Part shown: piece by piece, positions 1 through 64,000 of the stretch
Numbering within the stretch: position 1 is the stretch's first letter
How the letters are laid out: the number at the start of each line of letters is the position of its first letter
Origin: Schaalia radingae
Lineage (GTDB): Bacteria > Actinomycetota > Actinomycetes > Actinomycetales > Actinomycetaceae
Reading direction: 5' to 3'
DNA length: 64,000 nt
Assembly: GCF_900106055.1 (NCBI RefSeq)
Contig: NZ_LT629792.1
Coordinates: forward strand, 1,798,001-1,862,000
Program-made: the position numbers and the translations under genes
Notes under the pieces: generated by a model
The model's database searches: none
What the model was told of the DNA's origin: nothing
The model's input: only the letters and a program-made list of their open reading frames with translations

Positions 1-230
1 TCATTGACGCTGATACAGACCGTCGCCGGGTAACCGAAGTAGTTCAGGAAATTCGAGGTCGCTCCCGCCTGGGAAATCACTTCGGCACTGATGCGGTCCA
101 GTTCCGTCAATGTGACGCCTGGTTGAGCCGCGCGGCGCAGTGCTGCGTGGATATCCGCCACGATCAAACCTGCGCGACGCATCTGCAGAATCTGATCCCT
201 GGTTTTCAGCTCAATACGCGCGTGACCCAT
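1..230 (-). CDS. map: Type I methionine aminopeptidase, N-terminal part (cut by window edge)
   Basis: Removes the initiator methionine from nascent proteins in the cytosol. Only the first 76 codons are inside the window; the C-terminal catalytic metal ligands lie beyond base 1. The visible part has the family pattern: an MRRAG helix near residue 17, PGVT followed by ELDR near residues 38-46, and an NYFGYPATVCISVN strand at the edge. The ATG at 230 is preceded by GAGGACG as a close ribosome site and lies 5 bp after the adk stop, so it is probably cotranscribed with secY and adk. The secY-adk-map order is the usual end of the spc operon. Confidence 0.93.
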   Translation of the reverse strand, partial: MGHARIELKTRDQILQMRRAGLIVADIHAALRRAAQPGVTLTELDRISAEVISQAGATSNFLNYFGYPATVCISVN

Positions 231-235
231 CGTCC

Positions 236-1066
236 TCAGCGACCTTCTGAGACCGAAGCATCCGCATTTGCCGAGGCAGCAGCGCCGCCCTGGTCAGACG
301 AGCTGGAGCTGGCAGGCTCCGAAGCCTCAGCTGGGTCATCTTCGGGGAATTCTTCCGCCCCGCAGCACTCTCCTTCACCGTTTTGGTGGGCTTCGAACCA
401 CGGATCACGAGGATCGTCGAGGGTGGCCTGGCCGCCCGTCACCTCATCCGCGCCGGCACCGTCCGCTGAGTCAGCACCGCTCCCGGAGCCGGCACCGTTC
501 AGTGAATCGAGAATGGCAAAAATGCGTTCGCTGACTTCTTCGACCGACCCGTTCGCATCGACTGCTTCGAGCAGATCCTGATCGACATAGTACGTGGCGA
601 CCGGCTCAGTTTGCGTATGGTAAACCGCCAGGCGATGACGGATAACCGGCTCAGTGTCGTCTGAGCGGTGCTGTTCGGTTGCGCGCTTGAGCATGCGGTG
701 CACAACCTGATCTTCATCCGCCTGAAGCTCGATCACCACGTCAAGTTCGGTTCCCAGGTCAGCGAGCGTGTCACGCAAAGCATGTGCCTGCTCAACAGTG
801 CGCGGATAGCCATCGAGCAGGAAGCCCTCAGCGGCATCAGGCGCCTTCAGGCGAGCATGCACCATCGGGTTGATGACCGAGTCGGGAACAAGTTCGCCGC
901 GATCCATGTAGGACTGTGCGAGGATGCCGAGTTCCGTCTGTTCGGCAATGTTGGCGCGGAAAATTTCCCCTGTTGAAATGGCCGGGATGCCGAGTTTGCA
1001 TGCAATTATGCTTGCTTGAGTTCCTTTGCCCGCTCCAGGAGGACCGAGCAGGATAATAGCTGTCAT
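236..1066 (-). CDS. adk: Adenylate kinase with an unusual C-terminal extension
   Basis: Interconverts ATP + AMP and 2 ADP in the cytosol. The P-loop GPPGAGKGTQ is at residues 8-17, the AMP-binding DGYPRTVEQ near 85-93, and a short LID region (HRSDDTEPVIRHRL) near 133-146, so this is the short-LID form. The kinase fold should end near residue 190-200. The 276-residue protein continues with about 75 low-complexity residues rich in Gly, Asp, Glu, Ser and Ala, with a Cys-Cys pair; this tail is not part of the normal family. The ATG overlaps the secY stop by 4 bp (ATGA), which implies translational coupling. Confidence 0.95.
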   Translation of the reverse strand: MTAIILLGPPGAGKGTQASIIACKLGIPAISTGEIFRANIAEQTELGILAQSYMDRGELVPDSVINPMVHARLKAPDAAEGFLLDGYPRTVEQAHALRDTLADLGTELDVVIELQADEDQVVHRMLKRATEQHRSDDTEPVIRHRLAVYHTQTEPVATYYVDQDLLEAVDANGSVEEVSERIFAILDSLNGAGSGSGADSADGAGADEVTGGQATLDDPRDPWFEAHQNGEGECCGAEEFPEDDPAEASEPASSSSSDQGGAAASANADASVSEGR

Positions 1067-2355
1067 CGAAGGAATCCCTCGTAATGATGCTGTTCGAGCT
1101 GAGTGTTGATTTCTTTCACGGTCTGCAGGCCGACGCCGACCATAATCAGCAGCGTGGTACCACCGAACGGCATCTGTCCATTCTGCAGACCGAGTGGGAT
1201 CATCATCAGCGACGGTACAAGGGCGACAATCATCAGGTAGAACGCACCCGCCGTGGTAATGCGGTTCATGACGTAACGCAGGAATTCAGCGGTCGGGCGT
1301 CCAGCACGGTACCCCACGATGAAACCGCCGTAGCGTTTCATGTTGTCGGCAACCTCGTCCGGGTTGAAGGTGATGGAAGTGTAGAAGAATGCGAAGCCGA
1401 GGATCATCAGGGCGTACAGCACGAGGTAGAGCCATGACTGGTGGTTGAAGTTTGAACGCACCCACTGCACCCACGTCGATTCTGGTGAGCCAAAGTTCGC
1501 CATCATCACCGGCATAGCCAGGATCGATGACGCGAAGATGACGGGGATAACGCCCGACATATTGATCTTCAGCGGGATGTATGTCGAGGAACCGCCGTAC
1601 ATGCGGCGGCCGATCATGCGCTTGGCGTACTGAACGGGGATTCGGCGCTGTGATTGCTCGATGTAGACAATGGCAAGTGCGACTACGAGGATCATGCCGA
1701 CAATTGCGGCAACTTTGCCCCAGCCGCCACCTTGTCCGATCGAGAACAACTGAGCAGGCATACGAGCGGTGATCGACGTGAAGATCAGCAGTGACATGCC
1801 ATTGCCGATGCCACGCTCAGTGATCAATTCACCCAGCCACATGATGACGGCGGTACCCGCGGTCATAACAACGATCATCACGAGGTACATGGGGATGGAC
1901 CGGTCAGCTATGATGTCGTGCTGGCAGCCGGGGAACATGTTGCCCGAGCGCGCCATGTACACCATGGTGGTCGACTGCAGTACGCCGAGGAAGATTGTGC
2001 CGTACCGCGTGTATTGCGTGAGCTTGGCCTGACCCGTCTGACCTTCCTTGTGCAGGTCATCGAATCGAGGAATGACAACTCGCAGAAGCTGGACGATGAT
2101 CGACGCCGTAATGTACGGCATGATGCCGAGCGCGAAGATCGACAGCTGGAGCAACGCGCCGCCTGAGAACAGGTCGACGAGCCCGAGCAGGGATCCTTCT
2201 TCCTGAGTTGCCAGGCACTTCTGCACGTTGACAGTGTTGACGCCTGGGGTCGGGATAAATGCTCCGAGGCGGAATACCGCCATGATCATCAAGGAGAACA
2301 GCAACTTCCGACGCAGGTCAGGAGTGCGGAACGCCTGTGTGAAGGCACTTAACAC
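1063..2355 (-). CDS. secY: Preprotein translocase channel subunit SecY
   Basis: Forms the membrane pore of the Sec translocon together with SecE (encoded at 40991-41329). The 430 residues give the expected ten hydrophobic segments, the N-terminal start MLSAFTQAFRTPDLRRKL, the FIPTPGVN segment near residue 33-40, and the cytosolic loop with QSQRRIPVQYAKR. Length is normal. It lies 234 bp after rplO with a strong hairpin in the gap, so it may have its own promoter. It is coupled to adk by an ATGA overlap. Confidence 0.97.
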   Translation of the reverse strand: MLSAFTQAFRTPDLRRKLLFSLMIMAVFRLGAFIPTPGVNTVNVQKCLATQEEGSLLGLVDLFSGGALLQLSIFALGIMPYITASIIVQLLRVVIPRFDDLHKEGQTGQAKLTQYTRYGTIFLGVLQSTTMVYMARSGNMFPGCQHDIIADRSIPMYLVMIVVMTAGTAVIMWLGELITERGIGNGMSLLIFTSITARMPAQLFSIGQGGGWGKVAAIVGMILVVALAIVYIEQSQRRIPVQYAKRMIGRRMYGGSSTYIPLKINMSGVIPVIFASSILAMPVMMANFGSPESTWVQWVRSNFNHQSWLYLVLYALMILGFAFFYTSITFNPDEVADNMKRYGGFIVGYRAGRPTAEFLRYVMNRITTAGAFYLMIVALVPSLMMIPLGLQNGQMPFGGTTLLIMVGVGLQTVKEINTQLEQHHYEGFLR

Positions 2356-2546
2356 GGCTTCCTCTTCCTAGGTTGATGGTGTGACAGCTTGACGCAATCA
2401 CAACTTTACTCACCGTGCCTAGCCTACCCGAGTTAGCACGTCTCACGTCAATTGGATTGGCTACACCGCGGTTTTTCGTTAGTTCATTGCCGAGGGCGAC
2501 CCGATGACGCGCCATCTGCGCCCATGTGATCGACCTGCGACACTAT

Positions 2547-2575
2547 GGGGGTGGTTTGGCTAACAAACCACCCCC
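2547..2575 (-). terminator. GC-rich hairpin between rplO and secY
   Basis: An 11-bp perfect stem (GGGGGTGGTTT with AAACCACCCCC) encloses a 7-base loop, just after the rplO stop. No strong T tract follows on either side, which is common for terminators of high-GC actinobacteria. It may end or attenuate ribosomal protein transcription before secY. The rest of the 234-bp gap holds a one-mismatch copy (2486-2496) of the ATTGACGAGGG motif. Confidence 0.65.
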
Positions 2576-2589
2576 ACCGTGTTTCAGAC

Positions 2590-3075
2590 TTATCGCACCG
2601 TGACGGTGCCACCAGCCTGCGTGATCTTGTCCTGAGCCGATTGTGAGCATGCATCCACATCCAGGGTGAATGCGCTGGTCACTTCTCCGCCTCCGAGGAC
2701 CTTGACCGGGTGTCCGTCACGAACAGCTCCCTTTTGAGCCAGGTCTTCCGATGAAACGGAGCCGCCCTCGGGGAACAGTTCCTGCAGCTTGCCGACGTTA
2801 ACCACCTGGTATTCCACGCGGAACGGATTCTTGAATCCGCGCAGCTGAGGAAGACGCACGTGAATCGGCTTGGCGCCGCCCTCGAAGCCAGCTGGGACGG
2901 AACGGCGGGCCTTGGTGCCCTTCGTGCCGCGGCCGGCGGTTTTACCCTTGGAGCCTTCACCACGACCCACACGGATCTTGGCCTTATTGGCTCCCCTGGC
3001 GGGACGCAGGTCGTGCAGCTTGAGGATGCCTGCGGGGGCTTCCTCAGTCGTCTTGTTCGACGTTGATTTCGCCAT
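2590..3075 (-). CDS. rplO: 50S ribosomal protein L15
   Basis: Large-subunit assembly protein. The N-terminal half carries the glycine/basic extension typical of L15 ([18 protein letters not shown] near residues 37-54), followed by [18 protein letters not shown] and a C-terminal globular domain ending VTVR. The 161 residues include about ten extra N-terminal residues, as in other actinobacteria. It follows rpmD by 2 bp. Confidence 0.97.
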
Positions 3076-3077
3076 GA

Positions 3078-3260
3078 TCAGTCAGCCTCCTCCACTGTAA
3101 TCAGGTGTCGCACTGTGTTGATCATTCCGCGAACTGACTCGGAATCCTCACGCACAACGCTTTGGCGGATCTTGCGCAGCCCAAGGGTACGCATGGTCTC
3201 TTTCATGTTCTGCTTGGCGCCGATCGTTGATCGAACCTGCGTGATCTTGAGTTTTGCCAT
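3078..3260 (-). CDS. rpmD: 50S ribosomal protein L30
   Basis: A small L30 of 60 residues with the standard pattern: a [10 protein letters not shown] strand, then [10 protein letters not shown], and a final [13 protein letters not shown]. It overlaps the rpsE stop by one base and sits between S5 and L15, as in most spc operons. Confidence 0.97.
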
Positions 3261-3961
3261 TATTCACTCACCCCTGCGGAGGCTTTGGCGGCTTCCTTCT
3301 GCTCGGCCTGAGCTTTCTTTTCCGCTTCGCCTTCTGCCTGTGCGCGCAACATGCCGGACGGAGCAACACGCTCCACCGGAAGTCCGCGACGTGCGGCCAC
3401 TGCTTCAGGTGTTTCCAGCTGCTTCAGAGCTGCCACCGTTGCTCGGACGATGTTAAGTGCATTGTCGGATCCGAGCGACTTGGTCAGCACGTCCTGTACG
3501 CCAGCTGCCTCGAGGACGGCGCGCACAGGGCCGCCGGCAATAACGCCGGTACCTGGTGTTGCGGGACGCAGCAGCACGATTCCGGCTGCATCTTCGCCCT
3601 GGACCAGGTGAGTGATCGTGCGGCGGATCATGGGCACGTGGAAGAAGGACTTCTTAGCTTCTTCAACGCCCTTGGAAATAGCCTGGGGAACTTCCTTGGC
3701 CTTTCCGTAGCCGACGCCGACGGTGCCTTCGCCATCGCCCACCACTACCAGAGCGGTGAAGCTGAAGCGACGTCCACCCTTGACCACCTTGGATACGCGG
3801 TTGATCGTGACGACACGCTCGATGTATTGGTTCTTGTCTTCGTTGCGACGGTTGTCGCGACGGTCAGTGTTACGCCCCTGGCGGCGATCGCGACGCTCGC
3901 TGTCACGTTCGTTGCGCCCGGAGGATTCCTGACCGTTTCTGCTTCGCTGCGCTGCAGCCAT
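3260..3961 (-). CDS. rpsE: 30S ribosomal protein S5
   Basis: Decoding-fidelity protein of the small subunit. The S5 RNA-binding domain begins near residue 45 ([21 protein letters not shown]), followed by the [10 protein letters not shown] and [12 protein letters not shown] segments. The 233 residues are longer than the roughly 170 of E. coli. Residues 1-44 are an Arg/Asn/Asp-rich tail, and the C terminus has an extra Glu/Ala/Lys-rich stretch after residue 205; both are usual in actinobacterial S5. Confidence 0.97.
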
Positions 3962-3990
3962 CAGTTGATCTCTCTTTCCCTCAGTCGCTT

Positions 3991-4362
3991 TCAGAGGTTC
4001 AATCCGCCCTCACGGGCGGCCTCTGCGACAGCCGCGACGCGGCCGTGATACTTGTATCCTGCGCGGTCGAAGACCACTGCGGAGATGCCAGCAGCTTTGG
4101 CGCGCTCTGCGATCAGTTCGCCTACACGGTGAGCCTTGTCCACCTTCGAGCCTTCTGCCGAAGCAAATTCGTCTTCCATCGTGGAAGCGGACACGAGGGT
4201 GTTGCCAACCGTATCGTCGATGACCTGTGCGACCATGTGGCGGTTCGAACGGGTCACGACCAAGCGCGGGCACTCGGCTGTGCCGCTGATCTTCTTGCGA
4301 AGACGCTGATGGCGACGCTTACGCGCAACAACTTTGCCTTTGCCTTTGACGGAGTAGCCCAT
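3991..4362 (-). CDS. rplR: 50S ribosomal protein L18
   Basis: Binds 5S rRNA in the central protuberance. The basic N terminus ([16 protein letters not shown]) and the C-terminal [24 protein letters not shown] motif are diagnostic. I chose the ATG at 4362, which overlaps the rplF stop as TGATG; a GTG one codon upstream is possible. Length is 123 residues. Confidence 0.96.
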
Positions 4363-4898
4363 CACTTACCAGCCTTTCCGACCTTGCGGCGGATCGTTTC
4401 ACCCACGTAGTGAATACCCTTGCCCTTGTACGGTTCAGGCTTCTTGATCTTACGAATCCGCGCTGCAGTTTCACCGACGAGTTGCTTATCGATGCCTGAG
4501 ACCGTGAACTTCGTTTGTGAGTCAACCGTGAAGTCAATGCCTTCAGGGGCCTTGAACGGAACGGTGTGGGAGAATCCCAGCGAGAATTCCAAGTCCTTGC
4601 CCTTGGCGACTACGCGGTAACCGGTGCCGGTGATCTCGAGCTGTTTGCTGAAGCCCTGGGTCACGCCCACAACCATGTTGTTGATCAGTGAACGGCTCAG
4701 TCCGTGCAGTGAACGGGCTTCGCGGCCGTCATCCGCACGCTCGACGATGATCTGGCCGTCCTCGACGCGTGCTGAGATCAGATGAGGAAGCTCATGGCTC
4801 AGTTCGCCCTTGGGGCCTTTCACCGTGACTGTGGCGCTCTTGATGTCGACGTCAACTCCCGACGGGATTGCGATTGGGCTCTTACCGATTCGTGACAT
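4362..4898 (-). CDS. rplF: 50S ribosomal protein L6
   Basis: Large-subunit protein near the factor-binding site. It starts [15 protein letters not shown], shows the two L6 repeats, and ends with the signature [22 protein letters not shown]. The length of 178 residues is normal. It is coupled to rplR and follows rpsH by 15 bp. Confidence 0.97.
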
Positions 4899-4913
4899 TG
4901 TCGGTTCCCCCTC

Positions 4914-5312
4914 TCACCAGACGTAGGCGAGGACTTCCCCACCTACACCCTTGTCGGATGCCTGACGGTCGGTCAGCAGACCGGAAGATGTGGACAGAAT
5001 AGCCACACCCAGTCCGCCGCGGACCTTCGGCAAGTTCGTCGACTTCGCATAAACGCGCAGGCCTGGCTTGGACACGCGTTGCAGACCTTCAATTGCACGC
5101 TCACGCTTGGAGCCGTACTTGAGATTGAGGATCAGTGTTTTGCCAACGCGAGCATCCTCGACGGAGGTCGAGGCAATGTAGCCCTCTTCCACCAGGATGT
5201 TCGCAATGGCGGCCTTCAGCTTGGAGTACGGCATGGAGACCGACTCGTGCTGAGCCGAGTTTGCGTTACGCAGACGCGTCAGCATGTCTGCGATGGGATC
5301 AGTCATTGTCAT
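4914..5312 (-). CDS. rpsH: 30S ribosomal protein S8
   Basis: Binds the central domain of 16S rRNA. It has [13 protein letters not shown] at the N terminus and the C-terminal signature [19 protein letters not shown]. In E. coli S8 is the autogenous regulator of the spc operon; whether that holds here is not visible. An ATG two codons downstream is an alternative start. Confidence 0.97.
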
Positions 5313-5376
5313 GGGGACTAATTCCCCTTCCTCGTCGCGGTTTCCACCGGGGTCCCCGGGACCTACGACGTAGTGC

Positions 5377-5562
5377 TTACCAGCTGCTCTTTGTCACGCC
5401 TGGGAGTTCGCCACGAAGGGCGAGCTCACGCAGGCAGACTCGACACAGTCCGAACTTGCGGTAGACCGAGCGCGGGCGTCCGCACCGGCTGCACCGGGTG
5501 TAGCCACGGACACCGAACTTCGGGGCGCGCGCGGCTTTGATCTTGAGAGACGTCTTAGCCAT
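5377..5562 (-). CDS. rpsN: 30S ribosomal protein S14, zinc-binding type Z
   Basis: A 61-residue S14 with two CxxC pairs (CSRCGRP near residue 23 and CRVC near residue 40) that should bind zinc. It sits at the normal spc position between L5 and S8. This is the Zn-containing form; under zinc limitation many actinobacteria switch to a Zn-free paralogue elsewhere, which is not in this window. Confidence 0.97.
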
Positions 5563-5564
5563 GG

Positions 5565-6110
5565 TCAGTCCTCCTTAAAGGGGAAGCCGAGGTGACGTAG
5601 CAGTGCACGGCCCTCCTCATCGGTGCGGGCTGAGGTCACGATTGTGATGTCCATGCCGCGCACGCGGTCGATGCTGTCCTGATCGATCTCGTGGAACATG
5701 GACTGTTCCGACAGACCGAAGGTGTAATTGCCGTTGCCGTCAAATTGCTTCGATGACAGTCCGCGGAAGTCGCGGATACGGGGCAGAGCGGTCGACAGAA
5801 GACGGTCAAGGAACTCCCACATGCGATCGCCACGCAAGGTGACGTGTGCGCCGATGGGCTGGCCTTCACGCAGTTTGAACTGTGCGATGGACTTCTTGGC
5901 CTTGGTCGTCACAGGCTTCTGGCCGGTGATTGCCGTCAAGTCGCGCAGTGCTCCTTCAAGTGCCTTCGAGTCACGAGCGGCTTCACCAACGCCCATGTTG
6001 ACGACGATCTTGGTGAGACCGCCCACCTCCATGACGTTGCTGTGCTTGAACTCGTCACGCAGCGCTTGACGAATCTCTGAGTTGTACTTTTCTTTCAGAC
6101 GCGGGGCCAT
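5565..6110 (-). CDS. rplE: 50S ribosomal protein L5
   Basis: 5S rRNA-binding protein that contacts P-site tRNA. Seen features are [41 protein letters not shown] and a C-terminal [20 protein letters not shown]. The 181 residues are typical. It lies 2 bp from both neighbours' coding sequences. Confidence 0.97.
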
Positions 6111-6112
6111 GA

Positions 6113-6547
6113 TCAGATCTCCTTGCCCTGCTCGATACCTGCTGCCACGCGACCACGGGTCACGCGAACACGCACGGTGCGGGTACGACCGTCACGCTCA
6201 ACCTGGTCTTCCCTGAAGCCCACGCGAACGCGCTGCTTTGTGTCGGGATCAACCAGAGCGACCTTGGACAGTGAAATCGGTGCTTCCACTGTTTCAATGC
6301 CGCCACTTGAGTTCTGGGACTGTCCCTGGCGCACATGACGTGTCTTCAGGTTGACACCCTCGACCAGGACCTTCTGTTCCTTCGGGAACACCTTGATGAC
6401 GCGACCCTGGCGGCCCTTGTCACCTGGCTTGAGGGGTTCAAGGCCCTCAGCTTCGCGGCGCTCGTTGCGCTTGGCGAGCTTGGCCTCGTCTGACGTGCGT
6501 CCACGGACAACCTCGACGAGGTCGCCTTTACGAATCTTCGCTGCCAT
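6113..6547 (-). CDS. rplX: 50S ribosomal protein L24 with an internal insertion
   Basis: Assembly initiator of the large subunit. The KOW motif is intact ([19 protein letters not shown], about residues 42-60). Between the first strand ([12 protein letters not shown]) and the KOW motif lie roughly 25 extra charged residues ([20 protein letters not shown]), and there is a basic C-terminal extension, giving 144 residues against about 105 usually. The start overlaps the rplN stop. Confidence 0.95.
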
Positions 6548-6915
6548 CAGAGCACCTCCGGGGCAAGTGAAATGATGCGCATGAACTTCCTGTCGCGCAG
6601 CTCCCTGCCGACAGGTCCGAAAATACGCGTCCCGCGTGGCTCCCCATTGCTGTTGAGAATCACTGCGGCATTTTCATCGAATCGAATGTAGGAACCGTCG
6701 GAACGACGCGTTTCCTTACGCGTACGTACGACGACCGCCTTAACGACTTCGCCCTTCTTGACGTTGCCGCCTGGGATAGCGTCTTTGACGGTGGCGACAA
6801 TCGTGTCGCCAATTCCGGCGTAGCGTCGACCCGAACCGCCGAGAACACGGATGGTCAGGATCTCCTTTGCACCTGTGTTATCAGCGACTTTCAGTCGCGA
6901 CTCCTGCTGGATCAT
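6547..6915 (-). CDS. rplN: 50S ribosomal protein L14
   Basis: Subunit-interface protein. It begins [18 protein letters not shown] and contains the signature [15 protein letters not shown] and a terminal [10 protein letters not shown]. Its 122 residues are the standard length. Confidence 0.98.
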
Positions 6916-7007
6916 TGTGTGTGACTCCTGTCGTCGTGCCGGTTCTCATCGCAGCGCGGTTGCGCCACTAGAGCCTGACCGAACGGATGATGGTCTATGA
7001 GGACGAA

Positions 7008-7286
7008 TTACTTCGCCTTTTCGATGATCTCCGCGACGCGCCAGCGCTTGGTGGCTGACAGCGGGCGGGTCTCCATGATGCGAACGAGGTCACCGACGTG
7101 GCACTCGTTGTTCTCGTCGTGGGCCTTAACCTTTTTCCTCTTACGCATGACTTTGCCGTAAAGTGCGTGCTTCATGCGGTCTTCGAGCTCAACGACGACG
7201 GTTTTATCCATCTTGTCGCTGGTCACGTAGCCACGACGAACCTTACGGAAATTACGTGCGACAGCCTCATTAGTGGTCTCGGACAT
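7008..7286 (-). CDS. rpsQ: 30S ribosomal protein S17
   Basis: Small-subunit assembly protein with the OB-fold signature [20 protein letters not shown] and [15 protein letters not shown]. The ATG at 7286 is preferred over the GTG at 7295 because AAGGAG lies 8 bases upstream of the ATG. It follows rpmC by 5 bp. Confidence 0.96.
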
Positions 7287-7291
7287 GCGAC

Positions 7292-7525
7292 TCACTCCTT
7301 CGTAGTGGGGGCTGTGCGGAAGCCGAGCTCCCGCTCACGGCTAATGGTGTAGATCCGGGCAATGTTGCGACGAACTACCTTCATGCGTCCATGGTCCTCG
7401 AGAGAACCGACGGCTTGGGAAAAGCGCAGGTTGAACAGTTCAGCCTTAGCTTTCTCGAGCTCCTTGGACAGCTGTGCTGCGTCCATTGCATCCAGGTCGG
7501 CGGTCGTCAGACCTTTGTCGGCCAT
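7292..7525 (-). CDS. rpmC: 50S ribosomal protein L29
   Basis: A small helical protein at the exit tunnel. The core [36 protein letters not shown] is the L29 fold. The protein is 77 residues and starts inside the rplP stop. Confidence 0.96.
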
Positions 7526-7944
7526 CAGAGTTCACCACCCTCTCGGACCACAAATCGGGTCTTCATTGGAAGTTTGTGCTGGGCACGGCTCAGAGCTTCG
7601 CGAGCGAGCTCCTCGGAAACGCCGCCCAGTTCGAACATAATGCGGCCCGGCTTGACGGGGGCGACCCACCATTCAGGAGCGCCTTTACCGGAACCCATAC
7701 GGGTTTCTGCGGGCTTCTTGGTCAGCGGGCGGTCAGGGAAGATGTTGATCCACACCTTGCCGCCACGCTTCACGTGACGGGTCACTGCAATACGAGCTGC
7801 CTCGATTTGACGGTTCGTGACATAGGCGCCTTCAAGAGCCTGGATGCCGTAGTCGCCGAAGGCCAGCTCGGTGCCGCCTTTAGCCACACCAGTGCGGTGT
7901 GGACGATGCTGCTTGCGGAACTTGGTCCGACGGGGAATGAGCAT
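7525..7944 (-). CDS. rplP: 50S ribosomal protein L16
   Basis: Helps organise the A-site tRNA elbow. It starts [19 protein letters not shown] and carries the signatures [20 protein letters not shown] and [16 protein letters not shown]. The length of 139 residues is typical. Confidence 0.98.
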
Positions 7945-7949
7945 AAGAC

Positions 7950-8798
7950 TCAGGCCTCCGTTCCTTGATCGGCAGCCGGCTGTTCGGCCTGGGGCTCAGT
8001 CTGAGCCTTTTCTGGCTGCGTGTTTTCGCTTGCGCGTTCCTGGTTGCGCTGACGTCCACCGCGTCCCTGGCCTCCACGGCCGCCGCGACGGGGTCCGCGA
8101 CGATCACCGCGGCGTCCGCCGCGGTTCTGCTGCTCAGCCTGCTGGCGAGCAAATTCGCGCTCGGTCATGTCGCCCTTGTAGATCCACACCTTGACGCCAA
8201 TGCGACCAAAGGTGGTACGAGCTTCAAAAAAGCCGTAGTCGATGTTCGCGCGCAGGGTGTGCAACGGCACACGGCCTTCACGGTAGAACTCGGAGCGAGA
8301 CATTTCGGCTCCACCCAGACGGCCGGACACCTGGACACGAATGCCCTTGGCGCCTGCACGCTGTGCGGACTGGATGCCCTTACGCATGGCGCGACGGAAC
8401 GAGACACGTGCTGCGAGTTGCTCGGCGATGCCCTGAGCAACCAGCTGTGCGTCCAGATCGGGGTTGCGAACCTCGAGGATGTTGAGCTGGACCTGCTTGC
8501 CAGTCAGCTTCTCGAGAGATTGACGCAGGCGATCTGCCTCGACGCCACGACGTCCGATCACAATGCCGGGACGCGCGGTATGCAGGTCGACGCGCACGCG
8601 GTCGCGGGTGCGCTCGATGTCAACTTTCGAAATGCCGGCGCGCTCAAGGCTTTCAGACAAAGCGCGACGAATAGCAACGTCTTCGGCTACGTAATCTGCG
8701 TAGCTCTGGCCTTTGGTGGTTGAGTCGGAGAACCAGCGGGACCGGTGATCGGTGGTGATTCCCAGACGGAACCCGGTTGGGTTAACCTTCTGCCCCAT
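7950..8798 (-). CDS. rpsC: 30S ribosomal protein S3
   Basis: mRNA-entry protein with RNA helicase-associated KH domain. KH residues [19 protein letters not shown] are near 80-98, and the C-terminal S3 domain ([21 protein letters not shown]) near 160-180. Residues after 225 form a low-complexity [15 protein letters not shown] tail followed by a Glu/Gln/Ala stretch, as seen in other actinobacterial S3 proteins. It starts inside the rplV stop codon. Confidence 0.97.
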
Positions 8799-9169
8799 TA
8801 CTGGTCTCCCTTCTGCTTATCGTCCTTGGTGCCCACCACAATGGTGATGTGGCTGGTGCGCTTGAGGATCCGTCCGGCGCGTCCTTGTGCGCGGGGGCGG
8901 AAACGCTTCATAGTCGGGCCTTCGTCCACAAAGGCTTCGAGGACCAGCAGGTCGGCTTCGTCAAAAGCCTCCCCTGCCAGCTCAGCCTTGAATTTGGAGT
9001 TGGCGACAGCGCTGTGAAGCACCTTCTGGACATCGGTTGCGACGGCCTGCGGAGCGAACCGCAGAATGTCGGCTGCCTCCAGGACACGCTTGTTGCGAAC
9101 TTCGTTCACCACGCGGCGTGCCTTCTGGGGCGTGACGCGAACGTAACGCGCCTGCGCCTTGGCTTCCAT
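8798..9169 (-). CDS. rplV: 50S ribosomal protein L22
   Basis: Lines the exit tunnel. The start at 9169 ([20 protein letters not shown]) fits the family and has an AGGA ribosome site; longer in-frame extension upstream is not needed. The C-terminal beta hairpin [21 protein letters not shown] is intact. 123 residues. Confidence 0.95.
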
Positions 9170-9200
9170 GAAATCCTGCCTTTTCTTCCCTAGGGCCGGC

Positions 9201-9482
9201 TCAGCGCCGACGTCCTTTGCGATCGTCCTTGTCATGGCCTCGGAAGGTACGAGTGGGAGCGAATTCTCCCAGCTTGTGACCCACCATCGCCTCGGTGACG
9301 AACACCGGGACGTGCTTGCGGCCGTCATGCACCGCAAATGTGAGGCCCAGGAAGTCTGGGGTGATCACTGAGCGGCGTGACCATGTCTTGATGACGGCTT
9401 TTGAATTGGTTTCGTTGGCCTTGTCGACTTTCTTGAGCAGGTGGTCGTCGACGAAGGGGCCCTTCTTCAAACTACGCGGCAT
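9201..9482 (-). CDS. rpsS: 30S ribosomal protein S19
   Basis: Head protein at the A-site finger. It begins [19 protein letters not shown] and includes the family signature [17 protein letters not shown]. 93 residues, normal. Confidence 0.98.
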
Positions 9483-9497
9483 ATTTTCAGCTCCTTA

Positions 9498-10334
9498 TCA
9501 GCGCTTCTTGCCGGTCCGGCGACGGCGCACGATAAGCTTGTCGCTGGCCTTGTTCGGACGACGGGTACGGCCCTCGGGCTTGCCCCACGGTGACACCGGA
9601 TGGCGACCACCAGAGGTACGGCCCTCACCACCACCATGCGGGTGGTCGACCGGGTTCATCACAACACCGCGAACGTGGGGGCGCTTGCCCTTCCAACGCA
9701 TACGGCCTGCTTTACCCCAATTGATGTTGGAGTGATCGGAGTTGCCGACCTCGCCAACAGTTGCACGGCATGCAGCGTCAACGTTGCGGATTTCACCGGA
9801 AGGCATACGCAGTTGCGCGAAGCGGCCTTCTTTGGCAACGAGCTGCACAGACGCTCCAGCGGAACGCGCGATTTGCGCGCCGCCACCGGGCTGCAGCTCA
9901 ACTGCGTGCACGACGGTACCGAGAGGGATGTTACGCAGCGGCAGGCAGTTACCTGGCTTGATATCAGCCTGTGGGCCTGCTTCCACGCGGTCACCCTGAT
10001 ACAGGTTGGCTGGTGCCAGGATGTAACGCTTGGCTCCGTCCTCGTAGTGCAGCAGTGCGATGCGCGAGGTGCGGTTCGGATCGTATTCGATGTGAGCCAC
10101 AACGGCGGGGATGCCGTCCTTGTCATGGCGACGGAAGTCGATCACGCGGTAGGCGCGCTTGTGGCCACCACCGCGGTGACGCGAGGTCACGCGGCCGTGC
10201 GCGTTACGACCACCGGTCTTGCTCAGCGGACGCAGCAGCGACTTTTCTGGCGTAGAACGCGTGATTTCAGCAAAGTCCGACACACTTGAGCCGCGACGGC
10301 CCGGCGTTGTGGGCTTGTATTTGCGGATTCCCAT
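9498..10334 (-). CDS. rplB: 50S ribosomal protein L2
   Basis: Peptidyl-transferase centre protein. It starts [17 protein letters not shown] and carries the signature [15 protein letters not shown] with the histidine needed for activity. 278 residues, normal length. Expected S10-operon position between L23 and S19. Confidence 0.98.
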
Positions 10335-10361
10335 AATGTTCCTCTACCTCTCCGGCTGCCT

Positions 10362-10667
10362 TCAGGCCTGATCGCCGAAGATGTCGATGGTGCCTTCGCG
10401 AACGGTCACGATTGCTCGCTTGACGTCCTTGCGCTTTCCGATTCCGTTGCGGGTCCGGTATTCCTTACCCTTACGGTTCTGGGTCGCGACAGAGGCAACC
10501 TTGACACCAAAGATTGCCTCGACAGCAATCTTGATCTCGGTCTTGTTGGCGCGAGGATCAACTTCAAATGTGTACTTGCCCTGATCCATCAGGATCGATG
10601 ACTTCTCAGTCACGACAGGCTTCAAGATGATGTCGCGCGGGTTCTTGGTGGATTCGAGTGCGCTCAC
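10362..10667 (-). CDS. rplW: 50S ribosomal protein L23
   Basis: Exit-tunnel docking site for trigger factor and SRP. The core [22 protein letters not shown] and [17 protein letters not shown] are characteristic. 101 residues. The start overlaps the rplD stop by 4 bp. Confidence 0.97.
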
Positions 10668-11320
10668 TTGGTCTCCTCCTTAGTACCGAGGAAAGTCTCG
10701 AGGGCGCCCTTGGTGAAGATGACATCGTCGTTGTCGAGGACGTCATAGGTGTTGAGCTGATCAACCCACAGAATGTGAGTTTCCTGCAGGTTGCGCAGGC
10801 TCAGTGCCGTCAGATCTTCACCGCGTTCAAGGACCACCAGGACGTTGTCGTTGCCAGCAACGATTGTCCGCAGAGCTTTCAGAGCTGTCTTGGTGGACGG
10901 CTTGTCGCCCTCGAACAATGAAGTCACAACGTGAATGCGATCGTTACGAGCGCGATCGGACAGTGCGCAGCGCAGAGCGCCGACCTTCATTTTCTTCGGG
11001 GTGCGTTGTGCGTAGTTACGCGGCTGAGGTCCGTGAACCACTCCGCCACCGGTGAACTGCGGTGCGCGGATGGAGCCCTGACGAGCGTTACCGGTTCCCT
11101 TCTGGCGGTACGGCTTCTTGCCGCCGCCGGAAACCATGCCACGGGTCTTGGTCGCGTGTGTTCCCTGTCGGGCCGCAGCAAGCTGCGCCACGACGACTTG
11201 ATGCATCAGCGGAATGTTCGCCGGCACGTCAAAAATTTCACCGGGCAGGTCGATCGTGTCGACCTTCTTGCCCTCACGGTCGAGCACATCGATCGTGCGC
11301 GTGGTTTGGTTATCAGTCAT
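10664..11320 (-). CDS. rplD: 50S ribosomal protein L4
   Basis: Tunnel protein and, in E. coli, repressor of the S10 operon. The extended loop [23 protein letters not shown] is near residues 65-87. I start it at ATG 11320 ([12 protein letters not shown]), which has GAAGGG at a good distance; a GTG three codons earlier is less likely. 218 residues. Confidence 0.95.
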
Positions 11321-11321
11321 G

Positions 11322-11990
11322 TCACGCACCCTTCACGGACGTGCGAACCAGGACGATACCGTTCTTCGGGCCGGGGATTGCGCCGGTAATGAGCAGGAGG
11401 CCCTTTTCGGCGTCCACAGCCTGGATCGTCAGATTCTGAATTGTGCGGCGCGCATTGCCCATACGGCCGGCCATGCGCTGTCCCTTAAAAATGCGACCAG
11501 GTGTTGCACAGGCACCAATGGAGCCTGGCTTGCGGTGATTGCGGTGGGCGCCGTGAGAGGCTCCCACACCTGCAAAGCCGTGACGCTTCATCACACCGGC
11601 AAATCCCTTGCCCTTGGTGTTTCCGGAAACGTCAACATGCTGTCCCGCTTCAAACACGGTTGCGTCGAGTTCCTGCCCCGCTGCGTAGTTATCGGCCTCG
11701 GTTGTGCGAACTTCGGCTAGGTGGCGACGTGGTTCCACGCCTGCCTTGGCAAAGTGTCCCGCGAGAGGCTTTGTCACCTTGCGGGGGTCAATCTTGCCGT
11801 AACCGATTTGAATCGCAGAGTAACCGTCAACCTCTTCGGTACGCACCTGTGTGACGACGTTGGTGCCGACCTGCACGACAGTGAGCGGGACAAGACGCCC
11901 TTCGGCGTCCCATACCTGGGTCATGCCGAGCTTGCGGCCCAACAGCGCCGTCATGGGCGTGCTGGCCTTCTGCTTGGTATCAGTTGTCAT
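11322..11990 (-). CDS. rplC: 50S ribosomal protein L3
   Basis: Early large-subunit assembly protein. It contains [21 protein letters not shown] and the signature [20 protein letters not shown], plus [15 protein letters not shown]. About 12 extra N-terminal residues precede the domain. 222 residues. Confidence 0.97.
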
Positions 11991-12001
11991 TGCAGATGTC
12001 C

Positions 12002-12310
12002 TCAGAGCTTGATCTCAATATTGACGTCCGCAGGCAAGTCAAGACGCATAAGCGAGTCGACGGCCTTCGGAGTCGGGTCGATGATGTCGATGAGCCGCTT
12101 GTGTGTGCGCATCTCAAAGTGCTCGCGGCTGTCCTTGTATTTGTGGGGCGACCGAATGACGACGAACACGTTCTTTTCGGTCGGCAGTGGCACCGGGCCC
12201 ACGACCGTGGCGCCCGCGCGTTGCACGGTCTCCACAATCTTGCGCGCGGAGCTGTCGATGACCTCGTGGTCATAGGACTTAAGCCGGATGCGGATCTTCT
12301 GTCCCGCCAT
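12002..12310 (-). CDS. rpsJ: 30S ribosomal protein S10
   Basis: First gene of the S10 operon; S10 is also the NusE partner of NusB/NusG. The start [19 protein letters not shown] at 12310 gives a normal 102 residues and has an AGAGG site upstream. The signature [20 protein letters not shown] is present. Confidence 0.98.
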
Positions 12311-12560
12311 GCCGTCTACCTCTTCTCGTACAGCTTCGTCACCGGTCCCCGCATTCGGGCGTGTCGCAATTCGCGACACATTCGTACGCGGTTTCCCTCG
12401 GGTGAGGGACGGACCGTTGTCTTATCTAAAGAACTCGGGCTATAAAGCCCGGCCAGATGTTGGTCTGGATGAGCCCCACCCTCGCGGGGCAACCTGATTA
12501 GTTTGACAGAAAACCCCTCGTTGGTTCAAGTCCGCTCAGGCAAAAACCGATGTGAATCAC
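12311..12560 (-). promoter_or_regulatory. Leader/upstream region of the S10 operon with several hairpins
   Basis: No gene seen. Reading toward rpsJ there are short inverted repeats: GCCCC/GGGGC at 12473-12489, CGGGCT/AGCCCG around a 4-base loop at 12436-12451, CCCTC/GAGGG at 12395-12408, and a perfect GTGTCGC/GCGACAC at 12361-12379. A structured leader would suit autogenous control as in other S10 operons, but I see no convincing promoter hexamers, so the transcription start is undefined. Confidence 0.4.
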
Positions 12561-12925
12561 CTGACAACTAGCCTGCTATCCAGCTTTTATGCCTTGCTAC
12601 GGGCCCACGGAGGCACATTCTGTCACCCTGCTGCCAAGAATTGTCGCCAGTATCACTATCGCTGGTGCACCCCCTCACTTACCCCAGCCTGCCCATCCGC
12701 ACTATGCCCGCGTGCCATCCTTCCACCTCACCCTGTCTCTCTGCAGCCTGTCACTCGGCAGTCTGCCCTTCCACAATGTGCTCGTCGGTTCATTTCTCAG
12801 CGCTCACTTGCTCCCATCTCCACCTCATGCCCCTTCCCCACTTGATCCCCTCACCCCCATAGCCCCTTCTTCCGCTCGGGCCCTCCCCACTTAGTCCTGT
12901 CCCTCACTTGCCCTATCCCCCAGTT
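12561..12925. other. Pyrimidine-rich tract flanking element 1
   Basis: A 365-bp stretch whose plus strand is strongly C/T biased, with many degenerate units such as CTGTCACTC, CCTCACCC and CCCACTTG. No credible coding region is seen on either strand. It ends directly at the left arm of paired-arm element 1 and mirrors the purine-rich tract after element 2 (13400-13873). Confidence 0.7.
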
Positions 12926-13048
12926 CCCAACTGTCGATCTGAGGGTCGAATCGACGATTCTCCGCTGAGACTTCCTCGCATCACAGCTGGTCAAGGGGCT
13001 GCTAGGGAAGCAGGACCGGAACTTTCAGCCTTCAAATCGACACTCGGG
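12926..13048. repeat. Paired-arm element 1
   Basis: Left arm CCCAACTGTCGATCTG at 12926-12941 and right arm AAATCGACACTCGGG at 13034-13048 are imperfect inverted repeats about 92 bp apart. The core contains GCTGGTCA, a variant of the GCAGGTCA box seen in other copies. Pyrimidines precede it and GAGGGAGGGA follows. It is intergenic between rpsJ and tuf. Confidence 0.8.
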
Positions 13049-13276
13049 TAGAGGGAGGGAAGTCTTAACGAAAAGATCTGCGGAGTATCCGTGTTCGAAG
13101 TTTTTTCGGAACTCCTTCGAGAAGCATTCGCAAACAATAGATGTTAGGTCTAGCACATAGGCATACCTACAAGATTGTTCGCGTAGCCGATCGGAGGAGT
13201 TCTTGCGGCGCCACCGCGCCTTCACTCCTAATCTCTGCAGAGACTTCTTTCCAGCACTGCCCTTTCCCCACCTCTA

Positions 13277-13399
13277 CCCATCTGTCGATCTCAAGGACAC
13301 CTATGGAAGGACATCCCTTGGCGCGACTGCATCGGTGCAGGTCACAGCCAATTCACCTTCGTTTACTCAAACGGAATGCTGCCGAGATCGACAGTTGGG
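13277..13399. repeat. Paired-arm element 2
   Basis: Left arm CCCATCTGTCGATCTC at 13277-13292 and right arm GAGATCGACAGTTGGG at 13384-13399 pair over nearly their full length. The core of about 91 bp includes GTGCAGGTCACAG. It lies 228 bp after element 1, making a tandem of two elements in one gap. About 228 bp of unassigned sequence separates them. Confidence 0.85.
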
Positions 13400-13873
13400 T
13401 AAACAACCGGTGGGAAACAGGCAGATAGACAGCTAGGAGCAAAAAGCTCGAGGCGGAACAGTTCAAAGTAGAACGGCTCAGGCCGGAACAGTTCGGAACG
13501 CAAGAAGAGATGGGGCCGGAACAGTTCGGAGCGCGAAAAGGTGCCAGACCCGAATTCGTTGGAGCATACAGCGCCATCGCCGCGTAATAGCGACAGAAAG
13601 CATATACACGCCCCTTGGCTATTGATCTCACGGTCAGACAATGGGAAGCACGAATCACACTGGGCCGACAAAAGGGCGGAGAACGCTAAAGGCCGGAGCA
13701 GGCTAAGAGACGGACTACAGCTAGGAGCCGGAGCCGCCAAAAGACAGAGCACGAGAAAAGGGCGGCGCTACCAAAAGGCAGAACACGCTTCAGGCCAGAG
13801 GGCGCCAAAGGAATGGGCGCGCTTTGAAACAGAGCACGCAAAAAGACAGAAACGGCAAGAAGATACAGCAGCA
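13400..13873. repeat. Purine-rich tract with degenerate repeats
   Basis: The plus strand is strongly A/G rich over 470 bp. The unit GGCCGGAACAGTTCGGA occurs at about 13480-13500 and 13513-13530, with a weaker copy near 13452-13465. Related units (AGAACGCTAAAGGCCGGAG, AGACAGAGCACG, AGAACACGCTTCAGG) continue to about 13855. No gene is supported. The tract mirrors the pyrimidine-rich tract before element 1. Confidence 0.6.
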
Positions 13874-13920
13874 CAAAAAAGATGGGCTTGGAAGCATCTT
13901 TCGATGCCACCAAGCCCATC
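13874..13920 (-). terminator. Intrinsic terminator of the str operon (after tuf)
   Basis: On the minus strand GATGGGCTTGG pairs with CCAAGCCCATC (11 bp), with an inner GGCATC/GATGC stem, followed by six T residues. It lies about 125 bp after the tuf stop and is the clearest rho-independent terminator in this half of the window. Confidence 0.88.
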
Positions 13921-13947
13921 TCAGCTCATTCGGCTCACCGCCAGGCG

Positions 13948-13958
13948 CCCTCGTCAAT
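13948..13958 (-). repeat. ATTGACGAGGG motif
   Basis: Exact copy on the minus strand (followed by CGC) between the tuf stop and its terminator. Confidence 0.8.
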
Positions 13959-14045
13959 ACCGACTCAAACGGCCCAAACGGGGAACCTCGCGAGTGCCAG
14001 CGCCAGTTACAGTCGGCTCAATGCCAACTGCACCCAGCTACCGAA

Positions 14046-15236
14046 TCACTTATCGATTTCGGTCACACGACCTGAACCAACGGTGTGGCCACCCTCGCGG
14101 ATAGCGAAGCCCAGGCCGGGCTCCATTGCGATGGGGTGAATCAGTTCAACGGTGATTTCTGTGGTGTCGCCAGGCATAACCATCTCGGTGCCCTCGGGCA
14201 GCGTGATGACGCCGGTGACGTCCGTGGTACGGAAGTAGAACTGAGGACGGTAGTTGGAGAAGAACGGCTTGTGACGGCCGCCTTCGTCCTTCTTCAGGAT
14301 GTAAACCTGGCCCTTGAAGTTCGTGTGAGGCGTGATGGAGCCGGGGACGGCCACAACCTGGCCGCGCTCGACATCTTCGCGCTTCGTGCCACGCAGCAAC
14401 AGACCGCAGTTCTCGCCTGCCCATGCTTCATCCATGGACTTGTGGAACATTTCGATACCGGTGACGGTGGTCTTCTGGGTCGGGCGGATGCCGAGGATCT
14501 CGACTTCAGAGTTCAGAGCCAGCTTGCCGCGCTCGACACGGCCGGTCACAACGGTGCCACGGCCGGTGATGGTGAAGACGTCCTCGATCGGCATCAGGAA
14601 CGGCTTGTCGAGATCGCGCTCAGGGGTCGGGACGTACTCGTCCACTGCATCCATGAGCTCTTCGATTGCCTTCGTCCACTTCTCGTCGCCCTCAAGAGCC
14701 TTGAGCGCCGAGACGCGGATGATCGGGGCGTTGTCGCCATCGAAGTCCTGAGAGTTGAGCAGGTCGCGGCATTCTTCCTCAACGAGCTCCAGCATTTCCT
14801 CATCATCCACGGCATCGCTCTTGTTCAGAGCAACAAGGATGGTGGGGACGCCGACCTGACGGGCAAGCAGAACGTGCTCGCGGGTCTGAGCCATCGGGCC
14901 GTCGGTTGCTGCGACCACCAGAATTGCGCCGTCCATCTGGGCTGCACCGGTGATCATGTTCTTGATGTAGTCAGCGTGACCGGGGGCGTCAACGTGTGCG
15001 TAGTGACGCTTCTCGGTCTGGTACTCCACGTGGGAGACGTTAATCGTGATGCCACGATCGCGCTCTTCAGGAGCGTTGTCGACGTTCTCGAACGGCGTGT
15101 ACTCGTTCAGTTCCGGGTACTTGTCGTGCAGAACTTTGGTAATTGCTGCTGTCAGCGTCGTCTTGCCGTGGTCAACGTGTCCGATGGTACCGATGTTGAC
15201 GTGCGGCTTGGTGCGCTCGAACTTGGCCTTCGCCAC
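14046..15236 (-). CDS. tuf: Elongation factor Tu
   Basis: GTPase that delivers aminoacyl-tRNA. G motifs are GHVDHGKTT near residue 19, [12 protein letters not shown] near 81 (the DAPGH form is usual in actinobacteria) and NKSD near 136. The GTG start has an AGGAGG site 6 bases upstream. Length is a normal 396 residues. It is last in the str operon but separated from fusA by 348 bp that appears to hold its own promoter. Confidence 0.98.
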
Positions 15237-15280
15237 TTGTGTCCTCCTGGACTCGGGTAGATGTTCTCAGCCTATGGCTA

Positions 15281-15316
15281 GGTGTTAGCTTAACACCCAC
15301 AGGGCGTGAGATCCTA
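15281..15316 (-). promoter_or_regulatory. Putative tuf promoter -10 box and downstream palindrome
   Basis: TAGGAT at 15311-15316 matches the actinobacterial -10 consensus; the -35 region is poor. About 14 bases further on is a perfect palindrome GGTGTTA-agc-TAACACC (15281-15297), which would sit near +10 of the transcript as an operator or 5' hairpin. The rest of the 348-bp fusA-tuf gap shows no other feature. Confidence 0.4.
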
Positions 15317-15584
15317 CAGGGTTTCTATTGAATTGGAGTGCGGATCTGCGCTGCAGCTTTCACACTGCCCCTTGACAGTGATCCCCGCCACCTCGCTCAC
15401 CGGAATCCCGGCGCTATCCGTCTTGCGCTGCACTGACGCTCCGGTCTCGACCGATCGGTTCCGGCGCGGGACCCCGCTACTGCGAGGTCCCCCACCGCTG
15501 ACCGATCTGACCAGTGCAATCACGCAGCGCAACAGGCAATAGCACTACGGTACACCGATCGGGGTTGATCCGACCCCGTGGGAC

Positions 15585-17708
15585 TCACTCGCCCCGAGAC
15601 TTTCCGACGATTTCCTCTGAAACGCTACGAGGAACCTCGGCGTAGCTGTCGAACTGCATCGAGTACACGGCGCGTCCCTGGGTCTTGGACCGCAGGTCGC
15701 CAACGTATCCGAACATTTCCGACAGCGGAACTTGCGCGCGAACAACACGCACACCATGCTGCTCATCCATTGACTGGATGGCACCACGACGAGAGTTCAG
15801 GTCGCCGATCACGTCGCCCAGATATTCATCAGGCGTACGCACCTCGACGGCCATAATCGGCTCAAGAAGAACCGGCTTCGCCTTCTTGGCGGCTTCACGC
15901 ATGGCCATTGAACCTGCGATCTTGAACGCCATTTCAGACGAGTCAACTTCGTGGTATGCACCGTCAAGAAGCGTGGCTTTGACATCCACCATCGGGTATC
16001 CAGCCAGAACACCGGAGTGCATGGCTTCCTGAATACCAGCGTTTACAGAGGGGATGTACTCACGCGGAACGCGGCCACCGGTGACTTTGTCCTCGAAGAC
16101 GTACTCTTCTTCGGAATCGCTCGGCAGCGGCTCCAGCATGATGATGACGCGGGCGAACTGACCCGAACCACCGGTCTGCTTCTTGTGAGTGTATTCAAAC
16201 TTTTCGACGGTCTTACGGATCGTCTCGCGGTAGGCGACCATCGGCTTGCCGACGTTAGCCTCGACCTTGAATTCGCGACGCATACGGTCAACAATGATGT
16301 CGAGGTGAAGCTCGCCCATACCACCGATGATGGTCTGGCCACTTTCCTGGTCCAGCTCAACGGTGAAGGTCGGGTCCTCTTCAGCCAGCTTCTGGATGGC
16401 GACGCCCATCTTTTCCTGGTCAGCCTTCGACTTCGGCTCGACAGCCACGTGAATAACGGGCTTCGGGAAGGTCATCGACTCCAGAACAATCTGATCGTTC
16501 AGGTCACACAGCGTGTCGCCGGTGGTGGTGTCTTTCAGACCGATCACAGCGTAGATGTGACCAGCGTGCGCCAGATCAACCGGGTTCTCCTTGTTGGAGT
16601 GCATCTGGAAGATCTTGGAGATACGCTCACGCTTACCCTTGGTCGAATTCATGATCTGGGAGCCGGCTTCCATCTTGCCGGAGTAGACGCGGATGAAGGT
16701 CAGCTTGCCGTAGAACGGGTGCGCCGCAATCTTGAATGCCAGCGCTGAGAAAGGCTCGTTCTCATCGGGATGACGAACGAGGTTCTCTACCTCAGAGTCA
16801 TCACCAGGTTCGAAACCGCTGACGGATTCGATATCCAGAGGTGAGGGCAGGAAGCTGATCACACCGTCCAGCACGGGCTGAACACCCATGTTGCGCAGTG
16901 CGGTACCGCAGTAGACCGGGAAGGCCTTGCCTGAAACGGTCAGCGCACGCACGCCTTCCTTGATCTGGTCAACGGTCAGTTCGCCGTTTTCCAGGTAAGC
17001 TTCCATGAGCTCGTCGTTGCCTTCAGCGGCGGCTTCCATCAGAGCCTCACGGTATTCCTCGGCCTTGTCCTGCAGGTCGGCGGGAATCTCGCCTTCCTCG
17101 ACGATGGCACCAAGGGTGGGCTTACCGTCTGCGTCAGTTGCCGGGTAATGGAAAGCCTTCATTGACAGCAAGTCAACGTTGCCTTCGAAGGTATCCTCGG
17201 CGCCAATGGGCAGCTGCATGACGATCGGGTTCGCTTTGAGGCGATCCTTGATGGTCTGCACCGAGTAGTAGAAGTCGGCGCCCAGCTTGTCCATCTTGTT
17301 GATGAAGCAGATACGTGGGACGTTGTACTTGTCGGCCTGACGCCACACGGTTTCTGACTGAGGCTCCACACCTTCCTTACCATCGAAGACAGCCACGGCG
17401 CCGTCGAGCACACGCAGTGAGCGCTCAACTTCCACCGTGAAGTCCACGTGGCCAGGGGTATCGATGATGTTGATCTGGTTGCCTTTCCAGAAACAGGTCA
17501 CAGCAGCCGAGGTAATCGTGATGCCACGTTCCTTTTCCTGGTCCATCCAGTCAGTGGTTGACGCACCGTCGTGCGTTTCACCGATCTTGTAGTTAATGCC
17601 CGTGTAGAACAGGATGCGTTCAGTCACGGTCGTCTTGCCGGCATCAATGTGAGCCATGATGCCAATATTGCGGACCTTCCTCAGGTCTGTTAGCACTTCT
17701 TGTGCCAC
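15585..17708 (-). CDS. fusA: Elongation factor G
   Basis: Translocase GTPase. G1 is [10 protein letters not shown]3 DTPGHVDF, G4 NKMD. I place the start at GTG 17708 ([16 protein letters not shown]), because GAAGGA lies 8 bases upstream and the family normally begins this way; an ATG at 17753 would add 15 non-conserved residues. Length is then 707, typical. The gap to rpsG (17709-17857) contains a one-mismatch copy of the ATTGACGAGGG motif at 17752-17762. Confidence 0.96.
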
Positions 17709-17857
17709 GGAGTTGTCCTTCGCTTCGTCGTGCGTTCTTTCGGTGATCCCCATTAACGAGGGCGGAGCCCCGCTGGGGATTAAACAGCTGGCAAAAGTAT
17801 TATTTCACGCAGCATGGTTGTCAGCGGCGTCAGAGGCCGCCCTCGGGAATGGAAAAA

Positions 17858-18328
17858 TCACCAACGGTAATGGGCGAATGCGCGGTTCGATTCGGCCATC
17901 TTGTGCATGTCCTCGCGGCGCTTCACAGCGGCACCGAGGCCGTTGGACGCATCGAGAACTTCGTTAGCGAGACGCTCGGTCATGGTCTTCTCACGACGTT
18001 GACGCGAGAAGTCAACCAGCCAGCGCAGAGCCAGAGTGGTGGCGCGGGCCGGGCGAACCTCAACCGGAACCTGGTAGGTAGCGCCACCGACACGGCGGGA
18101 ACGCACCTCAAGGGCTGGGCGGATGTTGTCCAGAGCGCGCTTGAGAACCACCACTGGATCCTGCTCGGTACGCTCACGCACTGTCTCGAGCGCGCCGTAC
18201 ACGATGCGTTCAGCCAACGACTTTTTGCCGTCGAGCAGAACACGGTTGACCAGTTGCGAGACGATCTTGGAACCGTAAACCGGATCGTCGACAAGCGGGC
18301 GCTTGGGAGCTGGGCCTTTACGAGGCAT
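17858..18328 (-). CDS. rpsG: 30S ribosomal protein S7
   Basis: Nucleates the 30S head. It starts [20 protein letters not shown] and has the signature [19 protein letters not shown] and [21 protein letters not shown]. 156 residues. It overlaps the rpsL stop by one base. Confidence 0.98.
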
Positions 18329-18702
18329 TACTTCTTCTCCTTCTTCGCACCGTAACGTGAACGAGCCTGCTGGCGGTTGCGCACGCCCTGCGTATCAAGT
18401 GATCCGCGGACAATACGGTAACGGACACCAGGGAGGTCCTTCACACGACCACCGCGGACGAGCACGATGGAGTGCTCCTGGAGGTTGTGTCCCTCACCTG
18501 GGATGTAAGCCGTCACTTCGATGCCTGACGAAAGGCGCACACGGGCAACCTTGCGCAGCGCAGAGTTCGGCTTCTTCGGGGTGGCGGTGTACACACGGGT
18601 GCACACGCCACGGCGCTGAGGCGAGCCCTTGAGCGCAGGCGTCTTCACTTTGCCGCGCTTGGAGCTGCGCCCTTTGCGGACGAGCTGCTGGATTGTAGGC
18701 AC
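18328..18702 (-). CDS. rpsL: 30S ribosomal protein S12
   Basis: Decoding-centre protein and first gene of the str operon. The GTG at 18702 ([18 protein letters not shown]) has GGAG about 10 bases upstream and gives 124 residues. The streptomycin-determining loops read [11 protein letters not shown] and [14 protein letters not shown], which are wild-type and predict streptomycin sensitivity. Confidence 0.97.
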
Positions 18703-19448
18703 TGAAAAATTCTCCAGTCGTTGTGCACTCTGATGACTGTGTTTGCCTGTGTCAGCAGCTGCCCCGTTGTCGGGCCAGTGTCCGGTTGAATTTCGCTGCC
18801 GTGAGTTCGGCGGCGGATCGTTGCCGGTTGACGAGGGCAAGCCACGCATCGTCGTGCGTTTTCTTGTGTGGTGCCCGGCGTAGCGCAGGCACCCTGGCTT
18901 CAGTCAGCCCGATATTGTCAAGTCCCCTGACTGGGCAGCGTTGATCCATCAGGGGCCGGCGCGCCATGATGTCCGACGGTTAGCGTGCTGCTCAGCTTGT
19001 TCTGCTGTGCACCCAAGCTGTGGGGCCTGCTGCCCGTGCGGTCAGAGAATGACGCCCGGAGCTCCGATGGCACGAGGGCGAGGGGGCGATGTCCGTCCGC
19101 TCGGTATCCTCCTTGTGGAGCCCGATGCTTGTATCACCGGTTGTGGCGCTGCGTCTTGATCACTGGTGCGATCAGTGTCGCATCGCCGCCAGATCGTGTG
19201 ATCAAGCGGTCAGGTGACCCGATGTACTCGGGTTACCGCATTTCAGCTTAGTTTGTGGGCGGCGGGCACGTCAATTGTGTACGGCGTGAGCTAAGGCGCA
19301 TTCTGGACGGAGGCGCGGTCGGAGTGGATTGTTAGGAATGGAGTCACGGGAACTTCCGACGCCTCGCGGCAGGCCGCTTACGGCGACTGCCGGGCGACCT
19401 TCCAAGGAGGGCTTCCCATCGACCCCGTCCCTTCCTCCGCCCCTGCTC
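18703..19448. other. Gene-free region upstream of the str operon
   Basis: No gene supported. On the minus strand a TTGACA hexamer near 18923-18928 could be a -35 box for rpsL, but no good -10 follows. A one-mismatch motif copy GTTGACGAGGG lies at 18827-18837 and is followed by CCACGCATCGTC, which also follows the exact motif inside element 4. Confidence 0.45.
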
Positions 19449-19501
19449 CTCTTACTCTTACTCTTACCCTTACCTTACCCTTACCCTTACCCTTACCCTT
19501 A
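19449..19501. repeat. Telomere-like simple repeat (CTTACC)n
   Basis: About nine units of CTTAC, CTTACC and CTTACCC run directly into the left arm of element 3. It appears to be a simple-sequence expansion inside the pyrimidine tract that precedes every element. Confidence 0.85.
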
Positions 19502-19613
19502 CCCAACTGTCGATTTCAGCACGATCTTCGGCACTACCTTTCATAAAAACTGTTCTTGACCTGCGGTTTTAAAAAACATCTTGTCGAATCGCGCCTCGAG
19601 ATCGACAGTTGGG
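19502..19613. repeat. Paired-arm element 3
   Basis: Left arm CCCAACTGTCGATTTC (19502-19517) and right arm GAGATCGACAGTTGGG (19598-19613) are near-perfect inverted repeats 80 bp apart. The core is unusually AT-rich and has TGACCTGC, the reverse of the GCAGGTCA box. A purine tract (GAAAGAAAGGAAGGGAGGGAG) follows. The next 360 bp up to 19975 show no gene. Confidence 0.88.
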
Positions 19614-19975
19614 TGAAAGAAAGGAAGGGAGGGAGTAGTGGAAGGAAAGCGGAAAGATTGCCCGGCGACCTCCCTGCAGAAGTTGTCCCGATGGAATCGT
19701 GGAATATTCCAAGGCGAACCGACCAGAGGGAATCCTCACGGCCGAGGGTACCCGCCCGGCTCAAGCCGAGTTATCCACAAGTATCACCCCTACCACCACC
19801 GTATCCACAAGCTGCCGCTCTTATTGCCGCATACGCCGCTTCCCCATGTCATGCTCTTTCAGCCATGCAACTCGACATAACCGTCCGCACGCCCAACACA
19901 ACCATCACGCATCCAGCTCTATCGCCACACAGTCAGTGCTCGACAACTGGGCACCCTTAGAAAGGAGGTATCCGA

Positions 19976-21232
19976 GTGACCACCTACATCGAGCACCTTC
20001 ACCTCGCTACAACCTCGCGCCACCGCCGCCTCAGCGCCCTTAAGAAACAAACTGGTCAGTACTACGCGCGCGTTAAGCGAGGCGTCACGTGGCGCATCGA
20101 TCCCAGCGCTACCCAGAGTGAAACGTGGAAGATCCGCAATGATGCCGCCTTGGCACGGATTGCGGCCACCTGTCTGACGCATCCGCACGCGACATTCATA
20201 GGCCCATCTGCAGCTTTGCTCCACGGCCTGTGGTGCTGGGACCGTTCGCCTGACGTTCACATCCTTACGCATGGCAGACCAGGAAACGAATCCCCGACCT
20301 TGCCTCGGATTGAGATTCGCTGCGGCCACCCTCGGCGATCCCCCATCGAAGCAAGCAGAATTTCTATCCCAGCTGCCCGAATAATGCGACACCAGGTACC
20401 AGCTGTCGGGCCGATACGCACGGTCAGAATCCGCGGATCCAGCATCGACCGCGGGCGTGAAAGCGACGTGTCGGGGTCGCGCCGTCGAATGCTGCTACGT
20501 GTGGCGACACTTGAGGACACGCTCATTTTGTGCGCTCTCACGATGCCGGCGAGCCACGCGTTCGTGACGCTATGCGACGGGATGCGTCGGCTGAGTCACT
20601 TCAACAAGCACCATCAGGACAGGTCTCGCAAGGCTGAAGAGCGTGTGCGAGCTGCTCTGGTCCGCCAGCTTAGTCGCTTTCCGAGGGAGCATCGCAATGT
20701 GGCTCGCGCGAGATGGCTCATACAGCATGCGGATGCGGGCTGCGAATCAATTGGCGAGGCGATGCTGCTGTGGATAGTTCGCAGTCGGAAGCTTCACGCT
20801 GTGCGCACACAGTTTGAAGTGCGCCAACGCCCAGCTGAGAGCCTTGCTGGAGCGCGCTCGGCGAGCGTGTACTTCATCGATATTGCTTTTCCGCGCGAGA
20901 AGGTCGCACTTGAATTTGACGGCCGCAGCAAACGAGGCGTGTCGCACTCACAGATCGCTCACTCTTACCAATCTGAGGGCAGGAGGCAGCGAGATTTGGA
21001 GGCGCGCGGCTGGGTTTTCGAACGCTTCATTTGGGACGATTTGCACCACCCTGAGCATTCGGCTGCGCGGATCGAAGCCCGGTTGCGTGGGACGCGCGTG
21101 GAAAGCGCTGATCGACGTATTGGTTCTCCGAATCGACGAGGGAGGCCGCGAGCGCCCGCGCGAGATCGGTGCCAACGAGTTGAATGCAGATGCCCTGAAT
21201 GTGGTGCACTGTTGAATGTGCTTGCTTCGTGA
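19976..21232 (+). CDS. DUF559-type protein with a Vsr/PD-(D/E)xK-like nuclease domain
   Basis: A 418-residue protein of a family common in actinobacteria; its biological role is unknown. The N-terminal 200 residues look like an AbiEi-type region (SAALLHGLWCWDRSP, VATLEDTLILCAL). The C-terminal domain has VYFIDIAFPREKVALEFDGR near residues 298-317 and RQRDLEARGWVFERFIWDDL near 340-360, which fit the acidic residues and strand order of a Vsr-like endonuclease fold. The GTG start has a strong GGAGGT site. The last 45 residues are Arg-rich and poorly conserved in appearance. Function as a nuclease is inference. Confidence 0.75.
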   Translation: MTTYIEHLHLATTSRHRRLSALKKQTGQYYARVKRGVTWRIDPSATQSETWKIRNDAALARIAATCLTHPHATFIGPSAALLHGLWCWDRSPDVHILTHGRPGNESPTLPRIEIRCGHPRRSPIEASRISIPAARIMRHQVPAVGPIRTVRIRGSSIDRGRESDVSGSRRRMLLRVATLEDTLILCALTMPASHAFVTLCDGMRRLSHFNKHHQDRSRKAEERVRAALVRQLSRFPREHRNVARARWLIQHADAGCESIGEAMLLWIVRSRKLHAVRTQFEVRQRPAESLAGARSASVYFIDIAFPREKVALEFDGRSKRGVSHSQIAHSYQSEGRRQRDLEARGWVFERFIWDDLHHPEHSAARIEARLRGTRVESADRRIGSPNRRGRPRAPARDRCQRVECRCPECGALLNVLAS

Positions 21233-21256
21233 AAGAACTGCCGAAAACTGCATGAA

Positions 21257-21293
21257 GGTGCCGAGCTCTACCTTGGTGGTACAGCTCGGCACC
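21257..21293. terminator. Bidirectional terminator hairpin
   Basis: GGTGCCGAGCT and AGCTCGGCACC form an 11-bp perfect stem with a 15-base loop. It lies between the plus-strand DUF559 gene and the minus-strand 39-residue peptide gene, downstream of both. No T tract is present. Confidence 0.75.
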
Positions 21294-21357
21294 TAGAGAC
21301 TAATCGGCGTGACTAAGCGTGCAAATTCGACAGGTCTTCGATCTGCGAATTAGTTGC

Positions 21358-21477
21358 TTACAGCGGCACACCAAGGTCTTTCAGGAAGTTGCGAGGGCCA
21401 TCGTATTGGATCGCAATGAGGCCGGCGAACGCTGCGAGAGCGCCAAAAAGAACGAGCTTGAAGAGTTTTTTGATCAC
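21358..21477 (-). CDS. 39-residue single-span membrane peptide
   Basis: Starts at GTG 21477 with GGAGGAG 6 bases upstream. The product begins MIKKLFKLVLFGALAAFAGL, a lysine-anchored hydrophobic segment, and ends RNFLKDLGVPL after a short hydrophilic linker. The strong ribosome site, clean lysine anchor and bounded hairpin downstream argue that it is expressed. I do not recognise a family. It could be a small membrane regulator or a toxin-like peptide; neither is shown. Confidence 0.6.
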   Translation of the reverse strand: MIKKLFKLVLFGALAAFAGLIAIQYDGPRNFLKDLGVPL

Positions 21478-21600
21478 GGTGTCTCCTCCATTTGACTAGT
21501 GGATCAACGTAGTCAATTCTATGTGCTTCTCTGCGCCAATGCAGGGACTCGATACTGTTCTTCCGCCGTTAATAGTCTCCAATTCCCACCTCCTTCTCTC

Positions 21601-21735
21601 CCCTACTGTCGATTTCAAGGCCCATCCGACGGTTCTCTCCACGCATCTCGATCCACAAATGCCTGCTGGCCAGTGACGATGCGTGGGGCACCCTCGTCAA
21701 TTGGGAGGATACGGCAGCCAAATCGACACTTGGGT
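21601..21735. repeat. Paired-arm element 4
   Basis: Left arm CCCTACTGTCGATTTC and right arm AAATCGACACTTGGG (21721-21735) are imperfect inverted repeats. Inside is a 9-bp inverted repeat CCACGCATC (21639-21647) and GATGCGTGG (21679-21687) and an exact ATTGACGAGGG copy on the minus strand. The flanks are CCTCCTTCTCTC before and GGCGGGGAGGGAAA after. Confidence 0.82.
21692..21702 (-). repeat. ATTGACGAGGG motif inside element 4
   Basis: Exact copy, followed on the minus strand by TGCCCCACGCATCG, close to the extended consensus with CCCACGC. Confidence 0.82.
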
Positions 21736-21879
21736 GGACAGGGCGGCGGGGAGGGAAACAGCACCATTTTGCGACTGTGGCAACCAAGATCTGAAGAAAC
21801 CTCGGACACAAAATCGCCAGAGGCCTCGGAAGCGTCACGACACTCGATGTCAGAGCCAAAAGGCCACATCACGGCGCTC

Positions 21880-22833
21880 TTAGTGCCCGTTATTTGCCCC
21901 TCCACTTTGGGCGTCGCCACTGTCAGTTTCCTCAGGCGCTGCGCCTTCGGCACCGATATCCTCTCCAGCCAACTCGGCCCTCCGGTAAAGGCGCTCCAGC
22001 GCGTGAGCTGCACCTTCAGCCTGCATGCCGTTCGTCCAGTAGAGCGAATGAGCCGAGCGCTGAATACCTGTGCGCCGGCTCCCCTGGCAAAATAGATCCT
22101 CCGCAACGCAAAAGTCACGAATCCGGGTGGCAAATTCAGCTAAAGCCTGCGAGTGTCGCGGCAACATCCCGTTAAAACGCGGATCGTAGTCGCCGCGGTT
22201 ATACGGCATCGACCCAACAAAACCAGGATCACCGTATAGCTCGACGGCAGCAATCGCCTTCCGCGCAGGCTCACTCAGTCGCTCGACATCGCCCATGATC
22301 AGCCGGTCTTCAGGCTTGCTCAGCGTCTCAGCGACAACGATCGCGCCCTGCGAATAACCCACGAGCACGTATTTCTGATTCGGGCACCGAGCTGCGCCAT
22401 CTTCAAGCATCGCGGTCAGAGCTAAAACCCCGTCTTCGACGGAAGCATTAACGTCAAAACTTGCGGGATATTCCAGCGCAATGGCACGCGCGTCTTTCGA
22501 CCATTTCTCAACGATCTCGCCCGCTACGGCATCAGTGAGGCCACCGCCGCCGGTCTCCTCATTCGTTCCACGCGCATTAATCGCCACGACGTCCACGCAT
22601 TCTCCGGTGGTCATGAAAGACTGCTCGGCTGGATGGCTGGATTGGGACTGGTCGGGGGCAGCTTCGATGGGGTTGTCGGTTTCGATTTCCGATTGGTTCG
22701 ACAAGGTTGACTGATTCGAAAGGGCGGATTGAGCGAGAGACTGCTCCGGCTCGGCAGGGCTGTTACCGGCCACACACCCGGCTGCAGTGAGTGCCGTCAC
22801 AGCAATCAGCGCAGGTAGTCCGAGCTTTCTCAT
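21880..22833 (-). CDS. Cutinase-family lipoprotein (serine esterase)
   Basis: A lipoprotein signal ends at LTAAGC (Cys 20), so the mature protein should be anchored to the outer face of the membrane. A Ser/Gln-rich linker runs to about residue 72. The alpha/beta hydrolase domain has VVAINARGTNE near 82 and the nucleophile motif GYSQG with Ser 161; a His in AEGAAHALERLY near residue 280 is a likely catalytic partner. The cutinase family hydrolyses esters; the natural substrate here is unknown. It stands alone, flanked by elements 4 and 5. A one-mismatch ATTGACGAGGG copy lies just upstream at 22870-22880. Confidence 0.85.
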   Translation of the reverse strand: MRKLGLPALIAVTALTAAGCVAGNSPAEPEQSLAQSALSNQSTLSNQSEIETDNPIEAAPDQSQSSHPAEQSFMTTGECVDVVAINARGTNEETGGGGLTDAVAGEIVEKWSKDARAIALEYPASFDVNASVEDGVLALTAMLEDGAARCPNQKYVLVGYSQGAIVVAETLSKPEDRLIMGDVERLSEPARKAIAAVELYGDPGFVGSMPYNRGDYDPRFNGMLPRHSQALAEFATRIRDFCVAEDLFCQGSRRTGIQRSAHSLYWTNGMQAEGAAHALERLYRRAELAGEDIGAEGAAPEETDSGDAQSGGANNGH

Positions 22834-23023
22834 CCGTCACTCCCTCTCGGTTCCACCCAAATTCTACCCATTAACGAGGGAGACTCCCATCTACTGCTAC
22901 ACGCAGTACGCTCCAGATCGGCATCAGTGAGTTTTCTCGATGTTTCGGGCCGACTTTGACGATCCATATTCTGGGAATCGTCGGCAGATCTGTACTTTCC
23001 TTCTCCCTCTCCTTCCCTCTTTC

Positions 23024-23157
23024 CCCGTCTGTCGATCTGAAGGGCAGGTCACCGGCAATCGCACCCACGGACGAGGCATTTGCACTGGTCAGGAGTAACC
23101 TCACGGGAGGTAGAGCCGTGATGAATCCAGTGAGAGGCTTCCAGGTCGACAGGTGGG
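23024..23157. repeat. Paired-arm element 5
   Basis: Left arm CCCGTCTGTCGATCTG (23024-23039) and right arm CAGGTCGACAGGTGGG (23142-23157), about 102 bp apart. The core contains GCACTGGTCAGG, a variant of the GCAGGTCA box. A clear CCTTCTCCCTCTCC tract precedes it. It lies between the divergent cutinase and DUF6318 genes, a gap of about 400 bp with no other feature. Confidence 0.8.
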
Positions 23158-23231
23158 TGCAGAAAGAGTTTGATCCACAATTATGAATTGGGTCTGTACG
23201 GGCAGCAGTACTGTTCCGTAGTGTGGTGCAC

Positions 23232-23903
23232 ATGACACGACGATCACGACGCGCCGCGCGCACTAGGCTGCTGGTTCCAGTAGTGGCCGGAATGATCATG
23301 CTGGCTGCATGTAGCCAGGCACAAGACGGGCAAAGCAACAACATTGAAGTCTCTGCCAATCAAAGTGGGTCAGGCGATGCAGCCCACAGCATACCCATGT
23401 CGGGCGAGTACCCGGTCTTGCCCGACGGGAAGCTCGGCAGGCCCGTGGACTGGGTGGAACCACACGAACCACAACTGCCCAGTGCTGCCACCAACATGGA
23501 CGCGTTCGGGGCACGCTACTTCGCCGAGTACTACCTCAACCTCCTCGCATACTCCATCAACACCGGCAACACCACCACCCTCAAAAAAGTCAGCAGCCCA
23601 GACTGCAAACTCTGCCAAGTCAACTTAACGAAAATCGCTGATCAATACGAAAAAGGAGGATGGGCGGAAGGCATAGGGTATGAGGTCGCCGAGTTCAACG
23701 ATGTTCTCACTCATCCAGATGATGAGAATCTCTACTTCGTAGAAATGCTTGTCCAAGCAGCGCCATACACAAACTACTCAAATGACTCCATTTCTAACTA
23801 CCCTGACAAAGAACTGGTATTCCAGGTAGAAGTCCAAGCAAGAGAGCGGTCCTTCGTCACCAAGTCGTTATACGCCGAATCACCTGAAAGCCCCCAGTCA
23901 TGA
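23232..23903 (+). CDS. DUF6318-like lipoprotein
   Basis: A basic start (MTRRSRRAARTR), a hydrophobic stretch and a lipobox MLAAC give a predicted lipoprotein. The core has AYYFAEYY-like ARYFAEYYLNLLAYSINTG and SSPDCKLCQ with a CxxC pair, followed by a beta-rich half. This matches the DUF6318 pattern known from actinomycete lipoproteins; no function is established. The ATG at 23232 has no good ribosome site. It is coupled to the next gene by an ATGA overlap. Confidence 0.72.
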   Translation: MTRRSRRAARTRLLVPVVAGMIMLAACSQAQDGQSNNIEVSANQSGSGDAAHSIPMSGEYPVLPDGKLGRPVDWVEPHEPQLPSAATNMDAFGARYFAEYYLNLLAYSINTGNTTTLKKVSSPDCKLCQVNLTKIADQYEKGGWAEGIGYEVAEFNDVLTHPDDENLYFVEMLVQAAPYTNYSNDSISNYPDKELVFQVEVQARERSFVTKSLYAESPESPQS

Positions 23904-24742
23904 GTGCATTCCATCTCGTCGAGCCCGTTTTAGCAATGTCATTTCTTGTCATGAGTGCACCTGTAGGAGACACAAATGACAGCTGGGATCAAGACATTCT
24001 TAAGGCAGACAATAACGTGCTGACTGTCAAACACACCTTTACCCAGGTGGTGTCGGTGCCTGGTGTGGAGGGTGCTGGCGTGGAGAATGTTGACGCCGCT
24101 GGTGCTGGTGGTGTGGTTGAGGTTGTTGAGGGGCCGGTTGGTGGGTTTCGTGTACCGGGCTGGCAGGTGCGCTGCAAGATCGGCACCGGCACAGCCGGCG
24201 CCACACCAGCAGACAAATGCACCCCACCACCAACAGAAAAACCTGAAGGAAAAGAACCAGACCAGCCCGCCACTCCGTCAACCGACACCATCGCACGCAC
24301 AGCCCTGAACACCATCACCCTACGCGGCGCAGGCCTGACCATCCAACCACACCAACACGCCTTCACCGAAGTGCCCTCCAACATCTACGCCGCCACCCCC
24401 ACCCAAACCCACACCCTCACCGTCTTCAACCACACCGTCACCCTCACCCTTCACGCCTCCACCTACACATTCGACTTCAACGACCACACCCCGCCACTGG
24501 TCACCACCACCCCAGGAAACCCCTACCCCAACATGGTGCACACACACTCATGGCAAAACGAATCACCCCACCAAACCGTCACACTCACCACCACGTGGGA
24601 CGTCACACTAACCAACCCGTTCACCGGCACCACGCACACAATCCCTAGCATTACAAGCACAAGAGAAACCAGCGCCCCATTCCTGTTAACCAAACCCCAC
24701 CAAGTCCTCACCGACCACGCCGAAAAAACCCACGGACACTAA
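23900..24742 (+). CDS. Thr/Pro-rich secreted-type protein coupled to the DUF6318 lipoprotein
   Basis: 280 residues. A weak hydrophobic N terminus (LVEPVLAMSFLVMSAPVG) may be a signal. Residues 90-130 are Pro/Lys/Glu-rich linker, and the C-terminal half is a Thr-rich beta domain (TLTVFNHTVTLTLHASTYTF, VTLTTTWDVTLTNPFTGT). From about 24180 the coding strand is very C/A-rich and almost G-poor, unlike neighbours. Same-strand coupling suggests the pair works together at the cell surface. No function is recognised. Confidence 0.65.
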   Translation: MSAFHLVEPVLAMSFLVMSAPVGDTNDSWDQDILKADNNVLTVKHTFTQVVSVPGVEGAGVENVDAAGAGGVVEVVEGPVGGFRVPGWQVRCKIGTGTAGATPADKCTPPPTEKPEGKEPDQPATPSTDTIARTALNTITLRGAGLTIQPHQHAFTEVPSNIYAATPTQTHTLTVFNHTVTLTLHASTYTFDFNDHTPPLVTTTPGNPYPNMVHTHSWQNESPHQTVTLTTTWDVTLTNPFTGTTHTIPSITSTRETSAPFLLTKPHQVLTDHAEKTHGH

Positions 24743-24895
24743 CCGAACAGAGAAACCACAAAGAAAACCGAGAAAACACCAGCTCATTCAAGAAAGATAA
24801 CCGCCTCGACATCGCAATCGGTACTTCCTTGAAAGAGACAGTGACTGAGCGGGGAGGGAGTCGCCAGACCACACAATGAATCTCTCTCGCGCACC

Positions 24896-25091
24896 TTAAG
24901 CTTTCCCTCACCGCACAGGCTCTCCTTCACCGCACAAGGAAACTCGCCACGCCACAACGAGGAGCCCCCACCACACCGCTTAAGGCAACTCGCCCAGTCG
25001 CGGAGGAAATACTCCCCTCAGCGCACAAAGAGCCTCACCACACCGTAACGAGGGACTTCATCACACCGTGCAAGGCACCACACCGCGCCAT
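24896..25091. repeat. Degenerate tandem array of about 20-26 bp
   Basis: Units resembling CACCGCACAAGGAAACTCGCC recur at roughly 24906, 24930, 24974, 25015, 25034, 25057 and 25075, with drift. The array lies between the convergent plus-strand secreted-protein gene and rpoC. No ORF or RNA is supported in 24743-25091. Confidence 0.5.
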
Positions 25092-25143
25092 AAAAAGAAG
25101 CGGCTGGTGCAAGCCCGCCGCAATTCGCGGGCTTACACCAGCC
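25091..25143 (-). terminator. Intrinsic terminator of rpoBC
   Basis: A 17-bp stem with one mismatch (GGCTGGTGTAAGCCCGC pairs with GCGGGCTTGCACCAGCC) and an 8-base loop, followed by CTTCTTTTT on the minus strand. It begins 16 bp after the rpoC stop. Confidence 0.9.
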
Positions 25144-25158
25144 ACCTGAGGTTAACGG

Positions 25159-28100
25159 TCAGTTCTGGCCGTGGAACGGAATTCCGAAATCGATCGAGTC
25201 GAGCGAGGCCAGGAAGGACTCAGGAACTTCTCCATCCTGGAAATCCAGTTCGGAATAGTTCGCATCGGCCATTGCCTCAGCAGTGGGCTCCACGACAACC
25301 TGGTTGTAGCGAGCCAGGCCGGTGCCGGCCGGGATCAACTTTCCGAGGATGACGTTCTCCTTCAGACCCACCAGGTGATCAACCTTGCCGTTCATGGCGG
25401 CTTCGGTCAGGACCTTTGTGGTCTCCTGGAAAGACGCAGCCGACAGCCACGAATCCGTTGCCAACGACGCCTTGGTGATACCCATCAGCATCTGACGACC
25501 TGACGCGGGCTGACCGCCCTCGGCGGCAACTCGACGGTTGGCCGACAAGTACGCTGAACGATCCACCAGCTGACCCGGCATGAACGAGGTGTCGCCCGGC
25601 TCCAGAATAGTGATCTTGCGCAGCATCTGGCGCACGATGACCTCGATGTGCTTGGCGTGAATACCCACACCCTGATCGCGGTAGACCTTCTGCACCTCAT
25701 CAACCAGCTGCTTCTGAGCCACATTGCGGCCCATAATACGCAGGACCTCCTTGGGATCCAACTGGCCTTCAGTCAACGGGGTTCCAGCTTCGATGTGGTC
25801 GCCCTCGTTCACCAGGAGTTTCTGGCGACGAGTCACCTCGATGACTGAATCCTCACGGCCATCATCGCGAGTGATCACGATCTTGCGTGAACCGGGATCT
25901 TCGTCGTCAATATGGACGCGACCGGCGGCCTCGTTCATCTTGGCTTCAATCTTCGGGCTGCGCGCCTCGAAGAGCTCCTGAACACGCGGCAGACCCTGGG
26001 TAATGTCAGCAGCCGACGCAGCACCACCGGTGTGGAACGTACGCATCGTCAGCTGGGTACCAGGCTCACCAATCGACTGAGCTGCGATAATACCGACAGC
26101 TTCACCGATCGAGACACGCTTACCGGTGGCCAGCGAACGGCCATAACAGCTGGCGCACACGCCCACCGCCGACTCACAGGTCAGCACGGAACGGGTCGTC
26201 ACCTCGGTCACACCGGCGGCAACCATCTGAGCAATCAGGTCATCACCAATGTCGGTGCCAGCCTCCGCCACGACAGTGCCATCTTCACCCACCGCATCGC
26301 GAGCAAGCGTACGGGCGTACGCGGTAGTCTCAACCGCTTCAACGGCTTCCCACTCGTCAAACTCGTTCTTGCGGGCGATCGGCACGCGAATGCCGGCGCG
26401 GGTACCGCAGTTCTCTTCACGCACAATCACGTCCTGCGACACGTCGACCAGACGGCGGGTCAGGTAACCAGATTCGGCGGTACGAAGAGCGGTATCAGCC
26501 AGACCCTTACGAGCGCCGTGAGTTGCGATGAAGTACTCCAGAACCGTCAGGCCTTCACGGTAGTTTGCCTTAATCGGACGCTCAATGAGCTTCTGCTTCG
26601 GGTCAGACACCAGACCACGCATACCGGCGATCTGCTGGACCTGGCTCCAGTTACCACGAGCACCCGACGACACCATGCGGTAGACGGTGTTGCGAGCATC
26701 GAAGTTCTGACGCATGTCGTCAGCAACTTCCTCAGTGCACTTCAGCCACAGCTTGACCAGTTCCTCGTACCGGGTTTCTTCCAGGATGATACCGGTGTCG
26801 AACTGGTCCTGAATCTCCGCAGCCTTGGCTTCGTAACGCGCCAGGATTTCTTCCTTGCGGTCTGACGCCTGAATGTCAGAGAACGCGATTGTGATGCCAG
26901 ACCAAGTTGACCAGTGGAAACCGGCAGCTTTCAGTGCGTCCAGAGATTCGGCGACGAGGACGTTCGGGTAACGCTCCGTCAATGTGTTAACGATCGTTCC
27001 CAGCTGCTTCTTACCCACAACGTAGTTGACGAACGGGTAGTCGACCGGCAGAGTCTCGTTGAAGATCGCGCGCCCCAGCGAGGTTTCCAGCAGGATCGGA
27101 TCGCCTTCTTCCCAGTTCTCCGGGACTTCCCAGCCCTTGGGCGGCACAATGTCGGTGAAGCGGATCCGTGCACGGGCATTCAGATCCAGTTCGCCACGAT
27201 CAAACGCCATACGTGCCTCAGCCACTGACGAATAGCACGGCACAACCGGCTCACCGTTTTCATCAGTCGCCACCTCAACAGCCGGATCAGGATCACTGGT
27301 CAGGTGGAACAGACCAATGATCATGTCCTGCGACGGCATTGCAACAGGGCGACCGTCGGAAGGCTTGAGGATGTTGTTCGTCGACAACATCAGGATGCGT
27401 GCCTCAGCCTGAGCCTCAGCACCCAGCGGGAGGTGGACTGCCATCTGGTCACCGTCAAAGTCAGCGTTGAACGCGCCACAGGCCAGCGGGTGCAGCTGAA
27501 TAGCTTTACCTTCAATCAGCTGCGGTTCGAAGGCCTGAATGCCCAGGCGGTGCAGTGTAGGTGCGCGGTTCAGCAGTACCGGGTGCTCACGAATAACGTC
27601 GTCGAGGACGTCCCACACCTCGGGGCGCTGGCGCTCAACCTTACGCTTGGCTGCCTTGACGTTCTGCGCGAACGACTTCTCAACCAGGCGCTTCATCACG
27701 AATGGCTTGAACAGTTCCAGAGCCATCTGCTTGGGCAGACCGCACTGGTGCAGTTTCAGCTGCGGGCCCACCACGATGACCGAACGGCCCGAGTAGTCCA
27801 CGCGCTTACCGAGCAGGTTTTGACGGAAACGACCCTGCTTGCCCTTGAGCATGTCAGAGATCGACTTCAGCGGGCGGTTACCAGGACCGGCCACGGGGCG
27901 GCCACGACGGCCGTTGTCGAACAGCGCGTCCACAGACTCCTGCAGCATGCGCTTTTCGTTGTTGACAATGATCTCGGGCGCACCCAGCTCCAGCAGCCTC
28001 TTCAGGCGCGTGTTGCGGTTGATGACGCGACGGTACAGATCGTTCAGGTCCGAGGTCGCAAAGCGGCCACCGTCCAGCTGAACCATCGGGCGCAGATCCG

Positions 28101-29064
28101 GCGGGATGACGGGGATAGCGGTCAGCACCATCGACTCCGGCTTGTTACCGGTTTGCACAAAGGCGTTGACGACCTTCAGGCGCTTGATCGCCCGGGTCTT
28201 GCGCGGGCCCGACTCGTTGGCGATCGTGTTGCGCAGGTTCTCCACTTCGGCATCCAGGTCGAAGGTCTGCAGACGCTTCTGAATGGCGGCTGCACCCATA
28301 TCGCCCTTGAAGTACGTGCCGTAGCGCAGCTGCATGGCGCGGTACAGGCGCTCGTCACCTTCCAGGTCACCAACCTTGAGGTCGCGGAAACGCTCCCACA
28401 CGGTCTCCAGCTGTTCCAGGTCGCGGTCGAAACGGCGGCGAATCTGCCCCATTTCGCGTTCCCCTGCCTTGCGTTCACGGTCGCGATCGGCAGCTTTGGC
28501 GCCATCGGCTTCCATCTGTGCCAGGGTCTGCTCCAGCTTTTCGGCGCGCTGGTTGATCGCGTCGTCACGCTGGGACTCCAGGTGGCCCTTTTCAACTTCG
28601 AGCTCGCTGCGCAGGTCGGCAAGGTCCTCGTCGCGACCCTTTTCGTCAACCTCGGTGATCATGTAGGCAGCGAAGTAGATAACCTTTTCGAGGTCCTTCG
28701 GAGCCAGGTCCAGGACGTATCCGAGGCGTGAGGGCACGCCTTTGAAGTACCAGATGTGCGTGACAGGCGCTGCCAGGTCGATATGACCCATGCGCTCGCG
28801 ACGCACCTTCGAGCGTGTGACTTCGACGCCACACTTTTCACACACGATGCCCTTGTAGCGCACGCGCTTGTACTTGCCACACGCGCATTCCCAGTCGCGG
28901 GTCGGACCAAAAATCTGTTCACCGAACAAGCCGTCGCGCTCAGGCTTGAGGGTGCGGTAGTTAATCGTTTCGGGCTTTTTTACCTCGCCGTGGGACCATC
29001 CTGAGATGTCATCTGTCGTTGCCAGGGTGATCTTGAGGCTGTCGAACGTCTTAGCGTCGATCAA
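25159..29064 (-). CDS. rpoC: DNA-directed RNA polymerase subunit beta'
   Basis: Catalytic subunit of RNA polymerase. The N-terminal zinc ribbon [20 protein letters not shown] is near residues 60-79, and the active-site [15 protein letters not shown] holds the Mg-binding aspartates near 535. The second zinc site reads [13 protein letters not shown]. Length 1301 is typical. It is separated from rpoB by 150 bp that contain a motif-bearing inverted repeat. Confidence 0.98.
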
Positions 29065-29153
29065 GGTCTCGCTCCTTGCATTAGTTCGTCGGTTCCAGCG
29101 TAAGTGGTCTGCTCAAGCCCGCCGCTGGAGGGGCTGAGGTTCCCCGCAAGCGC

Positions 29154-29190
29154 GTCGCCCTCGTTCGTCGTCTTGATTGACGAGGGCGAC
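29154..29190 (+). repeat. Inverted repeat carrying the ATTGACGAGGG motif
   Basis: GTCGCCCTCGT (29154-29164) and ACGAGGGCGAC (29180-29190) form an 11-bp perfect inverted repeat with a 15-base loop. The right half is part of an exact ATTGACGAGGG copy (29176-29186). It could form a hairpin in the rpoB-rpoC transcript, but there is no T tract. Confidence 0.78.
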
Positions 29191-29214
29191 CTGTGCGCCG
29201 CGGAACCGACTGAG

Positions 29215-32200
29215 TTAAATGGCGTCAATGGTTGCTGCTGCGTTCGGACGGGCATCCAAGGTGATGCCCATATCCTCTTGCGCATCGTACGATTCGTCCT
29301 CGTCGCGCAGGTCAATCGGGTTGCCTGCCGCGTCGAGTGCTTCAACGTTCAAGCACAGCGAGCGCATTTCCTGGATGAGGACCCTGAAGGACTCTGGAAT
29401 ACCAGGTTCCGGGATGTCTTCACCCTTGACAATGGCTTCGTAGACCTTGACACGTCCAACGGTGTCGTCCGACTTGATGGTGAGCAGCTCCTGGAGGGCG
29501 TAGGCGGCACCGTAGGCCTCCAGTGCCCACACCTCCATCTCGCCGAAGCGCTGGCCACCGAACTGGGCTTTACCACCCAGCGGCTGCTGCGTAATCATCG
29601 AGTACGGGCCGGTTGAACGGGCATGAATCTTGTCGTCAACCAAGTGGTGCAGCTTGAGCATGTAGGCGTACCCCACTGCGATGGGGTACGGGAACGGTTC
29701 ACCCGAACGGCCATCAAACAGCTGAGCTTTACCTTCATCGTTGGTCAAGCGCTCTCCATCACGGTTGGGACGAACTGAACGCAGCAGGCCTTGCAGCTCC
29801 TCTGCTTCCAGACCGTCGAACACGGGGGTTGCAACCAAGGAGCCGGGCTCGGCGCTGATGCCGTTCTCAGGCAGGAACTTCGTCCAGTCTTCGCCAGCTT
29901 CCTTCGCCTTCGTGGCATCCCAACCCTGGTGGGCCAGCCAGCCGAGGTGGTACTCGAGCACCTGACCGACGTTCATACGTCCAGGAACGCCCAGCGGGTT
30001 CAAGATGATGTCCACAGGTGTGCCATCTTCCAGGAACGGCATGTCTTCGACAGGCAGAATCTTGGAGACGACGCCCTTGTTTCCGTGACGGCCAGCCATC
30101 TTGTCACCAATGGTGATCTTGCGGCGCTGAGCCACGTACACGCGCACCGTCTGGCGCACGCCGGGGTTCAGATCGTCTTCTTCGTCATTGAACTCGCGCA
30201 CGCCAATGACGATGCCCTCTTCACCGTGTGGGACACGCAGGCAGGTGTCGCGCACTTCGCGCGCCTTCTCACCGAAGATGGCGCGCAGCAGGCGCTCCTC
30301 ACTGGTCAGTTCGGTTTCACCCTTCGGGGTGACCTTGCCGACCAGGATGTCGCCGGCCTGAACCTCAGCACCGATGCGGATGATGCCGCGTTCGTCAAGG
30401 TCAGCCAGTGATTCCTCGGACACGTTCGGAATGTCGCGCGTGATTTCCTCGTCGCCCAGCTTCGTTTCGCGGGCGTCAACCTCGTACTCCTCAATATGGA
30501 TGGAGGTCAGGACGTCATCCTGCACGACGCGGCGTGACAGAATCACGGCATCCTCGTAGTTCAGGCCTTCCCACGACATGTAGGCAACCAGCAGGTTCTT
30601 TCCGAGGGCGACTTCACCGTTGTCGGTGGCCGGGCCATCAGCCAGAACGTCTGCTTCTTCAACGCGTTGGCCTTCCTCGACAATGACACGCTGGTTCGTG
30701 CAGTTGCCGGGGTTGGAGCGTTCAAACTTTTCGAGTCGGTAAGTGTCGCGGCCACCCTCGTCAGTTTCAACGACGATCAAGTCGGCGCTGACCTCGGTGA
30801 CGACACCGGCGCGCTCAGCGATCACCATTTCGCCTGAGTCCTGAGCGGCGCGGCGTTCCATGCCGGTGCCGACCAGTGGAGCTTCGGTGCGCAGCAACGG
30901 GACAGCCTGGCGCTGCATGTTCGCGCCCATCAGGGCTCGGTTGGCGTCATCGTGCTCGAGGAACGGGATGAACGCGGTGGCAACAGAGACCATCTGACGT
31001 GCAGAAACGTCCATGTAGTCAACGTCATCGCGCGCAACGAGCAATGGGTCTTCGCCGGAGAGACGGCACAGAACCATCTCTTCGGCAAAAGTGTTGTCCT
31101 CCGTCAGCGGCGATGATGCCTGAGCGATGTAGTGGCCGTTCTCGTCATCAGCGGTCAGGTACTCGACCTCGTCGGTGACGTGGCCGCCACGCACCACGCG
31201 GTACGGCGTCTCGATGAAACCGAAGGGGTTGATGCGCGCGAACGTCGCCATCGTGCCGATCAGACCAATGTTTGGGCCTTCAGGGGTTTCAATCGGGCAC
31301 ATGCGTCCGTAGTGCGACGGGTGAACGTCACGGACCTCCATGCCGGCACGGTCACGCGACAGACCGCCAGGGCCCAGTGCCGACAGGCGGCGCTTGTGGG
31401 TCAAACCGGCCAGCGGGTTGTTCTGATCCATGAACTGTGACAGCTGGGATGTTCCGAAGAACTCCTTGATCGCTGCGACAACGGGGCGGATATTGATCAG
31501 CGACTGAGGCGTGATCGAATCGGCTTCCTGCGTTGTCATGCGTTCACGCACGGTGCGTTCCATGCGCGCCAGGCCGGTACGCACTTGCGACTGGATCAGT
31601 TCGCCCACCGCGCGGATACGACGGTTACCAAAGTGGTCAATATCGTCCGACTCAACGCTGACTTCCACGGCTTTGCCGCCACGCACGCCGGTGAACGTCT
31701 TGTCACCCTTATGCATCGAGAGCATGTATTTGATGGTCGTGACGATGTCTTCCAGCGTCAGAACGGAGGTACGAGGATCCGCATCCAGAGCCAGCTTCTT
31801 GTTGATCTTGTAGCGGCCAACCTTCGCCAGGTCGTAGCGCTTGGAATCGAAGTAGAAGTTATTCAGCAGTGTCTGAGCTGCGTCGACGACTGCGGGCTCA
31901 CCGGGGCGAATCTTGCGGTAGATATCCAGGAGAGCTTCCTCCTGGGTGTCGACCGTGTCCTTCTCAAGGGTTTCCAGCAAAACCGGGTAGTCCGCGAACT
32001 GTTCACGGATCTCAGCTTCGGTCATGCCGATAGCCTTGAGGAAGTGAGTCACCGACTGCTTACGCTTGCGGTCGATACGCACACCCACTGCGTCGCGCTT
32101 GTCGATCTCGAATTCGAGCCAGGCACCGCGGCTGGGGATGACTTTGGCTCCGAAGATTTCCTTATCGGAGGAGCGGTCAGATGTGCGCTCGAAGTACACG

Positions 32201-32694
32201 CCAGGCGAACGGACCAGCTGGGAGACAACGACGCGCTCCGTGCCGTTAATGATGAAAGTGCCGCGCTTGGTCATCAGGGGGAAGTCACCCATGAAGACGG
32301 TCTGCGACTTGATTTCGCCGGTCATGTAATTCATGAACTCGGCGGTGACGTACATCGGTGCTGAGTACGTGTAATCCTTGGCCTTTGCCTCTTCGACCGA
32401 GTACTTCGGGCGTTCGAGTCGATGGTCGCGGAATGACAATGACATGGTTTGTGCGACGTCTTCGATCGGCGAGATCTCCTGGAAGATTTCTTCCAGCCCG
32501 GAAACGTCCGGCACGTCGAATCCGCCTGAAGCTTTCGCAGCCTCAACGCGTTGTTTCCAATTGTCGTTCCCCAGAAGCCAGTCGAAGCTCTGAATCTGCA
32601 GACCCAGCAGGTTCGGGGCCTGCAAAGGTTCGCGAAGCTTCGCAAATGAGATACGGTTCCTGGGCTGATGTGCAGTGGTGCTACTGGCAGCCAA
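29215..32694 (-). CDS. rpoB: DNA-directed RNA polymerase subunit beta
   Basis: The start at TTG 32694 ([19 protein letters not shown]) is chosen because GGGAAGGA lies about 8 bases upstream; a 34-residue extension to 32796 has no ribosome site. This gives 1159 residues, normal for actinobacteria. The rifampicin region reads [20 protein letters not shown] followed by [10 protein letters not shown], with Asp, His and Ser at the usual resistance positions, so it is a susceptible genotype. Confidence 0.96.
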
Positions 32695-32830
32695 AGGGTG
32701 TCCTTCCCTGCAGTCGGTGAGTGCGCGCTCCCGCCTGCCGCCCCTATCTGATACTGTGTCGCTAGCACACTTAGCGCTGGTCTCGCGTGCGGGCACAGCT
32801 CACCTCGGGCGTCATCAGGCGCAAATAGTT

Positions 32831-32859
32831 ATGTTAGAATCCTTCGCCGCCGTCGGCAA
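32831..32859 (-). promoter_or_regulatory. Putative rpoB promoter
   Basis: On the minus strand TTGCCG (32854-32859) and TAACAT (32831-32836) are 17 bp apart. The start would fall near 32824, giving a leader of about 130 nt before rpoB. Confidence 0.55.
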
Positions 32860-32939
32860 GGGGTATGCGCGAAGCTGTGCCCAATCTCACGGACCCCACC
32901 GCCGTGTTGCTTGGGGCCTGACCGGCGCTTTCACTTTTC

Positions 32940-33030
32940 TCTGCCCCTCCCGTTCACTGTTCTTTGCCCCCGTTTACTGTTCTCTGTCCCTCCCCTTCAC
33001 TGTTTTCCACCCTTTCCATTCGCTGTTTCT
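32940..33030. repeat. Degenerate 21-bp repeats in a pyrimidine tract
   Basis: Four imperfect units of about 21 bp: CCGTTCACTGTTCTTTGCCC, then CGTTTACTGTTCTCTGTCCC, CCCTTCACTGTTTTCCACCC and TCCATTCGCTGTTTCTGCCC. They form the distal part of the pyrimidine tract leading to element 6 (32940-33140). Confidence 0.65.
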
Positions 33031-33140
33031 GCCCTTTCCGTCTGGCTGGTTGTTGCCGGCGGCTGGTCGCCGTCTTTTCCCAGCCCCGAGTGCCGCCTCT
33101 CCCTCTCCCCCTCTCCCTCTCTCCTCCTCTCCCTCCGCTT

Positions 33141-33333
33141 CCCTTCTGTCGATCTCGACCGGTTTTCTTCGCAATTGACGAGGGTACCCATCCGTTTATG
33201 CAGGTCGCAGGCGCGGACGTGCAATGACACCCGAACTGAGTGCGCTGAGATCGACAGATGGGTGAATCGAAGGGAGGAAGTCAAGATCGACGGTCGGGTA
33301 AATGAGGGGAGAAAGTCGAGATCGACAGACGGG
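33141..33333. repeat. Paired-arm element 6 with three right arms
   Basis: Left arm CCCTTCTGTCGATCTC (33141-33156) and right arm GAGATCGACAGATGGG (33247-33262), then two further right arms, AAGATCGACGGTCGGG (33283-33298) and GAGATCGACAGACGGG (33318-33333), in a purine-rich stretch. The core holds an exact ATTGACGAGGG copy and TTATGCAGGTCGCAGG. It lies between rpoB and the serine hydrolase gene. Confidence 0.88.
33174..33184 (+). repeat. ATTGACGAGGG motif inside element 6
   Basis: Exact copy, followed by TACCCATCC. Confidence 0.82.
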
Positions 33334-33444
33334 AATAGTACGGAAGGGGGTGGTGAGAGAAAGCGAGCACGGGAACGAACGGCGAACCGAATTAGGAACC
33401 GCTCGCCAGGTGCTCAATACACGCGAGCCAGCAGACACCAGGCC

Positions 33445-34794
33445 CTACCGGCCGCCGCCAAGGATGTCGCGAATACAAGCAGACAGCAGCACTGACTTCG
33501 GGTCCAGTCCGCCAGGCTCGTTCATGCGGCGCACATTGTATCCGAATGCCAAGCCGTAGAACGGATCAGCAAAGCCCAACGCTCCGCCCGCACCGTCGTG
33601 CCCGATAGCCTGATAGGAGCCAAACGGGAACATACCATTGGGCTTTTGAAACACCCGAGCAAAACACATGACGTTTTGCAGCACTCGATCCATCCCGAAC
33701 ACCTGCTGCGTTCCCATTAGTTTCACCGTGTCAGGCGTTAAGAACGGCTCAGACAGATCATGGCGTGGGTTTCCCTCGTCAATTCGTGAAGCAGAACAGT
33801 CGTTGAGACCGGTGACAGCTGCTGCGTACAGGCGAGCCAGGCCGCGAGCGGAACCGACCCCACCTGTCGACGCAACGCCGGCGGCACGAATATGGCGGTG
33901 GTTCGGTGTGGGTGTGTTGTCTGGCTCAATGACGCCGCCACCGAGTGCGGACAGCGCGCCAAGCGAATCTCCGAGCTCGCACTGGCCTACCGCTGCCGCA
34001 AGCTCATCAGCGCTGACAGGCCCGGCGCCAGGATCGTCGGACAGAGCGGCCGTTCCCGGAACCCGTTCGCCACGCTTGTCACGTTCCGCCAGGGCTTTCT
34101 CGAAGGGAAGAGACGGCAGGATGGGTTCGTAGCGATCATCTTCCGATTCAGGAAAGCCGATATAGAAGTCAATGTCACGTGGGGCACGAACCTCACGCTC
34201 GTAATGGGTTTGCAGGTCCTCACCGGCGACTCGACGGAAAAGTTCCTCCATCAGCGGTCCGATCGTGCGGCCGTGGTAGCCAAACGCCGTGCCCGGGCGC
34301 CACAGCGGTGACATGGCTGCCAACTTTGCCGCCATCCCGCGCGAGTCATAGGGCACATCCATCAAACGCATCGATTCTTCGCCAAGCAGTCCCGCCTGAT
34401 GGGACAGCATTTGACTGACTGTAATCTGGTCTTTGCCACAGGCGGCAAACTCCGGCCAGTAATACGCAACTCGCTGCTCAAGATCCAAGTCACCTGAGTC
34501 AACCAAGCGCGCCAAGGTCAGTGCGGAAGCACCTTTTGTTGCCGAGAAAAACCCTGTAACCGTCTGCCCATCCATGAGACCGCCGCCCCATAAGTCAACG
34601 ATCTTGTCACCGTTGACGTAGGCGCACACCTGAGCAGAGTAGGTGGGATCGCGCTGGAGCATGCGTGCGAAAAGAGTCTTGACCGACTCGAATCGTTCGT
34701 CGACCCAGCCGTGCACCTCTCCGGCGCGGCGCGGCTCATCCGCGTCGATGTCACGTGCGGCTGCATCTGTCCGGCTGTTCATTTCCGTATTCAT
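33445..34794 (-). CDS. Serine hydrolase of the beta-lactamase/class C (family VIII esterase) type
   Basis: A 449-residue cytosolic-looking enzyme with no signal peptide. The SxxK nucleophile motif is SATK at residues 84-87. The second motif region reads FGYHGRTIG, so the Tyr is kept but the usual YxN asparagine is replaced by Gly. The third motif is probably the HDGAGGALGF loop. This fits family VIII esterases and penicillin-binding-like hydrolases; a true beta-lactamase role is not supported. The ATG has an AAGGAG site. An exact ATTGACGAGGG copy lies inside the gene (33773-33783). Confidence 0.82.
   Translation of the reverse strand: MNTEMNSRTDAAARDIDADEPRRAGEVHGWVDERFESVKTLFARMLQRDPTYSAQVCAYVNGDKIVDLWGGGLMDGQTVTGFFSATKGASALTLARLVDSGDLDLEQRVAYYWPEFAACGKDQITVSQMLSHQAGLLGEESMRLMDVPYDSRGMAAKLAAMSPLWRPGTAFGYHGRTIGPLMEELFRRVAGEDLQTHYEREVRAPRDIDFYIGFPESEDDRYEPILPSLPFEKALAERDKRGERVPGTAALSDDPGAGPVSADELAAAVGQCELGDSLGALSALGGGVIEPDNTPTPNHRHIRAAGVASTGGVGSARGLARLYAAAVTGLNDCSASRIDEGNPRHDLSEPFLTPDTVKLMGTQQVFGMDRVLQNVMCFARVFQKPNGMFPFGSYQAIGHDGAGGALGFADPFYGLAFGYNVRRMNEPGGLDPKSVLLSACIRDILGGGR
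33773..33783 (-). repeat. ATTGACGAGGG motif inside the serine hydrolase gene
   Basis: Exact copy on the coding strand, followed by AAACCCACGC; it encodes Ile-Asp-Glu-Gly. Confidence 0.8.
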
Positions 34795-34912
34795 GGCACT
34801 CTCCTTTGCGCGCTTGCACTGTCAGTTTCCCGCAGGTTCACCGCCGCTGCCACCGCTACCGCCGCACGGGCCGATCCGCATACCGCCCTTCGCTCCCTCA
34901 CACCCCTCGTCC

Positions 34913-35035
34913 CCCATCTGTCGATTTCAACGGGTCTGAGTGACCTATTGCCGAGCAGACTCCGCTCCTTTTGCAGGTCAGAAGCTCGCGAGCATATACG
35001 GCGTGTCTGCAAACGAAGTGAGATCGACAGTTGGG
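34913..35035. repeat. Paired-arm element 7
   Basis: Left arm CCCATCTGTCGATTTC (34913-34928) and right arm GAGATCGACAGTTGGG (35020-35035) about 91 bp apart. The core has TTTTGCAGGTCAGAAG, shared with element 6, and a degenerate ATTGCCGAGCAG in place of the motif. It fills much of the 399-bp gap between the serine hydrolase and rmlB genes. Confidence 0.85.
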
Positions 35036-35193
35036 GAATGGAATGGAGGGCGGAGTTGAAGCTGCCGCCTTTGCCGAGAGCTTCGGGAGCACAGAAAACC
35101 CGCATACCTGCAATTACACGACGCACCAGTCGCGGCTTGGTGCCCCAGTACACATCCTGCCCCCACACAGCGAGGATGCAGACGGCGAGATCT

Positions 35194-36303
<1,110 letters not shown>

Positions 36304-36378
36304 CTAGCGTGCAGACATCACGGTTGCGGGGCTCGCGCGTCATCGCCTGCCCACACTTCGCACAGTGGCCACACCGCC

Positions 36379-36430
36379 CATATACAAGTGTCGCGGCCCA
36401 GCTGATGCTGAACCGCGACAACTTGATATG
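36379..36430 (-). terminator. Terminator hairpin after rplL
   Basis: CATATACAAGTGTCGCGG (36379-36396) pairs with CCGCGACAACTTGATATG (36413-36430), an 18-nt stem with one bulge on each side and a 16-base loop. It lies 32 bp after the rplL stop and would end rplJL transcription before rmlB. Confidence 0.72.
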
Positions 36431-36462
36431 CGCTTAAGCTAGCGCGAGAGTTTCAAGTGAAA

Positions 36463-36849
36463 TCACTTGAGGGTGACGGTGCCGCCAGCCTCTTCGATCT
36501 CTGCCTTGGCCTTCTCGGCGTCTTCCTTGGAAGCGTTCTCGAAGATGGCCGACGGTGCGCCGTCAACCAGGCCCTTGGCGTCCTTCAGGCCGAGGCCGGT
36601 GAGGGACTTGACAGCCTTGATAACGGCAACCTTCTTGTCGCCGGCTGCTTCGAGGACAACCTCGAACTCGGTCTTTTCCTCAGCTGCTGCTTCTTCACCG
36701 GCAGCGGCTGGTGCTGCAACAACGGCGGCGGCCGGTGCGGCAGCCTCAACGTCGAAGACCTCTTCGAACTGCTTGACGAAATCGGACAGCTCGATCAGGG
36801 TCATTTCCTTGAAAGCTTCGATGAGCTCATCTGCGGAGAGCTTAGCCAT
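36463..36849 (-). CDS. rplL: 50S ribosomal protein L7/L12
   Basis: Stalk protein that recruits translation GTPases. The N-terminal helical dimer domain is followed by an Ala-rich hinge ([22 protein letters not shown]) and a C-terminal domain ending [20 protein letters not shown] and GGTVTLK. The ATG at 36849 is better placed than one at 36858 relative to GGAAGG. 128 residues. Confidence 0.97.
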
Positions 36850-36951
36850 GAGTGGCATCCTTCCTTGTTTGGCCTGCTACGCGAGCAGATTACGTTGTGT
36901 AAATGAGTCCGGGTGCATGGCGGTGAGGCCAGTAACCCGGGGCCTGTCGCG

Positions 36952-37473
36952 TCAGGCCGCTTGCTCCTGCTTGTCGCGAAGAGCATCGATTGTGCGCACA
37001 GCCTTGGTGGGCAGTGCATTGAATGCGTACGCAGCCTGGGAGAGCTTCGCCTTGAGGGCACCTGCAGCCTTGGCCAGCAGGACCTCGCGGGATTCCAGAT
37101 CAGCAAGCTTCTTGACGGCGTCAGCATCGAGTGCGACACCATCCATAGCGCCAGACTTCAAAACCAGCGCCGGGTTATCCTTGGCAAAATCACGCAGCGT
37201 CTTGGCGGCCTCAACCGGCTCACCGCTGACGAATGCAATAGCTGTCGGGCCCTTCAGGTCGTCCTCGAGGAAATCGAATCCGACTTCGCGGGCCGCCAGC
37301 CGTGCCAGCGTGTTCTTCACCACGGCGTAGCTCACGTCATTGCCCAAACCGCGACGCAGCTCCTTGAGCTGTGCAACGGTCAGACCGCGATACTCAGTCA
37401 GCAGCACGGCATCCGAGTTGCGGAACTTCTCCGTCAGCTCGGCGACAACTGCCTCCTTGTCAGACCTCGCCAT
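36952..37473 (-). CDS. rplJ: 50S ribosomal protein L10
   Basis: Stalk base that anchors L7/L12. The start MARSDKEAVVAELTEKF has a GGAAGGAGG site. The core has TEYRGLTVAQLKELRRGLG and NTLARLAAREVG. 173 residues. It follows a long structured leader with a terminator-like hairpin. Confidence 0.97.
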   Translation of the reverse strand: MARSDKEAVVAELTEKFRNSDAVLLTEYRGLTVAQLKELRRGLGNDVSYAVVKNTLARLAAREVGFDFLEDDLKGPTAIAFVSGEPVEAAKTLRDFAKDNPALVLKSGAMDGVALDADAVKKLADLESREVLLAKAAGALKAKLSQAAYAFNALPTKAVRTIDALRDKQEQAA

Positions 37474-37663
37474 GGTCCTCCTTCCGAAAAGTCAGCCGCC
37501 GTACCCACGAAAAAGCCCGACACGCAGGTTCGTGTCGGGCTTGCACCACGCTTGTCCAGGTTTCCGCAAGGGAGCTGTTCAAGTCACGTTTCCTGCGTCG
37601 GTCGCTCTTGCGCTTCGATCTACTGTCAGTAGATGTCCGACGGTCTTTGGCTGTTCCACTATA
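37474..37663 (-). promoter_or_regulatory. Candidate L10 (rplJ) leader with promoter -10 box
   Basis: A TATAGT box on the minus strand (37658-37663) would give a transcript with about 175 nt of leader. Inside are a 7-bp hairpin ATCTACT/AGTAGAT (37618-37634) and a terminator-like stem directly upstream of rplJ. Position and size fit the L10-leader RNA that binds L10(L12)4 in other bacteria; the kink-turn sequence itself was not identified by eye. Confidence 0.5.
37510..37540 (-). terminator. Attenuator hairpin upstream of rplJ
   Basis: GCCCGACACG and CGTGTCGGGC form a 10-bp perfect stem with a 6-base loop, followed by TTTTT on the minus strand. It ends 36 bases before the rplJ ATG, so it can act as an attenuator controlled by the leader. 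Confidence 0.8.
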
Positions 37664-37919
37664 CCAAGATCGATGTGCGGCCTCTACTGTGCGCTGTGTG
37701 CAACAAAGCACGTTTGTGTGCCGCTATTTATTCCCGCCCTTATGCCTCTGGCATCCTGCACATTCCCACGTGTTCTCCTCTCGCTTTTTCTCGCCGTTCT
37801 CCCGCTCGCTCTCTTAGCTCCCCTCGGCATCCCTCTTGGCCTGCTCTCGACCTGCTCCTCAGCCTTCCTCTCCGCCTTCCCTCATCTTCCCCCTCCCCCT
37901 CATCCTGTCCGCATTAATC

Positions 37920-38075
37920 CCCAACTGTCGATCTGGAGCTCCCGTTATCGTCCTAATTGACGAGGGAGGCCCACACCTTCCGCGAATAACACTCTCTGAC
38001 CAGTGAAAACGTTCGTCAGTGTTGAAAGCCAGTAATCCAGCCCGCCTTCTTGGTCCATCGAGATCGACAGTTGGG
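37920..38075. repeat. Paired-arm element 8
   Basis: Left arm CCCAACTGTCGATCTG (37920-37935) and right arm GAGATCGACAGTTGGG (38060-38075), 124 bp apart, with an exact ATTGACGAGGG in the core and a TGACCAGTG box. A 200-bp pyrimidine tract (37720-37919) precedes it, and a purine-rich stretch (38076-38160) follows. It separates rplA from the rplJ leader. Confidence 0.9.
37956..37966 (+). repeat. ATTGACGAGGG motif inside element 8
   Basis: Exact copy, followed by AGGCCCACACC. Confidence 0.82.
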
Positions 38076-38292
38076 ATTGGTAGGGGTGGGTGGGCTTCGG
38101 GAAAAGGGGGCTGCCGAGAGTAAGACGAAATGCGGATGAGACCGGACGCGGAAAAGGTGGCACGCAACGAAGACGTTCCACTAGAGAGTCGCCATGTGCT
38201 GAAGTCGGCTCAGGTCAAAATGCCATGCGCTGGAGACGGCGTGCTAGAAAGGGGCCGCGCATTCAAGACAGGGCTCATCGATGACGGCACAC

Positions 38293-38334
38293 AATGGGGG
38301 TGGGTTCGCACACGCGTGCGAACCCACCCCCATT
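38293..38334 (-). terminator. Terminator hairpin after rplA
   Basis: A 19-bp perfect inverted repeat (AATGGGGGTGGGTTCGCAC and its complement) with a 4-base loop, 147 bp after the rplA stop. There is no T tract, as in other GC-rich terminators here. It should close the secE-nusG-rplKA unit. Confidence 0.78.
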
Positions 38335-38480
38335 TATCAAGATTGCGACGTGACGCGGGCGCTGCGGCACCCTCGTCGAGGATCGCTCAGGCATCAATCC
38401 GCCTGGTCATCAACCCAACCGGTCATCTCTGCAACCGATCGCCGAAGCACCGAGAATCAATGCCGTCAGGCATCGAACAA

Positions 38481-39194
38481 TCAGTCGTCAGTGCCGAGCA
38501 GATCGCGCGTCTTGGTCGGATCCAACGGGATGCCAGGGCCCATCGTCGTTGAAACGGTGGCCTTCGTGATGTAGCGACCCTTGGAGGAGGACGGCTTCAG
38601 ACGCAGGACTTCATCGAGGGCAGCGGCGTAGTTTTCCGTCAGCTGCTCAGCAGTGAAGGATGCCTTGCCGATGATGAACGCCAGGTTCGCGTGCTTGTCC
38701 ACACGGAACTCGATACGGCCACCCTTGATCTCCTTGACAGCCTTGCCAACTTCCATCGTGACCGTTCCGGTCTTCGGGTTCGGCATGAGGCCACGAGGAC
38801 CGAGGACGCGACCCAGACGGCCAACCTTGCCCATCATGTCAGGGGTTGCGACGGCCACATCAAAATCGGTGTAGCCCTTCTGGACCTTCTCAATCAGTTC
38901 GTCGCCGCCGACCTCGTCAGCTCCGGCGTCGATCGCTTCCTGCGCGCGCGGGCCCACAGCGAAGACCAAGACCCGTGAGGTCTTGCCAGTGCCGTGCGGC
39001 AGGGAAACGGTTCCGCGGACCATCTGGTCTGCTTTACGGGGATCGACACCCAGTCGGAACATCACCTCAACGGTGGCGTCAAACTTGGTGACAGTGGTTT
39101 CTTTTGCCAGTTTCATGGCTTCAAGAGGTTCGTATACCTCACCGGCGTGGATCTTCTCCGCGGCGGCCCGGTAGCTCTTCGAGCGCTTTGTCAT
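38481..39194 (-). CDS. rplA: 50S ribosomal protein L1
   Basis: L1 stalk protein and usual repressor of the rplKA operon. It starts [15 protein letters not shown] with an AAGGAG site and carries the signature [17 protein letters not shown] plus [14 protein letters not shown]. 237 residues. Confidence 0.97.
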
Positions 39195-39268
39195 TCTGCT
39201 ATCTCCTTGCAGGTGTGGTGTGTTCGGGCAAGCGCTTGCCCTTCCACAAAGATTGGTTTGGTGACGTA

Positions 39269-39700
39269 TCAGTCGCTGACGGTGATGCCCATGGAACGGG
39301 CGGTGCCGGCAATGATCTTGATCGCGGCTTCGATGTCGTTGGCGTTGAGGTCCTGCATCTTGGTCTCAGCGATCTCGCGAACCTGATCTTTGGTCAGGTT
39401 TGCCACCTTGGTGGTGTGAGGCGTCGGTGAGCCCTTGTCCACGCCAGCCGCCTTCTTGATCATCTGTGCAGCCGGAGGCGTCTTGAGAACGAACGTGAAC
39501 GTACGGTCTTCATAGACGGTGATCTCAACAGGGACGATATTGCCGCGCTGAGATTCGGTTGCAGCGTTGTACGCCTTGGTGAACTCCACGATGTTCACGC
39601 CGTGCTGGCTCAGTGCCGGGCCAACTGGCGGAGCCGGAGTTGCAGCACCGGCAGGGATCTGCAGCTTGATCAGGCCGGTGACCTTCTTCTTTGGTGCCAT
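39269..39700 (-). CDS. rplK: 50S ribosomal protein L11
   Basis: GTPase-centre protein and thiostrepton target. The start [18 protein letters not shown] gives 143 residues. The proline-containing loop [18 protein letters not shown] is intact, and the C terminus reads [20 protein letters not shown]. The 200-bp gap to nusG shows no other feature. Confidence 0.97.
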
Positions 39701-39900
39701 ATAAGTTACGGGTCTTTCATTGGTGATTCGAAGCGAACCGACGGTTGCCGATCCGCCTGCGCGTCCTACACGCAAATGCAGACGCACAAACAGCGATGAT
39801 ATCGCGTCAGATACCTTGATCCCAAGTTCTCGTGCGCGACATCACTCACTAAGCTGTGCGCAACACCTGGGCGGGCGTGTCCGCCCCTGCGCCGCGGCGA

Positions 39901-40890
39901 CTAGTCGTCGATCTTTTGAACCTGATCGAAGTTGAGTTCCAGAGGCGTTTCGCGCTCGAAAATCGTGACCAGAACTTTCAGCTTCTGGGTCTCGGGCATG
40001 ATCTCGGAGATTACGGCGTTCATCGTTTCGAACGGTCCGTCCACCACTGTGACAACTTCGCCCACCTCGTAGCTGACCTTGAGTTCCTGAACCGGAGCCG
40101 GGCCAGTCTTGTTTTCCTGAGCGGCCTCTTCCATGACGTTCGGGGTGAGCATCATGACAACCTCATCTTCAGACAGAGGCATCGGATTGTGCTGATCGCC
40201 AACGAAGCCGGTCACGGCTGGCGTTTCCTTGACAACTCGGTATGACGCGTCAGTGAAGTCCATGCACACCAGGACGTATCCGGGGATGCGCACACGACGC
40301 ACACGCTTCTTCTGAGAGCCGCGGAATTCCATGACATATTCGTCGGGAACCTCAACGCGGTAGATGTAGTCCTCCATGTTCTGGCTGGTGATGCGCTGTT
40401 CAAGGTTAGCCTTGACCTTGCGCTCGTGGCCGGAATACGTGTGGATGACGTACCAGTCGCCTGGCAGAAGGCGCAGCTCGCCACGCAGAACTTCGATGGG
40501 GTCTTCGATTTCGTCAGCCGCGGATTCAGTGTCCGCATCGCCCGGCTGCTCGCTTGCTTCAGCGTCGCCAATCTCCGAGGGTGGCTGATCCTTAGCAGGC
40601 ACCTCATCATGAGCGGGCGCCTCAGCTACAGCCGCATCAGCATCGGATCCACCGTGCTCGGTGGCAGCAACTGACTCAATCACAGCTGCAGTTTCTTCCT
40701 GCGCGAGGGTGGAGTCAGCTGTCTCGACGCCATCAGCTGTCTCGGCGTCATCAGCTTTCTGCGCGCCGCTGCCCTCCGATACAGATTCGGATGCAGAGAC
40801 GAACTGAGGGGCAGAATCAGCGTCGACGTGCGTATCGTTTACAGCGGTAGTCTCATCCGCATCTGGTGCGTTTTCAATGTGGTCGCTCAC
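39901..40890 (-). CDS. nusG: Transcription elongation/termination factor NusG with a long acidic N-terminal tail
   Basis: Binds RNA polymerase and couples it to Rho and the ribosome. The NGN domain starts near residue 145 ([17 protein letters not shown]) and the KOW domain near residue 275 ([15 protein letters not shown]). Residues 1-135 are Glu/Asp/Ala/Ser-rich and disordered. Actinobacterial NusG often has such a tail, but this one is at the long end. The GTG start has an AAGGAGG site. Confidence 0.96.
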
Positions 40891-40953
40891 GTGTCCTCCT
40901 TCAGAGCCAACGCGCGTGGGCTTGTCAGCAGTGGTTGACGAACCGTAGAAGAA

Positions 40954-40981
40954 ACCCGCCTGCAGGTTCCTGCCGGCGGGT
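40954..40981 (-). terminator. Terminator-like hairpin between secE and nusG
   Basis: ACCCGCC pairs with GGCGGGT, and an inner CAGG/CCTG continues the stem; TTTCTTC follows on the minus strand. It would partly attenuate transcription from secE into nusG. Confidence 0.55.
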
Positions 40982-40990
40982 CAATCGGGT

Positions 40991-41329
40991 TCAGCCGAAT
41001 ATCAATGCGTTTAGCTTACCGAATATCAGGTCTAAAAGTCCTGTGTATGCCATCACAGCGGTGACGAAGACGATCACGACAACGAAGTACGTCCATGTTT
41101 CGTTGCGAGTCGGATACGTCACCTTCTTCATCTCAGCGATGACCTGGCTGATGAACAGGCGAATGCGGGAGAACAGTCCACGCTTTTCGCCTTCCTCATG
41201 CGTCGACTTCTCACGGCTCGGAGTCGGTGCACTCTTCGTGCGGTCACGACGCACAGGAGCGCTCGGCTTGTCCGGCACGTCGGGCAGACCGTCATTGTCG
41301 GGTCCGCCAAGTGCGCGACTGTCGCTCAC
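40991..41329 (-). CDS. secE: Preprotein translocase subunit SecE
   Basis: Clamps SecY in the Sec channel. The first 50 residues are hydrophilic (RALGGPDNDGLPDVPDKP). The conserved amphipathic helix (SQVIAEMKKVTYPTRNE) and one membrane span (WTYFVVVIVFVTAVMAYTG) follow. The GTG start has an AAGGAGAGG site. Order tRNA-Trp-secE-nusG is typical for actinobacteria. Confidence 0.94.
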   Translation of the reverse strand: MSDSRALGGPDNDGLPDVPDKPSAPVRRDRTKSAPTPSREKSTHEEGEKRGLFSRIRLFISQVIAEMKKVTYPTRNETWTYFVVVIVFVTAVMAYTGLLDLIFGKLNALIFG

Positions 41330-41370
41330 AGAACCTCTCCTTGTCGTGTAGGCCGATATCTACAATGTAG

Positions 41371-41444
41371 CAGGGCAGGCGGGAATCGAACCCACAACCG
41401 CCGGTTTTGGAGACCGGTGCGCTACCTAATTGCGCCACTGCCCT
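41371..41444 (-). tRNA. tRNA-Trp (anticodon CCA)
   Basis: A 74-nt cloverleaf: acceptor AGGGCAG/CTGCCCT, anticodon loop CTCCAAA, T arm GTGGGTTCGATTCCCGC and discriminator G. CCA is not encoded. Confidence 0.96.
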
Positions 41445-41648
41445 TCACCGCTTGTCACAGGCTGACGCCCATGACCCGCCCCGCTAGTTTAGGGCGTTAA
41501 CGCGCCAGTGTACAACTTCACGCCGCATGTAGAAAATCACAGATCTGTGTTTTTGGCTTCCACCGTCCGCACCAGCACCCCTGATCATAGCGCGTCCATT
41601 CCTAGGAATTTTCTTCCGCACGGCCTCCAATCGTGCAACGATAGAGAC

Positions 41649-42863
41649 ATGTCGAACCAAACTGCTCACCGCGCCTCAGCGCGTCTTCGTTCCATCACAC
41701 CATCAGCGACTTTAGCCGTGGATGCCAAGGCGAAAGCTCTCAAGGCTCAGGGCGTCCCCGTCATTGGTTTCGGCGCCGGCGAACCTGACTTTCCGACCCC
41801 CAACCAGATCGTCGAAGCAGCCGCCAAAGCCTGCCACGATCCTCGGATGCATCGTTACAGCCCAGCCTCAGGTCTGCCGGAATTGCGCGAGGCAATCGCA
41901 GCCAAGACGCTGCGCGACTCGGGCTACGAGGTCGACCCCAGCCAGATTCTGGTCACCAACGGCGGCAAGCAGGCCGTGTTCGAGGCGTTCGCAGCTGTCC
42001 TCGATCCCGGTGATGAAGTTCTCCTGCCAACCCCCTACTGGACGACATACCCCGAGGCCATCAAACTTGCCGGAGGCACCACGGTTCCCGTTTTTGCCGG
42101 TGCTGACCAGGATTACAAAGTCACCGTTGACCAGCTCGAAGAGGCGCGCACCGATAAGACTGTCGCATTGCTGCACTGTTCCCCCTCGAACCCGACTGGC
42201 GCGGTGTACACACCCGAAGAAACTCGCCAAATCGGCCAGTGGGCACTGGAGCACGGTATCTGGGTCATCACTGATGAGATCTACGAGCACCTGCTGTACG
42301 ACGGCGCCCAGACTGCTCACGTTGTCAAGCTGGTTCCCGAACTGGCTGACCAGACCCTCGTCCTTAACGGCGTCGCAAAGACATACGCGATGACCGGCTG
42401 GCGTGTGGGCTGGATGGTTGGCCCACAGGACATGGTCAAGGCGGCCACATCTTTCCAGTCTCACTTAACCTCCAACGTCAACAACGTTGCCCAGTGGGCT
42501 GCCAAAACCGCGCTCGAGGGTGGCCTGGAGGACGTGGAGCGTATGCGCCAGGCGTTTGACCGCCGCCGACGCACGATGATCGACATGCTCAGTGAAATCG
42601 AAGGATTGACCGTACCCACACCGAAGGGCGCCTTCTACGCGTACCCATCGGTGGAGGGACTCTTGAACACCTCCATTCGCGGCACCACGTGCACCACGTC
42701 CGCTGAACTCGCCGACTTCATCTTGAAGGAAGCTGAGGTCGCGGTAGTGCCGGGTGAGGCCTTTGGCCCCAGCGGCTTTATTCGCCTGTCGTACGCGCTT
42801 TCCGACGATGATCTGGCAGAAGGCGTTGGCCGTATTCAAAAGCTCCTGGCTGACCGCGACTAA
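41649..42863 (+). CDS. aspC: Pyridoxal-phosphate aminotransferase, aspartate aminotransferase type
   Basis: Class I aminotransferase, 404 residues. The PLP lysine is K244 in [16 protein letters not shown]; other landmarks are [10 protein letters not shown] near 42-51, PYWTTYPE near 129-136, SPSNPTG near 178-184 and [11 protein letters not shown] near 207-217. Aspartate-2-oxoglutarate transamination is the likely activity. It is transcribed away from the tRNA-Trp gene and is followed by a terminator at 43013. Confidence 0.9.
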
Positions 42864-43012
42864 GACTCACTTTCTGCCTGGGCGAGGCTGATCGCTGGTT
42901 CAGCATCGGCGAGCGTTGTTTCTGCTTCAGCATCGGCGAATTCCATCTCGGTTGCAGCATGCCCGCACCTGACCATTTGCTGTTGCGGTCGCACCACCAA
43001 TTCTGCCCTTTT

Positions 43013-43042
43013 GGCGCTGATAAGCGCTCATCAGCGCCTTTT
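43013..43042 (+). terminator. Intrinsic terminator after aspC
   Basis: GGCGCTGAT and ATCAGCGCC form a 9-bp perfect stem with an 8-base loop, followed by TTTT. It lies 150 bp after the aspC stop. Confidence 0.8.
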
Positions 43043-43060
43043 AACAGGCACAATAGTGGT

Positions 43061-43900
43061 ATGCAGTTGTTCACCCATCACACATCCGATCCCCAGCCTC
43101 ACGGCACCGTCTTGATCTGCCACGGATACGCCGAGCATCAAGGCCGCTACAGGCGCCTCGTCGATTCTCTCAATCACGATGGCTACGACGCAGTGACATT
43201 CGATCTGAGCGGACACGGAAGTGCAGATGGTCCACGTGCTCAAGTCGATGTCGGCCGTCTCATTACAGAGCACCGCGCAGCGCGCGCAGACGCCCTCGCC
43301 AATTCGCGCACGTCGCAGCTATTTGTGTTGGGTCATTCCATGGGCGGCATTATCACCGCTGCATCTGTCCTCATCGATCCGGATCATGTTGCCGGCATGG
43401 TGCTGACCGGTCCGGCATTTCGTCCCGCCGCGCCGATCACTGCCAAGGTAGCTCGCTCCATGCTGACACTGGCTCGCGTCGCCCCCGGATTGCCCACAGC
43501 GAAGCTTGATGCGGGCGGCGTCTCGCGCGACCCTGACGTGGTGGACGACTACGAAAACGATCCGCTCAATTTCCATGGACCCGTCCCGCTGATCACTGCA
43601 CTGACGATGTGCGTTCAGGGCGACCACACGATCGCACGAGCCGATTCACTCAGCGTGCCCACCCTGGTCATCCACGGCTCACATGACCATCTTGCTCGCC
43701 CGAGTGGGTCAGAGGAATTCGTGCGCAATGCTCGACTGTCACTGGCATGGGGCACGCACACCCCCGACGCGCACCTACGCGTCATCGACGGCGCATACCA
43801 CGAAGTACTGAACGAGCCTGAAGGTCCCGGCCTGATGCGGGATATCGCCTTGTGGATGGACGCGCGCCGGCCGGCTGCCGATAATGGTGCTGATGCCTGA
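43061..43900 (+). CDS. Alpha/beta hydrolase, monoacylglycerol lipase type
   Basis: A 279-residue serine hydrolase without a signal peptide. The oxyanion region is LICHGYAEHQGRY (18-30), the nucleophile elbow GHSMGG (Ser 93), the acid is in HGSHDHLARP and the His in DGAYHEVLNEPEG. The pattern matches monoacylglycerol lipases and lysophospholipases. It overlaps the next gene by about 17 bp, so they are probably cotranscribed. Confidence 0.85.
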   Translation: MQLFTHHTSDPQPHGTVLICHGYAEHQGRYRRLVDSLNHDGYDAVTFDLSGHGSADGPRAQVDVGRLITEHRAARADALANSRTSQLFVLGHSMGGIITAASVLIDPDHVAGMVLTGPAFRPAAPITAKVARSMLTLARVAPGLPTAKLDAGGVSRDPDVVDDYENDPLNFHGPVPLITALTMCVQGDHTIARADSLSVPTLVIHGSHDHLARPSGSEEFVRNARLSLAWGTHTPDAHLRVIDGAYHEVLNEPEGPGLMRDIALWMDARRPAADNGADA

Positions 43901-45026
43901 ACATTCTCACAGCATGCCCCCGCCGATGCCGCTGCGTCCGATTGCTTCACCCAGTCCCAGTGACCAGCCCATATTGACGAAGGCGGCGCCCACGCCCCCC
44001 GGCCGGCGGCCCCTGGCCACATTGCCCAAGGCACAGCTGCATCTGCACTTCACCGGCGCGATGCGACCGCGCACTCTGGTCGAACTCGCTGTGGAAAAAG
44101 GCGTCCGACTGCCGCCTCATTTGCTGGACATGGATCCGCTCACGGTCCCGGCAGATGCGCGCGGATGGTTCCGCTTCCAGCGCGCCTACGATGCAGCCCG
44201 CGTGTTAGTTCGCACCGAGGATGTTATGCGCCGCCTCGTGCGTGAGGCTGCCGAGGATGACGCGGCGGAAGGCTCTGTGCATCTGGAAATGCAGGTTGAT
44301 CCCACGTCGTATGCACCGTGGGTTGGCGGCATCACTCCCGCCCTCGAAATCATTCTGGACGAGGCGCGCGCATCCAGCGAAGCAACTGGTGTGGATGTCA
44401 GCATCGTGGTCGCTGCCTCGCGTATCCGCCACCCCTTAGATGCACGCACCCTCGCCCGCCTGGCATCTCAGTACGCTGGCAGGGAGCCGGGCACCGTCGT
44501 GGGATTCGGTCTGTCCAACGACGAGCGGGTGGGCTCAACCGCGCAGTTCGGTGCTGCCTTCAACATTGCGCGTGACGCTGGTCTTGCGTCGGTTCCGCAT
44601 GGAGGCGAGCTGCTGGGACCCTCATCGGTGCGTGAAGTCCTGGCAGCGCTCTCCCCGACCCGGCTGGGACACGGTGTCAGGAGCACGGAGGATCCGGACC
44701 TGCTCAAGCGCCTGGTCGATGACGGCATTGCGTTGGAAGTATGTCCCACGTCTAACGTGCACCTCGGGGTGTATCCAGACATTGCGCACGTCCCTTTGCC
44801 TGACTTGATGGCGGCCGGCGCCACAATCGCCTTGAGCGCCGACGACCCGTTGCTGTTCCACTCGCGCCTGTTGGCTCAATACGAGGCTGCTCGAGATGTT
44901 TTCGGTCTGAGCGACGAGCAGCTTGCGGAACTGGCCCGTCAGTCGATCCGCGCCTCCCTGGTGTCATTTGACCGCAGGCGCATCTGGAACGCGCAGATTG
45001 ATCGGTGGTTGGCCAATGAGCCGTGA
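43884..45026 (+). CDS. add: Adenosine deaminase-family protein
   Basis: Amidohydrolase-fold enzyme of 380 residues. Metal ligands HLHFTG (His 53, His 55), HGGE near 235, GHGVRS near 261 and SADDPLLF near 315 follow the adenosine deaminase order, though HGGE replaces the usual HAGE. Adenosine or a related purine is the likely substrate. The N-terminal 45 residues are Pro-rich, so the true start may be one of several downstream Met codons. Confidence 0.85.
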   Translation: MVLMPEHSHSMPPPMPLRPIASPSPSDQPILTKAAPTPPGRRPLATLPKAQLHLHFTGAMRPRTLVELAVEKGVRLPPHLLDMDPLTVPADARGWFRFQRAYDAARVLVRTEDVMRRLVREAAEDDAAEGSVHLEMQVDPTSYAPWVGGITPALEIILDEARASSEATGVDVSIVVAASRIRHPLDARTLARLASQYAGREPGTVVGFGLSNDERVGSTAQFGAAFNIARDAGLASVPHGGELLGPSSVREVLAALSPTRLGHGVRSTEDPDLLKRLVDDGIALEVCPTSNVHLGVYPDIAHVPLPDLMAAGATIALSADDPLLFHSRLLAQYEAARDVFGLSDEQLAELARQSIRASLVSFDRRRIWNAQIDRWLANEP

Positions 45027-46008
45027 GATGAACGAACACGAGAATGCTGCTGAATCGGTTCGGCAGTGGCCGCTGTGGCACTGGTTCGCCCCTGCGGAGA
45101 CGTTGCGCCAAGAGGTACCTTCGTGGGTCACGATACCGCCAATTCCGCAGCGCCTGGCCGTCGCTGCCAACGATTTAGTGGGCGCTGCGCGCCGTCGCCT
45201 CCAGCTCATGACATCTGTCGTATGCGACACGCTTTCGGCGGCCGGTGATTCGTCCGGCAGTCAGAACGGTTCGGATGATTCGGCAGCCTCACCATCGGCC
45301 GGCCCGCAGTCACCCTCGCCGATAACCGTAACAAGTAGCGCGCTCGCCCAGCCTGCCACAGACGCGGGTACGTCCACTCAGCCTGCCGCGAGCGCACACA
45401 CACCTGCGACGCTCGCCGCGAGCACAGCAACACCTGACTGCGCGGCGCGGCCAGTCGCCATCGGGATTCCCGGCATCTGGGAGTCGCGCCACTATCTCGA
45501 CCCGTGGGCGCGCGCGCTGGCCGACGCCGGGTGGGACGCACGAATCCTGGAAGGCGTGCGCGCTATGCGCCGCCCGATTGACACGATTGCTCAGATGGCC
45601 GAGCGCTACCTTGCGCGAGAAAACCTCACTCATGTGCTGCTCTATTCGCATTCCAAAGGCGGACTGGTGGCCAAAGCGATCATGGCCGGTCCCGAGGGAT
45701 GGCGTATTCGGCACCTCATCACCTTTGCGACGCCCTTCGATGGAGCACCGATCGCACGCCTGTTGCCGATCCCGAGTTTGCGTGAACTCTCCCCCGGCTC
45801 CCCCGCCATTCGCCCCCTGGCCTCACGCACTGACCTGAACGCACGGATCACTCAGATTGAGGCGACGTGGGATGAGAACGTCCCTCCCACTACGCTTCCA
45901 GGCGCGCATCGCCGGGTCATTTTGCCCATCTACGGTCACGGTCAGATGCTTGAATCGCGCGGAGCAGCACGAACATTGGTCCAGCTGGCTGAGCCGTACC
46001 GCTGTTAA
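45016..46008 (+). CDS. Alpha/beta hydrolase with a disordered linker
   Basis: 330 residues. The N-terminal 70 residues have WPLWHWFAPAETLRQEVPSW, then a Ser/Ala/Thr-rich linker to about residue 145. The hydrolase part has IGIPGIWESRHYLDPWARAL as oxyanion region and LYSHSKGGLV with Ser 213 as nucleophile, and a GHGQML histidine near the end. It overlaps add by about 11 bp. Substrate unknown; a triacylglycerol-type lipase is the closest description. Confidence 0.78.
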   Translation: MSREMNEHENAAESVRQWPLWHWFAPAETLRQEVPSWVTIPPIPQRLAVAANDLVGAARRRLQLMTSVVCDTLSAAGDSSGSQNGSDDSAASPSAGPQSPSPITVTSSALAQPATDAGTSTQPAASAHTPATLAASTATPDCAARPVAIGIPGIWESRHYLDPWARALADAGWDARILEGVRAMRRPIDTIAQMAERYLARENLTHVLLYSHSKGGLVAKAIMAGPEGWRIRHLITFATPFDGAPIARLLPIPSLRELSPGSPAIRPLASRTDLNARITQIEATWDENVPPTTLPGAHRRVILPIYGHGQMLESRGAARTLVQLAEPYRC

Positions 46009-47219
46009 ATTTGCTCTCCCAGGACAACGGGTTCTGGCACAAGCGTCACGCCAAAACTTCCCTTCACCCCTGCGCGCACCGCCCGCGCCAGATCACGGAT
46101 ATCCTGTGCGCAGGCTCCTCCTCGGTTAGTCAGCGCCAGGACGTGCTTAGTGGACAGTGAAGCGCGCGCCGAACTGTGGCCACCGCACGGTTCACACTCG
46201 TCAGACAGCGCAAACCCTTTTCCAAAACCCGCACGGTCGATCAGCCACGCTGCCGATGTCTTGACCAGGCCCCGCCCAGCGTCAAATCGCGGAGCCTCAG
46301 GTGGCAACAGCCGCTCCGCCTCATCGGCATCAAGAATCGGGTTCGTGAAGAACGATCCGGCCGACCACGTGTCATGGTCCCCCTCGTCAATCACCATGCC
46401 CTTGGAGGCACGCAGGCGCAGGACCTCGCTGCGTACGCGATTCGTCTCGACCTGCTGTCCAATTGGAACGTCCAATGCGCGCGCGAGCTGGGAATACGCG
46501 ACGGGTGCAGACATGTGTGAGCGTGTGAGCTGCAGCGTGACATCTAGGACGACCCAGCGCCCGGTAGGCCCCCACTGCGAGCCGTCCATGCGAGGTGTCA
46601 GACGCGACTGCTTCAGAATGGATGAACGATAGCCGAGCTCAAGGTCATCGTGGGTCAACTCGACGCGGCGCTGCTCAAGGCGATCCCACGCGCCTATGTG
46701 GAGCAGTGTGTGGGCAACTTCGCCGCCGTACGCTCCGATGTTCTGCACAGGTGCCGCCCCAACCGTTCCGGGGATTCCTGACAGTGCTTCCAGGCCCGAC
46801 AGCCCCCGCTTCACACTCTCATTGACGAGGGCGTCCCACGCCACGCCAGATGCAGCCGTCACGATGACAGGTGAGCTCTGCGGCGCGGATGGCTCCGAGG
46901 GGGTCCAGGTGACATCTGTTTCAAGGCTTGCGCGAGCGTCACGAATCACCGTTCCATCAAACGGTGCATCGTCAGCCAGGATGTTCGATCCGCCGCCCAA
47001 AATCAGGAGGCGGTCAGGGCTGTGTTCATCGTCGGCGCGGCGCACCGCATCAATGAAGGCGTCTTCAGTGGAAGGCTCAACGAGGGTGGCCACCGGACCG
47101 CCGACACGAAAGGTCGTCATGTCAGACAGGCGGGGGGCATGCGTACGGGCGCGCGGGCGCCTATGCTCCTCGGCGTTGATCGATGGTCGGTTCTTCCCCT
47201 GTTCGCTCACGTAGGACAT
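46005..47219 (-). CDS. murB: UDP-N-acetylenolpyruvoylglucosamine reductase
   Basis: Makes UDP-MurNAc for peptidoglycan, FAD-dependent. Landmarks are TTFRVGGPVATLVEP near residue 36, LSGIPGTVGAAPVQNIGAYGG near 144-164, and SAGSFFTNP near 288-296. The 404 residues include a 30-residue tail before the domain. Two exact ATTGACGAGGG copies lie inside it (46381-46391 and 46821-46831). It is convergent with the hydrolase gene, ending 4 bp inside its stop. Confidence 0.93.
   Translation of the reverse strand: MSYVSEQGKNRPSINAEEHRRPRARTHAPRLSDMTTFRVGGPVATLVEPSTEDAFIDAVRRADDEHSPDRLLILGGGSNILADDAPFDGTVIRDARASLETDVTWTPSEPSAPQSSPVIVTAASGVAWDALVNESVKRGLSGLEALSGIPGTVGAAPVQNIGAYGGEVAHTLLHIGAWDRLEQRRVELTHDDLELGYRSSILKQSRLTPRMDGSQWGPTGRWVVLDVTLQLTRSHMSAPVAYSQLARALDVPIGQQVETNRVRSEVLRLRASKGMVIDEGDHDTWSAGSFFTNPILDADEAERLLPPEAPRFDAGRGLVKTSAAWLIDRAGFGKGFALSDECEPCGGHSSARASLSTKHVLALTNRGGACAQDIRDLARAVRAGVKGSFGVTLVPEPVVLGEQI
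46381..46391 (-). repeat. ATTGACGAGGG motif inside murB
   Basis: Exact copy on the coding strand, encoding Ile-Asp-Glu-Gly just before the SAGSFFTNP motif, where MurB usually has a Leu-Asp-Pro turn. Confidence 0.78.
46821..46831 (+). repeat. ATTGACGAGGG motif inside murB (antisense)
   Basis: Exact copy on the non-coding strand, followed by CGTCCCACGCC; the coding strand reads Trp-Asp-Ala-Leu-Val-Asn. Confidence 0.8.
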
Positions 47220-47220
47220 C

Positions 47221-48453
47221 CTAGCTGTCTGACTCAGGGCGCAGGTAGCGTGTCAGCCACGCACCAACCGCAACCGGAACAATCAGACACGTCAGAGCAC
47301 GGTGGTACCCGATATGCGAGGCGAGCAAGCCGAGCACAGGCGGACCGATCAGGAATGCGCCGTAATTGATGGTGGACAGCACCGACAGGCGCGCAGCTGT
47401 CATCGACGGGTCGTGGGACAGGGCAGAAGCACCGGTGGGATACACCAGGGCGGCGCCGAATGCCCACAACACCACGCCAATCATCGCAATACCCCACACG
47501 GGTGCGAAACCGACCAGGATCAGTCCGGGACATGCGGCGATCAGCATGCCACGCAATAAAACATCAGGTGGCCAGTGCCGACGCAGCCACGCCGCGCTGA
47601 GCCTGACGATCACCACCGTGGCGAGGAAACCGGACAGTACCGCAGAGCCTTGCGCCGCCGTCATGTCGTATCCATCAACCATCGCCAGTGCAAGCCAATT
47701 ATTTGCTGACCCCTCCAGCAATCCCGAGGACAACACCATCAGGCCGATCAACAGCGTGCGTTTTTCGCCCCACGCCTTTCGCGTACGGGCCGTTGATCCG
47801 CCGCTTCCAAATATCCGGCGACGCTTGGGAGCGCCGTCGCTCACAGATTGGGCGAGCACATCGTCCTCGGTGAGCAGGAACGCGGTTGCGACTGCGACGC
47901 AGGTCAGGCCAAAGACGATCACTCCCAGCAGATGATGGGTGACATGGACGGCCGCCCTCGCCATTGCGGCGCCTGAAAGGGCGCCGGTGACCGTGCCGAT
48001 CGAGAACATCGCGTGGAATCGGTCCAGGACTGGGTGGCCGAGGGCGACTTCGATTAGTCCGCCTGCAGTGTTAATTGTTGACCCTGTCAACGACATCCCC
48101 ATCGACACGAAGATGAGGCTCAGTGACAACAAATCGAGCGACCCCACGTGGATAGATGCCACCACGCAGCCCATACCCACAGCCCACAGCACACCCGCGA
48201 GGCGGCCGCTCATACGCGGCCCAATCGCCCCGACTACCGGGCCTGAGGAGGGAAGCGCCACCAGTGACCCGATAGAGCCGATGAGGAGCATTGCGCCGAT
48301 CTGAGTCGGGCTGAGGTTCAGAGAATCACGCACTGCCGGCAAGCGAGACACCCACGAGGAACTGGCAAAGCCCATGAAAAAGAACATAGCGGCGTCAGCA
48401 ATGACGGCACGACGTATCCGCGATTGGGGCAGATCTCTGCGTGACAGGCTCAT
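47221..48453 (-). CDS. Major facilitator superfamily transporter
   Basis: 410 residues with about twelve hydrophobic segments. It begins near SRLPAVRDSLNLSPTQIG, a pattern of the bacterial MFS group related to YbjJ/FucP-like proteins; the substrate is unknown. The ATG at 48453 is chosen because GGGAAGG lies 6 bases upstream, while the Met at 48474 has no ribosome site. Confidence 0.85.
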   Translation of the reverse strand: MSLSRRDLPQSRIRRAVIADAAMFFFMGFASSSWVSRLPAVRDSLNLSPTQIGAMLLIGSIGSLVALPSSGPVVGAIGPRMSGRLAGVLWAVGMGCVVASIHVGSLDLLSLSLIFVSMGMSLTGSTINTAGGLIEVALGHPVLDRFHAMFSIGTVTGALSGAAMARAAVHVTHHLLGVIVFGLTCVAVATAFLLTEDDVLAQSVSDGAPKRRRIFGSGGSTARTRKAWGEKRTLLIGLMVLSSGLLEGSANNWLALAMVDGYDMTAAQGSAVLSGFLATVVIVRLSAAWLRRHWPPDVLLRGMLIAACPGLILVGFAPVWGIAMIGVVLWAFGAALVYPTGASALSHDPSMTAARLSVLSTINYGAFLIGPPVLGLLASHIGYHRALTCLIVPVAVGAWLTRYLRPESDS

Positions 48454-48544
48454 GACAGCCTTCCCTGTGGCCATATTGTGCCGATCGAATAAGTGCCGTG
48501 CGTGGCTATCTAGTGCGCCGGGGCGGCGGAAACGCAGCGTGCAT

Positions 48545-48575
48545 AAACCCCCGGGCTGTTGAACAGCTCCGGGGG
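48545..48575 (-). terminator. Terminator after rpmG
   Basis: CCCCCGG and CCGGGGG with an inner AGCTGTT/AACAGC stem, followed by TTTAT on the minus strand, 30 bp after the rpmG stop. Confidence 0.78.
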
Positions 48576-48604
48576 CATGACAGTTGCGAGGCGTCGCTGG
48601 AACG

Positions 48605-48775
48605 TCACCGAGTTTCGCGGTGCGTCGTCGACTTGCGGCAACGCGGGCAATACTTGGCCAGCTCGAGGCGGTCAGGCGTATTGCGACGATTCTTCCTGGT
48701 GATGTAGTTACGTTCCTTGCACTCCGAGCACGCCAGAGTGATCTTGGGGCGAACGTCCTGAGACTTGCTTGCCAC
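48605..48775 (-). CDS. rpmG: 50S ribosomal protein L33
   Basis: 56 residues starting at GTG 48775 ([20 protein letters not shown]). Two CxxC pairs (CSEC and CPRC) make it the zinc-binding form. The usual [16 protein letters not shown] end is present. It follows tRNA-Met directly, as in many actinobacteria. Confidence 0.96.
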
Positions 48776-48830
48776 GATCTTTCCTTCACTTGAGGTTCTG
48801 AGATTATCGCCGGAGACCGGGAGGTCACGG

Positions 48831-48904
48831 TAGCGGGGGCGGGACTCGAACCCGCGACCTCACGATTATGAGTCGTGCGCTCTAACCAGCTGAGCTACCC
48901 CGCC
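48831..48904 (-). tRNA. tRNA-Met (anticodon CAT)
   Basis: 74 nt. Acceptor GGCGGGG pairs with CCCCGCT (one G-U), anticodon loop CTCATAA, T arm GCGGGTTCGAGTCCCGC, discriminator A. The G1-U72 pair argues for an elongator, not the initiator. Confidence 0.94.
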
Positions 48905-48937
48905 GTGGTAGGTCGCGACTGCGAGGCCGCAAACCAG

Positions 48938-49010
48938 AGCCCCGAAAGGGAATCGAACCCTTGACCTTCTCCTTACCATGGAGACGCTCTGCCGACTGAG
49001 CTATCGGGGC
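48938..49010 (-). tRNA. tRNA-Thr (anticodon GGT)
   Basis: 73 nt. Acceptor GCCCCGA/TCGGGGC, anticodon stem TCTCC/GGAGA around ATGGTAA, T arm AAGGGTTCGATTCCCTT. Confidence 0.95.
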
Positions 49011-49126
49011 AACGAGAGAAACTCTAGCCTGACACTCATGCTCGAAGCAATCTCCAGGCTTGAGAGCATCCTCACGTCGCAGAACTGAGCACCTCGAGAG
49101 CGAAGCACTTGTGGCATTCAGTCCAG

Positions 49127-49208
49127 TGGCGGGGGAGGGATTCGAACCCCCGAAGCATTCCGCGGCTGATTTACAGTCAGCTCCCTTTGGCCGCTCGGGC
49201 ACCCCGCC
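49127..49208 (-). tRNA. tRNA-Tyr (anticodon GTA)
   Basis: 82-nt class II tRNA with a long variable arm. Acceptor GGCGGGG/CCCCGCC, anticodon stem GCTGA/TCAGC around CTGTAAA, T arm GGGGGTTCGAATCCCTC. Confidence 0.95.
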
Positions 49209-49345
49209 ATTGACACCAATCATCGGTGCCGTGAAAGAATAACAAAAATACAAGCGTGAGCGCCAATCGGATCACCGGTTTTGACCCGCTCAAATGCGAG
49301 ATATCGAGCACACTCATAGCCAGACGCTGATAGGAAGGGATTCCC

Positions 49346-49849
49346 ATGTCTGATTCATCATTCGACATTGTCTCCAAACTCGACCGCCAGGAAGTGGATA
49401 ACGCTGTCAATCAGGCGGCGAGGGAGGTGTCCCAACGCTACGACTTCCGTAACGTGGACGCATCGATCGAGCTGTCGGGCGATACCGTGGTGATGGAAGC
49501 GAACTCCCCCGAACGCGTGATAGCCATTGTGGACGTGCTGCGCTCCAAGCTCACCAAACGCAAGGTTTCACTTAAGGCACTGGATCTGAAGGATCGTGAG
49601 CCTCAGCCGTCCGGGAAAATCTATCGAATGGTCGTTCCCCTGCGCGAAGGTATCAGCCAGGACAATGCCAGGAAGATTACGAAGCTGATTCGCGACGAAG
49701 GCCCGAAGGGCGTGAAGGCACAGATCCAGGGAGATGAGGTTCGCGTTTCGTCAAAGTCGCGCGATTCCCTGCAGGAAGTCATCGCACTGCTCAGAGGTGA
49801 AGCGGGCCAGAAGATCGACTGCGCGTTGCAGTTCGTGAACTATCGGTAG
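49346..49849 (+). CDS. yajQ: YajQ/UPF0234 nucleotide-binding protein
   Basis: 167 residues. The ends match the family: [20 protein letters not shown] at the start and [12 protein letters not shown] at the end. Homologues bind nucleotides, including cyclic di-GMP in Xanthomonas; the role here is unknown. An AGGAAGGGA ribosome site precedes the ATG. Confidence 0.93.
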
Positions 49850-49893
49850 GATCACCGCCGTCAGATAGCGGCCTTCACCCCCTCTGCCTTGTC

Positions 49894-50173
49894 CCCAACT
49901 GTCGATCTGGAGGCAGTGCGGGCGTCCTCGCCCATATCTGAAGCACCCCACTCTCCTGTCCCCAACTGTCAACCTGGAGGCAGCTTCACCTATGCGAGCA
50001 CTGATTGCTTCCCTCACTGCAAGGTAAAACTGCAGGAAAATAGGGATTTCCCACGTATCAGCCTGACAAGGCTGGCAGGGAAGGTGCAGCCTGGCGTCTT
50101 CTGATCGACAGTTGGGAAAATCAGAGAGTGCGTGCGCAGGGAGCTCGCATTCGCGTCCTAATCGACAGATGGG
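49894..50173. repeat. Paired-arm element 9, nested double copy
   Basis: First left arm CCCAACTGTCGATCTG (49894-49909) and second left arm CCCAACTGTCAACCTG (49961-49976), then right arms TGATCGACAGTTGGG (50102-50116) and AATCGACAGATGGG (50160-50173). The two left arms sit in a 26-bp direct repeat. The core lacks an obvious ATTGACGAGGG. It occupies most of the yajQ-htpX gap. Confidence 0.85.
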
Positions 50174-50200
50174 AAAATGAGAGAGGAGCCGATGTTCGGC

Positions 50201-51091
50201 CTAATAGCCGGCCAGTTCCTCCAAGCGGCGGATCCGCTCTTCCATCGGCGGGTGCGTGGACATGAGCGAGCGCACCGATTCCCCACTGAACGGATTCGCA
50301 ATCATCATCTGGGCTGCTCCCTGGTGCTCCGGTGTACGCTCAAGTGGCACGCGGCTGGTGCCCACCTCAAGCTTCTTCAACGCCGACGCTAAAGCAAGGG
50401 GATCGTGCGACAAAATCGCGCCGTCGTGATCCGCCTCGTACTCACGCGTGCGTGAAATCGCCAGCTGGATGAGCATGCCGATCAGCGGCGCAACAATCGC
50501 GGCGACCAGTGACAGTATCAGTCCGGCCGCTCCCCCACCGTCACGGTTACGACGGCTGTAGCCTCCCATCCACAGCAGAGAGCGCCCAGCGATTGCCATG
50601 ATGCCCGCCAGGGACGAGGCGATCGCAGTAATCAGAATGTCACGGTTGTACACATGAGACAGTTCATGCCCGATTACACCGCGCAGCTCACGCTCATTGA
50701 GCAGATCGAGGATACCGGCGGTCACGCACACCGCAGCATTTTTCGGATTACGTCCCGTTGCAAACGCGTTAGGCGCCATCGTCGGCGCAATCCACAGTGT
50801 CGGCATTGGCTGATCGGCCTGCCGGCTCAGATCCTCGACAATGCGGTAAACCTCCGGATACAGACTTTGATCCATAGGCTCGGCATTCATCTGGCGCAGC
50901 GCCAAGGACGCCGAGTTCCAGTAGGTGAAGAACGTACCGATCAGCGATACGCCGCCCATCACCCACAGCCACACCATCGACCCGGTTGTATGCGCCAAAA
51001 TCGCACCAATACCGAGGAGCACCGCCCACAGGACGGCAAACAGAAGGATTGTGCGCACTGTGTTGGACGCGACACGCGAACGCGATTTCAT
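50201..51091 (-). CDS. htpX: Membrane zinc metalloprotease HtpX
   Basis: Heat-shock quality-control protease of the inner membrane. Two N-terminal spans (TILLFAVLWAVLLGIGAILA and WLWVMGGVSLIGTFFTY) precede the zinc site HELSH (residues 142-146), with two further hydrophobic segments near 155 and 190. 296 residues, typical. Confidence 0.93.
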   Translation of the reverse strand: MKSRSRVASNTVRTILLFAVLWAVLLGIGAILAHTTGSMVWLWVMGGVSLIGTFFTYWNSASLALRQMNAEPMDQSLYPEVYRIVEDLSRQADQPMPTLWIAPTMAPNAFATGRNPKNAAVCVTAGILDLLNERELRGVIGHELSHVYNRDILITAIASSLAGIMAIAGRSLLWMGGYSRRNRDGGGAAGLILSLVAAIVAPLIGMLIQLAISRTREYEADHDGAILSHDPLALASALKKLEVGTSRVPLERTPEHQGAAQMMIANPFSGESVRSLMSTHPPMEERIRRLEELAGY

Positions 51092-51103
51092 ATCTCTAGT
51101 GTC

Positions 51104-52609
51104 TCATTTGCCGCGCGGACCGGTGTAGTGATCACCAAATCGCTCAATAGCCGTGGGCACGCCCATCTCACCGGGCTGACCAATCAGGTCCTCATCGTCG
51201 TGCGAATGCTCTTCACCGCGAGAAATCGCCGTCATCGCATTGCGGGAGACAACCTTGATGCGCTCACGGATGCCGCGACCACCAGAAAGCTCACCATACC
51301 GTGAGCCCAGTTCGCGTTCGTACGCATCCAGCAGCTCCCAGCCTTCCCATGTCGTGTAGGCGACGCCACGCTCGTCAAGCAGTTTGATCATCGCATCGTG
51401 CCCCACCGCTTCACTGGTGGCATGCAGAGCGCCAGCCTCGGCATCTTCAACCAGGTGCGCAATGGTTTGCTGTGCGTCCGACTTGGTGGAGCCAATCAGG
51501 CCCACGGGGCCACGCTTCACCCATCCGGTCGCGTACACGCCTGAAACAATTTCCGTTGACCCCGGCTCGGTGACAACGCGTCCCTCGTTATTCGGGATCA
51601 CGCCACGAACCTCGTCAAACGGCACGCCGGGGATGGGCGACGAAAAGTATCCGACGGCCCGGTACACGGCCTGCACCGGCCAGTCAGTCATCACTCCGGT
51701 GCCGCGCACGCTGCCGTCACCGACCAGTTCAGTGCGTTCGGTGCGCAGTGCGCGCACGTTACCTTTGCTGTCCGCCAGAATCTCCGAAGGTGACTGGAAC
51801 AGGTGGATATGGATACGGCGAGAAGCGTGGCGCTCGTCTGGATCCACCGAGGCGTAGTTCGTCAGTGTCTTGACGACCTGGCGCTGCTGGTTGGATGAGC
51901 GCATCGTCTGTTCGGAGCCTTCATCAAAATCAAAGTCTTCCTCATCGACAATCACGTCAACGTCGGGCACTTTGCCCAGTTCACGCAGCTCGAGTGGCGT
52001 GAACTTGACCTGCGCGGGACCTCGGCGGCCAAAAACATGTACATCGGTGATGGGATTGTCTTCGAGAATTTTCGCCACGTTGTCCGGCACTTCAGTCACC
52101 ATCAGGTCATGCACATGCTTAGAGAGGATGCGGGACACATCCAGCGCCACATTGCCCACACCGATGACGGCAACCTCGCGCGCGTCAAGCGGCCAGGTGC
52201 GCGGGTAGTCCGGATGCCCGTCGTACCACGAGACAAAGTCGGCTGCACCATATGACTGCGGCAGGTCGACACCTGGGATGTTTAGCGGAGCATCACGGTC
52301 AGCTCCGGTTGCCAAGATGACGGCGTCGTAGTGTTCGCGCAGATCGTCGATCGTCACGTCGCGACCGATCTCCACGTTGCCGAGCAGGCGGATGTCGCCT
52401 CGCTGCAGGATCTTGTAGAGGGCAACGATGATTTGTTTGATGCGCGGATGATCAGGAGCCACGCCGTAGCGAACGAGTCCGTAGGGAGCAGGCAGGCGTT
52501 CGAACAGGTCGATATTCACATCGAGATCTGATTTCGACAAGATGTCCGAAGCATAAATACCAGCCGGGCCGGCCCCGACAACGGCAACGTTCGTTGCTGT
52601 CACAGTCAT
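51104..52609 (-). CDS. fprA: Ferredoxin/adrenodoxin-NADP+ reductase
   Basis: FAD and NADP-binding reductase of 501 residues. The FAD motif VAVVGAGPAGIYASDIL is near residues 7-23 and the NADP motif AVIGVGNVALDVSRIL near 160-175. It resembles mycobacterial FprA, which reduces ferredoxins. The ATG at 52609 has GAAGGG upstream. Confidence 0.92.
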   Translation of the reverse strand: MTVTATNVAVVGAGPAGIYASDILSKSDLDVNIDLFERLPAPYGLVRYGVAPDHPRIKQIIVALYKILQRGDIRLLGNVEIGRDVTIDDLREHYDAVILATGADRDAPLNIPGVDLPQSYGAADFVSWYDGHPDYPRTWPLDAREVAVIGVGNVALDVSRILSKHVHDLMVTEVPDNVAKILEDNPITDVHVFGRRGPAQVKFTPLELRELGKVPDVDVIVDEEDFDFDEGSEQTMRSSNQQRQVVKTLTNYASVDPDERHASRRIHIHLFQSPSEILADSKGNVRALRTERTELVGDGSVRGTGVMTDWPVQAVYRAVGYFSSPIPGVPFDEVRGVIPNNEGRVVTEPGSTEIVSGVYATGWVKRGPVGLIGSTKSDAQQTIAHLVEDAEAGALHATSEAVGHDAMIKLLDERGVAYTTWEGWELLDAYERELGSRYGELSGGRGIRERIKVVSRNAMTAISRGEEHSHDDEDLIGQPGEMGVPTAIERFGDHYTGPRGK

Positions 52610-52726
52610 TCGTCCCTTCTCAGGCTCACCACGCACGAATGAGCGTGGCTCGAGCCGCGTTTTCGATACAACACACCATCCTAGCGCGCTTCACAGGAAC
52701 GGCACTATGGCGCCGCCCACGCACGA

Positions 52727-53752
52727 TCAGGACAAGCGGTTGACCATAAGATGAGCGAAAGCAGTCAGCGCCTGTTTGGGTTCAGAATCGTCGAGGGCGT
52801 CCAGCACTGCCACTGCATCGTCGCACCACTTTTCAGCTAGGTCGCGAGTCTCCTGCAGCACTTGGTGATGGCGCAGCTTGTCAACAACGTCAGCCAGGAC
52901 GCCATCGGAACTCAGATCCCCGTCGATTGCGTCCAGGATTTCCTGACCTGCCGCATCGTCACCGTTGTGTGCCACGTGGCGGCGCAACAGCAAGACGGGC
53001 AGTGTATCCACGCCTTCACGCAGGTCAGTTCCCGGGGTCTTCCCTGAGGTCTCACCTGTGGAGGCAAGATCCAGAACATCATCAGCGATCTGGAAAGCGA
53101 CGCCGACCTTCTCACCGTAGGTGGCAACAAGGTCAGCGACCTCTCTGCCGGCTCCGCCGTGGAAGGCTCCAAAGAAAGCTGATGCTGAAAGGAGCGATCC
53201 TGTCTTGTCTGCCAAAACCTGCAGATAGAACTCGACCGGGTCGGCGTCTTCGGGTGGTCCGAAGGTTTCGTTGAGCTGCCCCATGCACAGACGCTCAAAG
53301 GTGTCTGAGTGATGCGCCACCGATTCAGGTCCCAGGGAAGCTATCAGGCGTGATGCCCTGGCAAAGAGCACATCGCCAGCGAGGATGGCGCGGTTGTTAC
53401 CCCACATGTGCTGTGCGGAGGTAACCCCGCGCCGAGTGGGTGCGCTGTCCATGACGTCGTCGTGATAGAGCGATGCCAGGTGCGTCAGCTCCATTGCGGT
53501 TGCTGCGCTGATGACACGCTCGCTCGTTGCGCGCTCGGGGTCACCGAGCTGCGCACACACAAGCGTCAAAGCCGGGCGGATCCGTTTGCCTCCCGCCACG
53601 CTCAGATGACGTGTGAGTTCTTCGACCAGGTCACGCCCGCCTCGAACTGCGTCGTTCAGCAGCTCCTCCACGCTTTCCAGCGCAGGAGTGATACGCGCTT
53701 CGAGAGCAGGGACGTCAAGGTCAAGTACGGAATAAGAATTCACAGCTGTCAC
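52727..53752 (-). CDS. Polyprenyl diphosphate synthase
   Basis: Makes the isoprenoid chain for menaquinone or related lipids. Aspartate motifs are DDVMD (98-102) and a second DDVLD near residue 230, with GGKRIRPAL near 54-62. The GTG at 53752 overlaps the nuoN stop by 4 bp, so it is coupled to the nuo operon, in keeping with quinone supply. 341 residues. Chain length cannot be read from the motifs alone. Confidence 0.88.
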   Translation of the reverse strand: MTAVNSYSVLDLDVPALEARITPALESVEELLNDAVRGGRDLVEELTRHLSVAGGKRIRPALTLVCAQLGDPERATSERVISAATAMELTHLASLYHDDVMDSAPTRRGVTSAQHMWGNNRAILAGDVLFARASRLIASLGPESVAHHSDTFERLCMGQLNETFGPPEDADPVEFYLQVLADKTGSLLSASAFFGAFHGGAGREVADLVATYGEKVGVAFQIADDVLDLASTGETSGKTPGTDLREGVDTLPVLLLRRHVAHNGDDAAGQEILDAIDGDLSSDGVLADVVDKLRHHQVLQETRDLAEKWCDDAVAVLDALDDSEPKQALTAFAHLMVNRLS

Positions 53753-55326
53753 GGCAAGAAGATAGCGACATTTGAGAGCATTGACAAGACGGGCCCAGGA
53801 ACGATGCCCAGCAGGATCGTCCCAAGCGCGCACACAGCAATAGCGATCGCAGTGAGGCCTTCGCTCTTAATGACCACGGTGTTCTCACTTGGTTCCGTGA
53901 AGAACATCAGGCGAACAACACGGAAGTAGTAGAACGCTGTTGCCACGGAGCACAGCAGGCCGATCGCAACCAACCATCCGAGTTGGCCAGCGAAGGCATC
54001 TGAAAATACAACGAACTTTCCAATGAAGCCGCTGGTCAATGGAATGCCGGCGAATGACATCAGGAACACCAGGACGCTGCCTGCCAGCAGCGGGCTGCGT
54101 TTGCCCAGTCCGGCCCAGCGATCCAAAGCCGTTGCCTCTCCGCCTACCTCCAGCGAATCACCAGAGCGGGTGCCGGAGCGAACCAGCGTAACTGCAGCGA
54201 AGGAGCCGATGGTGGCCAGTGCGTATGCCAGGACGTAGAACAGGACGTGGCCTGCCGATCCCTTGACCAGGGACATGACCGCCAGCAGGATGAAGCCCGC
54301 ATGCGCGATTGACGAGTACGCCAGCATGCGTTTGATGTCTGTTTGGACCAGACCTGCGACGGTGCCAACCACCATCGTCAGGACAGCGATAATACTCATC
54401 GGGATCAGCAGATCCCATGTGAAGTGTCCGGCGAGGACCTGGTAGAAACGCAGGATCGCGGCAAAGGCAGCCATTTTCACTGCAGCTGCCATGAAACCGG
54501 TGATCGGGCTGGGTGCGCCGGTGTAAACGTCAGGCGTCCATGCGTGGAACGGGGCAGCACCAACCTTGAAGAGCAGGCCCACCAGCACCATGACGATGCC
54601 GGCCAGCAGCAGCCAGTCCATCTCGCCCGTGCTCTGGGTCATGACCTTGTACACTCCGGAGAACTTCAGTCCACCTGAGTACCCGTACAGCAGTGCCATG
54701 CCCATCAGGAAGAAGGCCGAGGCGAATGCGCCGAGGATGAAGTACTTCAGCGCGGCTTCCTGTGACAGTTGGCGGCGACGGCGCGCTGTTGCACACAGGA
54801 TGTACAGCGGTAGCGACATCACCTCGAGTGCCACGAACAGCATGATCATTGAGTCCGCTGCAGGGAACACCATCATGCCACCCAGCGAGAACAGGACGAG
54901 GGCAAACATTTCCGAACGTTGGTAGCGCTTCTTTTCTGTCAGCTCCTCATCGACGGAACCGGGACGGTCCGAGGGCTGTCCAGCGAAGGCTCCATCACGA
55001 ATCTGCGTACGATCCGCGATGACGAGCAACGCCAGGAAGGTGATGACGGCAAGAATCAGTTGCGCACCCACTGTCAGCGGGTCCTCAATGTATTCATCGA
55101 AACCCTGCGGCGTGTCAGCTACGACAACCCAGCGCCATGAGAGCACGACGATAGCTGCAGCGGTCACGACGAGGGAGACCCCAATTCCCAGCGGGCGACG
55201 AAGGCGTGCGGGGGCAAATGATTCAACCAGGACTGCCAGTACTGCTCCACCGAGCACAATCAGCACTGGTGTCAGGCTCGCCCACGGAACACTGGTCGTA
55301 GTTGTAGCGACGTTCATGGGAATCAC
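53749..55326 (-). CDS. nuoN: NADH-quinone oxidoreductase subunit N
   Basis: Antiporter-like proton-pumping subunit with about fourteen hydrophobic segments over 525 residues. The conserved lysine-bearing segment ILGAFASAFFLMGMALLYG and KVGAAPFHAWTPDVYTGAP are present. A GTG start overlaps the nuoM stop by 4 bp. Confidence 0.95.
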   Translation of the reverse strand: MIPMNVATTTTSVPWASLTPVLIVLGGAVLAVLVESFAPARLRRPLGIGVSLVVTAAAIVVLSWRWVVVADTPQGFDEYIEDPLTVGAQLILAVITFLALLVIADRTQIRDGAFAGQPSDRPGSVDEELTEKKRYQRSEMFALVLFSLGGMMVFPAADSMIMLFVALEVMSLPLYILCATARRRRQLSQEAALKYFILGAFASAFFLMGMALLYGYSGGLKFSGVYKVMTQSTGEMDWLLLAGIVMVLVGLLFKVGAAPFHAWTPDVYTGAPSPITGFMAAAVKMAAFAAILRFYQVLAGHFTWDLLIPMSIIAVLTMVVGTVAGLVQTDIKRMLAYSSIAHAGFILLAVMSLVKGSAGHVLFYVLAYALATIGSFAAVTLVRSGTRSGDSLEVGGEATALDRWAGLGKRSPLLAGSVLVFLMSFAGIPLTSGFIGKFVVFSDAFAGQLGWLVAIGLLCSVATAFYYFRVVRLMFFTEPSENTVVIKSEGLTAIAIAVCALGTILLGIVPGPVLSMLSNVAIFLP

Positions 55327-56966
55327 TTGGAGCTCCCTTCAGTTGACGTATCGGCAGGTGCGTCAGAGGTTTGCCCATCTGTCTGCGCTGGCGCACTCGC
55401 CGCGCTTCCTGCGTTCAAGACCTGGTCTGATACCGGGGTCAGTGCTCCGACAATCGGAGCAGACCACAAGCCGATGACTGCCATCGCGATGATCAGCGGC
55501 GTCACGACGGCCTTTTCGCGACCGTTCATGTCAGTGAGGTGGCGCATTGGTTCGTTTGGCGGGCCGGTGAAGACCTTCTGATACGGCAGCAGCACGTACA
55601 GGGCGGCGATGATGACACCCAGCACAGCGAACAGCGCGATCGGAACTGACACGGAGAAGGACCCCATCAGCACCATGTATTCAGGGACGAACCCTGACAA
55701 GCCAGGCAGGGCGATTGAAGCCAAACCGGACACCAACCACGTGCCGGCGATCACCGGAGTCACACGCTGCATTCCGCGGTATGCAGGAATCTCGCGTGTC
55801 CCGCCTCGGCGGGTCAGGAAGCCGGAGATCAGGAACATGGCGGCGATCGAGACACCGTGAGCGACCATGTAGATCATCGCGCCGGTCAACGCCAGCTGCG
55901 AGCCGATGAAGATGCCCAGCACCATGAAGCCGAAGTGTGACACCGAGGTGTAGGACACCAGTCGCATAATGTCGTTTTGTCCGATGGCGGCCAGACCGCC
56001 CCACAGGATTGAGACGATGGCGGCAACGCACATGGCGACGGCGCACTTGGCCGCTGCCTGCGGGAAAAGGCTCACGCACAGCGTGATCATTCCGAATGTG
56101 CCGATCTTGTCGAGCACGCCGACCAGCAGGACGGATGTACCTGGGCGGGCAACTGCCGCCGTGTCAGGCAGCCATGTGTGGACCGGAACCATCGGCGCCT
56201 TGATGATGAAGGCGACCATGAAGGCCCAGAAGATCCCCATTGCCCACGAGGACGGCAGCATCGGGGTGAATTGAGAGAGAGTGTCCAGGCGGAAGAACGT
56301 CTCGGACTTTTGCGGGACAACTGCCCACAGTGCCACCAGACCGCCCAACATGGCCAGGCCACCGGCAAGCGAGTACAGCAGGAACTTGATGGCAGCCTTG
56401 CGGCGTGCCACGGCCTCGCCCACTCCGTAGGTGCCGATCATAAAGAACAGCGGCACCAGCATCGCTTCAAATGCGATGTAGAAGACGATTACGTCGAAGG
56501 CTGCGAAGATCACGACCATGAACATTTCAAGGACGAGGATCAGCGCGCTATAGGCGCCCTCACGCGACTCACGTTCGTCAGCGTCAGCGTCGCGCGCGTC
56601 GCCCTCGTGCGTGGAACCGGCGAGGCGAGCAGGCGCAGCAAGCAGAACGAGCGGCACCAGTGCGACGGCCAGCAAGATCATCACAAGGCCGAGGGCATTT
56701 ACGCCGAGCGCCCATGACACGCCCATCTGCGGGATCCACGAATATGATTCACCGAGCTGGTGTGTGGCAGGTGTGGTCCAGTCGAATTGCGTGGCAACGA
56801 TGATACCGAGCACCAATTCGATGAGCGAGGCGCCCAACGCCACAAGGCGTCCGCGCGCACGCAACCCCGGGATGAGGCCGACCAGTGCGCCGGCCACGAG
56901 CGGCCAGGCAACCATGATCGTCAGCCACGGGATTGAACTGGACTGGATGAGATCAGTAGTAGTCAT
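55323..56966 (-). CDS. nuoM: NADH-quinone oxidoreductase subunit M
   Basis: Proton-pumping subunit of 547 residues with FEAMLVPLFFMIGTYG, IKAPMVPVHTWLPDTAAVA and about fourteen spans. A GGAGGAG site precedes the ATG. The C-terminal 40 residues are Ala/Thr/Ser-rich and poorly conserved in appearance. Confidence 0.96.
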   Translation of the reverse strand: MTTTDLIQSSSIPWLTIMVAWPLVAGALVGLIPGLRARGRLVALGASLIELVLGIIVATQFDWTTPATHQLGESYSWIPQMGVSWALGVNALGLVMILLAVALVPLVLLAAPARLAGSTHEGDARDADADERESREGAYSALILVLEMFMVVIFAAFDVIVFYIAFEAMLVPLFFMIGTYGVGEAVARRKAAIKFLLYSLAGGLAMLGGLVALWAVVPQKSETFFRLDTLSQFTPMLPSSWAMGIFWAFMVAFIIKAPMVPVHTWLPDTAAVARPGTSVLLVGVLDKIGTFGMITLCVSLFPQAAAKCAVAMCVAAIVSILWGGLAAIGQNDIMRLVSYTSVSHFGFMVLGIFIGSQLALTGAMIYMVAHGVSIAAMFLISGFLTRRGGTREIPAYRGMQRVTPVIAGTWLVSGLASIALPGLSGFVPEYMVLMGSFSVSVPIALFAVLGVIIAALYVLLPYQKVFTGPPNEPMRHLTDMNGREKAVVTPLIIAMAVIGLWSAPIVGALTPVSDQVLNAGSAASAPAQTDGQTSDAPADTSTEGSSK

Positions 56967-56984
56967 TGATTCTCCTCCTCACCC

Positions 56985-58940
56985 TCACAGCCTGAAGCCG
57001 AGGACGATTGCCAAGACGACAAGAACGCCGCCAAGGATGTAAGACGCATAGGTTCGCACCAAACCGTTCTGTGTGATGGCGACGAGGCGACCCGCACCAA
57101 CGGTGAGCCAGCTCAAGCCGCCCACTGCACCGTCGACCACCTTTCGATCGCCCTCTGTTGCCACGGTGACCAACGCCTGTCCGGGCATCATGAAGAGTTT
57201 CTCGTTGATGTGGTCCTGGTACAGATCCTGGCGTGCAGCCTGCGTGAGCGCGTTGCCTGCCGGGACGCCAATCGGGACCGGCTTCTTCACGTACATGAAC
57301 CACGCAACGGCGACGCCGATCACGACAAGCAGCAGGGTGGCGACCTGGATCAGCCACACCGGCAGGACCGGCTCAACGTGAGGGGTCTCCCCCACTGCGG
57401 GAACCAGCCATGAGGTGAATGCTCCGCCGATGCTGAGCAGTCCACCGATGAGTACCGAGCAAACCGCCAGAATGATCATCGGGATGGTCATCAGAGGGGA
57501 CGACTCGTGCGGGTGGACTTCCTGCTCGGGTGTCGAATCTGTCCAGCGTGCTTCTCCGTGGAAGATCATGAAGAACAGGCGCGACATGTAGAACGCGGTG
57601 ATTCCGGCACCGAACATGGTGACCAGGCCGAATACCCACGGAGCCCAGGGTGTTGACATTCCGGAGAACGAGGACGCTGCAAATGCCGCCTCGATGAGCT
57701 TGTCCTTTGAGAAGAATCCGGAGAATGGCGGCACGCCGAGGATGGCGAGCCAGCCGCATGCGAACGTAATCCAGGTGACTTTCATCGCGGTGCGCAGGGC
57801 ACCGAAGCGACGCATGTTGACCTGATCGTTCATGCCGTGCATGACGGAGCCTGCTCCCAAGAACATCAATGCCTTGAAGAAACCGTGCGTGAACAGGTGG
57901 AAGATGGCGAACGCCCAGCCGATGGGGCCAAGGCCCGCACCCAGAAGCATGTAGCCGATCTGCGACATCGTTGATGCTGCCAGCACCTTCTTCATGTCGT
58001 CCTTGGCCGAACCGACGATCGCGCCGAACAGCAACGTGATCGCACCGATGATCGCCACTGTCAGTGATGCGGCAGGGGCTGCCAGGAAGATCGCGCCGGA
58101 GCGGACAATCAGGTACACACCTGCGGTCACCATCGTGGCCGCGTGGATCAGCGCGGACACCGGCGTCGGGCCGGCCATTGCGTCACCGAGCCATGCCTGC
58201 AGTGGGAACTGCGCGGACTTACCACAGGCAGCGACCAGCAGGAAGATACCGATGAGTGTCGCCTGTGCAGTGGACAGTCCCGCAGCTGCAGTGCTGACGT
58301 CATTCATGGAGACGGAGCCGACATAGGCAACCATCCCCATCATGGCGATCAGCATGCCCATGTCACCGACACGGTTCATGACAAACGCCTTCTTCGCGGC
58401 GGTCGCATTGTCGGGCACCTGGTTCCAGAAGCCGATCAGCAGGTATGAGGCAAGGCCTACGCCTTCCCATCCCATGAAGAGCACTGCGTAAGAATTCGCG
58501 ATGACCAGTGTCAGCATGGAGGCGATGAAGAAGTTCAAGTAGGCAAAGAAGCGGCGGCGATCCCGGTCGTGTTCCATGTAGGCGATGGCGTATACGTGGA
58601 TGAGCGAGCCCACGAAGGTCACGAGCATCACGAAGGTCATCGACAGCGGGTCGATCAGGGTTCCAAAGTTGATGGACAGGTCGCCGGCCGGAATCCACGA
58701 GAACAGATCGATGGACAGTCGTCGCTCACCTGCTGGAAGTCCAAGCATCTGCACCAGGATAACGACGCCGACAACGAATGACGCCCACGCGGCGATCACA
58801 CCGAGGATGTGGCCCCATTTGTCTGCGCGCCGCCCAAGGACGAGCAACAGGATTGCGGACGCCAGTGGGATCGCGACCATAAGCCACGCAAGTGCTGCCG
58901 GCCCTGTTGCGGCCGTCAAAGCGGGGAGGGTAGTGGTCAT
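56985..58940 (-). CDS. nuoL: NADH-quinone oxidoreductase subunit L
   Basis: Largest antiporter-like subunit (651 residues) with the long lateral helix at its C terminus. Diagnostic stretches are FSWIPAGDLSINFGTLIDPL, MGWEGVGLASYLLIGFW and KSAQFPLQAWLGDAMAGPTP. An AGGGAGGA site precedes the ATG. Confidence 0.97.
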   Translation of the reverse strand: MTTTLPALTAATGPAALAWLMVAIPLASAILLLVLGRRADKWGHILGVIAAWASFVVGVVILVQMLGLPAGERRLSIDLFSWIPAGDLSINFGTLIDPLSMTFVMLVTFVGSLIHVYAIAYMEHDRDRRRFFAYLNFFIASMLTLVIANSYAVLFMGWEGVGLASYLLIGFWNQVPDNATAAKKAFVMNRVGDMGMLIAMMGMVAYVGSVSMNDVSTAAAGLSTAQATLIGIFLLVAACGKSAQFPLQAWLGDAMAGPTPVSALIHAATMVTAGVYLIVRSGAIFLAAPAASLTVAIIGAITLLFGAIVGSAKDDMKKVLAASTMSQIGYMLLGAGLGPIGWAFAIFHLFTHGFFKALMFLGAGSVMHGMNDQVNMRRFGALRTAMKVTWITFACGWLAILGVPPFSGFFSKDKLIEAAFAASSFSGMSTPWAPWVFGLVTMFGAGITAFYMSRLFFMIFHGEARWTDSTPEQEVHPHESSPLMTIPMIILAVCSVLIGGLLSIGGAFTSWLVPAVGETPHVEPVLPVWLIQVATLLLVVIGVAVAWFMYVKKPVPIGVPAGNALTQAARQDLYQDHINEKLFMMPGQALVTVATEGDRKVVDGAVGGLSWLTVGAGRLVAITQNGLVRTYASYILGGVLVVLAIVLGFRL

Positions 58941-58955
58941 TGAAATGGTCCTCCC

Positions 58956-59255
58956 TTAGTTCTTTAGCAGGTTGTTGTCGTCCACGCCGGTTGTCGCGCG
59001 TGCACGGAAGATGGATACGATGATGGCCAGTCCGACGACCACTTCAGCTGCGGCGACAACCATGACAAAGAACGCCATGATCTGTCCGGCAACATCTGCG
59101 TGGATACGTGCGAAGGTCACGAGGGCGAGGTTCGCGGAGTTCAGCATGAGCTCCACACCCATCAGTGAGATCACCGCGGAACGCCTCACGAGGACTACGA
59201 CCGCTCCGATGGAGAAGATCACGCCCGCGAGGATCAGGTACCATGCCATACTCAT
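58956..59255 (-). CDS. nuoK: NADH-quinone oxidoreductase subunit K
   Basis: Three-span membrane subunit of 99 residues with conserved buried glutamates in [16 protein letters not shown] and [15 protein letters not shown]. Its ATG overlaps the nuoJ stop by 4 bp. Confidence 0.97.
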
Positions 59256-60364
59256 TTGGCAGCTCCTTCACCAGGTGTGTGCGGCTGAGCATTGTTATTG
59301 CTTCCGCCCTGCGTAGGGCCGGCGTTCGCGCCCGGTCCCTGTACATGATCAGTATTGGCTTGTCCGGCATCCGGTGCGGTCTGCACCTCGCCCATGCCCT
59401 TCGGATCAGCTTCGTTGGCCGAGGTCTCGGCCTGCGCGTTGCGGTCAGCCGCGGACGCTTCAGGCTGGTTGAGGCCGGTGGGCGCGGAAGGCCCCGGCAT
59501 GCCCCAGGCTCCGGATCGAGGAACCGACACGTTTTTTCCTGCCTTGAATGGTGAATCGTCCAGCAACCCGGCGCGCGTCAGCTGCAAAGACTCTGCAATG
59601 TCAGGGGCAACCTGGTTCAGTGAACGGCCCAATCCTCGCACGCGGAAGACACGCGGCACGGAATCTTCCACCGGGGCGAGTGTGTCGCCGCCGATTGCCG
59701 GAACGTCCGTTGCGTTCGAATGAGCGAACACGCCAGGCGCCGGAAGCTGTCCAATGTGACGGCCGCTTTCCTTGAAGGCCTTCATCTTGGCTTCAGCCGT
59801 AGTGCGCTGGTTGAACGAGGGTCCCAGGCGGTCCGTGTGAGTCAGCAGCATCGCGCCGATCGCGGCAGTGATGAGCAGAGTGCCCGCTAGTTCCATTGAC
59901 ATCCAGTGGTCTGCGAACAGTGAGGATGCCAGCGAGGTGACCGGCTCATTGGAGTACGGGTCAACGCTCGAGGCTTTGCTCGCGGACAACACTGTTTTCG
60001 CGCCGATACCGGCAAAAATGGCGATCATGCCGAGCCCGCCGATGCATGCGGCAGTGATTGCACCGCGTGACTGGAATTGGTATCCGTCGGTGGCTCCCAG
60101 GCCGATCATCATGATGACGAACAAGAACAGCATCATGATGGCGCCGGTGTAGACGACGACTTGGACAGCACCCAAGAACGGTGCTCCCAGAGCGATGAAC
60201 AATACTGCCAGTCCAATCATCACCGCGACCATACAGATCGCGGAGTACGCAGCTTTCTTGAAGAAGAGCACACCGAGGGCGCCCAGCACCATGACGACGG
60301 CGACGCAACTGAAAAGGATCGCCTCGCCTGTGCTGCCCATCAGTGGCCATGCTGTTTCTGTCAC
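59252..60364 (-). CDS. nuoJ: NADH-quinone oxidoreductase subunit J with a long C-terminal tail
   Basis: The N-terminal 175 residues have the five-span NuoJ fold ([24 protein letters not shown] near 67-90). The tail includes [16 protein letters not shown], which other actinobacterial NuoJ proteins share, but then runs a further 110 or so residues of Pro/Asn/Gly/Gln-rich sequence ending PGEGAAK. Total 370, long for the family. A GTG start overlaps the nuoI stop. Confidence 0.94.
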
Positions 60365-61053
60365 CGCGCAGCCTCCTGTTCAACTGGTTGTGCAACCGCC
60401 TGCTGAGCGGACTGCAGTGAAGAATCTTCGGGTCGACGCTCGCGTACCCAGTCGATCTGGCGTTGCGTCGGTCCAGTCACCTCACCCTTGTAGTAGTCGT
60501 CGTCGGACATGCCTTCGACCATCGGGTGCGGTGGTGCCAGCATGCCGTCGGCAAGGGGAACAAGGAGCTGGTGCTTTTCGTAGATTTCCGCTTCGCGGCG
60601 GTACTCCGACAGTTCGAAGTTGTGTCCCATGGTGAGCGCACGCGTGGGGCAAGCTTCGATGCAGAATCCGCAGAAGATGCAACGCAGGTAGTTGATCTGG
60701 TAGACCGCGCCGTAACGTTCCCCTGGCGAGTACTGTGCGTCAGGCGTGTTTGAGTGGGCTTCGACGAGGATGGCGTCGGCCGGGCAGGCCCACGCGCACA
60801 GCTCGCAGCCGATGCACTTTTCCAGGCCGTCAGCGTAACGGTTGAGCTGGTGACGCCCGTGGAAACGCGGCTGCACGAACGGCCCCTCGAAGGGGTACTG
60901 TTCGGTGACAGTAGGGCGGAAGAATGACGTGATCGTCACGCCATACCCTGCCACGGGGGCAAAGAACTCACTGACCGGGCCGCGATGATCGTGCTCGTAG
61001 AGCAGCTCCTCATCGGGTCCCAATGGCGGAAGATGCTTGTCTGACTTACTCAT
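60361..61053 (-). CDS. nuoI: NADH-quinone oxidoreductase subunit I
   Basis: Peripheral subunit with two [4Fe-4S] clusters: [16 protein letters not shown] and [16 protein letters not shown]. It begins [19 protein letters not shown] at ATG 61053 with a GGAGGA site; 230 residues, including a 30-residue N-terminal extension. Confidence 0.96.
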
Positions 61054-62389
61054 CGGTTTCCTCCTGAGCATCAGTCGCGACAGTCGTGTTGGCTGCAACC
61101 CCAACTGGCTGGGCTCTGCCGGCTCGCGGTGACGGCGGCAGCTGCTGGCCGGGCTTGGGCGGGACAGGGAATCCGTCGGCTAACGGATCGAACGTTTCGG
61201 TCACGTCGTCTCCCTCGCCGGTGGTTTCGCCCTCACCGGAATCCAGGAACCACATGACTGCAAGGGCGATGACGAAGATCGCGAGGATCACGCCAAGGAT
61301 CACCGGCATTGAGGTGTCAACCCAGGCGGTCACTCCACGCAGCACTGCTACGGCAACGACCCATGCCAGGGCAACCGGGATGAGACGCTTCCAGCCAAAC
61401 TGCATGAACTGGTCGTATCGGATACGCAGCAGCGTGCCTCGCGTCCAGATCATCAGGAACATGAAGAACCACATCTTCAGGAAGAACCACACGATTCCGA
61501 ACCATCCGTCGTTGATGACGGGCACGTGCGACAACGGCCACGGTGCGTGCCATCCACCAAAGAACATGGTGGTTGCCACGGCTGACACGTTCAGCATGTT
61601 GACGTATTCGGACAGGTAGTACCAGCCGAATTTCATGGAGGAGTACTCCGTCATGTGTCCGGCGACAAGTTCGCCTTCAGCTTCGGGCAGATCAAAAGGC
61701 AGGCGGTTGACCTCGCCGACTGCCGAGATGCAGTAGATAACAAAGGCGGGTGCCAGCGTCACTGCCCACCAGAACGGAGTCTGTGCGGCAACGATCTGGG
61801 AGGTGGACATTGATCCCGACATGATGAACACGGAGACCAGGGCCAGGCCCATCGACAGTTCATAGGAGATCACCTGCGCGGATGAACGCACGGCGCCGTA
61901 CAGCGGCAGCGTTGAACGCGTCGACCAGCCACCGAGGACGATGCCGTACAGGCCCAGCGAGGTGATCGCCAGGATATACAGCGCAGCAACCGGCATGTCG
62001 GCCAGCTGCAGTGGCGTTGAGTGGCCGAACATGTTGACGTTCGGGCCAAGCGGGATCACTGCGAACACGCTGAATGCGCAGAACGCTGCGATGGCCGGGG
62101 CCATGAAGTAGAGGAACTTATCGGAGCGCCTGGTCCACATGTCCTCTTTGAACAGCAGTTTCAACGCGTCAGCGAAAGCCTGGAACAGGCCGAACGGGCC
62201 GGCAACGTTCGGGCCGGGCCTGGTCTGCATGCGTCCCAGTCCGCGTCGTTCCACCCACAGGGCGAGCAACACGTTGAAAATCAGGAACAAGATGATGAAG
62301 ACCGCTTTGATGAGGGTCAGCCACCACGTTTCCTGGGAGAAGTCCGCCACTGTGTAGTCGGGAATCGCCAGCGGAAGCGTTGTCATCAT
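61046..62389 (-). CDS. nuoH: NADH-quinone oxidoreductase subunit H
   Basis: Quinone-site subunit of 447 residues with eight or nine spans. Diagnostic stretches are [19 protein letters not shown], and [22 protein letters not shown]. The C-terminal 75 residues are a hydrophilic, Pro-rich tail, as in some actinobacteria. Start overlaps the nuoG stop by 4 bp. Confidence 0.96.
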
Positions 62390-64000
62390 CGGGTCACCTC
62401 CACTGCGTGTGAGAGCGTCACAACGGAACCGGCTGTTCCCAGTGACTCATGTACAAGTGATCCTTGGGAGCACTCAGGCAGCCAGACCACACGATCGGGC
62501 AGATCGGTGACCTCCACCGGCAGCGTGAGCGATCCGCGTTCGGAGCTAACAGTCAGGGCGTCGCCTTGCGACATTCCCAAAGCCGACAGCGTTGCCTGCG
62601 AGATGAAGGCAACGGGGCGGCGCGCTGTTCCAGCCAGCTGCGGTGCGCCGTCCTGAAGGCGTCCGGCGTCGAGCATCGGTTTGTGAGTGGCCAGAACAGC
62701 CTGTCCCTCGCTCACCGATTCGACGGGCGGGGCGGTTGTGGTAGCCACATCCATGACGCAGCGTTCACCGGACCAGTCCATCACGGGGTTGACCTCGTCA
62801 TACAGATCCTTCAGCGTGGCTCCACCCAGATCGACATCAAATTCGCGCGCCAGTCGCACGAGCACATCGCGATCAGTCAGCGAGCGTGACGAGATCGCCT
62901 GGCCGAAGGGGCGCAGTCGGCCTTCCCAGTTGATGAAGGTACCGTTCTTTTCCAGTGGCGGGGCAACGGGCAGCACCACGTCAGCAAGCTCAGTGACATC
63001 GGACGCGCGCACTTCCATCGACACGAGGAAGTCCACTGCGTCGAGCGCATTGCGTGCCGCTTTCGGATCGGGCAGGTCACGCAGGTCAACACCTCCCACG
63101 ATCAGGGCGCTGACAGAGCCGGTGCGCACACCGTCCAGAATGTCCTGAATGTCCATGCCGGTTGTGGTCGGCATGCCTGCCGTATCCCAGCCCATGCTTT
63201 CGCGGGCACCGGCATCGGCAAGTGAGCGACCAAATGGCAGCAGGCCGGGAAGAAGTCCGGCTTCAACCGCTGCGCGGTCACCGCTTCGGCGTGGAACCCA
63301 CTGGAGTCGAGCTCCAGTTGCCTGAGCGAGCTTGGCGGTTGCAGTCAGCAGCCCGGGGGTGCGCGCTGCGCGTTCTCCGACCAGGATGATCCCGCCGTCG
63401 GACAGAGACTCGACGAGGGCGGTGCCTTCGGCCGCTGCTCCGCTGGTGAGCGACGCGAGAACTTCGGTTTCAGTTCCGGGTGCGGCGTGCACCACCTGTG
63501 CGTTGAGCTTGAGTGATCCACTTGTCGTCATCGGCGCAATGGTCGTGACGTGAGTGGTTCCCTTCAGGACGCCTTTACGCAAGCGCAGGAAAATGGATCC
63601 GCATTCGTCTTCGGGCTCGAGTGCGACCAGCAGGACGCTCCCGGCCTTTTCCAGATCCGCATACGTCACACCCAGGCCTGTTCCTGCTACGTGTGCTGCG
63701 AGGAATTGGCGTTCTTCCTCGCTGGTTTCGCGAACGCGTGCATCGATGGAATCGGTCCCCACAACAGTGCGAGCAAACTTGGACCATGCCCAGGCATCCT
63801 CGAAGGTCAGACGGCCGCCAGGAAGCATGCCAACTGTTCCCTTGTCACGCGCCACCTTCAGTCCTTCAGCCACGCGGTGCAGCGCGTCGGCCCAGGAGGT
63901 CGGCACCATCTGACCGTTTTCTCGAACCAGCGGTGTGGTCAGGCGGGATTCACGATCCCATTCAAAGGCGAAGCGATCCTTATCGGTGATCCACTCTTCG
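62386..64000 (-). CDS. nuoG: NADH-quinone oxidoreductase subunit G, C-terminal part (cut by window edge)
   Basis: About 537 residues of the molybdopterin-fold large subunit. The reading frame continues to the window edge (ITDKDRFAFEWDRESRLTTP), so the N-terminal iron-sulfur domains lie outside. Seen here are the DVVLPVAPPLEKNGTFINWEGRLRPF segment and the C-terminal Asp-decarboxylase-like barrel. Order G-H-I-J-K-L-M-N is standard. Confidence 0.94.
   Translation of the reverse strand, partial: EEWITDKDRFAFEWDRESRLTTPLVRENGQMVPTSWADALHRVAEGLKVARDKGTVGMLPGGRLTFEDAWAWSKFARTVVGTDSIDARVRETSEEERQFLAAHVAGTGLGVTYADLEKAGSVLLVALEPEDECGSIFLRLRKGVLKGTTHVTTIAPMTTSGSLKLNAQVVHAAPGTETEVLASLTSGAAAEGTALVESLSDGGIILVGERAARTPGLLTATAKLAQATGARLQWVPRRSGDRAAVEAGLLPGLLPFGRSLADAGARESMGWDTAGMPTTTGMDIQDILDGVRTGSVSALIVGGVDLRDLPDPKAARNALDAVDFLVSMEVRASDVTELADVVLPVAPPLEKNGTFINWEGRLRPFGQAISSRSLTDRDVLVRLAREFDVDLGGATLKDLYDEVNPVMDWSGERCVMDVATTTAPPVESVSEGQAVLATHKPMLDAGRLQDGAPQLAGTARRPVAFISQATLSALGMSQGDALTVSSERGSLTLPVEVTDLPDRVVWLPECSQGSLVHESLGTAGSVVTLSHAVEVTR

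Follow-up and report, generated by a model that had tools for sequence, protein, structure and literature searches.

The window analyzed here is the whole 64-kb stretch spanning bases 1,798,001-1,862,000 of the genome, which is a single contig of 2,430,193 bp. In the window, Pfam recognized the genes of EF-Tu, EF-G, and ribosomal protein L1, and we read S10, S12, L10, L11, and rpoBC from gene order and length. Nine copies of an intergenic element, hereafter family A, were all found at the positions given by the original prediction. The nuclease gene P0001 (19976..21232, plus strand, 418 aa) lies between the third and fourth copies.

The elements share two inverted 16-bp arms with GCWGGTCA, or a near variant of it, in between. 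Elements 1 (12926..13048), 2 (13277..13399), and 7 (34913..35035) lie on the plus strand, are 123 bp long, and hold the motif as GCTGGTCA, GCAGGTCA, and GCAGGTCA, respectively, at left/right distances of 60/63. Element 3 (19502..19613, minus strand, 112 bp), with GCAGGTCA on the minus strand at 49/63, ends 362 bp before the nuclease ORF, and element 4 (21601..21734, minus strand, 134 bp; genome position 1819601) begins 368 bp after it. The center of element 4 is near-palindromic; its motif reads either at 60/74 on the minus strand with two mismatches or at 64/70 on the plus strand with one. Element 5 (23024..23157, plus strand, 134 bp; genome position 1821024) carries ACTGGTCA at 60/74 and a second, perfect GCAGGTCA at 20/114, and its right core part and right flank are nearly identical to those of the elements at genome positions 1689203 and 1725406. 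Element 6 (33141..33262, plus strand, 122 bp; GCAGGTCG at 59/63) has two further right arms on the minus strand (33283..33298 and 33318..33333). Element 8 (37920..38075, minus strand) is 156 bp long with ACTGGTCA on the minus strand at 71/85. Element 9 (49894..50116, plus strand) is compound, with two left arms (49894 and 49961) and two right arms (50101 and 50158), the second of which is a further right arm on the minus strand (50158..50173). Its inner pair (49961-50116; genome position 1847961) spans 156 bp with a degenerate GCAGGAAA at 71/85, which is one of three equally weak candidates with two mismatches each. The nine positions were correctly given, but the ninth element is compound and the sixth has extra arms. 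The cores, described earlier as mostly 80-125 bp, measure 80, 90, 91, 102, or 124 bp in all but one of the nine. As claimed, elements 4, 6, and 8 contain ATTGACGAGGG, and a fixed position for it was not found.

The arm CCCAACTGTCGATCTC matched the window 21 times (≤3 mismatches), whereas 100 shuffles averaged 0.62 matches and all stayed below 21. In the whole genome, 41 arm matches with 0-1 mismatch were obtained versus 3 for the reversed pattern. Pairing strong arm matches with weaker partners yielded 17 family A elements, nine inside the window and eight outside it (genome positions 1580929, 1689203, 1707274, 1725406, 1786423 [degenerate], 1793628, 1889767, and 2008251); a lone arm without a visible partner stands at 1970144. 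All 17 lie within 238 kb of one gene, the nuclease gene in the window, and the cluster spans 1.58-2.01 Mb. A replication landmark was rejected as an explanation, as dnaA is at 2.403 Mb and the cluster is neither near it nor opposite. In agreement with the earlier claim that the elements are intergenic, none of the nine overlaps the genes of a codon-usage gene finder or the nuclease ORF, which that finder missed together with several other genes of unusual codon use; some do overlap mechanical ORFs. Their placement relative to genes is inconsistent: upstream, downstream, or between convergent genes.

Eight 123-bp family A elements align without gaps, and the sole long conserved block outside their arms is GC[AT]G[GT]TCA at positions 61-68. 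GCAGGTCA, the core word noticed originally, is one form of GCWGGTCA (ACTGGTCA and GCAGTTCA occur too), which sits at a fixed offset in either orientation. The cores otherwise look mostly unrelated to one another by eye. The flanks are 76% pyrimidine on the left and 67% purine on the right, a composition that leaves no clear border at which to look for a target-site duplication. The conserved feature is the distance of the motif, which changes in steps of 11 bp. Specifically, left/right distances in family A were 60/63 (n = 9), 60/74 (n = 4), 49/63 (n = 1), 71/85 (n = 2), and 59/63 (n = 1), and those in a second family, B, described below, were 60/63 (n = 4), 59/63 (n = 1), and 71/85 (n = 2). 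In other words, 22 of the 24 elements hold a motif copy at 60/63 or shifted from it by multiples of 11 bp, and the remaining two are 1 bp off this lattice; where one core held several motif candidates (≤2 mismatches), as at 1819601, 1821024, and 1847961, the on-lattice copy was taken, even though the better match at 1819601 and the perfect one at 1821024 lie off the lattice. Since some elements are related copies (those at 1689203, 1725406, and 1821024, and also two 156-bp family B elements), independent length changes are fewer than these counts. Steps of this size point to the DNA helix, and the lac literature gives a helical repeat near 11 bp for DNA loops in vivo.

The complementary arms had been proposed to form a stem-loop, and a structured RNA with a paired stem and a conserved loop motif would also accommodate the near-perfect 75-81 bp palindromes seen among elements of other families in the order. 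However, the variable arm columns of the eight 123-bp family A elements show no covariation beyond shuffles: 131 of 500 shuffles reached the observed score. In columns 4 and 5, 2/8 and 4/8 sequences are unpaired, and only column 16 shows two changes on both sides. Furthermore, Rfam returned only four tRNAs in the window at gathering score and only low-score matches at the loci of six relatives, and the motif occurs on either strand at distances changing in 11-bp steps. Given the lack of covariation in the family A arms and of an Rfam match at gathering score, we reject the RNA reading, to which we assign a very low probability. Because the arms do not covary, we read family A elements as protein-bound DNA instead. 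The absence of covariation agrees with half of what the original prediction had named as its refutation (only nine copies and no covariation), but there are 17 copies and two further families.

P0001 consists of an N-terminal part resembling AbiEi or MenT followed by a Vsr/homing-type PD-(D/E)XK nuclease domain with a weak match to PF18741/DUF559. The Vsr-like catalytic fold with conserved acidic residues was found. Foldseek alone gave no match at E ≤ 0.001, and PADLOC returned none for P0001 or the family B protein. MenT-type toxins align to the N-terminal part as well as AbiEi does, and this part is probably DNA-binding in these nucleases. The gene downstream of P0001 encodes a cutinase.

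Scanning of fetched stretches of the same genome revealed families B and C, whose arms differ from those of family A and whose motif is the same. Family B (arms CCCSAGGTTCGAWYTSG) comprises seven pairs, all at 1.689-1.786 Mb, and the family C arms (TGCACATACCCCTARAA) gave 115 matches (≤3 mismatches) versus 10 for a control pattern. In the 18 family C loci that were read among the matches listed, the arms recur outward every 30-31 bp; the innermost arm starts are 102 bp apart in 17 of the 18, and the motif is at offset 52 in 17 of the 18, five of these 17 holding further matches elsewhere. Families A, B, and C each adjoin their own Vsr/homing-type nuclease gene, the three genes being paralogs, and families A and B cluster around theirs. 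One element stands just upstream of gene B.

Family C also bears a trace of movement. Four of 17 cores, namely those of the gene-side element and three more, are 98-100% identical, one pair is 91% alike, and all other pairs are 33-74% alike. The element at 117 kb is 95.8% identical to the gene-side copy across 337 bp, beyond which the match stops; one family C element has been copied whole into unrelated flanks. This copy concerns the element, not the gene. Three of the four near-identical elements have a left flank in common, and some copies may therefore have traveled with a neighbor. The gap that we read as S10-tuf is 1738 bp in this genome and 603-690 bp, with no inverted arms, in three congeners, as if these were empty sites. 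This comparison is only suggestive, because the gap in a fourth congener is 2120 bp long and holds one inverted repeat without the motif.

A scan of 35 genomes of the genus gave 1-10 arm matches (controls, 0-4) in each of the other 34, against the 41 (control, 3) in this genome, and no paired family A cluster in those 34 among the matches listed. In a collection of 84,980 species, which may leave out near relatives, the strict paired family A pattern occurred at 43 loci, one place each, and at 3 in viral contigs; these look like chance. The sequence-only model R1, built from the eight 123-bp elements, led to this layout with other arms in one relative (G026) and, with less clarity, in another (G027), where families with arms of 10-12 matching bases at three places are suggestive only. 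R1 matches outside this genome, G026, and G027, for example, in G001 (E = 2.2e-4) and G004, had the look of chance hits or coding sequence.

A profile of six such DUF559/MTES_1575-type proteins matched 47 of 198 genomes of the order at E 1e-15, and 30 loci, one per genome and including the family C gene of this genome, were examined for a 14-base inverted repeat (≤1 mismatch) that spans 60-160 bp and lies no more than 500 bp from the gene. Such repeats were present at 18 of the 30 loci (23 of 59 flanks). Among control genes from other genomes, 8 of 117 had one (9 of 225 flanks), as did 7 of 295 shuffled flanks; perfect 14-mers were found in nine nuclease flanks versus one of the 225 control flanks. 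Five of the 30 loci have repeats on both sides of the gene. In G061, a 77-81 bp near-palindromic element flanks the gene on both sides, and its exact arms recur with the same spacing at two further places among the matches listed. Only 3 of 20 paralog regions from the genus and this genome hold a convincing motif-centered element, which counts against generality.

We consider it fairly probable that the nine sites are copies of family A that serve as the dispersed recognition unit of a single-gene system, whose nuclease is encoded at 19976-21232. The N-terminal part would bind the two inverted arms, and the intervening DNA would loop or wrap, bringing both arms and the asymmetric GCWGGTCA at the center onto one helix face; this shared face would account for the 11-bp steps. 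The nuclease domain would act at or near the center, and breakage and repair would copy the element from site to site; in families A and B, the sites close by would be reached first. The CWGG within the motif may echo the Vsr/Dcm site.

The elements could instead be operator or architectural sites of a regulator or nucleoid organizer, kept by selection without spreading by a nuclease domain. Selected binding sites would, like families A and B, keep arms, motif, and phase while the cores look mostly unrelated, and the element just upstream of gene B resembles the arrangement in AbiEi autoregulation (PMC7319586). Nevertheless, the elements take no consistent place relative to genes, family C includes a whole-element copy in unrelated flanks, and the paired family A cluster is missing from the other 34 genomes of the genus among the matches listed; we regard this possibility as unlikely. 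The inverted ends, the intergenic location, and the element-limited family C copy would equally suit ordinary MITEs whose transposase is encoded elsewhere in the genome and which only happen to neighbor the nuclease genes. However, three arm families in one genome, each next to a different one of three paralogs, would not be expected if the nuclease genes were bystanders, nor would flanking arms at 18 of the 30 loci sampled from the order. Furthermore, MITE copies with cores that look mostly unlike, as in families A and B, would be unusual, and only 4 of 17 family C cores are near-identical; mere MITEs are thus improbable. Elements such as ERIC, RUP, and Correia are near 107-157 bp in size, intergenic, and bounded by inverted ends, and their copies are known to share their cores. 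In contrast, what stays fixed in families A and B is the arms, the motif, and the phase.

The closest analogy is with the REPINs of RAYT transposases. As described for them, these are extragenic doublets of inverted 16-mers with a conserved spacer length, in several groups that each lie near a specific RAYT (PMC3116915). The likeness extends to the dispersed intergenic layout, the several families per genome, and the single-gene cognate enzyme nearby, here flanked on both sides at 5 of 30 loci. REP units are palindromic and most often GTAG-tagged (PMC8266576), whereas by eye the family A arm has neither GTAG nor an internal hairpin. The enzyme here is a Vsr-type PD-(D/E)XK nuclease rather than an HUH enzyme, the central motif is helically phased, and family A lacks hairpin covariation. 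Besides, Y1_Tnp (PF01797) had no match in this genome, and 5 of 14 control genomes were positive. Because no RAYT gene was found, we reject membership, which we deem exceedingly improbable, and keep the resemblance in layout and dispersal as an analogy only. We read these families as REPIN-like dispersed elements whose nuclease is of another kind.

Parts of the nuclease resemble components of other systems. AbiEi and Rv2827c belong to type IV toxin-antitoxin systems; in P0001 the N-terminal part, to which MenT-type toxins align equally well, is fused to a nuclease domain, the cutinase gene follows instead of an AbiEii toxin gene (in family A only), and the elements are dispersed rather than confined to the promoter of the gene itself. 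P0001 shares the Vsr-like fold and conserved acidic residues with Vsr and with EDxHD homing endonucleases such as I-Bth0305I. Unlike the latter, the nuclease gene of family A occupies an intergenic position of its own with no visible intron or intein, and its putative target is multi-copy with two arms about 90 bp apart.

As an extension of the account favored above, we tentatively propose, while holding it doubtful as a whole, a new class of self-spreading DNA. Its Vsr-type fusion nuclease would recognize a looped three-site element, cut its center, and spread and homogenize it by break repair in many actinobacteria; arm specificity would vary while word and phase stay constant, and hairpin-like relatives may flank the gene on both sides. 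Consistent with the original statement that no named family with these arms was known, none was found in Rfam for the window at gathering score, and the literature searched held no described element matching this family, no named repeat family, and no assigned role for DUF559/MTES_1575 proteins; among open-license papers, 14 of which mention DUF559, none linked DUF559 or MTES_1575 to such repeats, judged by title and abstract start. A tie to dispersed DNA elements gives these proteins a target, and a second, unrelated enzyme solution to the REP-type problem becomes testable. The paralogs offer differing arms with a fixed geometry, and in the 11-bp lattice the chromosome would have recorded helical phasing naturally.

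In the genome, the segments 1688850-1689336 and 1725406-1725875 form an inverted duplication, and each copy has one element of the dispersed intergenic family A and one of family B. The A elements of both copies, including their right flank, are similar to element 5 of family A (window 23024-23157), which is directly followed by a DUF6318 gene. Two other family A elements in the window have short repeats nearby: a CTTACC-type repeat run, mostly CCCTTA, lies immediately ahead of the left arm of element 3 (window 19448-19501), and two copies of GCCGGAACAGTTCGGA with one variant lie downstream of element 2 (window 13447-13540).

About 27 bp separate the end of an IS110-family transposase gene (L161:3603-4853, corresponding to genome 1757602-1758852) from a family B element that follows it, an arrangement that looks as though the element had been used by the insertion sequence or had been its neighbour. 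The left flank common to three family C elements (stretches L250, L260 and L264) carries a GATGTGTCGGGACATCGTTGACA-like stretch, possibly an insertion sequence end.

In the relative G027, single arms of the GAATCCGCCGTCTCAAT type stand in tandem around two units bearing the motif (L119, C1:1903600-1904150). A DUF559 gene of G018, a more distant one, has an element on either side in which near-perfect ACGCACACAGTTTC arms enclose a central CAGGTCA; these two elements (L218:2943-3051 and L218:4110-4215) differ in length by 3 bp, not by 11.

The PF18741 domain scored above the cut-off in all 35 genomes searched, at C1:1920169 in G000 and at one locus in each congener. In most of the 35 it lies within an open reading frame some 1400 aa long, and the protein is a different, conserved one. 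Separately, window 38293-38334 is an inverted repeat whose two 19-bp arms match perfectly around a loop of 4 bp; it lies about 150 bp beyond the L1 gene, counted from the gene's 3′ end.
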